DNA of 34,543 nucleotides from contig JAQWUD010000008.1 of assembly GCA_029242325.1 (NCBI GenBank), forward strand, positions 1 to 34,543. The letters run 5' to 3'. Origin of the DNA: Luminiphilus sp. GTDB lineage: Bacteria > Pseudomonadota > Gammaproteobacteria > Pseudomonadales > Halieaceae. The first letter of the stretch is position 1, and the number at the start of each line of letters is the position of its first letter. Of this stretch, positions 1-34,543 are shown piece after piece. The notes below the pieces were generated by a model. The model worked only from the letters and a program-made list of their open reading frames with translations, was not told the DNA's origin and made no database searches. The position numbers and the translations under genes are program-made.

Positions 1-1200
1 GCTCACGGTGGATTTGCCCGCGCCACTGGCACCTACCAGCGCCACCGTCTCGCCCCCCGCTATGTTCAGATTCAAGTGCTGTAGGACCGGGTTGCCCGGA
101 GCGTAGGCAAACCCAACATTGGCAAACCGAATCCGCCCCGCGGACACTGACAGAACCTTATCCAATGGCGCGGGTTGTAGCGAAGGGGGTTCTTCCAGCA
201 CTCCAAAGAGGCGCTCGATATTGGCCAACGCCGCTTTAATCTCGCGATACACAAAACCCAAAAACCCGAGGGGCATAAAAAGCTGAAGCATAAATTGGTT
301 AACCAAAATAAAGTCACCAAGTGTCATGCTGCCGGCGTGGACCGCCATAGCGGCCATACCCAGCATCAAAGTTTGGCTGGTGGCAATAATGAGCGCCTGC
401 CCGCCATTGAGTGCAAACAGCGACAAGCGGTTTTTGCGCCGTGCCTGCTCCCAGACGTCCAGCGCCGCGTCGTAGCGCTCCGCTTCGAAGGCTTCGTTAT
501 TAAAGTATTTGACGGTCTCGTAGTTGAGCAGACTGTCAACTGCGCGCGTATTGCTGTCAGAATCTGCGGCATTCACCTCTCGCACGTACTGGGTGCGCCA
601 GCTGGTCGCGCGAAACGAAAAGCTGCCGTACAAAAATACCGACACCACAATCACGGCGGCATATTCGGCACCGTAATTAATCAGCAACAGTATGGCCACC
701 ATCGCAATTTCAAACAGCGTGGGCGCAATATTAAAAATAAAAAATCGCAGCAAGAAGCTGATGCCATTGGTACCCCGCTCAATGTCCCGGGCCAGCCCAC
801 CGGTGCGTCGGTTAAGGTGATAATCGATATCGAGACTGTGCACATGCCGAAAAGTTTGCAGGCCAATGCTGTGCATCGCTTTTTCGGTGACGCGGCCAAA
901 AAGCGTATCCCGCAGCTCCCCAAACAGCGTATTGCTTAACCGGGCCGCGCCGTATGCGAGGACCAGCAGCAACACGACGTGCAAGGCCAGTTGATCGGCA
1001 TTCGTGTCGAGCCCGTCCACCAGCGCCTTGAGTAAAAAAGGAATGCACAGCAGCCCCGCCTTGGCGCCGAGCAGACACAGAAGCGCCAGCCCCACCCGCT
1101 GCCGATTCGCACTCAGTATGGGTGTCAGCCGCTCCCACAGTTTGCGTGACAGCAGGAGCCCGCTCGTTGAGCTGTCTTCAGAGAATTCTTGAGGTCGCAT
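1..1200 (-). CDS. Atm1/HMT1-type ABC exporter, permease plus start of ATPase domain (partial, C-terminus off left edge)
   Basis: A continuous reading frame starts at an ATG (complement of 1198-1200) and runs 400 codons to the window edge without a stop. The first ~300 residues form the membrane domain, with several hydrophobic segments. Residues matching LNYETVKYFNNE are a hallmark of the Atm1/HMT1 half-transporter family, which exports glutathione-linked or Fe-S-related compounds. The frame ends in the nucleotide-binding domain just after a Walker A motif, GASGAGKST (about bases 4-30); the rest of the ATPase lies outside the window. It is transcribed leftwards, divergent from the glycosylase gene. 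The family is clear from sequence; the exported substrate cannot be read from it. It looks like a general chromosomal gene unrelated to the catabolic island. Confidence 0.88.
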   Translation of the reverse strand, partial: MRPQEFSEDSSTSGLLLSRKLWERLTPILSANRQRVGLALLCLLGAKAGLLCIPFLLKALVDGLDTNADQLALHVVLLLVLAYGAARLSNTLFGELRDTLFGRVTEKAMHSIGLQTFRHVHSLDIDYHLNRRTGGLARDIERGTNGISFLLRFFIFNIAPTLFEIAMVAILLLINYGAEYAAVIVVSVFLYGSFSFRATSWRTQYVREVNAADSDSNTRAVDSLLNYETVKYFNNEAFEAERYDAALDVWEQARRKNRLSLFALNGGQALIIATSQTLMLGMAAMAVHAGSMTLGDFILVNQFMLQLFMPLGFLGFVYREIKAALANIERLFGVLEEPPSLQPAPLDKVLSVSAGRIRFANVGFAYAPGNPVLQHLNLNIAGGETVALVGASGAGKSTVS

Positions 1201-1381
1201 ACCACTTCATACCTAAGACAAGATTATTTGTCGGGGCCTGCCTCACCTGTGTTCCCCGGGCAAGACGCGCCGCCTATTATCGCCGACTGGCCTCGGTGTG
1301 TGTGGCGATTGCAACGCTTATTTACGAAGAATCTCGGCGGGCAGTCGTGCCACCGCGCCATGATGGGCTTATCATAAGGCG
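1201..1381. other. Divergent intergenic region between exporter and glycosylase
   Basis: This 181-bp region must contain promoters for both flanking genes. It includes a short inverted repeat, GACAA-N6-TTGTC, at 1217-1232, close to the start of the exporter gene. No RNA gene or copy of the island operator is seen. Confidence 0.4.
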
Positions 1382-2074
1382 ATGGCCCTTCCCGACTACA
1401 GCTACCTTTACGACCACGCCTGCGCGCGCAAGGGCGGTGAGAAGGCGCTCAAAGCGCTGCTACCCAAAACCAAGACCAATGCGCATCTCAAAAAGCTAGG
1501 CTCAGATCGTTATCTGGCTGAGTTCACGCGCAAAATCTTTCAATCGGGCTTTGTGTGGCGGGTGGTCGACAAAAAATGGCCCCAGTTTGAGGAAGTGTTT
1601 TGGAAGTTCGACGTCGAGCGGCTTTTGATGATGCCCGACGACATGCTCGAGCGTAAGGCCAAGGACCCGGCCATCATCCGCAACTTCAGCAAGGTTAAAA
1701 CCGTGCGCGAGAACGCCATGATGATTGAGGACACCGAGCGGCGGGAGAAACAGTCTTTTGGCGAGTTCATAGCCGGCTGGCCAAGCGACGATGTGATTGG
1801 CCTGTGGCTGTACCTGAAAAGGCACGGCAGCCGCCTCGGCGGTAATACCGGACCTTACGCCTTGCGCGCTTTGGGTGTGGATACCTTTTTACTCACTCAG
1901 GACGTCGAAGGCTTTTTGCGCAGCTACGGCATTGTCGACTCAGGCATTACCAGTCAGCGCGCCCTCAAGGCGACGCAGGCTTATTTTAATGACCTACGTG
2001 AGCAAAGCGGCCGGCCTCTCGCCGAACTGAGCCGGTTGGTCGCTTTTTGTCATGGACGGGATCGATCCGTCTGA
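1382..2074 (+). CDS. DNA-3-methyladenine glycosylase I family protein (Tag-like)
   Basis: A 230-residue protein resembling the Adenine_glyco (Tag, HhH-GPD superfamily) fold. Tag enzymes remove 3-methyladenine from alkylated DNA in base excision repair. Recognisable stretches are FQSGFVWRVV with a following KKWPQFEEVF (about residues 53-72), the helix-hairpin-helix-like DPAIIRNFSKVKTVRENA (about 94-111), and LGGNTGPYALRALGVDTF in the C-terminal half. Aligned from memory with E. coli Tag, the substrate-contacting Glu before QAG appears replaced by Lys, and the zinc-binding Cys/His set is not obvious, so this is a divergent subfamily. The ATG at 1382 has a TAAGG just upstream. It looks like a housekeeping repair gene flanking the island. 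Confidence 0.82.
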   Translation: MALPDYSYLYDHACARKGGEKALKALLPKTKTNAHLKKLGSDRYLAEFTRKIFQSGFVWRVVDKKWPQFEEVFWKFDVERLLMMPDDMLERKAKDPAIIRNFSKVKTVRENAMMIEDTERREKQSFGEFIAGWPSDDVIGLWLYLKRHGSRLGGNTGPYALRALGVDTFLLTQDVEGFLRSYGIVDSGITSQRALKATQAYFNDLREQSGRPLAELSRLVAFCHGRDRSV

Positions 2075-2365
2075 GATAGACAAAACCGAAAAGGCCTAGG
2101 CTGATAGCGGCGACCTTATCGCTGGTTGAGAGCAGGAGCAATAGCTGGGCGATCATTAAGCAGCGACCAGAGAGAGCCAGAGCCCCAGGTCATTGAAGTA
2201 AGTGGGCAGGCTCTAAGGGTATGCCTGGTTATTAATGGAGAGCAGGGTGAGGCCCGGCTCTTGACCGGATGATCCTGTGGCCAGATCCCGGGCGGCGAGG
2301 GGTAGGATCCAAAGTTCGGTGCCCTTGGTGATAAGAATGGCCATTATGGCGGGCTGCTTTACCCC
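2075..2365. other. Gene-poor boundary stretch
   Basis: About 290 bp between the glycosylase stop and the stop of the SnoaL-like gene, which converge here. I see no convincing gene, tRNA, insertion sequence or repeat. A 43-codon frame on the minus strand (2213-2344) lacks a ribosome binding site and resembles nothing I know. The stretch marks the edge between ordinary chromosomal genes and the catabolic island. Confidence 0.45.
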
Positions 2366-2794
2366 CTACTGCACTTTTGCCACAACGGCATTGATTTCTA
2401 GGTCCAGTTCGACCCGGCGTCGATGGTAGCGCCATCCTTCCTCGGTTCGCTTCAGTTCATCGATATACCAGCCGGAGGCAACGAATTCATTGCGGGTTCC
2501 TTTCCCGTCCTGAAGAACGGTAAGCATGCGAACACGCTGCTGAGCAGAGTCGCCGTCAATATCCAGTTCTGGTTCGGTAGTGACGTGTACGGCCGTTGTA
2601 GTGGCATTGCAGCGAGCCGCAATCTGCTCACGCCCGACGTAGATTCCCTCGCCGACGATATTGAACTCGGCATCCTCGGTGAAGAGGTTGGAGTACGACT
2701 TGCCGTCTGCGAGGTCGGCATAGCGGTTGTACGTGGCGTTCAGTTGCCTGATTGCCACATAGTCCGAAAGGTATTGCAGTGGGTCGTCTTGCAT
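2366..2794 (-). CDS. SnoaL-like (NTF2-fold) protein
   Basis: A 142-residue protein of the SnoaL_4/NTF2-like alpha+beta barrel class. The N-terminal helix AIRQLNATYNRYADLADG followed by YSNLFTEDAEF is typical of this family, which includes ketosteroid isomerase, scytalone dehydratase, limonene-epoxide hydrolase and ring-hydroxylating dioxygenase beta subunits. The exact reaction cannot be assigned. The start chosen is the ATG at 2794 because a strong GGGGAGGA lies just upstream; a longer TTG-started frame reaching 2824 would bury that site. It lies 125 bp downstream of the aldehyde dehydrogenase on the same strand, so it may be the last gene of the P450-ALDH unit or have its own promoter. A small cytosolic isomerase, dehydratase or epoxide hydrolase acting on a pathway intermediate is plausible but inferred. 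Confidence 0.75.
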   Translation of the reverse strand: MQDDPLQYLSDYVAIRQLNATYNRYADLADGKSYSNLFTEDAEFNIVGEGIYVGREQIAARCNATTTAVHVTTEPELDIDGDSAQQRVRMLTVLQDGKGTRNEFVASGWYIDELKRTEEGWRYHRRRVELDLEINAVVAKVQ

Positions 2795-2875
2795 GACTTC
2801 CTCCCCGACAAATTCGCCATCCAAAGCGTGCTTAGGTCATTGGCTTACGCGTTGTTCAGTTGCTCGTTGACAGCC

Positions 2876-2890
2876 CGCCACAAAGTGGCG
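2876..2890. repeat. Perfect short inverted repeat downstream of aldehyde dehydrogenase
   Basis: CGCCAC-AAA-GTGGCG is a perfect 6-bp stem with a 3-base loop, in the gap between the ALDH stop and the SnoaL-like start. No T-tract follows in either direction, so it is not a standard intrinsic terminator. It could be a weak terminator, an mRNA-stabilising hairpin or a protein site. Confidence 0.4.
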
Positions 2891-2918
2891 TGACAACTAT
2901 CTGGCAGGCACTTTATTT

Positions 2919-4370
2919 TTACTCGATATTGACCTGAATACTTTTAGGCACCGTGAATTCAAATAACGCGTCTTGACCACTCTGGCGCCCATAGCCACTG
3001 TCACCAAACCCGCCAAATGGGAAGGCCGGATCGCCCTTTCTGTATTGGTTCACCCAAATACTCCCGGCCCGAAGCTCCCGGGCAACTCGGTGGGCACGCG
3101 CCACGTTCTGCGTCCAAATGCCGGCCGCCAGACCATATCGCGTGTCATTGGCTATGCGGATAGCCTCTGCTTCGTCTTTAAACGGAATCACGGAGACCAC
3201 CGGGCCGAAAATCTCCTCTTGCGCAATCTGCATGTCATTTCGGACGTCTGCAAAAACGGTCGGCTCGTAAAACCAGCCGTCCAGCGCCTTTGGCGCTTGC
3301 CCGCCCGTCAGCAAACGCGCTCCCTCTTGCAGGCCTATCTCTACAAATTGCTTGATCTTTTCCAACTGCTGCTGCGTGCAAAACGGACCTATCTGGGTGC
3401 CGGGGTCACGAGGGTCTCCCAACGTCATTTTTGGCGCCTCCGCGGTCAGGTATTCGAGCAAGGTGTCATAGACCGACTCATGAATCAAAGCTCGAGATCC
3501 ACAAATGCAGCTTTGCCCACCGGCAGCAGTAAACCCAGCCAACACCCCTTCGCAGGCGCGATCCAAATGCGCATCCTCGAAAACGATATTGGGTGACTTT
3601 CCGCCCAGCTCAAGCACAGAGGGAATCAGATAATCCGCCGCCTGACGCGCAACTAAACGCCCCGCTTCGGGACTGCCCGTGAAAGCGATCTTGTCGATGT
3701 CTGAGTTGTTACACAGCGCCGCACCCACTACCGCACCCATGCCGGTTACCACGTTAATTACACCGGCAGGAAATCCTGCCTGGTCCGCCAACTTCGCAAA
3801 CTCCAGAGTCGACGCTGCCGCAAACTCTGATGGCTTGATCACAAGCGTGTTACCCGCGGCGAGCGCAGGGGCGGCAGCTTGCGCCAAAATCACCGACGGG
3901 GTGTTCCAGGGCAACTGCACGGCGATTACCCCGTAAGGCTCGCGCAGCGTGTAGGAAAAAACATCTTCCGAACCGCCACGAATCACGCTGCCGAACAAGT
4001 GATCGGCTGTCTCCGCAAAATAGCGGTAATAGGCGGGAGTCATGGTGTTCATTCCGACCATTTCCCGCAGTAACTTGCCATTGTCGCGCGACTCAACATG
4101 AGCCAAGACTTCGATATTTTCTGTCAATAATTCTGCGAGGCGCTGAAGCACTGCAGCTCGCCGACGGGGTTCTCGTTTCCACCAACTCTCGTCAAATGCT
4201 GTTTTCGCAGCTTGGACAGCCGCGATTACATCCCTCTCGTCGCCCTCGGGGATTTCCGCCCAGGCTTTACCCGTATAAGGCTCCGAGGAAAGAAAGCTTT
4301 TCCGCGACTGAGCGTCTGCCCATTCGCCGTTGACATAAATTTGATAGGTCTCCAGCGACATCTCTGACAT
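2919..4370 (-). CDS. Aldehyde dehydrogenase, NAD(P)-dependent
   Basis: A 483-residue member of the ALDH superfamily, which oxidises aldehydes to carboxylic acids with NAD(P)+ in the cytosol. All key residues are visible: Asn156 in PWNTP, Lys179 in the cofactor-binding VIKPSE, the general base Glu254 in LELGGKSPN, the nucleophile Cys288 in GGQSC, and the EEIFGPV motif near the C-terminus. The ATG at 4370 is preferred, with GGGG upstream; a TTG at 4400 would extend it by 10 residues and overlap the P450 gene. It follows the P450 immediately (16 bp), so it most likely finishes oxidation of the alcohol or aldehyde made by that P450 to an acid ready for CoA activation. The substrate is inferred only from context. 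Confidence 0.93.
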   Translation of the reverse strand: MSEMSLETYQIYVNGEWADAQSRKSFLSSEPYTGKAWAEIPEGDERDVIAAVQAAKTAFDESWWKREPRRRAAVLQRLAELLTENIEVLAHVESRDNGKLLREMVGMNTMTPAYYRYFAETADHLFGSVIRGGSEDVFSYTLREPYGVIAVQLPWNTPSVILAQAAAPALAAGNTLVIKPSEFAAASTLEFAKLADQAGFPAGVINVVTGMGAVVGAALCNNSDIDKIAFTGSPEAGRLVARQAADYLIPSVLELGGKSPNIVFEDAHLDRACEGVLAGFTAAGGQSCICGSRALIHESVYDTLLEYLTAEAPKMTLGDPRDPGTQIGPFCTQQQLEKIKQFVEIGLQEGARLLTGGQAPKALDGWFYEPTVFADVRNDMQIAQEEIFGPVVSVIPFKDEAEAIRIANDTRYGLAAGIWTQNVARAHRVARELRAGSIWVNQYRKGDPAFPFGGFGDSGYGRQSGQDALFEFTVPKSIQVNIE

Positions 4371-4386
4371 TTGCTTACCCCTGATT

Positions 4387-5613
4387 TCAGAATGCCTCAA
4401 ATCTGGCAGGCAGCTTCTCGAAACCGTTGCCTAACAGCGAATTTATGCGCTCCGACTCGCCCGTCAATGTGATCGCTGAATATCTCGACCGGAGGTGCTT
4501 CAAGAGAATCCGCAATTCCATGCGCGCCAGAGATGCCCCCATACACATATGCTCACCCAAACCGAACGCCAAATGCATGGGAAACGGCTTGCGGAATCTA
4601 GCGATATCGAATTCCTCAGCCCGCTCAAAAATCGCTGGGTCACGATTGGCGGCACCATAAACCATGTACACCTTATCGCCCGATGCCACTTGCTGGCCCG
4701 CAAGCTCCGTATCGCTCAAAGCTGTTCGCATAAACCCGAGCGTGGGGCTGTAAAATCGTAATATCTCCTCTACCGCGCTATCGATCAGCGACTCATCTTC
4801 CAAGAGTCGCTGGTATTGAGCAGGGTAGTCGGCAAATAATTTTATAGCTGCAGAAATCGCGGTTCGGGTCGTCTCGTTACCCGCGACCATGAGCGTTTGA
4901 CAGTAGAGAGCCACCATCATATCTACGAGTTTGCTTCCATCTAACTCTCTCTCCAGCAAAGTACCGACGAAATCGGCACTCCCGCTTAATCGTCGGTCAG
5001 CAACCACACCTCCAAAGAAATTGAACATGTCCTCAAGGGTAGTACCGATTTCCTTGTATTGCTCCTCCGTCATATCAGCGCCCATTTGAAAAACCGCCTC
5101 GCTCCAGCGAAAGGCATCTTCGACAGATAATTCGTTAAGGTCGAGAAAGGCCGCAATCACCTCGATCGGCACCGGCACAGATAAATTTGACACGACGTCC
5201 ACCGGCTCACCGGGCACTATCTTTCGGAGATAGCGCTGAATAACGCCATCCACATCCTGCTCCATTCCAGTAATGCGCTTTCGCTGAAAAGCGAAGCCCA
5301 CTAGACCACGGAGCTCACCATGTCTCGGCGCATCAGTAATAAAAAAGTTCTCAACACCCTCGGGAAACATCGTGGATACTGCGTCAACTTTGTTGAGAAC
5401 ATCAGTGATCAAAACTCCCGACGCGCTGGAGAATATCTCGGCTTCTTTTGAGATGCGTTGCACGGTTTCATATCCAGTAGCCACCCAAAAGCCACCCGTT
5501 TCATACCAATACAAAGGCGCTTCTTCGCGAAGCTGCGCATAAACAGGATGGGGATTGTTGTGATAAAACTTAGGTTCATTCAACCTAACGACTGCATCAG
5601 TCAAGGTGGTCAT
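4387..5613 (-). CDS. Cytochrome P450 (class with CYP124/125/142-like features)
   Basis: A 408-residue soluble bacterial P450. Visible motifs are the I-helix oxygen-activation AGNETT (244-249), the ExxR pair Glu283/Arg286 in EEILR, and the heme-binding FGLGEHMCMG with proximal Cys357. The C-terminal region (LARMELRILLKHL, then RINSLLGNGFEKLP) resembles bacterial P450s that hydroxylate terminal methyls of isoprenoid or steroid side chains, such as CYP124/125/142, but I cannot assign a subfamily. It needs electrons from a ferredoxin; the only ferredoxin here is at 22718. The gene is first in a leftward unit with the aldehyde dehydrogenase. Its promoter region holds the island's 19-bp operator at 5657-5675, with a TATTAT hexamer directly downstream of it, implying control by the island regulator. 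Confidence 0.93.
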   Translation of the reverse strand: MTTLTDAVVRLNEPKFYHNNPHPVYAQLREEAPLYWYETGGFWVATGYETVQRISKEAEIFSSASGVLITDVLNKVDAVSTMFPEGVENFFITDAPRHGELRGLVGFAFQRKRITGMEQDVDGVIQRYLRKIVPGEPVDVVSNLSVPVPIEVIAAFLDLNELSVEDAFRWSEAVFQMGADMTEEQYKEIGTTLEDMFNFFGGVVADRRLSGSADFVGTLLERELDGSKLVDMMVALYCQTLMVAGNETTRTAISAAIKLFADYPAQYQRLLEDESLIDSAVEEILRFYSPTLGFMRTALSDTELAGQQVASGDKVYMVYGAANRDPAIFERAEEFDIARFRKPFPMHLAFGLGEHMCMGASLARMELRILLKHLRSRYSAITLTGESERINSLLGNGFEKLPARFEAF

Positions 5614-5656
5614 ATGTCCCGCCTACGTTATAACTTCGCCAACGAAGCATAATAAT

Positions 5657-5675
5657 AACCGACGGATCGTCAGCT
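5657..5675. promoter_or_regulatory. Island operator copy 1 (upstream of P450-ALDH)
   Basis: AACCGAC-GGATC-GTCAGCT: a 7-5-7 inverted repeat with one mismatch in each arm against the consensus AACTGAC-N5-GTCAGTT shared by five other sites here. On the minus strand a -10-like TATTAT (complement of 5652-5657) abuts it, about 40 bp before the P450 start. A bound protein would cover the promoter. Confidence 0.75.
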
Positions 5676-5701
5676 TTAAAGGCCTGCTCTGGGATTCCTG
5701 C

Positions 5702-6451
5702 TTACAGCCTTGTAACCGACCCTCCGTCCACACACAGCACCTGCCCGGTGATCCAGGAAGCTTGGTCGGACAAGAGAAACAAGCAGGCCTCCACCACATC
5801 CGTCATTTCACCCAGCCGCTTGAGCGGCTGCTGGCTCATCAATGCATCAATGCGGTCCGCGGGGATAGTGCTGCGGGTTGCAGGGCTATCGATTGGCCCT
5901 GGAGCGATAGCATTGACTCTGATGTTGTGCGCACCAAGCTCTCGCGAGAGCGAGACGGTCAACGCATTGATTCCCGCCTTTGAAACACTGTAAAAATCAC
6001 CTCCTGACCAAGCCGCGGTCGACGATTGATTAACGATGGCGCCGCCGCCTCGCTTACGCATCTCAGGCGTCACCGCTCGCGTCATCCACAACATCCCGTT
6101 CATGTTGACCTCCATAAACCGGCGGTAATAGGCACTGTCTATTGTTAACAGCCCTTCTTTGCGCTTGCCCTGAAAAATTGCGGCGTTGTTAATCAATAAA
6201 TCAATACCGCCAAACTGATCACACACCTTGGCGACCATATCCTGACACTCGGACTCGTCAGCAATATCAGTTTTCACAAACAACGCCTGCCGAGCGTATT
6301 TCACCAGCGATTCAGCCACTGTCGAGCCTGCGTTCTGGTCCAGATCGACGATCACCACTTTGGCACCGCGATCCGCGAGCGCTTTCACGTAAGCCTCACC
6401 GATTCCGGCGGCTCCTCCCGTGACGACTGCTACTTTGTCCTGAAAGCTCAT
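5702..6451 (-). CDS. Short-chain dehydrogenase/reductase (SDR)
   Basis: A 249-residue classical SDR. The Rossmann signature TGGAAGIG (11-18), the structural NNAA (about 88-91), the catalytic Ser143/Tyr154/Lys158 set in SSTAAWSGGDFYSVSK, and the C-terminal ITGQVLCVDGG are all present. Asp36 at the end of the second beta strand favours NAD(H). Such enzymes interconvert hydroxy and keto groups; here it could oxidise a ring or side-chain alcohol. It is transcribed leftwards, divergent from the TetR gene and 88 bp upstream of the P450 on the same strand. No clear copy of the island operator is found in its own upstream region. The start at 6451 has a GAGGGAG-type site 8-9 bp upstream. Confidence 0.92.
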   Translation of the reverse strand: MSFQDKVAVVTGGAAGIGEAYVKALADRGAKVVIVDLDQNAGSTVAESLVKYARQALFVKTDIADESECQDMVAKVCDQFGGIDLLINNAAIFQGKRKEGLLTIDSAYYRRFMEVNMNGMLWMTRAVTPEMRKRGGGAIVNQSSTAAWSGGDFYSVSKAGINALTVSLSRELGAHNIRVNAIAPGPIDSPATRSTIPADRIDALMSQQPLKRLGEMTDVVEACLFLLSDQASWITGQVLCVDGGSVTRL

Positions 6452-6617
6452 AGTTGCACTCCCTCTTTTTCCTATTCTTCAGTACCGCACATGTTGGCAA
6501 TATTGAACCCACCCGCATGACGAGCAAAACATTCAATTTGTGGTTATTTGACCGTATCGGCCACTACACCTAGACTTCCGCGCGTTAACATGCCGACTCC
6601 GTTGATGGACCCGCACT
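6452..6617. promoter_or_regulatory. Divergent promoter region of SDR and TetR regulator
   Basis: A 166-bp divergent region expected to hold both promoters and any site for TetR autoregulation. I looked for the 19-bp island operator and found none; the nearest is a half-site-like TTTGAC near 6547. The regulator may therefore be constitutive, or may use a different site here. Confidence 0.4.
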
Positions 6618-7307
6618 ATGGCTAAACCAAAACAAAACCTTTACGGTCAAGAAATGGGTAACAAGGGCTCGCAAACGCGAGCAAAGATCCTCAAAGCGAC
6701 TCATGCGTTAATACAAAAGCGAGCGCTGCGCGAGCTAAAGGTCTCAGAGATTGGCGCGCTGGCCGGCGTGTCTTCCTCCACTTTTTATCTCTATTTTCAA
6801 ACTGTGTCCGAGGCTGCCTTGGCAATCGCTGAGGAAGCCAACCAATCCAATGAACAAATCCTTCGGATTCTGAATCGCGAGTGGACAGCTGCCAATGTCT
6901 TTGATAATTGCCGTGACTTCGTCAAATCCTACTTCAGTTTTTGGGCGGATCATGTGGCGATTCTCAGGCTCAGAAACTTTGCAGCCGACGAGGGTGACAA
7001 GCGATTTATTGACGCGCGGCGGCGATCGATTGAACCCATACACTTTGCACTCCAGAATAAGTTAAGTGACGCACAGGCCAGTAGCAGCAAGGCCCCCAAA
7101 CTCCATCCTCCCTCTGCGGCGTCTGTACTAGTTGCTACGCTGGAGCGTACTGCGGTTGTAGTACTGCTACCCTCCGCACACAAAGCCACGCGCTCCAAGC
7201 AAATCGAAGTCGTTGCTTACCTCATTGCGAGCGCCATACTTGGGGATTTTGGCGCGCCTCAAACTAACTCATACTCAGCTTCAGATAAGCCTGATACCAG
7301 CCGTTAA
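6618..7307 (+). CDS. TetR-family transcriptional regulator
   Basis: A 229-residue TetR/AcrR-type regulator. The N-terminal DNA-binding domain is clear: TRAKILKATHALIQKRALRELKVSEIGALAGVSSSTFYLYF, presented here as pieces TRAKILKATHALIQ (20-33), VSEIGALAGVSSSTFYLYF (42-60). The remaining ~165 residues form a variable ligand-binding and dimerisation domain with no sequence clue to the ligand; many catabolic TetR proteins sense acyl-CoA intermediates. It sits between the SDR it diverges from and the ligase operon it precedes. It is the only regulator in the window, which makes it the leading candidate to bind the six 19-bp inverted repeats, a size and symmetry typical of TetR operators. That link is inference. 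Confidence 0.92.
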   Translation: MAKPKQNLYGQEMGNKGSQTRAKILKATHALIQKRALRELKVSEIGALAGVSSSTFYLYFQTVSEAALAIAEEANQSNEQILRILNREWTAANVFDNCRDFVKSYFSFWADHVAILRLRNFAADEGDKRFIDARRRSIEPIHFALQNKLSDAQASSSKAPKLHPPSAASVLVATLERTAVVVLLPSAHKATRSKQIEVVAYLIASAILGDFGAPQTNSYSASDKPDTSR

Positions 7308-7347
7308 AAAAAGCAAGTTTGCGCTTCTTTAATCGATCAGCAGCGGA

Positions 7348-7353
7348 TATAAT
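7348..7353 (+). promoter_or_regulatory. Consensus -10 element for the ligase-SDR operon
   Basis: A perfect TATAAT immediately before operator copy 2, about 30 bp before the ATG at 7384. The -35 region (about 7325-7330, TTCTTT) is poor, suggesting a modest or activator-helped promoter. The adjacent operator would cover the transcription start, as expected for repression. Confidence 0.5.
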
Positions 7354-7372
7354 AACTGATAACATGTCAGTT
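7354..7372. promoter_or_regulatory. Island operator copy 2 (upstream of ligase-SDR)
   Basis: AACTGAT-AACAT-GTCAGTT matches the 7-5-7 consensus with one arm mismatch. It directly follows a TATAAT and ends 11 bp before the ATG of the acyl-CoA ligase, so a bound repressor would block transcription start. Confidence 0.8.
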
Positions 7373-7383
7373 TGGTGCAGGCG

Positions 7384-9000
7384 ATGGAATTTCCAGTCTG
7401 GAGTTCAGACGTCCGTGAAACAGTAACGGAAGTACTTTCCAGAACGGCTAAAAAGTATCCCGAACACATCTTCCTCGATTTTCAAGGCGAGAAACTTACC
7501 TTCCGACAGGTCGATGAAGATTCCTCTCGACTCGCACACGGTCTGGCCGCCAGAGGAGTCAAGTGCGGAGACACCGTTGGCAGCGTTCTTGATAGCAACA
7601 AAGACGCTGCACTGGTTTGGTTTGCCGCCAATAAGCTGGGCGCTATCCACGTGCCCGTTAACACCGCTTATAAAGGTGAGTATCTGCGACATCAACTTGC
7701 CGACGCGTCCTGTGCGGTGCTGATCGCAGAGCCCGACTATGCAATCCGGATTCTTGACGTTGCAGATGGACTACCATCGGCGCAAACACTCCTGATCAGA
7801 CGGCCCGTTTCGTTACCTGAATCTTCTCTGCTGGCGATCGATTCGCTGGATAATGCCTACAACGACAATACGACACCGCCGCCTGATCCGAATACCCCCA
7901 GCCACATATCCATGCTGATCTTCACTGGTGGAACCACGGGGCCCTCCAAAGGTTGCATGATCAGTCATAACTACGCCTGTAACCTGGCTCGTCAAATTCT
8001 TAAACGGGAAAATCGAGCTGCCGGCGATATCAACTGGACGCCTCTCCCCTTGTTTCACATGAACGCCACGGCCGGTTCGATCCTTTCTTGCTTAATGGTT
8101 GGCGCTACTGTGGCTATTTTCCCAAGGTTTTCGGTGTCACAGTTTTGGCATGACGTGGAGCGTAGCGGGGCTACTGTCGTCAACCTTTTGGGCGCAATGT
8201 TGAACTTTATCGCGGAAGCGCCCGATAACGACGCCTCGCTGCGCTACTTCGGAAAATTGAAAGCGGTGCGCGGCGCGCCATTTCCACCTGACCTTCAGGA
8301 GACCTGGAAGAGACGTTTTGGGGTGAAGTTCACGGGATCAAATGGCTACGGGCTGACAGAAGCAGCGAGAGTCACCTCTTTGCCCGATGGATTAGATGCT
8401 CCACCCGGATCATCAGGAAGAGTCAATGAGGATTTCGATCTGCGGGTCGTCGATGAGAATGACAATGAGCTCCCGGCGGGCCAGCCAGGAGAGATCATTG
8501 TGAGGCCGCGGCATCCGGACATTATATTCAGCGGCTACTGGAACCGACCAGCAGACACACTCAGCATACTGAAAAATTTGTGGCTACATACAGGGGACAT
8601 CGGACGACTCGACGAGGATAATTTTTTCTATTTCGTCGATCGCAAGAAAGACTATCTCAGGCGAAGGGGAGAAAACATATCGAGCTTCGAACTGGAAACC
8701 ACAATTAATACACATCCCGAAATTGATCAAGTCGCTGTTCATGCGGTGAAAACCGACTCCGAGGACGAGGTTAAAGTCACCGCCGTCATAGCATCTGGAT
8801 CAACGCTTGATGAGGAAAGCCTCTGTCGTTGGTGTATCGATCAGCTCCCATACTTCGCAGTCCCCCGGTTCATTGAGTTCCGGGAGTCGCTGCCCAGAAA
8901 CCCATTTGGTCGCGTGCTTAAATACCAGCTGCGTGACGAGGGGCGTACACCGAACACCTGGGACCGAGAAACTACGGATGTAGAACTTAAAAAAAGATAA
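7384..9000 (+). CDS. AMP-forming acyl-CoA synthetase (ANL superfamily, CaiC/FadD3-like)
   Basis: A 538-residue ligase that would activate a carboxylic acid with ATP and CoA. The phosphate-binding loop TGGTTGPSKG is at 181-190. YGLTEA, the hinge-region HTGDIG, and RRRGENISSFELE are all present, and the C-terminal catalytic Lys513 lies in PFGRVLKYQLR. The RRGENISS sequence resembles the carnitine/crotonobetaine ligase CaiC and related ligases for polar or cyclic acids rather than long-chain FadD. The ATG at 7384 is chosen; a TTG at 7372 would overlap the operator. It is followed 45 bp later by an SDR on the same strand. It probably adds CoA to the acid produced by P450 and aldehyde dehydrogenase action, but the substrate is not determined. 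Confidence 0.9.
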   Translation: MEFPVWSSDVRETVTEVLSRTAKKYPEHIFLDFQGEKLTFRQVDEDSSRLAHGLAARGVKCGDTVGSVLDSNKDAALVWFAANKLGAIHVPVNTAYKGEYLRHQLADASCAVLIAEPDYAIRILDVADGLPSAQTLLIRRPVSLPESSLLAIDSLDNAYNDNTTPPPDPNTPSHISMLIFTGGTTGPSKGCMISHNYACNLARQILKRENRAAGDINWTPLPLFHMNATAGSILSCLMVGATVAIFPRFSVSQFWHDVERSGATVVNLLGAMLNFIAEAPDNDASLRYFGKLKAVRGAPFPPDLQETWKRRFGVKFTGSNGYGLTEAARVTSLPDGLDAPPGSSGRVNEDFDLRVVDENDNELPAGQPGEIIVRPRHPDIIFSGYWNRPADTLSILKNLWLHTGDIGRLDEDNFFYFVDRKKDYLRRRGENISSFELETTINTHPEIDQVAVHAVKTDSEDEVKVTAVIASGSTLDEESLCRWCIDQLPYFAVPRFIEFRESLPRNPFGRVLKYQLRDEGRTPNTWDRETTDVELKKR

Positions 9001-9045
9001 CTGTCAGCAAACACGCGGCGATAGATCTCCCAATAGAGGCAAGAA

Positions 9046-9846
9046 ATGACTACAAATAATGTCCTTCACAACAAGGTCGCAGTAATCACCGGCGGCGCCT
9101 CCGGTATGGGCCGCGCTATCGCCCAGGCGTTTGTGGCAGCGGGGGCAAAAGTCATTGTTGGTGACGTGAACGAATCAGGGCTGTCATCACTTCAGCAAGA
9201 ATTGGGTGCATCCGCTCTAGCTGCGCGATGCGACGTAACACTTGAAGAAGACGTCATCAACTTGATCGCTTTAGGTGAAGAGAAATTCGACCGTATCGAT
9301 ATTGGCATCAATTGCGCCGGCGCCTCTGTACCCAAGCCTATACTCGAGATTGATGCTGAGGAATGGGACGATACTTTGGCCCTCAACCTGAAGGGTTTGT
9401 TTTTGGCACTCAAGCATGAGGCCCGGGCCATGAAGTCTCACGGGGAAGGCGGTGTCATCATCAATATGACGTCTGTGACAGCATCACTGGCCGCCACTGG
9501 TTTGTCACACTACTCGAGCGCAAAAGCAGGGGCCAATCAGCTTGTTAAAGTCGCAGCAAATGAATTCCGAGATCTGGGAATCAGAGTCATAGGGCTCGCC
9601 CCTGGCTTGGTGCGAACGCCGCTGGCGCAAATGATATGGGATGCAGACCTCGTTGATGCTTACAATACCTATGTCCCGAGTGGCCGTGCTGGGGAAGCCG
9701 ACGAAGTAGCCGCAATGGCGGTATTTCTCGCCTCACCAAGCGCCAGCTTTATCAATGGCAGCATCATTTTTGCCGACGGCGGACACGCATCCAATGGCGG
9801 CTGGACAGACATAGCGGGCATAGGGGACTACTATCGCGAGTTATGA
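9046..9846 (+). CDS. Short-chain dehydrogenase/reductase (SDR)
   Basis: A 266-residue classical SDR with TGGASGMG (15-22), Asp40 at the end of the second strand (NAD(H) preference), an NCAG variant of the usual NNAG, and the catalytic Ser143/Tyr156/Lys160 in TSVTASLAATGLSHYSSAK. The C-terminus contains INGSIIFADGG, the usual SDR end, followed by a short extension. The ATG is preceded by a good GAGGCAAG site. It lies 45 bp behind the acyl-CoA ligase and shares its operator-controlled promoter. It could be a 3-hydroxyacyl-CoA or ring-alcohol dehydrogenase; its place behind the ligase does not decide which. It converges with the MFS transporter gene. Confidence 0.92.
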   Translation: MTTNNVLHNKVAVITGGASGMGRAIAQAFVAAGAKVIVGDVNESGLSSLQQELGASALAARCDVTLEEDVINLIALGEEKFDRIDIGINCAGASVPKPILEIDAEEWDDTLALNLKGLFLALKHEARAMKSHGEGGVIINMTSVTASLAATGLSHYSSAKAGANQLVKVAANEFRDLGIRVIGLAPGLVRTPLAQMIWDADLVDAYNTYVPSGRAGEADEVAAMAVFLASPSASFINGSIIFADGGHASNGGWTDIAGIGDYYREL

Positions 9847-9847
9847 T

Positions 9848-9874
9848 GCCGGCAACCGATGCGGCGAGGCCGGC
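9848..9874. terminator. GC-rich inverted repeat between convergent genes (possible weak terminator)
   Basis: GCCGGC at 9848-9853 and again at 9869-9874 can pair across a 15-base loop, in the 33-bp gap where the SDR and MFS genes converge. No T-run follows, so intrinsic termination is doubtful. Confidence 0.3.
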
Positions 9875-9879
9875 GCGAC

Positions 9880-11271
9880 CTAGCGGACATCTCTCTTCAT
9901 ATCATCGCCCACCCCAGAGTGAAGCGCCGCGTAAAAAGGAATCGCGAAAAGCCCGACCCCTCCAAGCACCAAAAAAGGCAATCTAAAGGATGCGGAACTT
10001 AGCTCTCCGCCCGACTGATGCGCCGAGAAAAGCAACGCCATCGCGCCCAAACTGATTCCCAGACTCAGTGATATCTGCTGCGCCACCACACTCAAAGTCG
10101 AGGCTGGGTTTATCATGTCATCAGCCACCTCGGCGAATACCAGAACGTTTGCCGCCGCATAGTGGATAGTGAACATAAAATTTGTTGAGACCGCGATAGA
10201 AAAAATGAAGAGACTCGCCGTGTGTGGCGAATAAAAGCCGGGCACCATCACCAAACAGCTGGCCACCAAACCACTGGAGATGAGCACGCCTCTAAAGCCA
10301 AAGGTATCGATACTTCTCGACGCGAAAAAACGACCGGCCAAAGCACCAAGCGCGGCCCAAAACAAAACCGTGCCGCCTTGTGACGGAGACCAGCCCATTG
10401 TATTTTGGAGCATGATTGGCAGCAAGAAAGGGGTAGCACCAAGACTCATTCTAAGCAGCGCACCACCTAAGAGCGCGGCTCGGAAGCTGTTCAGTTTGAA
10501 CAAGCGAAAATTGAGTACTGGATTGGCGGATCTGAGGCAAAATTTCACCGCCCAAAAACTCAATACCACCGCCAGCGCGAGCAGAAAAGTGATAGTGAGC
10601 ACCGAAACTTCAGAAGCACCAATGACATTGGCTGCAAACATTACTGCCAGTAACGCCAAGCTCAGCAGCATCACGCCAACGGTGTCTAATTTTCCGGGCT
10701 TTGGGTAGTCAACCTCTCGCAGTGACACCAGCGTCCAACCCAAAGCAGCAATACCGATGGGCACATTCATCAAAAACACCCAATGCCAGCTCACATTCTC
10801 CACCAGAAAACCCGCGAGAGGTGGGCCGAGCATAGGCCCGAAGATCGCGGGCGCAGTAAACCAATTCATCGTGCGAACCAAATCGGACTTGGAAGAGCCG
10901 CGCACCGTAATTAGCCTGGCGACAGGGACCATAACCCCGCCTCCAAGGCCCTGCACCGCACGAGAAAGAATCAATTCGTATTGATTATCAGAGATTGCGC
11001 AGAAAACAGAGCCCAACAGGAAGCTGGCGATAGAGAGTCGAAAAACACGCAGAGCTCCCCAGCGATCGGCCAGCCAGCCGCTTATTGGGATCATCATCGC
11101 TGCCACAAAAAGATAAACCGTTAGCAACGGCTTCAACCGTACCGGACTAACCCCAAATTCTTGCGCCAATACGGGAAGAATTGTTGCCAAGGCATAGGTG
11201 TCTGATAGATGCATTAACAGGGCACTTGACAAGACTGCCGCAGTCAACGTGGATTTGCTGGATCTGCTCAC
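9880..11271 (-). CDS. MFS transporter, DHA2 (EmrB/QacA-like) type
   Basis: A 463-residue inner-membrane transporter with 13-14 predicted hydrophobic segments. The loop WLADRWGALRVF is the MFS A-motif region, and SRAVQGLGGGVMVPVARL plus PAIFGPMLGPPLAGFL match the EmrB/QacA drug:H+ antiporter family (DHA2). It starts 7 bp after the AMP-ligase stop, so the two are co-transcribed leftwards from the operator-bearing region at 12891. DHA2 proteins are usually exporters. In a degradation operon it could expel a toxic substrate or intermediate, or less usually take up the substrate; sequence alone does not decide. Confidence 0.9.
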   Translation of the reverse strand: MSRSSKSTLTAAVLSSALLMHLSDTYALATILPVLAQEFGVSPVRLKPLLTVYLFVAAMMIPISGWLADRWGALRVFRLSIASFLLGSVFCAISDNQYELILSRAVQGLGGGVMVPVARLITVRGSSKSDLVRTMNWFTAPAIFGPMLGPPLAGFLVENVSWHWVFLMNVPIGIAALGWTLVSLREVDYPKPGKLDTVGVMLLSLALLAVMFAANVIGASEVSVLTITFLLALAVVLSFWAVKFCLRSANPVLNFRLFKLNSFRAALLGGALLRMSLGATPFLLPIMLQNTMGWSPSQGGTVLFWAALGALAGRFFASRSIDTFGFRGVLISSGLVASCLVMVPGFYSPHTASLFIFSIAVSTNFMFTIHYAAANVLVFAEVADDMINPASTLSVVAQQISLSLGISLGAMALLFSAHQSGGELSSASFRLPFLVLGGVGLFAIPFYAALHSGVGDDMKRDVR

Positions 11272-11278
11272 TGATTTT

Positions 11279-12796
11279 TCAGAACTTCATCAACTTACGA
11301 AGCTCTGCTCGACTTACCTTCATCGAGTTGGTACGAGGTAACGATGCCAGTGAATGATACTCGGTGGGTACCATGTAAGCCGGTAACTTTGCCCGAACCA
11401 AGGTATCTAAACTCTCTGGCGTAGGCGCGCCCGCGCCCTTCGCAGTCTCGAGCACAGCGACGGGCACTTGCCCCAATCGCTTGTCGGGCTTACCCAAAAC
11501 TGCCGCTTCAACCACGTCCGGGTGCAGCTTCAGTTGCTTTTCCACCTCCTCCGGCTGAATTTTGAACCCACCGCGATTGATGGCCTGATCAGCCCTGCCT
11601 TCCAGAAACAAAAATCCATCCTGATCAAATCGAGCCAGATCGTTGGTGCGTATCCAATCAGCTCCAAAACGCTCAGATTTCACCTCAACAAGGCCAACCG
11701 AATTGGTGGGCGTGGGCGCAAAAGTCTTCGAGTTAACAACTCGCAGCTCCACTCCCCGTTTTACCTTGCCGACACTTCCTTGTTTTTCTGCTGCGTACTT
11801 CCTGTGATCTTCCAAAGTCCACCCCGCAAGCCCTCCCACAAATTCGGCGGCGCCATAATCCACCAGTATCGGGATGCCATAACGCGCCTCAAATTGCGAT
11901 TGCAGGTTAGGGTCCAGCGGTGCGGTACCAGATCTGATCGCTCTCAAACTGGCCAATGCGTCTGGCTCGGGCTCGGTGTCGAGTATCATTTGAATCATCG
12001 CGGGTACAAGGCTCGCCACCTTCGGTTTATGTAGTGCGACTGCCGAAACCCAGTCATCAACAACAAACTTCTCGAACAGAACTATGGGCCGAGCCTGATA
12101 CAACGCCAGCAACAGACCAAACAAACCACCAGCATGGCTGAATGGCTTAAAAAGTAGCGCTGGAGAGGATTTCAGCATGACACTGGGGTCTGCTTCTCCT
12201 TTATTTTGATCGCCCAGCCGAAGCGAGGCAATGATAGAGGCTCTCGCTACTGAGATTCTTTTCGGTGAGCCGGTAGTCCCACTGGTCAGCCGCTCAAGAA
12301 TCAGCTCCGGCTCCTCCGCCCTGAAAGGGCCACTACCCAACATGTCCAGTGTGGGAACTGTCTCTACGAGGCGCTGATCATCACTCATCACGAAACCGAC
12401 CGAACCTGCAGCCCGCGCATTCTCAACTGCTTCAGTGCTCTTCCAGTCGTGAACGCTCGCCACCACTGCCTCAAGCATTTGTTGCTCGATGTCATCCGCA
12501 AAACTTTTGCCCATTGTGCTCGGACGTAACGGCACCACCATACGACCGCTCAAGACGATACCCACAAACGCCATGACTGCCCCCGGCGTATTTGCTGCGG
12601 CCCAACCGACGGGGGCAAATTCGCTAATGCCATGCGCGTCGAGCGCTGCGCGCACCCTGCCGGCGCTTTCCGCTATCTCGCCCCATGTTAATGCAACATT
12701 GCAAGCGGTTATGGCGATGGTGCCTGGCGATATCTTCAACACGTTTTCTATATGACGCTGAAAATCTCTGTTTACAGCATCTTCAGAATGCTTCAC
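11279..12796 (-). CDS. AMP-forming acyl-CoA synthetase / ligase (ANL superfamily), second copy
   Basis: A 505-residue ligase clearly different from the one at 7384. The ATP loop TSGTTGSPKR lies at 171-180; YGAAEF replaces the usual YGxTE; RTNDLARF stands for the TGD hinge motif; NRGGFKIQPEEVE and the C-terminal catalytic Lys493 in LPRTNSMKVSRAEL are present. The start is a GTG at 12796 with AGGAC about 8 bp upstream; I found no better in-frame ATG. Its N-terminal half is short and degenerate compared with standard acyl-CoA ligases, suggesting an unusual acid substrate. It leads a two-gene unit with the MFS transporter and shares a divergent, operator-containing promoter region with the PrpD-like gene. 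Confidence 0.88.
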   Translation of the reverse strand: MKHSEDAVNRDFQRHIENVLKISPGTIAITACNVALTWGEIAESAGRVRAALDAHGISEFAPVGWAAANTPGAVMAFVGIVLSGRMVVPLRPSTMGKSFADDIEQQMLEAVVASVHDWKSTEAVENARAAGSVGFVMSDDQRLVETVPTLDMLGSGPFRAEEPELILERLTSGTTGSPKRISVARASIIASLRLGDQNKGEADPSVMLKSSPALLFKPFSHAGGLFGLLLALYQARPIVLFEKFVVDDWVSAVALHKPKVASLVPAMIQMILDTEPEPDALASLRAIRSGTAPLDPNLQSQFEARYGIPILVDYGAAEFVGGLAGWTLEDHRKYAAEKQGSVGKVKRGVELRVVNSKTFAPTPTNSVGLVEVKSERFGADWIRTNDLARFDQDGFLFLEGRADQAINRGGFKIQPEEVEKQLKLHPDVVEAAVLGKPDKRLGQVPVAVLETAKGAGAPTPESLDTLVRAKLPAYMVPTEYHSLASLPRTNSMKVSRAELRKLMKF

Positions 12797-12885
12797 TACG
12801 CTAAGTCCTCATTGTCGCTCAGAGTCTGCCGATCGAATCCCAGAAAACTCAATTGCCGACTCACTCGTGGTTCCACCAAATCACC

Positions 12886-12891
12886 ATTATA
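12886..12891 (-). promoter_or_regulatory. Consensus -10 element for the AMP-ligase/MFS unit
   Basis: On the minus strand this reads TATAAT, a perfect -10 hexamer abutting and sharing one base with operator copy 3, about 90 bp before the GTG start. No good -35 is seen on this strand. On the plus strand the operator arm CTGACG (12893-12898) and TATGCT 18 bp on could form the divergent promoter. Confidence 0.45.
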
Positions 12892-12909
12892 ACTGACGTA
12901 TAGTCATTT
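12891..12909. promoter_or_regulatory. Island operator copy 3 (divergent, AMP-ligase / PrpD-like)
   Basis: AACTGAC-GTATA-GTCATTT: the left arm matches the consensus perfectly and the right arm has one mismatch. It lies in the 220-bp divergent region, about 95 bp from the ligase start and 108 bp from the PrpD-like start, so it could control both directions. Confidence 0.75.
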
Positions 12910-13016
12910 TTTATAGTATGCTTTTCACAAGCGGTCTATCATCCGCAGACACACCCAATTTTGGCGCGGCGTTTTAAGACAACGTCCATGGAAAACCAAC
13001 AAGACCAGAGTCAATC

Positions 13017-14393
13017 ATGGAAAGTCTGACGACAACTCAAAAGACCTTCGCGGAAATTCAGGCTGACTGGATTACCCAATTGAGATTTGAGGAATTACCG
13101 ACAAAGGTAATACGCATCGCGAAGTTATGCCTGTTGGACTTTCTTGGCGTGGCAATGCGCGGTAAATCTCTACCACAAACGTACCCGGTTGAGGCCTTAC
13201 TTGCCTTGCATGAGGGCATTCATGGAGCAAGCATTATAGGCGGAAGAAGAACCTCCATCCCCTACGCAGCGTTGGCTAATGGGACCTACGGGCACAGCTG
13301 CGAGTTTGACGATAGTCACCTCCATGGAGGCCACCCGGGTGTTTGCGTTATTCCCGCGTCGTTAGCGTGTGCGGAAGGCAAAGCGGTGGATGGCGCTCAG
13401 TTCATTACCGCGCTGGTAGCGGGCTACCAGTCCATGATCCTTTCAGTTGGCCCAATCCATCGTCGTACGCTCGAATTGGGCTGGCATGGGACCAAAATCG
13501 GCGGCGTGTTTGGCGCTGCGGCGGCCGCAGGCAAAATATTAGGATTATCCTCAACCGAAATCGCCAACGCGCTCGCGATCGCGGCCAGCGATGCTTCAGG
13601 CACAATGGAATATGACCAAAGTGGCGGGGAAATAAAACGATTCCATGCCGGGCTGGCCTCTCGGGCAGGCGTAGAGGCGGCAATTCTGGCCGAGTCCGGT
13701 TTGACCGGTCCGCGCACAATCTTTGAGGGCAAACGCGGAATTCACTCCCTCTTTAGTGCCGGCCGAGCGGCCCAGGTCGACAAATATCCGCTCGATTCTT
13801 TTCACATTCTAAACACCATGTTCAAACTGCATCCCTGTGCAGGTACATTACACGCCGCAATTGATTGTGTAGCTGTTATCTGTGATCAACACGATGTAAT
13901 AGCCAAAGACATTCAAAAAATTGAGGTGGGACTTATCGATTGGGCGATCCCGCACGGCGCGGCAATTATCACGCCTGTCGACGCCATCAGCGCGCAGTTC
14001 AGCCTAGCATTCGCTATCGCCCTAAAATTGATTACCGGAAACTCACGCATCGACGATTTTCTCGACCCTGCGCTCTGGCAGGATCCGCGCGTGGTCGAAA
14101 TCGCTCATAAGGTCATACCCCTAGCGGAGGCTACGCCCGATGGCGCAGATGAGCTATTTGCCCGCGTTTCGATCAAGTTAAAAGACGGTTCACAGTTCAC
14201 GCATTCTCAAATAGGCCCCAGAGGATTTCCCTCACTCCCCGCATCGGATGAAGACATCACGGAAAAGTTCCGGGCTCTCACAGCGAGAATCCTGCCCGAT
14301 CAGGAAGCCAACGCGCTGATCGAGGGTATTTTTAATCTCGAAAGTGAGCCTGACTTAGGGTTCATATTCAGTGCCATGGGAAAAATCGGATAG
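13017..14393 (+). CDS. MmgE/PrpD family protein
   Basis: A 458-residue member of the MmgE/PrpD family, which includes 2-methylcitrate dehydratase, cis-aconitate decarboxylase and iminodisuccinate epimerase. The family signature is at 88-108, ANGTYGHSCEFDDSHLHGG followed by HPG, with further conserved stretches GWHGTKIGGVFGAAAAAGK and FKLHPCAGTLHAAID. There is no prpB or prpC nearby, so a methylcitrate cycle role is unlikely. A lyase, dehydratase or epimerase acting on a dicarboxylic or hydroxy-acid intermediate is more plausible. It leads a rightward unit with an SDR and shares the operator at 12891 with the divergent ligase. The ATG at 13017 has only a weak ribosome binding site; an upstream ATG at 12988 is out of frame. 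Confidence 0.88.
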   Translation: MESLTTTQKTFAEIQADWITQLRFEELPTKVIRIAKLCLLDFLGVAMRGKSLPQTYPVEALLALHEGIHGASIIGGRRTSIPYAALANGTYGHSCEFDDSHLHGGHPGVCVIPASLACAEGKAVDGAQFITALVAGYQSMILSVGPIHRRTLELGWHGTKIGGVFGAAAAAGKILGLSSTEIANALAIAASDASGTMEYDQSGGEIKRFHAGLASRAGVEAAILAESGLTGPRTIFEGKRGIHSLFSAGRAAQVDKYPLDSFHILNTMFKLHPCAGTLHAAIDCVAVICDQHDVIAKDIQKIEVGLIDWAIPHGAAIITPVDAISAQFSLAFAIALKLITGNSRIDDFLDPALWQDPRVVEIAHKVIPLAEATPDGADELFARVSIKLKDGSQFTHSQIGPRGFPSLPASDEDITEKFRALTARILPDQEANALIEGIFNLESEPDLGFIFSAMGKIG

Positions 14394-14397
14394 GCAC

Positions 14398-15186
14398 ATG
14401 GATCTGGGCATCCGCAATCACGGCTTCATCCTTGTAGGCGGGTCTCGTGGCATCGGTCGATCTCTCGCGAGTCTTCTCGCCGCTAATGGGGCCAAGGTGG
14501 CGATAATCAGTCGCCGGGACGCCAGCGAAACCACCGCCGAGCTGTCGAAAAAATATCACGTAGCGGCGCATAGCTTCATCGGAGACGCCACGCATGAAAG
14601 CCAAATAGCCGAAGCAATCAGTGCAGCCGCCTCTGCGCTTGGCCAAGTACATGGCTTGGTGACTACAAATGCCGAGCGCCAGTACGGCGACCTGCTGGAA
14701 AGTTCGGACCAAGACTGGCAGGCAGCTTTCGATAGCCTCGTCATGGGTACGGTGCGATGCTGCAGAGCCATCATTCCTCATTTTTTAGCGCATGGTATTG
14801 GCTCAATTGTGACGATGGGTGCATTCTCGGTGCGCTCACCGAAGCCTTATTTATTTCCTTACACCGCCTGCAAAGCGAGCATCGTGAATATCACTAAGAA
14901 TATCAGTCTCACCTATGGTGCTCACGGCATTCGTGCCAACTGTGTCTGTCCGGGCGTCACTGAGACTGAGCGCACGCAAATCAGAATTGACGCCCTGATG
15001 AAGCAAACTACACTCGACCGCCAGGCCGCCGAGCGAGCGGATCTGAAAAACCTGGGAATAGACGTCAGTCTGCAAAGAGTGGGACAACCCCAAGAGGTTG
15101 CCGAGCTTATCGCTTTTTTGTTGTCGAAACGCAGTGCTTACATCACTGGCGCCACAATTAATGTCGATGGTGGCACCCACTTTTAA
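14398..15186 (+). CDS. Short-chain dehydrogenase/reductase (SDR)
   Basis: A 262-residue SDR with the cofactor loop GGSRGIGR (14-21), TTNAE where NNAG is usual, the catalytic Tyr155/Lys159 in PYTACK, Ser144 as the likely catalytic Ser, and ITGATINVDGG at the end. Arg39/Arg40 after the second strand suggest NADP(H). The ATG at 14398, 4 bp after the PrpD stop with GATAGG upstream, is preferred to one at 14371 that would overlap PrpD by 23 bp. A region at about residues 200-225 is longer than in the other SDRs here. It is co-transcribed with the PrpD-like gene, and the two probably act on consecutive intermediates. Its last four bases overlap the stop of the convergent MFS gene. Confidence 0.88.
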   Translation: MDLGIRNHGFILVGGSRGIGRSLASLLAANGAKVAIISRRDASETTAELSKKYHVAAHSFIGDATHESQIAEAISAAASALGQVHGLVTTNAERQYGDLLESSDQDWQAAFDSLVMGTVRCCRAIIPHFLAHGIGSIVTMGAFSVRSPKPYLFPYTACKASIVNITKNISLTYGAHGIRANCVCPGVTETERTQIRIDALMKQTTLDRQAAERADLKNLGIDVSLQRVGQPQEVAELIAFLLSKRSAYITGATINVDGGTHF

Positions 15187-16484
15187 CCACTGGCTGACTC
15201 GTTCTCCAGACAGGCGCTTCGTGACCGCGCAAAGAAGAACGTAGCGAGCGCATAAAGCATCACCGTGGCAAGCACCGCAGGGCGTAGCGATTCCTCACCA
15301 CCGACAAAGTCACTGATAGCACCCGTCATTAGGGGAATCAGTCCACCGCCGAACAGGACAGAGAGTAGCTTGGCCGAGGCCATGGTGGTGCCTCGGGTAT
15401 CGGGTGCCGCCAGTGAGAGAATCAGCGAATACCCCGAGGCGACAAAAAAACCGGCAAACAACCCGACCAGAATTAGCGACGCTACCAGCACATAGAAGTG
15501 CGTTGAAAGCACCAGGATAACTCCTGCCACCAGCGCCAGCCCCGTACCTACTGTTGGAATGATTGCCAGTCTAGATACGTCGCCTGCCGAGAACCGATCA
15601 GCGAAAGGACCTACCAGCAACGAGCCTATCGACTGCGACACGCCGACTCCAGCCCCAACCCAAATCGCCGCCTCCGAGATCGAGAGCCCGTGTATTCGCA
15701 CCAGAAAAGAAACAAGCCATACCATGAGGGAGTACTGAACCCCGGTGGCAAACGTATTTGCCAATAATGCATTGCGCAGAGAGGCTGTCGTAAAAATTTC
15801 GGTTACCGTTTCTCTGGTCGATCTCTTGGCGGTTTCGGTACCAGAAATCGCTGGCGCGTCAGATGCGTCGAGATCAAACGCGCCCCTAACCGGCTCTCGA
15901 GTTGTAAAAAACAGTAATCCGGCGAGAAACAGGCCGGGAATGCCCGCGACCAGAAATACCTCCCTCCAGCCCACATGCAGTAATAGCCAGCCTCCCAATA
16001 AAAAAATGAAGAGCTGACCTACGGCAGCACCAGAATAATAAATGCCAACCGCGGTACTTCTCCGCGTTCGGGGAAAGGTGTCGGCGATGATAGATAGGCT
16101 CGCGGGCGAGGCTGGAGCCTCTGATGCACCTATCAACACGCGCGCAGCGAAAAGACTGGTGAAGCTACCTGCGAAAGCGCAGAGCGCTGTGCAACAGCTC
16201 CAGATTGTAACCGTGGCACTAAGCAGAGTTGTTCTATTGAACCTGTCCACTGCCCAACCCATCGGCAAAACGAATAAAGCGTATGGCAGTGAATACGCCA
16301 AGCCGCCCAAAGCACCAATCTGTGAGTCAGTCAGATCAAAGGCCTCTCGCAGTGATTCAGCCACCACCGCGATAACGCCGCGGTCTACAGCACCAAAGAT
16401 ATAGATTAAAACCAGGAGTATTAACACGTACCACTTATAGGCGCCGCGTTCTGTGGCTTGACCGATTTGGTCGGGTGTCGTCAT
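15183..16484 (-). CDS. MFS transporter, 12-TM Spinster-like type
   Basis: A 433-residue inner-membrane protein with 12 predicted hydrophobic segments. VDRGVIAVVAESLREAFDLTDSQIGAL and the A-motif GWAVDRFNRTTLL resemble the Spinster-like MFS transporters common in proteobacterial terpenoid, steroid and aromatic degradation clusters. It is last in a leftward series (amidohydrolase, DUF35, thiolase), 82 bp behind the thiolase, so it may be read through or have its own promoter. Uptake of the pathway substrate is a reasonable guess. Its stop overlaps the convergent SDR gene by 4 bp. Confidence 0.88.
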   Translation of the reverse strand: MTTPDQIGQATERGAYKWYVLILLVLIYIFGAVDRGVIAVVAESLREAFDLTDSQIGALGGLAYSLPYALFVLPMGWAVDRFNRTTLLSATVTIWSCCTALCAFAGSFTSLFAARVLIGASEAPASPASLSIIADTFPRTRRSTAVGIYYSGAAVGQLFIFLLGGWLLLHVGWREVFLVAGIPGLFLAGLLFFTTREPVRGAFDLDASDAPAISGTETAKRSTRETVTEIFTTASLRNALLANTFATGVQYSLMVWLVSFLVRIHGLSISEAAIWVGAGVGVSQSIGSLLVGPFADRFSAGDVSRLAIIPTVGTGLALVAGVILVLSTHFYVLVASLILVGLFAGFFVASGYSLILSLAAPDTRGTTMASAKLLSVLFGGGLIPLMTGAISDFVGGEESLRPAVLATVMLYALATFFFARSRSACLENESASG

Positions 16485-16566
16485 AGCTTATTTGTGACCA
16501 CCGTCGGTTTGTAGTTGGCGTTTAATCACTTGTGCCCTCGGGTTCATCACATCTGTCTCCACGCCC

Positions 16567-17709
16567 TTAGATTCGCTCCAAAATATGGACAGCACAAGCA
16601 CTTCCCAGACCAACGACATGGGTCATGCCAACCCTGGCGTTCTCAACCTGACGCGCACCCGCCTCGCCCCTGAGCTGCATGACGACCTCACAAACATTGG
16701 CAATCCCCGTCGCGCCTAGCGGATGCCCTTTGGATAACAAGCCCCCCGATACGTTGACAGGTATTTTCCCACCCAAGGTAGTGGCGCCACTCTGCAGCAG
16801 GTTAGCTCCCTCTCCTGCTGCGCATAACTGCAGATTTTCGTAATGACATATTTCCGCGGTGGCGAAGCAGTCATGAAGCTCTACCAGATCAATATCATCA
16901 GGCCCTATACCCCCGGACTCATAGGCAGCATTGGCTGCCAATTGCGTAACAGCGTTGAGATCCGGCATAACGGTGTTTCTCGGCGTAAATGGATCGCTCG
17001 CAAGGGCAGAAGCTTTCACAAGCACAGCCCGCTTGCTGAGCCCCAAAGACTTCATTTTCTTTTCGCTGCACAATACTGCGGCAGCCGAGCCATCAACATT
17101 CACCGAGCACATCAGCTTGGTATTGGGGTAAGCGATCATTTCTGAACCCAGCACCTCCTCCAAGGGCGTTTCTTTTTGATACATCGCCTTGGGGTTCATG
17201 GTGCTGTGAAAATGATTTTTCACCGAGACCATGGCGAACTGCTCAAGCGTCGTGCCGAAGCGTCTCGCGTGCTCCATACCCATCTCTGCAAATACCGCCG
17301 GCATCGTTTCGGACCCTACCAGACCTTCCCTGGGGACCGCATCGCCCGCCCTGTTTTTTCGCACTAGGACGCCCTTCGCCATCTTTTCTGAGCCCACCGC
17401 CAACGCCAAATCGCACACCCCTGCGCGTATGGCCATCCACGCCTCGCGAAAAGCGGTAGCACCTGTGGCGCAAGCGTTTGTCACGTTCGCCACAGGGACC
17501 CCGGTTTGACCAATGATCTGGAGCATTCTTTGCCCGACCATGGTCTCCCCACAATTGCCGCTGTAAACAGCCTGGATATCCTGAATACCCACATTGCAGT
17601 CATCGAGTGCCAACAGGCTGGCTTTGGCGGCCAGCGAGGGAGGGGTTTCGTCTTCAAATCTGCCAAAACGGATCATGTCCGCACCAATGACGTAAACCCT
17701 ATCTGACAT
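16567..17709 (-). CDS. SCPx-type thiolase (Cys-containing)
   Basis: A 380-residue thiolase of the SCP2/SCPx lipid-transfer type, which cleaves 3-ketoacyl-CoA with CoA. The acylated nucleophile is Cys80 in TNACATGATAF. LVELHDCFATAE, SKGHPLGATG with its active-site His, and the C-terminal GLGSACAVHIL with the second Cys are intact, so it should be catalytically competent. The ATG at 17709 starts 2 bp after the DUF35 stop; a longer frame to 17784 would overlap that gene. SCPx thiolases typically work on branched or steroid side-chain ketoacyl-CoAs and are usually paired with DUF35 proteins, as here. It likely carries out the thiolytic step for one beta-oxidation round in this island. Confidence 0.92.
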   Translation of the reverse strand: MSDRVYVIGADMIRFGRFEDETPPSLAAKASLLALDDCNVGIQDIQAVYSGNCGETMVGQRMLQIIGQTGVPVANVTNACATGATAFREAWMAIRAGVCDLALAVGSEKMAKGVLVRKNRAGDAVPREGLVGSETMPAVFAEMGMEHARRFGTTLEQFAMVSVKNHFHSTMNPKAMYQKETPLEEVLGSEMIAYPNTKLMCSVNVDGSAAAVLCSEKKMKSLGLSKRAVLVKASALASDPFTPRNTVMPDLNAVTQLAANAAYESGGIGPDDIDLVELHDCFATAEICHYENLQLCAAGEGANLLQSGATTLGGKIPVNVSGGLLSKGHPLGATGIANVCEVVMQLRGEAGARQVENARVGMTHVVGLGSACAVHILERI

Positions 17710-17711
17710 AC

Positions 17712-18134
17712 CTATGCATCCAATGCTGGAGTAAAGAAATGCGAGACATAACCCTCTGCCTCGGGATTGATACAACTCGCACATCGGAAAACAACCGAGA
17801 GGGGCATGCCAAAGGTTAACTCATCGGGGTCTGGCGGCACGTTCAGCATAGTCCCCTTTATTGAACCGCCCCCGTCCATGTCTACCACGGCAGAAACAAA
17901 CGGCACAGAAACACCTTTGTAGCTCCTATGGACAACGGTATAGCTGTAGAGGCTGCCGTGCGTTCCTAAATCGATCTGTTTCATGCAATCGCGCGAGTAA
18001 CATCCCGCGCAATGCTGTCTCAGCCCGGGAAATAACTGATCACAGGCCTCACATCGCGAACCGACCAGATAAGGCTCACTTTTCTCATTGAGCGCGACGA
18101 ACTGGGTCGCCGCCTTCAGCGCATCACTACTCAA
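17712..18134 (-). CDS. DUF35 OB-fold acyl-CoA-associated zinc-ribbon protein
   Basis: A 140-residue protein with an N-terminal rubredoxin-like zinc ribbon (Cys28, Cys31, Cys42, Cys45 in CEACDQLFPGLRQHCAGC) and a C-terminal OB-fold, containing YSYTVVHRSYKGVSVPFVSAVVDMD. DUF35 proteins bind SCPx-like thiolases or aldolases and are needed for their stability or activity. It starts with TTG (complement of 18132-18134), with GAAGGG upstream; no in-frame ATG serves. It lies between the amidohydrolase gene and its thiolase partner, 2 bp from the latter. Confidence 0.88.
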   Translation of the reverse strand: MSSDALKAATQFVALNEKSEPYLVGSRCEACDQLFPGLRQHCAGCYSRDCMKQIDLGTHGSLYSYTVVHRSYKGVSVPFVSAVVDMDGGGSIKGTMLNVPPDPDELTFGMPLSVVFRCASCINPEAEGYVSHFFTPALDA

Positions 18135-18162
18135 CCGTCGTGCCCTTCATGTCTCGGATGTC

Positions 18163-19461
18163 TCATATGTGAGATAGAATTCTCGTGATATCCGCCGAGG
18201 TAACCGGTCCGGAGGAATCTCGCGTCGGAGCAAGACCCCCCAACGACTTGGGCGTCACGTCAACATGACTTGCAAGTTTTCTTAACGCCCCCACGGTGCA
18301 ATTTTCTCTTCCACCCAGCGCAGAAAAAGGATCAAAGGAGAACTCACGCATAGCATTGAGATGAGTAATCTTATCTATCTCATCGGCAGGAATTCTCTTC
18401 ACCGTCTCCCACAAAACTTCTGGGCAGTGCGGCCACACCGTGTCGGAGTGCGGATAATCGCACTCCCAAGTGATCATATCGATCCCAACAGAATGGCGAT
18501 TCTCGATCCCAAACGCATCGTCAATAAAACAAGTGATAATGTGTTTTTTAAAGACATCTGACGGCTTCTTGCCACCGAGGTCACAGCGAGTCCACTTGCT
18601 GTGATGTGCCTGTGTAAAATCCGCCCGCTCGATGAAGTAAGGCACCCATCCTATACCTCCCTCTGACAGGGCCATACGTAACGAGGGATACTTCTCCCAG
18701 AATGCGGCGAAGGTCCAGTCGGCCGCGGCACCGGCGATGGACATTGGCATCGAAGTGATCCAAGCGTCTATCGGTGATTCATCCGATGGATATGGAGGGT
18801 TTCCCGCAGAGCCAATGTGAACACTCAGCACGACGCCGTCATCCGCGCAAGCCGCCCACACCGGATCCCAGCTTTCGGAGTGCAAACTTGGTAGATCAAT
18901 CAAACTGGGATTTTCGGGGAAAGCCACAGCATGAACACCCAAATCGGCCACACGCTTAATTTCGCTGGCTGCCAGGCCTGGATCCCACAGCGGCAACAGG
19001 GCAAGCGGAATGAATCTCCCTGGATATTTTCCACACCATTCGTGAATGTGCCAGTCGTTGTAAGCCTGAATGGTTGCAAGTCCCAAGTCCTTGTCTTGAG
19101 GATTTTGAAATCTGGCGCCGGCAAACCCAGGGAAGGAGGGAAAGCACATTGACCCAACGACACCATTGGCATTCATATCATCGATGCGCGCATCGACGTC
19201 GTAACAACCTTTCCTGACATGATCGAATGCGACAGGTTCAAAGCCGAACTCCTCTTTTGGTCGTCCAGCCACAGCGTTCAGCCCCAAGCCCGGCGCCTTC
19301 TTTCCCTCCACCAACCAGTGATGGGCACCGGCTGTTCCTTTCACGATCTTTGGGGCACGATCCTTGAACTTATCTGGCATGTGCTTATCGAACATATCGG
19401 CCGGCTCGATCACGTGGTCATCCACACTCACCAGGACCAAGTCATTTAGGCTAGACGTCAT
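18163..19461 (-). CDS. Amidohydrolase-2 (ACMSD-like) family metal-dependent hydrolase or decarboxylase
   Basis: A 432-residue TIM-barrel protein of the Amidohydrolase_2 family, whose members include decarboxylases (ACMSD, gamma-resorcylate decarboxylase) and hydrolases. The N-terminal metal motif region VSVDDHVIEPADMF (11-24), the barrel strand SEGGIGWVPYFIERAD, and WECDYPHSDT near the C-terminal metal Asp are all present. The ATG at 19461 is chosen because GGAGA lies upstream; a longer TTG-started frame to 19512 is less likely. It leads a leftward operon with a DUF35 protein and an SCPx thiolase under operator copy 4. Hydrolysis of a ring-derived beta-diketone or lactone, or a decarboxylation, would fit, but the reaction is not determined. 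Confidence 0.85.
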   Translation of the reverse strand: MTSSLNDLVLVSVDDHVIEPADMFDKHMPDKFKDRAPKIVKGTAGAHHWLVEGKKAPGLGLNAVAGRPKEEFGFEPVAFDHVRKGCYDVDARIDDMNANGVVGSMCFPSFPGFAGARFQNPQDKDLGLATIQAYNDWHIHEWCGKYPGRFIPLALLPLWDPGLAASEIKRVADLGVHAVAFPENPSLIDLPSLHSESWDPVWAACADDGVVLSVHIGSAGNPPYPSDESPIDAWITSMPMSIAGAAADWTFAAFWEKYPSLRMALSEGGIGWVPYFIERADFTQAHHSKWTRCDLGGKKPSDVFKKHIITCFIDDAFGIENRHSVGIDMITWECDYPHSDTVWPHCPEVLWETVKRIPADEIDKITHLNAMREFSFDPFSALGGRENCTVGALRKLASHVDVTPKSLGGLAPTRDSSGPVTSADITRILSHI

Positions 19462-19525
19462 AAAATGTCTCCGGATTTCAGAAGCACCAACCCTGTTTTG
19501 GAGGGCCAGCAAATACTTGATTTAT

Positions 19526-19544
19526 AACTGACTATATGTCAGTT
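19526..19544. promoter_or_regulatory. Island operator copy 4 (divergent, amidohydrolase / acyl-CoA dehydrogenases)
   Basis: AACTGAC-TATAT-GTCAGTT is the best copy: both 7-base arms are perfectly complementary. A minus-strand TATAAA (complement of 19521-19526) abuts it, about 60 bp before the amidohydrolase ATG. It lies 82 bp before the divergent acyl-CoA dehydrogenase start, so it could control both operons. Confidence 0.88.
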
Positions 19545-19625
19545 TTATGGCTCGGGCAAGTCAACAGTAGCGTTTTTGGCGCGCCGGGCCATCTCAGGCC
19601 TCGATGACTGGAAAGGTGTCGCACC

Positions 19626-20780
19626 ATGGATCTGCATTTTAGTGCTGAAGATCAACAATTTAGAGAGATGGCCAGAGACTGGCTGCGCGACAATATCCCT
19701 GCCGGTCGCAGGCCGCATCATGGCGAAGAAATGCGCACCTTCGACACGGCTTGGCAAAAGACCCAATTCGATGCCGGATGGGCCGGGATCTCCTGGCCCA
19801 CTGAGTACGGTGGCTTGGGACTAGATTTAACTCGACAGCTCATTTGGTATGAGGAGTACGCCCGCGCGGGAGCGCCCGACAATCATTTGTGTTTTGTCGG
19901 CCTGAATCATGCTGGTCCGACGATCGTTAGTCACGGTGATGAGCACCAAAAACGAAAATACCTCAAACCCGTCCTCTCGGGCGAGAGCATCTGGTGTCAG
20001 GGCTTCTCCGAGCCCAATTCAGGCTCCGACCTGGCGAGTCTCTCAACGAGAGCCGAAATCGACGGTGATGAACTAGTCATCACCGGGAGCAAAATTTGGA
20101 CAAGCCACGGACACCTCAGCGACATGCAAGAACTACTTGTCCGCACAGATCCAGACGCCCCTAAGCACAAAGGGATCAGCTGGGTTATTTTTGATATGAA
20201 AGTTGCCGGTCTGGAGCTACGACCCATCAACATCATGACCGCCCCCAACCTACCCCACTTTGTACAGTGCTTTTACGACGAGGCGAGGATCCCACTGGCC
20301 AACGTAGTCGGCGGACTAAACAACGGCTGGAAAATTGCAATGTCTACTCTAGGTTTTGAGCGCGGAACCGCACAGATAAAAGATCAAATTCGCTACGCGC
20401 ACCTGGTTGAAGAGATGATAACGCGCGCCAAGAAGCGATTTGGCTCGGAAAATCTGCACACTGACGAGATTGGATCGCGCCTCGCTCAATTGAGGGCTGA
20501 CATGGCTGCTGCTCGCGCCATGACTTACATGACCGTATCCAGAGCAAAAGCGGGGAACCCTGGCGCCGAAAGCTCATTAATGCGCGCCATGGTGGGACAA
20601 GTGCAGCAAAAAGTTCGTCGCTTGGCCTTGGACATCATTGGCCCGGAGGCATTGGAAAACCCGGACGAAGACGACTGGGTTTACTTTTATCTGAGAACTT
20701 TCTCCACCACTATCGCCGCGGGAACGTCACAAATCCAAAGAAATATTATTGGGGAGCGAGTTCTGGGCCTCCCCAAATGA
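19626..20780 (+). CDS. Acyl-CoA dehydrogenase, larger subunit of pair 1
   Basis: A 384-residue FAD-dependent acyl-CoA dehydrogenase that would introduce an alpha-beta double bond in an acyl-CoA. The FAD-binding signature GFSEPNSGSDLASLSTRAE (about 126-144) and the C-terminal AAGTSQIQRNIIGERVLGLPK region (written in part) are typical. The Glu that medium-chain enzymes carry at the YEGTS position is Ala here; Glu245 in LGFERG is a likely alternative base, as in isovaleryl-CoA-type and some steroid FadE enzymes. A second, less typical dehydrogenase follows 12 bp later, forming a pair as in alpha2beta2 FadE complexes of steroid side-chain degradation. The operon is driven from the operator-bearing region at 19526. 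Confidence 0.92.
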   Translation: MDLHFSAEDQQFREMARDWLRDNIPAGRRPHHGEEMRTFDTAWQKTQFDAGWAGISWPTEYGGLGLDLTRQLIWYEEYARAGAPDNHLCFVGLNHAGPTIVSHGDEHQKRKYLKPVLSGESIWCQGFSEPNSGSDLASLSTRAEIDGDELVITGSKIWTSHGHLSDMQELLVRTDPDAPKHKGISWVIFDMKVAGLELRPINIMTAPNLPHFVQCFYDEARIPLANVVGGLNNGWKIAMSTLGFERGTAQIKDQIRYAHLVEEMITRAKKRFGSENLHTDEIGSRLAQLRADMAAARAMTYMTVSRAKAGNPGAESSLMRAMVGQVQQKVRRLALDIIGPEALENPDEDDWVYFYLRTFSTTIAAGTSQIQRNIIGERVLGLPK

Positions 20781-20792
20781 CGTAGCCGGATT

Positions 20793-21824
20793 ATGAATTT
20801 ACTACCTGACTCACAACAGCAACAGATTCTGGATACTCTGAGTGGCCTTCTCAGAGAGAAAGCACCGATCGATCGGTTTCGTGAACACGGCGAAGTGGGA
20901 AACGAAGATGATCGTCTGTGGCCCATTCTGGGCGATCTGGGTTTCTTGGGCCTCGGCATTAGCGACAGTTTCGGCGGTGTCGGACTGAGCGCCGCCGAGG
21001 AGGTGCTTGTCTACAGAGAGTTTGGCAATCAACTCTTGTCCGTCGGCGTTTTTGGTCTGACGCTGGGCGCGCGAATCGCCGCTCTCGGAGGCGACGACAC
21101 GATGTGTCGGCAAATCTTATCGGGTTCGCTAATCATAGGCGTCGCAAGTAGCCTGCACACCCCTGTTCAAATGAGTGAGACCGCGTGCGCTGGAGCATTT
21201 CACCTGTTCGAGGCGAGCAAAGCGGATCTTATTTTGTTAATGAATGAGCAGGGGGCGGCGCTAATTACAGCTGACCAGTTCGTCGAACGAAAATCTGTGA
21301 AACCCATGGATGCAATTCTCACTCTGGAAAGAAGCCAACTTCCTGCATCGCGACCTGCCCTTTGGATAGATGCAAGTGATGATGCATTGCACACCCGCGC
21401 GATTTTACTGGCCTCGGCTTATGCAACCGGCATCGCCGCAACAACCCAGAGCATGGCGGTCGAATACGCCAAGATAAGAGAACAGTTCGGGAAACCCATC
21501 GGCTCCTTTCAGGCGGTGAAACACTTGTGTGCCGAGATGGCGATTCGCAGTGAAGCGGCGCAGTCTCAATGCCTTTTTTCCGCGCTGGTTGTCGCGGAAG
21601 ATCGAGACGACAAGGACTTTCAAGCAATATCCAGCAAAATCACCAGCGTTGATGCAGCGCTCCAGAATGCGGCATCCAATATTCAGATCCACGGGGCCTT
21701 TGGCTTTACTGCAGAAGCCAATGCCCACCATTTTCTCAAACGCGCACATGTCATGGACCAGCTGTGGGGTGATCTCAGGCATCAGCGGGCAAGGCTCCTT
21801 TCGCTACCCACCCCAGCTACTTAA
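20793..21824 (+). CDS. Acyl-CoA dehydrogenase-like, smaller subunit of pair 1
   Basis: A 343-residue acyl-CoA dehydrogenase homologue lacking the N-terminal FSEP-type FAD motif of its partner but keeping the C-terminal domain: KIREQFGKPIGSFQAVKHLCAEM and IQIHGAFGFTAEANAHHFLKRA. Such half-degenerate proteins encoded beside a canonical dehydrogenase form heterotetramers with one active site per pair in mycobacterial FadE/ChsE systems. It lies 12 bp after the first subunit and 4 bp before the crotonase, so tight translational coupling is likely. Its precise acyl-CoA is unknown; branched or polycyclic acids would fit the architecture. Confidence 0.88.
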   Translation: MNLLPDSQQQQILDTLSGLLREKAPIDRFREHGEVGNEDDRLWPILGDLGFLGLGISDSFGGVGLSAAEEVLVYREFGNQLLSVGVFGLTLGARIAALGGDDTMCRQILSGSLIIGVASSLHTPVQMSETACAGAFHLFEASKADLILLMNEQGAALITADQFVERKSVKPMDAILTLERSQLPASRPALWIDASDDALHTRAILLASAYATGIAATTQSMAVEYAKIREQFGKPIGSFQAVKHLCAEMAIRSEAAQSQCLFSALVVAEDRDDKDFQAISSKITSVDAALQNAASNIQIHGAFGFTAEANAHHFLKRAHVMDQLWGDLRHQRARLLSLPTPAT

Positions 21825-21828
21825 GCCA

Positions 21829-22617
21829 ATGTCCACCTCCTATCACAACATACAATTTCAGCAGGCTAAAGGCGTATGCCGACTGATATTGAATCGCCCG
21901 GATCAGCTCAACGCTCTCAACGACGAAATGAAAGATGAGATCCTGCACGCGCTAGATTCGATAAGGGTAGAGGAAGCCCGGGTGCTATTGATAACTGGCG
22001 CTGGTCGTGGATTCTGCGCCGGGCAGGATCTTGGTGACCGAGACGTTAACGCCGGGCCTCTCGACCTCAGTATTGGGCCCGAGACTTTTTATAACCCGCT
22101 GGTAAGGAAGCTCGTAAGCCTACCTGCGCCGGTTGTGTGTGGCGTCAACGGCGTAGCCGCGGGGGCGGGAGTTAATATTGCCCTTGCTTGCGACATCGTG
22201 ATCGCCAAGGTCTCAGCAAAATTCGTGCAATCATTTTCGAAAATCGGGCTCATACCGGACGCTGGTGGAACCTGGCATATGTCCAGAAGAATAGGTCTGG
22301 CGAGGGCTCTAGGCTTCACTTTGCTGGCAGAGTCATTCACGGCTGAGGAAGCACAGCAAATAGGTTTGATTTGGGCAGCGGTCCCCGACGACGAGTTTAC
22401 GGCTCAACTTGACAGCGTCGTGACACGGTTGGCGTCATCACCCACCTATGGTTTGGCCAGCGCGAAAAAGGCGATACGCGCGGCGTTGACCTCTACACTT
22501 GACGCGGCGTTGGATCTGGAAAGGGATATTCAAAAGGAATGCGGTCTTTCCGAAGACTACAAAGAGGGAGTGAAGGCCTTCAAGGAAAAGCGAAAACCTA
22601 AATTTAACAATCGATGA
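21829..22617 (+). CDS. Crotonase (enoyl-CoA hydratase/isomerase), PaaG-like
   Basis: A 262-residue crotonase. The oxyanion-hole segments GRGFCAGQDLGDRDV (about 60-74) and NGVAAGAGVNIALACD, IGLIPDAGGTWHMSRRIGLARALG, and QQIGLIWAAV closely resemble PaaG, the ring 1,2-epoxyphenylacetyl-CoA isomerase. The Asp in PDAGG replaces the usual second hydratase Glu, favouring isomerase chemistry. No other phenylacetate (paa) gene is present, so it is a PaaG-like enzyme used for another substrate. The ATG at 21829 follows the dehydrogenase stop by 4 bp; a longer frame beginning inside that gene is not believable. It likely hydrates or isomerises the enoyl-CoA made by dehydrogenase pair 1. Confidence 0.9.
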   Translation: MSTSYHNIQFQQAKGVCRLILNRPDQLNALNDEMKDEILHALDSIRVEEARVLLITGAGRGFCAGQDLGDRDVNAGPLDLSIGPETFYNPLVRKLVSLPAPVVCGVNGVAAGAGVNIALACDIVIAKVSAKFVQSFSKIGLIPDAGGTWHMSRRIGLARALGFTLLAESFTAEEAQQIGLIWAAVPDDEFTAQLDSVVTRLASSPTYGLASAKKAIRAALTSTLDAALDLERDIQKECGLSEDYKEGVKAFKEKRKPKFNNR

Positions 22618-22673
22618 AATGAAAGCAGTGCTCGCCCCAAATCCACACTACCGCAGTAAGGGGCCTCAACTCA

Positions 22674-22692
22674 CCTAAAGCGCCATTTTAGG
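22674..22692. promoter_or_regulatory. Inverted repeat before the ferredoxin operon
   Basis: CCTAAAG-CGCCA-TTTTAGG has 7-base arms with one mismatch and a 5-base centre, the same geometry as the island operators but a different sequence. It lies 26 bp before the ferredoxin GTG. It could be a binding site for another regulator or a small hairpin. Confidence 0.4.
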
Positions 22693-22717
22693 CAAAAATT
22701 GGCGGAGGAAAGTCGCA

Positions 22718-22912
22718 GTGAAAATCAAAATTGAAGTAGAACGTTGTGTCGGACATGCCAGATGTGCCGCTGTCGCGCCCGAAGTGTTCTCACTTGATGA
22801 CAACGGTTTCAATACGACGGAGAAGATAACCGTTCCAGAAGCACTCGAAGAAAAAGCAGCGAGAGGCGCGCGCGCCTGTCCGGAAATGATCATTCTGGTT
22901 GAGGAAGATTGA
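22718..22912 (+). CDS. P450-type [3Fe-4S] ferredoxin
   Basis: A 64-residue ferredoxin. Its cluster ligands are Cys10, Cys16 and Cys54 (in ARACPE), with His13 in CVGHARC where a fourth Cys would be; this CxxHxxC pattern is typical of actinobacterial and proteobacterial P450 redox partners with a 3Fe-4S centre. It would pass electrons from an NAD(P)H-dependent reductase to one or both P450s of the island. No reductase gene is in the window. The start is a GTG with a strong GGAGGA 7 bp upstream. It leads a tight unit with an SDR and an MBL-fold hydrolase and lies 100 bp after the crotonase. Confidence 0.93.
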   Translation: MKIKIEVERCVGHARCAAVAPEVFSLDDNGFNTTEKITVPEALEEKAARGARACPEMIILVEED

Positions 22913-22914
22913 CT

Positions 22915-23751
22915 ATGGATACGAATAAGAAAGTTGCCCTGATTACTGGTGCCTCCTCCGGAATCGGCGCTGACATCGCCATGCGCATGGCTTCTGCCGG
23001 CTACGCTGTATATGCAGGCGCACGGCGCGTCGACAGAATGCGCGAACTCGAGGCGGCTGGCATTAACATCTCCGAATTAGACGTGACGTCAGCAGCAAGT
23101 ATTGCCTCTTTTGTCCAAGGGGTTCTCGAACAAGAGAAGAAAATTGACATCCTTATCAACAACGCCGGGTACGGATCTTATGGCGCCGTTGAAGATGTGG
23201 ATATTGAGGAGGCCAGAAGACAGTTTGAGGTCAATCTTTTCGGCCTCGCTGCGATGACCAATGCTGTGCTCCCCAGTATGCGAAGCAACCGTAGCGGAAC
23301 CATCATCCATATGGGTTCTGTCGGAGGAAAGCTTTGGTCTGTTCTAGGTGGATGGTATCAGGCCAGTAAGTATGCGCTCGAGGGCTTGGCAGACTGCACC
23401 CGCAATGAACTCCGCCCCTTCGGTATCCACGTAGTATTGCTTGAACCCGGTGGCATTAAGTCAGAGTGGCGAGAAAACGTAATGTCCTCAATCCAAAAAA
23501 CATCGGGAAACGGGCCATATAGCGCGATTGCAACAGCAGCAAATTCTTTTTTTGAGGGTGCCGCCTCCCTAGAGGCCCAACCAAAAGTGGTGTCCGATTT
23601 AATTCTTAAAGTTTGTTCAAGCGACAATCCGAAGCCACGGTATGTCGTGCCGACAAATGCAAAAATTATGCTGGTACTAAAGGCGCTATTAACTGACAGA
23701 TTCTTCGATAAAATCTGGTCTAGATTTATGAAAATTCCAAAATCGATGTGA
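22915..23751 (+). CDS. Short-chain dehydrogenase/reductase (SDR), retinol/17-beta-HSD-like
   Basis: A 278-residue classical SDR with TGASSGIG (11-18), NNAGYG (82-87), catalytic Ser135/Tyr148/Lys152 in GWYQASKYALEG, and EPGGIKSEW. Arg37/Arg38 after strand 2 suggest NADP(H). The longer C-terminus and the YQASKYALEGL sequence resemble SDRs acting on retinol, steroids and other hydrophobic alcohols. The ATG at 22915, just after the ferredoxin stop with GAGGA upstream, is preferred over a TTG at 22909. Its stop overlaps the GTG of the MBL gene in GTGA. It may oxidise a P450-made alcohol, or act on another oxygen function. Confidence 0.9.
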   Translation: MDTNKKVALITGASSGIGADIAMRMASAGYAVYAGARRVDRMRELEAAGINISELDVTSAASIASFVQGVLEQEKKIDILINNAGYGSYGAVEDVDIEEARRQFEVNLFGLAAMTNAVLPSMRSNRSGTIIHMGSVGGKLWSVLGGWYQASKYALEGLADCTRNELRPFGIHVVLLEPGGIKSEWRENVMSSIQKTSGNGPYSAIATAANSFFEGAASLEAQPKVVSDLILKVCSSDNPKPRYVVPTNAKIMLVLKALLTDRFFDKIWSRFMKIPKSM

Positions 23752-24617
23752 ACACGATCCTTGGTAAATTCGCCTATGCAGCTAGGCTTGTATTGGTAAG
23801 CACGGTTGCTGTTTGGCCCATGGTGGGTGTGACCGGTGATGAAGGCACCAGATTATACGTGCTGGATTGCGGATATATGGACATGGAGGACTGGCAGGGC
23901 TTCCAGACTTTTTATGGGTTTTCAGAGAGCGCGGTGGCCGTGCCAGCACAAGCGAACCCCTGTTTTTTGATAATCCATAAAGGCCGGTCCCTGCTGTGGG
24001 ATGCGGGTTTGGCAGACATGACGCCTTCGACGCCCGTCCAAACTGAATACGGCGTGAAATTCTCTCTGAAATCCAAATTACTTGATCAACTTTCAGCGCT
24101 CAATTATCCCCCGCGGAAAATCGATTATCTGGCGCTTTCTCACCTTCACTTTGATCACATTGGCAATTTGGAATACTTCGTCAATGTAAAGACTCTTATA
24201 CAAAGAGATGAGTGGAATGCAGCAAGACAGGCGGGACCAAATGACATCGGCTACAACAAAAAATTTCATTCCCAACTGGATGACTTCACACAACTGATTC
24301 TTCTGGACAATGACCTGGATGTTTTTGGAGATGGCAAGGTCAGGATTGTGAGAACACCGGGGCATACGCCAGGACACCAATCACTGCTGGTTCACCTTAA
24401 ACAGTATGGGTCCATTGTCATCAGCGGCGACGCTATCCATTTTTTGGAAGAGCTCAGCACACCCGCCGAAACGCCAACCAATGCCGATTCGGTTGAGCAC
24501 AACGCGGCATTGGGTCAACTGATTGAGATGACTCGGGACGCCAACGCAGAGCTTTGGATACAACACGACCCTGTGCAAAATAAAGGCCGCAGATACGCAC
24601 CAGATTTTTATGAGTAG
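23748..24617 (+). CDS. Exported metallo-beta-lactamase-fold hydrolase (lactonase-like)
   Basis: A 289-residue MBL-fold protein of the N-acyl-homoserine-lactonase-like subgroup. The zinc motif SHLHFDHIGN (His132, His134, Asp136, His137), TPGHTPGHQ, SGDAIH and a late IQHDP are present, so a dinuclear zinc hydrolase is expected. The N-terminus has a basic start followed by a hydrophobic stretch (about residues 12-28), consistent with a signal peptide or anchor, so it may act in the periplasm. The start is a GTG that overlaps the SDR stop in GTGA. Grouping with the P450 ferredoxin and an SDR suggests hydrolysis of a lactone or ester made in the pathway, or degradation of an N-acyl-homoserine lactone; the substrate is unknown. 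Its stop converges with the MaoC gene. Confidence 0.87.
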   Translation: MNTILGKFAYAARLVLVSTVAVWPMVGVTGDEGTRLYVLDCGYMDMEDWQGFQTFYGFSESAVAVPAQANPCFLIIHKGRSLLWDAGLADMTPSTPVQTEYGVKFSLKSKLLDQLSALNYPPRKIDYLALSHLHFDHIGNLEYFVNVKTLIQRDEWNAARQAGPNDIGYNKKFHSQLDDFTQLILLDNDLDVFGDGKVRIVRTPGHTPGHQSLLVHLKQYGSIVISGDAIHFLEELSTPAETPTNADSVEHNAALGQLIEMTRDANAELWIQHDPVQNKGRRYAPDFYE

Positions 24618-24627
24618 CGGCCCCGAA

Positions 24628-25485
24628 TTAATCCCTCAGCAAGGCTCGTCCATTCCTTATTACCATCACGTCTCGCTCTTTGACCTTGGCCTCAAAAGAG
24701 ATCTCGAGTCCCTCTTTCCATAAATCGATCAGCAGGGTTTCTCCGGGGAAGACGGGTGCTGAAAAGCGAGCGGCGTGCCTCGCAATGGGCTGGGGATCGT
24801 AGTCGAGGAAAGCCTCCATGACTGCTCTGCAGGTGATTCCGTATGTGCATAAACCGTGCAAAATCGGCCTATCGAAGCCCGCCGACTTCGCAACGTCGTA
24901 ATCCACATGCAATGGATTTTTGTCTCCTGACAGTCGATACAACAAAGCCTGATTACAGGAGGTCGAATATTCAACCTGAGCGTCAGAGAGGCGCTCGGGT
25001 GGCGAATGGGGCTGGGGGGCAGCGGCACTCACACCTCCACAGCCTCCATCGCCTCTGGCGAAAATTGTGCGGTTGATCGTTGCAATGAGGTCGCCACTGG
25101 TTGCATCGCTCAGGTTAGTCTGCCTTACCACTAACGCGCCCTTATCTGCGCCCTTGTCGTAGACCTCGACCACGCCACTATCGGCAACTAATTTGGCGGC
25201 GACCGGCATGGGAGTATGAAGAATGGTCTCTTCTTCCCCATGCAGGACCTTTTGATAGTTAACACCGAGCTGTTGAGTACTGACTCCCGCCCCCCAAGCC
25301 ACGACTGTTGCCAGTGTCGGAACCGCAAGCAGCTCTTTTTCGTAGACAAATTTAAGCTCGTCATAACATTCGGACCTTGCACCCAACCCAACACCAAGCG
25401 CATAGAGAATAGTGTCTTTCTCAGAATATGAAAAAGTGACGCCCCTTTGTTCAAGGGAGAGCACCTCGGGATAATTAAGACTCAT
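24628..25485 (-). CDS. MaoC-type (R)-specific enoyl-CoA hydratase (MFE-2 hydratase-2-like)
   Basis: A 285-residue double-hotdog protein like the hydratase-2 part of peroxisomal MFE-2. The N-terminal hotdog lacks catalytic residues, and the C-terminal one carries the hydratase-2 motif YRLSGDKNPLHVDYDVAK with catalytic Asp188 and His193, followed by GFDRPILHGLCTYG. It would add water to trans-2-enoyl-CoA to give the (3R)-hydroxy form. It is transcribed leftwards, 4 bp after an MFE-2-type SDR, so the two together form a split equivalent of MFE-2, the enzyme of steroid and branched side-chain beta-oxidation. It is last in the operon begun by the P450cam-like gene. Confidence 0.93.
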   Translation of the reverse strand: MSLNYPEVLSLEQRGVTFSYSEKDTILYALGVGLGARSECYDELKFVYEKELLAVPTLATVVAWGAGVSTQQLGVNYQKVLHGEEETILHTPMPVAAKLVADSGVVEVYDKGADKGALVVRQTNLSDATSGDLIATINRTIFARGDGGCGGVSAAAPQPHSPPERLSDAQVEYSTSCNQALLYRLSGDKNPLHVDYDVAKSAGFDRPILHGLCTYGITCRAVMEAFLDYDPQPIARHAARFSAPVFPGETLLIDLWKEGLEISFEAKVKERDVMVIRNGRALLRD

Positions 25486-25489
25486 TCAG

Positions 25490-26374
25490 TTATTCCCTGT
25501 TCTCATTGACCGGGCCATAGGCGGTGACAAATCTCGGATTCCGTTCGGGGAACATCACCTTTCCCTCAGCGACAGCTCGAGCTAAATCCTGTGCGTCAAA
25601 ATTCTCATTGGGTACATAACCCGAATGCACTTCAAAACGCGCCTCTCCAACCCAGCCGCCCCCGGCCAAGAGGGTTTTTCCGGTCTGCTCTCCCGATAAA
25701 TTACTCACCATGTAAACCAGAGCCGGCGCCACCCTGTCTATGTGGAAAACCTTTTTGTAGTCGTCGGGCATGTGTGCGGTCATCGATGTGGCGGCGGCCG
25801 GACCCAGACACCACACCCTGATCCCGTATTTTTTGCCTTCTAAGGCCAGAGAGCTAGAAAAGCCAATGACACCGCTTTTTGCGGCTGCATAATTCGTCTG
25901 CCCAAAGTTACCCCGTAAGCCAACCGTCGAAGTGCAGTTCACGATAACACCTCCGCCGCCGCTCTCTTTCATCCAGGAAAAAATGGGGCGCGTAGCGCTG
26001 TAGAGCCCCTTCAGGTGAACTTGCATCACGGCATCCCACTGGTTTTCTTCCATCTTTACGAGAGACGAATCACGGAGAATGCCAGCGTTGTTTACCAAAA
26101 TATCGACTCGTCCAAAACGATCCAGCGCCGTCTCCAGAAGCGACTCTCCACCTGCGATCGCAGTAATGTCCGCGTAGCTTTCTACAGCGTTACCACCTTG
26201 ATCTTTGATGAGCTGAACCGTTTCATCGGCAGCAAAACTGGCATGCTGACCCGTCGCTATATCATTAACAACGATGCTCGCACCCTCTCGGGCAAGGGCC
26301 ATTGCGTAGCTCTGGCCCAGACCTGCTCCCGCCCCGGTGATTACCGCCACTTTACTGTCGAGATGCCCCACCAT
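25490..26374 (-). CDS. (3R)-hydroxyacyl-CoA dehydrogenase (MFE-2-type SDR)
   Basis: A 294-residue SDR of the peroxisomal multifunctional enzyme (MFE-2) dehydrogenase type. TGAGAGLG (13-20) with SYAMALAREGASIVVNDI, the NNAG (95-98), and the catalytic Ser149/Tyr162/Lys166 in QTNYAAAKSGVIGFS are typical. Asp38 favours NAD(H). It would oxidise (3R)-hydroxyacyl-CoA to 3-ketoacyl-CoA, the step after the MaoC hydratase encoded 4 bp downstream. The ATG at 26374 has GAGGAG directly upstream. The C-terminal tail lacks the hydratase and SCP-2 domains found fused in the eukaryotic protein. Confidence 0.93.
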   Translation of the reverse strand: MVGHLDSKVAVITGAGAGLGQSYAMALAREGASIVVNDIATGQHASFAADETVQLIKDQGGNAVESYADITAIAGGESLLETALDRFGRVDILVNNAGILRDSSLVKMEENQWDAVMQVHLKGLYSATRPIFSWMKESGGGGVIVNCTSTVGLRGNFGQTNYAAAKSGVIGFSSSLALEGKKYGIRVWCLGPAAATSMTAHMPDDYKKVFHIDRVAPALVYMVSNLSGEQTGKTLLAGGGWVGEARFEVHSGYVPNENFDAQDLARAVAEGKVMFPERNPRFVTAYGPVNENRE

Positions 26375-26382
26375 TCACTCCT

Positions 26383-27180
26383 CTATTTACCCTTGAACAC
26401 AGGTGCACGCTTTTCAAGAAGCGCTGTAACACCCTCCATGTGATCGGCCGTAAGATGAGATACCGCCTGAAATACGGCGCTCATCTCCAGAATGGTTTCG
26501 TAACTCGAAGTTTGTCCTTGTCGCATCAAGCTCTTCGTAAATCTCAATGCGTGTCTTGGCTGGCAACTGATAGCGTTTGCCAGAGCCTCTACCTCCTCCT
26601 TTAAATTTTCGTGGGGCACGACGCGACTTACCAATCCCCAGTTCTCAGCGGTAGCGGCCGAAATAGTGGAGCCTGTGTATAGCAATTCAGAAGCCCTGCT
26701 CATACCTATTACTCTGGGAAGCAGCCAGGCGCCTCCGTCGCCCGGGACTAACCCAAGCTTTAAAAAAGTTGCCCCAAAAATCGCTTTGTCAGACGCGATG
26801 CGGATGTCGGCAAGGCAGGCAACATCACAGCCAAGCCCTATCGCTGCGCCATTCACTCCGGCGATCAAGGGCACTTCGATACTCATGATTGCGTTAATGA
26901 ACTGATGAATATTCTTCCGATAGCCGTCCCGAATTGCCACGCCATCGGCAGCGAATGCGCCTGTCCGGTCCTTCATTGCCTTCACATCGCCACCAGCGGA
27001 AAAATGCTTACCGGCACCGGTAAGAATGACACAGCGCACGTTGTGGTCAGCGTTAATCTCTGCGCAGACAGCTTGCGCGGCAAGGCCATCACCTTCCCGC
27101 CCGAGCGCATTGCCTGCATCAGGCCTGTTAATAGTCAGTGTCGCTATCGCGTCTTGGATATCCAGTTTCAGAAGTTCCAT
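26383..27180 (-). CDS. Crotonase (enoyl-CoA hydratase/isomerase family), second copy
   Basis: A 265-residue crotonase. The oxyanion-hole segments GKHFSAGGDVKAM and GVNGAAIGLGCDVACL, FGATFLKLGLVPGDGGAWLLPR, and the C-terminal LEKRAPVFKGK are present. The usual second hydratase Glu appears to be Gly-Asp, so hydratase activity is not certain; isomerase or C-C hydrolase roles, known for crotonases such as DCI or 6-oxocamphor hydrolase, are possible. The ATG at 27180 with AAGGGA upstream is preferred; a longer frame to 27252 has no good site. It sits between the aldehyde dehydrogenase and the MFE-2-type SDR of the P450cam-like operon. Confidence 0.88.
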   Translation of the reverse strand: MELLKLDIQDAIATLTINRPDAGNALGREGDGLAAQAVCAEINADHNVRCVILTGAGKHFSAGGDVKAMKDRTGAFAADGVAIRDGYRKNIHQFINAIMSIEVPLIAGVNGAAIGLGCDVACLADIRIASDKAIFGATFLKLGLVPGDGGAWLLPRVIGMSRASELLYTGSTISAATAENWGLVSRVVPHENLKEEVEALANAISCQPRHALRFTKSLMRQGQTSSYETILEMSAVFQAVSHLTADHMEGVTALLEKRAPVFKGK

Positions 27181-27345
27181 AAGATCCCTTGTTTCAGGTT
27201 GGTTTTCAGAGCCCAATGGATGGAAGGCTTTTTGCAAGGAGTTCCAATACACCCCGCTTGTTGGGTACTCCGCAACATGGGCTGAAAACCGAATGCCAAT
27301 AGCGGCCCAATCGAATTTGGCGTGGCCGGCTTTTTCACTCTGTAA
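27181..27345. repeat. 165-bp intergenic stretch with a long inverted repeat
   Basis: Within this otherwise tight leftward operon the gap before the crotonase is unusually long. GGTTTTCAG-AG-CCCA (27201-27215) can pair with TGGGCTGAAAACC (27278-27290): 13 base pairs with a 2-base bulge across a 62-base loop. No island operator or gene is visible. It may be a structured leader, an internal promoter region or a residue of a lost gene. Confidence 0.45.
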
Positions 27346-28842
27346 TTAAGCGTGATACTCGATGCTCCTCACCTCCGTGTAGCACAGAAACCCCTCGCGC
27401 CCATTTTCACGTCCAAAGCCAGATTGTTTCAGACCGCCAAACGGGGAATCGGAAAGCGAGGTCAACGCACCGCCATTCAGCAACACTTGCCCCGCATTCA
27501 AGCATTGGGCCATCTCGAATGCTTTGCCGCTGTCAGATGAAATAACACCTGCCCGCAATCCGTATTTGGAATCGTTGGCCAACGCAATGGCTTCCTCGTC
27601 GTCATCAAACCCAATAACCACTCCCACTGGACCAAAAACTTCCTCCTGCGCAATCTCGGAGCGATTATCGACGTTATCAAAGAGCGTAGGCTCAAAGAAA
27701 AATCCTTTAGTCAAATGCGTTGGTCTGGACCCGCCGAACACCGGCGGCGACTGCTCTTCCGAGGCTCTTTGCACAAAGGCTTCCACCCTCTGTCTCTGCT
27801 GAGCGCTAATCACCGGCCCCATGCCGGTTGAGGACGCACCAGGCGGTCCAATCTCGATCGATCTGGCCATTTCAGAAATGCGATCGACAACGTTTTTTTT
27901 GATCGAATTGTGAACGATAGCTCGGGTAAACATCGCGCATCCCTGCCCCGCGTGCGAGGTAAACCCCCGTAAGATCATCGCCGCCGCCGCATCGAGATTG
28001 GCATCAGAACGCACGATCAAAGGCGATTTCCCGCCTAACTCCAACAAGCATCGCTTGAGATTACGGCCCGCGTTCTCGGCAATTATTTTTCCGACCTGCT
28101 CTGAACCCGTAAAGCTGATGAGATCAACGCCGGAATCAGCACAGAGAAACTGGCCCACCTCGGCACCTCCATTGACGATATTAAGAACACCTCGTGGCAA
28201 GCCGGCTTCTGAGGCAATCTGCCCAAGTAATATGGCCTGAAATGGCGTCATCGGCGATGGCTTGAGAATCATTGTATTGCCCGCCATCAAAGCCGGCCCT
28301 ATTTTGGCGAGATTTAAATATGTGGGGTAATTATAGGCAGACACTGCGGCTACAACGCCAACAGGCACCCGTTGCACCAGCGCACTTCCAATAACTTTTC
28401 TTTTGCCGGCAGTGACAACCTCCGGACAAACCTGCCGTGAAAAATCTTGAAGCGCGATATTAATGTTGTTAGCCAGATGTTTTAGCGGAATATCTATCTG
28501 ACGCGACCACACGTCAGCCCGAATGACACCTGCTTCTCGGATCAGGATGTGGGCTAGCCGATCCCGCTGGCCCGCTAGCGCAGCATGGAATCGCATTAAC
28601 ACCTGAGCGCGCTCCTGGGGCGAATATCTTGGCCACGGACCATGATCGAAGGCGTGGCGCGCGGCGGCAACAGCAGTTGTGAGATGAAATTGATCTGCCA
28701 CTGGGGCGTAGCCGACGATCTCTTCATTTCCGGGGTCGATCACCGGCTCTTCATCATAGGAAGCTTCGACATATTCGCCATCGATATAAAGCCGGCTCAA
28801 CCCTGTCAAAAGATCATTATTAGTGGGATCACCCTCATGCAT
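27346..28842 (-). CDS. Aldehyde dehydrogenase, second copy
   Basis: A 498-residue ALDH-superfamily enzyme. Catalytic features are AYNYPT with the oxyanion Asn, LELGGKSPL with the general base Glu, SHAGQGCAM with the nucleophilic Cys, and EEVFGPVGVVI. It shares only family-level similarity with the ALDH at 2919, so the two are not a recent duplication. It lies 36 bp after the P450cam-like gene in the same direction and probably oxidises the aldehyde derived from that enzyme's product. The start at 28842 is an ATG. Substrate is inferred from context only. Confidence 0.92.
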   Translation of the reverse strand: MHEGDPTNNDLLTGLSRLYIDGEYVEASYDEEPVIDPGNEEIVGYAPVADQFHLTTAVAAARHAFDHGPWPRYSPQERAQVLMRFHAALAGQRDRLAHILIREAGVIRADVWSRQIDIPLKHLANNINIALQDFSRQVCPEVVTAGKRKVIGSALVQRVPVGVVAAVSAYNYPTYLNLAKIGPALMAGNTMILKPSPMTPFQAILLGQIASEAGLPRGVLNIVNGGAEVGQFLCADSGVDLISFTGSEQVGKIIAENAGRNLKRCLLELGGKSPLIVRSDANLDAAAAMILRGFTSHAGQGCAMFTRAIVHNSIKKNVVDRISEMARSIEIGPPGASSTGMGPVISAQQRQRVEAFVQRASEEQSPPVFGGSRPTHLTKGFFFEPTLFDNVDNRSEIAQEEVFGPVGVVIGFDDDEEAIALANDSKYGLRAGVISSDSGKAFEMAQCLNAGQVLLNGGALTSLSDSPFGGLKQSGFGRENGREGFLCYTEVRSIEYHA

Positions 28843-28878
28843 ACGGACAACTCAACATAACGACATCCGGGTTAATGG

Positions 28879-30105
28879 TCACCATCTCAGAGGCAAACAA
28901 TCCAAACCGAGCACACCCCCCCCCACAGCGTTGATCCTCGCGCCGTCTTCAACTGAAAAAGTCGGAATACGCGCCAACCATTCCTCCAAAGCTATGGTCA
29001 CTTCTAGACGAGCCAAGTGAGATCCCAGACATCGGTGTGGGCCAAACGAGAATGCGTTATGGCGATTTGGGCTACGAGAAAAATCAACATCGTGGGGTTG
29101 TGCAAATTCATCAGGGTCACGCGTGGAGAGGATTGTTGATGCTGTCACCATATCTCCCTTCTTGAATTTCACTCCCTGGAACTCATAATCCTGCGTTGTC
29201 ACTCTGGCTGTCGTGACAATTGAAAATGCACGAAACAATTCCTCTACCGCATCGGGCAGTAACTCGGGGCTGTTGCGCAACAGTTGTTGCTGATCAGGAT
29301 TCTCTGCGAGAAAACGAAATTGGAAGCCCAGAGAACCCACCACCGTATCGAGGCCCCCGATGAAAAGCATAACGACGATGCCTACCATCTCTTCATGAGA
29401 AATAGGAGACCCGTCGATTTCAAATTGAGTAATCAGAGACACTAAATCCTCACCCGGACTCTTGCTCCGCTCTGAAATGAGATCACTCAAGAATTGCTTA
29501 ACTTCCAACAGCGCTGGGCCGCGCCCCGCCGCGCTATGCACGATAGTATCCGCCCAAGACCGAAATTTGGGCAAGTCGCTTCTCGGAAGGCCAAGTAATG
29601 TGAGGAATATACTCACTGGATAAATCTCGCTGAACTCCGACACGAATTCACACGCACCTTTGGACGCCATACCCGCTATGAGCTCCCCGGCAAGATCACG
29701 AATAGCGTCCCGTTTCAGCTTCACTGCCGCCGGGGAAAATAAAGGGTTGAGTAGTTGTCGATAGTTAAGATGCTCTGGTGGGTCAACTTCAAGCGGTATG
29801 AGTTTCCAAGTCTCGCCCATCGCCTGGGCTCTGGGCTGGGCACTAGAAAAGATCTCCGGGTGCTGCAGCACGTAACGAATGTCTTCGGCTTTTGTGAGAA
29901 TCCAAGCACCCTTGTTTTTTGCACCTCGATTCTGGTGACTGATCGGGGAGTAAAAAATTCGCGGGCCTTGATGCAGTCCACCTAGCTGCTCATGGGGATA
30001 ACTGCCCAAACCACTCCGAAAGTCGCAAAGATGCACCAAATCGTGGGGAACGTGACTGGGAATCTCCGCCATATCAAACTCTGGACTACTGACAGCCTCA
30101 GACAT
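28879..30105 (-). CDS. P450cam-like cytochrome P450 (CYP101-type)
   Basis: A 408-residue P450 with strong overall resemblance to camphor 5-monooxygenase (CYP101A1), recalled from memory. Shared features are the VDPPEH region, the I-helix IGGLDTVV with the Asp253/Thr254 pair for proton delivery, EELFRAFSIV, DYEFQGVKFKKGD, HVDFSR-like and FSFGPHRCLGSHLAR with heme Cys359, and a C-terminus ending LPLRW. P450cam's camphor-binding Tyr96 aligns with Trp100 here, and Thr101 with Leu, so camphor itself is unlikely; a different terpenoid or alicyclic substrate is expected. It leads a five-gene leftward operon (ALDH, crotonase, SDR, MaoC) controlled from operator copy 5 at 30130. It needs ferredoxin, possibly the one at 22718. 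Confidence 0.93.
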   Translation of the reverse strand: MSEAVSSPEFDMAEIPSHVPHDLVHLCDFRSGLGSYPHEQLGGLHQGPRIFYSPISHQNRGAKNKGAWILTKAEDIRYVLQHPEIFSSAQPRAQAMGETWKLIPLEVDPPEHLNYRQLLNPLFSPAAVKLKRDAIRDLAGELIAGMASKGACEFVSEFSEIYPVSIFLTLLGLPRSDLPKFRSWADTIVHSAAGRGPALLEVKQFLSDLISERSKSPGEDLVSLITQFEIDGSPISHEEMVGIVVMLFIGGLDTVVGSLGFQFRFLAENPDQQQLLRNSPELLPDAVEELFRAFSIVTTARVTTQDYEFQGVKFKKGDMVTASTILSTRDPDEFAQPHDVDFSRSPNRHNAFSFGPHRCLGSHLARLEVTIALEEWLARIPTFSVEDGARINAVGGGVLGLDCLPLRW

Positions 30106-30129
30106 TGCTTGCCCTCCAGCAAATTTTGT

Positions 30130-30148
30130 AACTGACTATACATCAGTT
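30130..30148. promoter_or_regulatory. Island operator copy 5 (divergent, P450cam-like / acyl-CoA dehydrogenases)
   Basis: AACTGAC-TATAC-ATCAGTT: perfect left arm, one mismatch in the right arm. It lies 24 bp before the P450 start and 43 bp before the dehydrogenase start in an 86-bp divergent region, so binding should affect both promoters. A minus-strand TACAAA abuts it as a possible -10. Confidence 0.85.
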
Positions 30149-30191
30149 TTTGTGCTAAATTCCACTTGAAGAGATTGCAAGATATAGCGAT

Positions 30192-31322
30192 ATGGACTTC
30201 GATTTCACTGAGGATCAAAAGCATCTGCAGCAAGAGGCAAGGCGGTTTTTGAGCGCTAATTGCGGGACGGCGCGCGTGAGGCAAGTACTCGATGAGCCCG
30301 ATACCCCTTTCGATGCGGAGCTGTGGACCGCCATGGCGGATCTCGGGTGGCAAGGCGCGATTCTTCCAGAAGCATATGGCGGCTCGGGCATGGGCGCGAC
30401 AGACCTCTGTGCCATCGCCGAGGAACTTGGCAGAGCGGTCAATCCAACGCCCTTCGCTTCATCGGTTTATGCCTTTGCAGAAGCGGTAAACCTGCTCGGT
30501 AGCGAGCAACAAAAATCTCGAATCCTTCCTCATATCGCCTCGGGACACCAAATAGGGTGTATCGCGACAGCGGAGGGCGCCGGCCGGCCGGATCTTGAAT
30601 GCGCGTTTGTCGACAGCAGCATTACGGGCAGGAAAGTCCCCGTTACTGACGGCGACGTCGCCGACTGGGCTATTGCCTTAGCGAATGACAGCCATGGCGA
30701 AAGTCTCTATTTGATCGAGCTTAAACGCCATGGGGTTTCTACCAGCACGCTGCCTACACTTGATCCCACGAGGAGTTGCGCTGAAATCAAATTTGCAGGC
30801 GCGAGCGCTGCTCCCCTCGGAGAGGCAGGGAGTGGAAAAGCGCTTTTGCAAAAAATTCATGATCGAGCTGCTGTATTTGTGGCATTCGAGCAGCTAGGCG
30901 GGGCCGAGGCGGCGCTTGCCACCGCTCAGGACTATGCACAGCAACGATATGCATTTGGGCGTGCAATCGGTAGCTTTCAAGCGGTCAAGCACAAGCTGGC
31001 ACGGATATATGTTGCGAACCAGATCGCACGCTCCAATTGTTACTTTGGCGCGTGGGCTCTGGAGAGTCAAAGCGAAGAACTCCCGAGAGCGGCAGCCGCC
31101 GCAAGAATCGCAGCAACCCGCGCGTTTCAGCTCGCCGCCTCGGAAATGATAGAAATTTTTGGTGGCATCGGCACTACTTGGGAGACCGACTGCCACCTTT
31201 TCTATCGAAGAGCAAAACAGCTTTCGCTGTTTTTGGGGCCGATCAATATGTGGAAAGAGAGGTTGGCCGCCGAAATCGAAAAGCAATGGGCGCACGCGGA
31301 TAGCCATGGGGGAAATTTGTGA
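30192..31322 (+). CDS. Acyl-CoA dehydrogenase-like, smaller subunit of pair 2
   Basis: A 376-residue acyl-CoA dehydrogenase homologue. N-terminal ARRFL and GWQGAILPEAYGG segments and the C-terminal QQRYAFGRAIGSFQAVKHKLARI and FGGIGTTWETDCHLFYRRAK are recognisable. The central FAD-contact motif FSEP is replaced by a degenerate stretch (IATAEGAGRPDL), as in the non-canonical subunit of heteromeric steroid-type FadE pairs. Its TGA overlaps the GTG of the next gene in GTGA, so the two are translated together. It is divergent from the P450cam-like operon across operator copy 5. Confidence 0.88.
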   Translation: MDFDFTEDQKHLQQEARRFLSANCGTARVRQVLDEPDTPFDAELWTAMADLGWQGAILPEAYGGSGMGATDLCAIAEELGRAVNPTPFASSVYAFAEAVNLLGSEQQKSRILPHIASGHQIGCIATAEGAGRPDLECAFVDSSITGRKVPVTDGDVADWAIALANDSHGESLYLIELKRHGVSTSTLPTLDPTRSCAEIKFAGASAAPLGEAGSGKALLQKIHDRAAVFVAFEQLGGAEAALATAQDYAQQRYAFGRAIGSFQAVKHKLARIYVANQIARSNCYFGAWALESQSEELPRAAAAARIAATRAFQLAASEMIEIFGGIGTTWETDCHLFYRRAKQLSLFLGPINMWKERLAAEIEKQWAHADSHGGNL

Positions 31323-32548
31323 ACTTTCACGACACCGAGCACGAAGCATCGTATCGCCAGAAAGCAATCAACTTTCTTGAGCAACACGCCGAAAGAAAGG
31401 TAATCGGGCAACCCGGCATATCCTCATGTTTGTCGCCTCAAGCGCTACTGAAGGCCGCTAAGGAATGGCAGGCGCTCAAGGCAGACCACGATTTCGCCTG
31501 TATTTCGTGGTCAAAGGAGTGGGGAGGGCCCGGAGGGTCGGCTATCGAGAGCGTAATTTTTGCTCAGGAAGAACAGCAATTTGATATTCCCGAGGGCATT
31601 TTTCAAGTGAGTCTTGGGGTATGCATGCCATCGATTATCAAGCTTGGCTCCGAAGAACTGAAAAATCGATTTGTCAAACCTGCGCTCCGTGGAGAAGAAA
31701 TTTGGTGCCAACTATTCTCTGAACCAGCCGCCGGGTCTGACCTCGCAGGCATCCGAACTCGCGCCGAATCGACCTCAAGCGGATGGGTTGTCAACGGACA
31801 GAAGGTTTGGACAAGTAATGCGCACCTCTCAGATTTCGGCTTACTGTTGACGCGAACCGATCCGACCGTAGTAAAGCACTCGGGGCTCACCATGTTCTGG
31901 GTGGATATGCAGACTCCCGGCATTGAGGTACGACCCATTAATCAAATATCGGGACAAAGCGGATTCAATGAAGTCTACTTTACGGATGTTAAGATTCCCG
32001 ACAGCCAGAGAATTTCTGATGTCGGTGGTGGCTGGAAAGCGGCGCTCGGCACATTAGCAACCGAGCGACTGGCGATCGGTGGCGCCAAAGGGGCCGACTG
32101 CCGCGAATTGGTGGCGCTGGCCTCTCAACTGCCCTGCGACACAGGCACCGTCCTCAAAGATCCTCAATTCAGACAAAAACTCGCCGACTGGTATGTCAAC
32201 TCAGAAGGCATCAACTTGACCAGGATGAGGGCGCTCACCACACTCTCTCGAGGGGGGACACCGGGTCCAGAAATGTCGATCGCGAAATTGGTAATGGCCG
32301 AGCAACTCCAGCAGTTGTGTGATTATGCAATGGATCTACAAGCAGAATTTGGCATCATAAACTCACCGGATATTTCCGAACAGGCTGCTGTGTTCCAAAA
32401 AGGCTGGCTAAAAGCACCAGGATCGAGAATTGCCGGGGGAACTGACGAAATTTTGATGAATGTGATCGCCGAACGAGTATTAGGCATGCCTGGCGAAATA
32501 CGCGTCGATAAAAATCGGCCCTTCAACGAACTGCCAGTGGGGATTTAG
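31319..32548 (+). CDS. Acyl-CoA dehydrogenase, larger subunit of pair 2
   Basis: A 409-residue acyl-CoA dehydrogenase with the FAD motif QLFSEPAAGSDLAGIRTRAE (about 131-150), WTSNAHLSDFGLLLTRTD, and the C-terminal RIAGGTDEILMNVIAERVLG. The YEGTS-position Glu is Gly; Glu249 in LATERL is a candidate catalytic base. It starts at a GTG overlapping the previous stop. The order (degenerate subunit first, canonical second) is the reverse of pair 1. Together pair 2 would desaturate another CoA intermediate of the pathway, perhaps a shorter or differently branched side chain than pair 1. It converges with the Cys-less thiolase gene, with 13 bp between stops. Confidence 0.92.
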   Translation: MNFHDTEHEASYRQKAINFLEQHAERKVIGQPGISSCLSPQALLKAAKEWQALKADHDFACISWSKEWGGPGGSAIESVIFAQEEQQFDIPEGIFQVSLGVCMPSIIKLGSEELKNRFVKPALRGEEIWCQLFSEPAAGSDLAGIRTRAESTSSGWVVNGQKVWTSNAHLSDFGLLLTRTDPTVVKHSGLTMFWVDMQTPGIEVRPINQISGQSGFNEVYFTDVKIPDSQRISDVGGGWKAALGTLATERLAIGGAKGADCRELVALASQLPCDTGTVLKDPQFRQKLADWYVNSEGINLTRMRALTTLSRGGTPGPEMSIAKLVMAEQLQQLCDYAMDLQAEFGIINSPDISEQAAVFQKGWLKAPGSRIAGGTDEILMNVIAERVLGMPGEIRVDKNRPFNELPVGI

Positions 32549-32561
32549 AAAAGCAGCATCA

Positions 32562-33746
32562 TTATTGACGGCTTAGTATCAACGCCCCAGCCAAGGCCCC
32601 TCCCCCGACAGATGTAAGTGCCAATTCCGGATCGCCCTTGACTTGCCGGCCATCTGCCTCGCCCCAGAGCTGGAGACAAGACTCCCTCAACAAGCCAAAA
32701 CCATGTAATCGACCACCCGACAGTTGCCCACCACCGGTATTCATGGGACAGACGCCATCGAGAGTGATTTGTCCGGGCTGAGCGATATATTCTCCCCCCT
32801 CGCCCGGCGCACAAAATCCGAGTGCCTCCAACCAAATAATGGGCTGGATACTGAACCCATCATAAATATTGGCGAGGTCCATATCAGACGGCTTGAGATC
32901 GGTGCGCTGCCAGAGCCACTTGCCAACATCTCTCGCCGGCATACTTGTAATGTCCTCATATTGATCCCAACTGTCTTTTCCATAAAGGGCGCCGCTCATT
33001 GCCTCTATTCGAAGCGGCCTGTTTCGGGTTTCCTTAGCGGCGGCCACTCCCGAAACAATGAATGACACGGATCCATCTATCGGCGCATCGCAGTCATACA
33101 TGCATAGCGGATCTGAAATGATGCGACTGGATAAATAGTCCTCTAGAGAGAGCGACTCTCGATAAATTGCTGAGGGGGTTAACTGAGCATTTTTCCGAGC
33201 GTTAAGGACCCATGACGCCATTTGCTCTCGAGTCAAACCATGCCGATGCATTCTGACTTTGGTAATCATGGCGTGGCTGTGAATCGGCGATAGCGCATTA
33301 AATGGATAAGACCAGCCTTGCCAATTATTCCATCTGCGCGCGGGCGCACCGTCTTGCAATGGCGCCTCTCGCGATTGCTTCATCATGGAATACTGGATGG
33401 CTGTACGGTGAACAACAACATGGCGCGCCTGCCCCGTCGCCACCGCCATTGCTGCGGTCATTATCGATGAAAGCGTGCTGGGGCCCTCTTGCAACGAGGC
33501 AAACCAGTTTAGCCGTAAACCCAAGCCGTTCTTAATGTCGCGCAAAGGAACGGGCGTCATTCCGGGCGTCTCGCTCACTGCCGGATTGGTGCAGAGACCG
33601 TCTACGTCATCTACGGTCAATCCGGCGTGCGCAATCGCGCTCATAATTGAGTCAAGAGCCAGATCAATCGCCGGCTTATTGACATTGCGGCCAATCGCAG
33701 AGATTCCCGCTCCGGTAATACAAGCGTCACGCTCGAGGACCTTCAT
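32562..33746 (-). CDS. Cys-less thiolase-fold protein, Ltp2-like (probable retro-aldolase)
   Basis: A 394-residue thiolase-fold protein of the lipid-transfer/SCPx group that has lost its thiolase catalytic residues. Where the Cys-containing paralogue has TNACATG, this one aligns with EGPSTLS (Gly88 for Cys). HDCF becomes IYDGFS, GHPLGATG becomes SGGRLHGFG, and the second Cys in GSACAV is absent. In the steroid aldolase Ltp2 a similar loss of Cys accompanies a change from thiolysis to retro-aldol cleavage with a Tyr acting in catalysis, and Tyr in IYDGF is a candidate here. It overlaps its DUF35 partner (ATGA), matching the Ltp2-ChsH arrangement. It would cleave a tertiary beta-hydroxyacyl-CoA to a ketone plus a short acyl-CoA. 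Function is by analogy. Confidence 0.85.
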   Translation of the reverse strand: MKVLERDACITGAGISAIGRNVNKPAIDLALDSIMSAIAHAGLTVDDVDGLCTNPAVSETPGMTPVPLRDIKNGLGLRLNWFASLQEGPSTLSSIMTAAMAVATGQARHVVVHRTAIQYSMMKQSREAPLQDGAPARRWNNWQGWSYPFNALSPIHSHAMITKVRMHRHGLTREQMASWVLNARKNAQLTPSAIYRESLSLEDYLSSRIISDPLCMYDCDAPIDGSVSFIVSGVAAAKETRNRPLRIEAMSGALYGKDSWDQYEDITSMPARDVGKWLWQRTDLKPSDMDLANIYDGFSIQPIIWLEALGFCAPGEGGEYIAQPGQITLDGVCPMNTGGGQLSGGRLHGFGLLRESCLQLWGEADGRQVKGDPELALTSVGGGALAGALILSRQ

Positions 33747-34183
33747 TTAGCATCACCACTCGGTAAATCAGGCTCAAACAGCGGCAGCCAGACATCTTCC
33801 CGGTGATCAAAAAGCACCTTGACCGACTGACCAATAAAAACATCTTCAACCGAACAATTGACGATGTTTGTGGTCAGCCTGAGACCCTCTTGTTCCTCCA
33901 TCTCAACAATGGCCACTACAAAAGGCGCCTCTAGTCCTGCCTGCCACGCGTGCCGGTTTATCGTGAAAGTCAGCACTGTCGCTCGACCCGATACCTCGGC
34001 GGGCGTAATATCTCTGGATCTGCACTGAGCACAAATCGGGGCAGACGGATGGATGAAGTATCCACAAGCGTTGCATTGACTGAAACGAAGAACGCCGGCT
34101 TCGCCCGACTGCCAAAAAAATCGGTTTCGCTCATTGAGCGCAGGTAGGTCCCTCCGCGGCGATGCCAGACAATCAACTCTCAC
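33743..34183 (-). CDS. DUF35 OB-fold zinc-ribbon protein, partner of Cys-less thiolase
   Basis: A 146-residue DUF35 protein with zinc-ribbon Cys37/Cys40/Cys51/Cys54 in CNACGYFIHPSAPICAQC and a C-terminal OB-fold (TFTINRHAWQAGLEAPFVVAIVEME). In steroid degraders the homologous domain (ChsH2 C-terminus) binds the Ltp2 aldolase and is needed for activity; here it is a separate protein. The GTG at 34183 is chosen because AGGGGAG lies 9 bp upstream; a TTG at 34219 would place the site inside the gene. Its stop overlaps the thiolase start in ATGA. The upstream region holds operator copy 6. Confidence 0.87.
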   Translation of the reverse strand: MRVDCLASPRRDLPALNERNRFFWQSGEAGVLRFSQCNACGYFIHPSAPICAQCRSRDITPAEVSGRATVLTFTINRHAWQAGLEAPFVVAIVEMEEQEGLRLTTNIVNCSVEDVFIGQSVKVLFDHREDVWLPLFEPDLPSGDAK

Positions 34184-34230
34184 AAATACTGCTCCCCTCT
34201 TATCATGACGACAAACCAAGCAACGCCAAT

Positions 34231-34249
34231 AGTTGACGCACCGTCAGTT
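34231..34249. promoter_or_regulatory. Island operator copy 6 (divergent, DUF35-aldolase / dehydratase)
   Basis: AGTTGAC-GCACC-GTCAGTT: perfect right arm, left arm with two mismatches. On the plus strand the left arm forms a near-consensus -35, TTGACG (34233-34238), with CATAAG-like bases about 16 bp on. It lies 48 bp before the DUF35 start and 91 bp before the dehydratase start. Confidence 0.72.
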
Positions 34250-34339
34250 TTTAGCATAAGGTTCGAGGCATTACTAGGCAATTTTTAGTGGGCGGCCTCT
34301 GAATGACTACGACATCCGTCACGGACAGGAGGGTAATAG

Positions 34340-34543
34340 TTGTCTGACAAGGCCCCTCAATCTGGGCAAGAAACCGGCAAGATTTCGGACAACGATATCG
34401 CGCGTGCAAAGCGTCAGATAGGCGTTCCGAAATTCTCTCGAAACAAACCATACAATGAAATTGCGTCGCCTGACGGAATGAGGCACTTCGCCTTTGCGTG
34501 CGGGGACAGTAACCCGCTCTTTAACGATAGAGATTACGGAAAA
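34340..34543 (+). CDS. Hotdog-fold dehydratase (FAS1-like/MaoC N-terminal type), partial at right edge
   Basis: A reading frame starts at a TTG preceded by a strong AGGAGGG (about 34327-34333) and stays open for 68 codons to the window edge. The visible part, with IGVPKFSRNKPYNEI then FAFACGDSNPLFNDRDYGK, matches the N-terminal segment of FAS1-like and MaoC-type dehydratases, in which the GDxNP element leads the hotdog fold. In steroid side-chain clusters such dehydratases (ChsH1/ChsH2) hydrate the enoyl-CoA that Ltp2 then cleaves. Divergent placement next to the Cys-less thiolase and DUF35 gene supports the same role. The rest of the protein is outside the window. Confidence 0.78.
   Translation, partial: MSDKAPQSGQETGKISDNDIARAKRQIGVPKFSRNKPYNEIASPDGMRHFAFACGDSNPLFNDRDYGK

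Follow-up and report, generated by a model that had tools for sequence, protein, structure and literature searches.

KstR and KstR2, the repressors of cholesterol catabolism in actinobacteria, respond to CoA-thioester inducers. In the published passages on EdcR, which acts in estrogen degradation in Caenibius tardaugens, the proposed operators lie over −10 boxes, and the list of steroid-pathway regulators is described as very short. Here we analyse 34,543 nucleotides from Luminiphilus sp., the whole of this stretch being called the window. As far as the published passages describe these systems, the window resembles KstR and KstR2 in combining a TetR protein with one short palindrome that recurs between divergent genes of a large cluster for acyl-CoA catabolism. 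EdcR is comparable as a proteobacterial TetR repressor of a steroid-type catabolic cluster, and the bsd I bile-salt cluster of C. tardaugens as a side-chain degradation cluster in which a TetR gene occurs together with an amidohydrolase. AtuR/RdmA of Pseudomonas, from acyclic terpene and DSF catabolism, are likewise TetR repressors of a branched, terpenoid-type cluster.

The window contains six palindromes of the type AACTGAC-N5-GTCAGTT, which our scan places at 5657, 7354, 12891, 19526, 30130 and 34231, exactly where an earlier note had located them. The site at 19526 matches the pattern perfectly, those at 7354, 12891 and 30130 carry one mismatch, and those at 5657 and 34231 carry two. With up to three mismatches allowed, nine matches are observed in the window against 1.02 expected (standard deviation 1.08; at most four per shuffle in 100 dinucleotide shuffles). 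When each site is held out of the matrix in turn, it still ranks first (19526), second (12891), fifth (30130) or sixth (5657, 7354 and 34231) in the window, and the lowest held-out score is 18.8 compared to 15.0 for the best non-site. All six lie between genes in the gene map made here, though intergenic sequence accounts for only 7.3% of the window. Four of them (12891, 19526, 30130 and 34231) separate divergent genes, as the earlier note had also described. The A/T positions flanking both arms are conserved in the sites of other species as well, so the conserved unit is about 23 bp and thus longer than 19 bp.

The proposed repressor of these six operators is encoded at 6618–7307 on the plus strand. 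With a TetR_N helix-turn-helix and a TetR-type C-terminal domain (PF19352, TetR_C_38), the protein belongs to the TetR family; PF00440 scores 33.0 bits (cut-off 24) and PF19352 59.1 bits (cut-off 23.9). A palindromic promoter operator, often with autoregulation, is a trait of this family that is found at the six window sites but not at the window's own tetR. The assignment as a ScbR-type autoregulator receptor was rejected, as NF041196 gives 28.9 bits where more than 150 are needed. A search of the genome contigs with the protein returned three distant loci. Its AlphaFold model from the single sequence is poor (pLDDT 45). PF19352 matched in none of 14 well-known control genomes, and a literature search for PF19352 or TetR_C_38 found no paper.

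The palindrome is also found beside homologues of this TetR protein. With the window matrix, 37 sites scoring 16 bits or more are detected in 11 of 33 TetR-homologue loci outside the window, in genomes of the window's order and in Sphingomonas, Azospirillum and Massilia plasmids. This is a count after selection, because the positive loci were chosen by their sites and 8 of the 11 were extended by further stretches; as first fetched, all 33 loci gave 26 such sites in 645 kb. No site of at least 16 bits was found with this matrix in the other 22 homologue loci (401 kb), 16 of which come from one family, nor in 17 control stretches (329 kb). The controls initially numbered 20; three of them (L098, L100 and L101) were counted with the positive stretches instead, and the four sites in L100 that reach 16 bits are explained by its place in the contig cluster that also contains L052. 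Loci L021–L023 are excluded from the counts, and the short loci of weak homologues (L003–L018, L020) reach at best 11.5 bits. By a rough ORF map, 33 of the 37 foreign sites are intergenic, where intergenic bases make up 16%, and 200 permuted palindromic matrices yielded at most 5 sites against the 37. In some hosts the predicted sites are numerous, eight along 45 kb in genome G361 and seven along 35 kb in G288. A palindrome search that used no matrix, run on the upstream regions of nine non-window TetR homologues, returned AAACTGA-N7-TCAGTTT. A matrix from these nine regions, which were picked after the window matrix had flagged their loci, places the six window sites at ranks 1 to 6 (28.5–18.9 bits; controls at most 12.5).

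These observations bear on whether the palindromes could be operators for a different regulator whose gene lies elsewhere in the genome, with the island TetR as a bystander. The window's own tetR has no preceding site (best 2.0 bits), unlike most of its relatives, and the 22 site-free homologue loci point in the same direction. On the other hand, 8 of the 11 motif loci have a site scoring 16 bits or more no further than about 400 bp upstream of the TetR gene; the Azospirillum locus has none at tetR, and in G290 it is weak (13.8 bits). Motif presence also clusters on the TetR tree, where every row of two supported subclades (of 3 and 6 rows) bears the motif, and it follows the recognition helix: S-x-[AS]-[TA]-F-Y-x-Y-F, judged by eye, is present in all 12 motif rows, window included, and in 1 of 26 other rows. 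TetR sequence identity is low, with 27–35% for the motif rows and 30–37% in local matches. Of the scanned island proteins, none was recognised as a second regulator. A bystander TetR is hence improbable. The same palindrome beside relatives of the island's own repressor gene in distant bacteria argues for one local repressor of the cluster, and we assign a probability of roughly 85% to the six palindromes being operators of the TetR repressor at 6618–7307 that govern the 30-kb catabolic island. The earlier note had proposed one operator and one regulon under this protein, and had named lack of conservation in homologous clusters as evidence against it. Conservation is what we find, and together with the absence from controls it lends the proposed regulon strong support.

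In our best reading, about ten transcription units form a predicted regulon under the TetR repressor, which serves a bulky acyl-CoA pathway. Putative operator 1 (5657–5675) lies upstream of P450a (4387–5613) and ALDH1 (2919–4400) on the minus strand, with a −10-like TATTAT at the site end on that strand. Putative operator 2 (7354–7372) directly precedes the acyl-CoA ligase FadD1 (7386–9000, the likely ATG being at 7386) and SDR2, and its left arm is abutted by TATAAT at 7348–7353. The remaining four would each serve two directions. Operator 3 (12891–12909) faces FadD2-MFS1 on the minus and MmgE/PrpD-SDR3 on the plus strand. Operator 4, with its perfect arms (19526–19544), faces amidohydrolase-OB-fold1-thiolase1-MFS2 on the minus side and ACAD1-ACAD2-ECH1-ferredoxin-SDR4-MBL on the plus side, the ferredoxin frame being read by eye. 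Operator 5 (30130–30148) lies between P450b-ALDH2-ECH2-SDR5-MaoC (minus) and ACAD3-ACAD4 (plus), and operator 6 (34231–34249) between OB-fold2-thiolase2 (minus) and a plus-strand frame cut by the contig end, of which 68 residues look MaoC-like by eye only. A weak seventh site at 25473–25491, at the start of MaoC (24628–25485, minus), is an unproven candidate: the foreign matrix scores it at 15.1 bits (no control above 12.5), the leave-one-out runs give it 10.3–13.6 bits, and it is not among the eight best matches to the full window matrix.

A TetR dimer would bind the unit of about 23 bp, WWAACTGAC-N5-GTCAGTTWW, overlapping or abutting the promoter −10 regions, and would thereby obstruct RNA polymerase at the roughly ten transcription units, with some 28 genes, of the island. 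The inducer is probably the substrate, most likely after an island ligase has converted it to an acyl-CoA; by filling the C-terminal pocket of TetR it would release the DNA and turn the island on. We consider it slightly less probable still than a bystander role that TetR acts as an activator or dual regulator at these sites. Nothing speaks for this directly; at some promoters the best promoter-like pair has its −35 side covered by the site as well. A site over or beside the −10 is the usual repression geometry in the TetR family. In agreement with the earlier note, a −10-like hexamer (0–1 mismatches) touches or overlaps five of the six sites in a scan that took the best −35/−10 pair per strand at each site without a control run; the best pairs at 34231 have two mismatches.

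The rest of the 2.76-Mb genome contributes no match at 0–1 mismatches. Genome-wide, four places match with at most one mismatch and all four lie in the window, confining the motif at this level to one contig; 19526 is the only perfect match in the genome. Eleven places match with at most two mismatches, six of them being the window sites. Equal frequency in coding sequence or genome-wide, which the earlier note had named as evidence against its proposal, is not what we observe. At up to three mismatches the count is near background, with 111 places against 93 for the reversed control pattern. Two weak matches on contig C19 are taken as chance: one of 14.1 bits inside listed ORFs, and one of 15.4 bits at the end of a ribosomal-protein-L23-like frame that was identified by eye and is too short for the ORF list. 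Of 390 genomes in the window's order, 9 contain the perfect pattern and 6 the reversed control, again near background. Apart from the window's own genome, the 8 with the perfect pattern are not those carrying the TetR homologue. Markov simulation of 200 windows gave three matches of at least 18 bits, and in L021, from Paenibacillus, where the TetR is a distant one, two 17.1-bit matches overlap each other within a TGAC repeat some 6 kb away, so lone matches near 17–18 bits can be chance. That the six palindromes are chance or compositional A/T-rich intergenic repeats without function would fit these background-level counts, but it is hardly credible given the window enrichment, the confinement at one mismatch, the leave-one-out top six and the recurrence at the TetR gene in other bacteria.

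The genes at 28879–34543 (P450, two ACADs, thiolase, OB-fold, MaoC-like) presumably resemble actinobacterial sterol side-chain operons. On another contig, C42, the same genome has a steroid-ring cluster with KshA-like, KstD-like, HsaC-like and FadD3-like genes, and no operator-type site was found on that contig (best 8.4 bits). Among 24 genomes, KshA_C is matched in all 9 that carry the TetR and in 11 of the 15 that lack it; for HsaC, where no match reaches the curated cut-off, the figures are 8 of 9 and 12 of 15. With such similar rates neither discriminates. In G361, the Rieske gene next to TetR shows only distant similarity to KshA_C (E 8e-28). We did not adopt a steroid as the island substrate, since the C42 genes have no operator and the presence of KshA_C and HsaC is uninformative. 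The regulon proposed earlier is strongly supported, while the release of the entire pathway by one repressor is possibly too wide a statement, as the C42 cluster, tetR and the SDR gene at 5702–6451 have no site upstream.

Few regulators are known for steroid- and terpenoid-type catabolism. We lean slightly towards an undescribed TetR subfamily that, with a shared operator of about 23 bp, would serve as master repressor for large islands that handle bulky cyclic or isoprenoid acyl-CoAs in alpha- and betaproteobacteria and the window's order, a separately evolved proteobacterial counterpart of KstR that may travel with its regulon. The conserved operator would make the gene set of each such pathway predictable from sequence, and the TetR protein with its promoter would be a ready test bed for the inducer and hence for the substrate.

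EthR, which controls a monooxygenase in mycobacteria, is the closest solved structure to the window TetR (E 4e-5 by sequence, E 2.8e-13 by sequence profile). The PsrA operator is a GAAAC-type inverted repeat, a form that the arms of the window sites do not have. A literature search for the exact operator strings found no paper, and the window operator appears in none of the passages on related regulators. In those passages, AtuR/RdmA bind two 13-bp repeats, AGCAAGCGCTTGG and CCAAGCGCTTGCT, that differ by eye from the window sites, so that membership in this regulon was rejected. The palindromes proposed for the bsd I TetR, ATAGGGCCATTG and GCATGCGGGATGC, differ as well, operators alone being compared. 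The operator proposed for EdcR, TnnCnnTACnAnTnGTAnnGnnA, is unlike the window sites and has no exact match in the window, one strand being enough to search as it is its own reverse complement; the domain of EdcR is apparently PF16859 where the window protein has PF19352. KstR2 membership was also rejected, as the earlier note had anticipated for the motif: the published operator is the 14-bp AnCAAGnnCTTGnT with a 2-bp centre, while the six sites, with AACTGAC arms and a 5-bp centre, differ by eye in arm and spacer. By analogy, our best reading is that the window TetR would work like KstR2 but with another operator.

All six palindromes of the AACTGAC-N5-GTCAGTT type that an earlier note had placed at 5657, 7354, 12891, 19526, 30130 and 34231 are found at these positions, with no arm mismatch in one site, one in three and two in two. 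As the note had also said, all are intergenic, on a gene map where intergenic sequence makes up 7.3% of the window. Matches with up to three mismatches number nine in the window versus 1.02 expected from 100 dinucleotide shuffles, the largest shuffled count being 4. With a symmetric 23-bp matrix and each site left out of training in turn, every held-out site still falls within the window's top six (worst held-out 18.8 bits, best non-site 15.0 bits). The full window matrix gives the weakest of the six 24.7 bits; the top scores of 200 first-order Markov windows average 10.9 bits and go up to 19.0 bits. Genome-wide commonness had been named as evidence against a regulon, and in the 2,759,322-base genome all four places with at most one mismatch lie inside this 34.5-kb contig. 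At up to two mismatches there are 11 places, six of them these sites, and a matrix scan of nine own-genome stretches, including the five other two-mismatch places, reaches at most 15.4 bits. At up to three mismatches the pattern occurs 111 times, close to the 93 of the reversed control.

Gene calls and family assignments were read outward from each site. Operator 1 (5657) lies upstream of P450a-ALDH1 and operator 2 (7354) upstream of FadD1-SDR2, where a TATAAT abuts the left arm and the likely ATG is at 7386. Operator 3 (12891) separates FadD2-MFS1 from MmgE/PrpD-SDR3. Operator 4 (19526) stands between amidohydrolase-OB-fold1-thiolase1-MFS2 and ACAD1-ACAD2-ECH1-ferredoxin-SDR4-MBL (ferredoxin assigned by eye), and operator 5 (30130) between P450b-ALDH2-ECH2-SDR5-MaoC and ACAD3-ACAD4. 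Operator 6 (34231) has OB-fold2-thiolase2 on one side and, on the other, a reading frame at 34340-34543, MaoC-like by eye. Since the contig stops within this last frame, the regulon probably continues beyond its end. As read from the gene map, about ten transcription units, the number first proposed, lie behind the six sites and hold some 28 genes. A -10-like hexamer (no more than one mismatch) is touched or overlapped by five of the six sites, the number given in the earlier note; this is a raw count with no control, in which the conserved flank itself adds to TATAA. Just downstream of ALDH1, a minus-strand frame of 152 aa (2366-2824) weakly matches a ring-dioxygenase small subunit family (31 bits, cut-off 230) and could belong to the operon behind operator 1 as well.

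The search for the motif in related loci that the earlier note had suggested was run as a phylogenetic footprint: 33 loci with homologues of the TetR-family regulator (6618-7307, plus strand) were scanned at a threshold of 16 bits with a matrix from the window sites only. The loci as first fetched hold 26 sites in 645 kb; after extension of the site-bearing loci with neighbouring stretches, there are 37 sites in 11 of the 33 loci, and 33 of these 37 sites fall between genes according to a rough ORF map with 16% intergenic bases. No site of at least 16 bits occurs in the other 22 homologue loci (401 kb) or in 17 control stretches (329 kb), and 200 column-permuted palindromic matrices give at most 5 matches on the same sequence. 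Eight of the 11 motif loci carry a site upstream of the TetR gene at a distance of no more than about 400 bp. Although such a site is common there, the divergent intergenic region shared by tetR and SDR1 (5702-6451) in the window, at 6452-6617, has no operator (best 2.0 bits); autoregulation seems to be lost or indirect here.

Massilia putida has two sites between TetR and a divergent DUF1302 gene and two more at further gene starts. In Sphingomonas paeninsulae the divergent promoter of TetR and a CoA-transferase holds one site, and a further one of 14.1 bits separates a ferredoxin-ALDH-P450-SDR run from an ACAD gene. Beside its TetR gene, as in the window, stand SDR, P450 and ALDH genes, but they point towards TetR whereas those of the window point away; the P450 best matches P450b (37%), the ALDH best matches ALDH2 (46%), and SDR1 and ECH2 have counterparts of 49% and 62% identity. 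At 16 bits or more, genome G361 has 8 sites over 45 kb and G288 has 7 over 35 kb; among them is one at an acyl-CoA ligase with 52-53% identity to FadD1. In G053 a site with the variant arm ATCTGAC precedes an amidohydrolase-TetR pair; this locus (L041, about 9523-11740) has two such palindromes over the TetR homologue with amidohydrolase (50% identity to the window), thiolase (42%) and OB-fold (42%) genes, which may reflect an operator that drifted together with its regulator. At tetR of G290 the site scores a weak 13.8 bits, and the window-matrix scan found none at tetR in the Azospirillum locus. In G361 (L051 8429-9427) and G243 (L053 1007-2011) tetR and the gene of a distant KshA-type Rieske oxygenase diverge, and an operator lies between them; G361 has no KshA_C match besides this gene. 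A TGAC-repeat hairpin in Paenibacillus (L021 3785-3850) reaches 17.1 bits under the window matrix near an only distantly related TetR and is probably a terminator or a chance match.

The motif can be recovered without the window matrix. In the upstream regions of nine non-window TetR genes, a de novo search covering every 7-base palindrome arm and spacer lengths from 0 to 10 put AAACTGA-N7-TCAGTTT first, tied with its own one-base shift, and this is the window palindrome. The regions were first noticed via the window matrix, so that their choice depends on it and the motif does not. A foreign matrix from the best site of each region, with weak picks in G250 and G290 (3 and 4 mismatches), ranks the six sites 1 to 6 (28.5 to 18.9 bits), and controls reach 12.5 bits. 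Its next window match, 15.1 bits at 25473-25491 at a MaoC gene start, is a possible weak seventh site.

The window TetR has TetR_N and TetR_C_38 (PF19352) domains. We saw no ortholog in 36 same-genus genomes, because the best match there has only E 1.5e-7 at 27%. At E ≤1e-12, homologues of 30-37% identity occur in 8 of 390 genomes of the order besides its own. Across the class (369 genomes), profile searches at E ≤1e-20 that scored no more than 7-8 candidates in each genome found only the window's own TetR, and across the phylum they found a homologue in 3 of 398 genomes, its own included; one family of the phylum (f251) has homologues in 16 of 149 genomes. Plasmid homologues come from Sphingomonas, Sphingopyxis, Novosphingobium, Azospirillum, Sphingobium, Massilia and, more distantly, Streptomyces. 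In a tree of 38 rows the 12 motif rows are not one clade; they require 4 changes where shuffled rows need 10.3 and none of 500 shuffles goes as low, a count to be read with the tree program's warning that near-copies alone produce clustering. Motif-bearing rows alone make up two supported subclades (3 and 6 rows), the window TetR itself is weakly placed, and L087, one of the 22 non-motif loci, has no TetR reading frame in the tree set. By eye, the recognition helix S-x-[AS]-[TA]-F-Y-x-Y-F is present in 12 of 12 motif rows and in 1 of the other 26. That one comes from Streptomyces; its helix equals that of the variant G053 row, and there is no site near it. The 16 loci L075-L090, all from one family, carry TetR homologues mostly with the helix SPSNFYTYF or SAPTFYTYF, and an operator of the window type is absent from them. 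We conclude that the single regulon proposed in the earlier note is real with high probability, with TetR and SDR1 as genes without a site, and sequence comparison points to the local TetR as very probably its repressor.

Against solved structures, P450a is nearest to ancestral CYP125 and near CYP124, P450b to camphor P450, thiolase2 to the lipid-transfer protein 6ok1, and ACAD3 to acyl-CoA dehydrogenases including 4x28. With its P450, two ACADs, thiolase, OB-fold and MaoC, the gene set is similar to the actinobacterial sterol side-chain operon, and by this analogy the substrate likely carries a bulky acyl side chain. Elsewhere in the genome, the 40-kb contig C42 (L130, L131) holds two KshA-like genes and KstD-like, HsaC-like, FadD3-like and steroid-24-oyl-CoA-synthetase-like genes, likely a steroid-ring cluster; the window-matrix scan found no operator copy on it (best 8.4 bits). 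Steroid marker genes are present in genomes with and without the TetR.

The literature searched, with subscription journals mostly outside its scope, yielded no mention of the operator strings or of PF19352. As far as the accessible parts of the published descriptions go, KstR2, EdcR and AtuR have the design predicted for the window, in which a TetR repressor goes with palindromic sites at the promoters of catabolic genes in a cluster. Within the same sources, the window operator, which the earlier note did not recognise as that of KstR2, is unlike AnCAAGnnCTTGnT of KstR2 and likewise unlike TnnCnnTACnAnTnGTAnnGnnA of EdcR, the 13-bp repeats of AtuR and the palindromes that have been proposed for the C. 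tardaugens bile-salt TetR. The window system, as predicted from its sequence, would thus follow a design already known from KstR2, EdcR and AtuR with an operator that differs from theirs.
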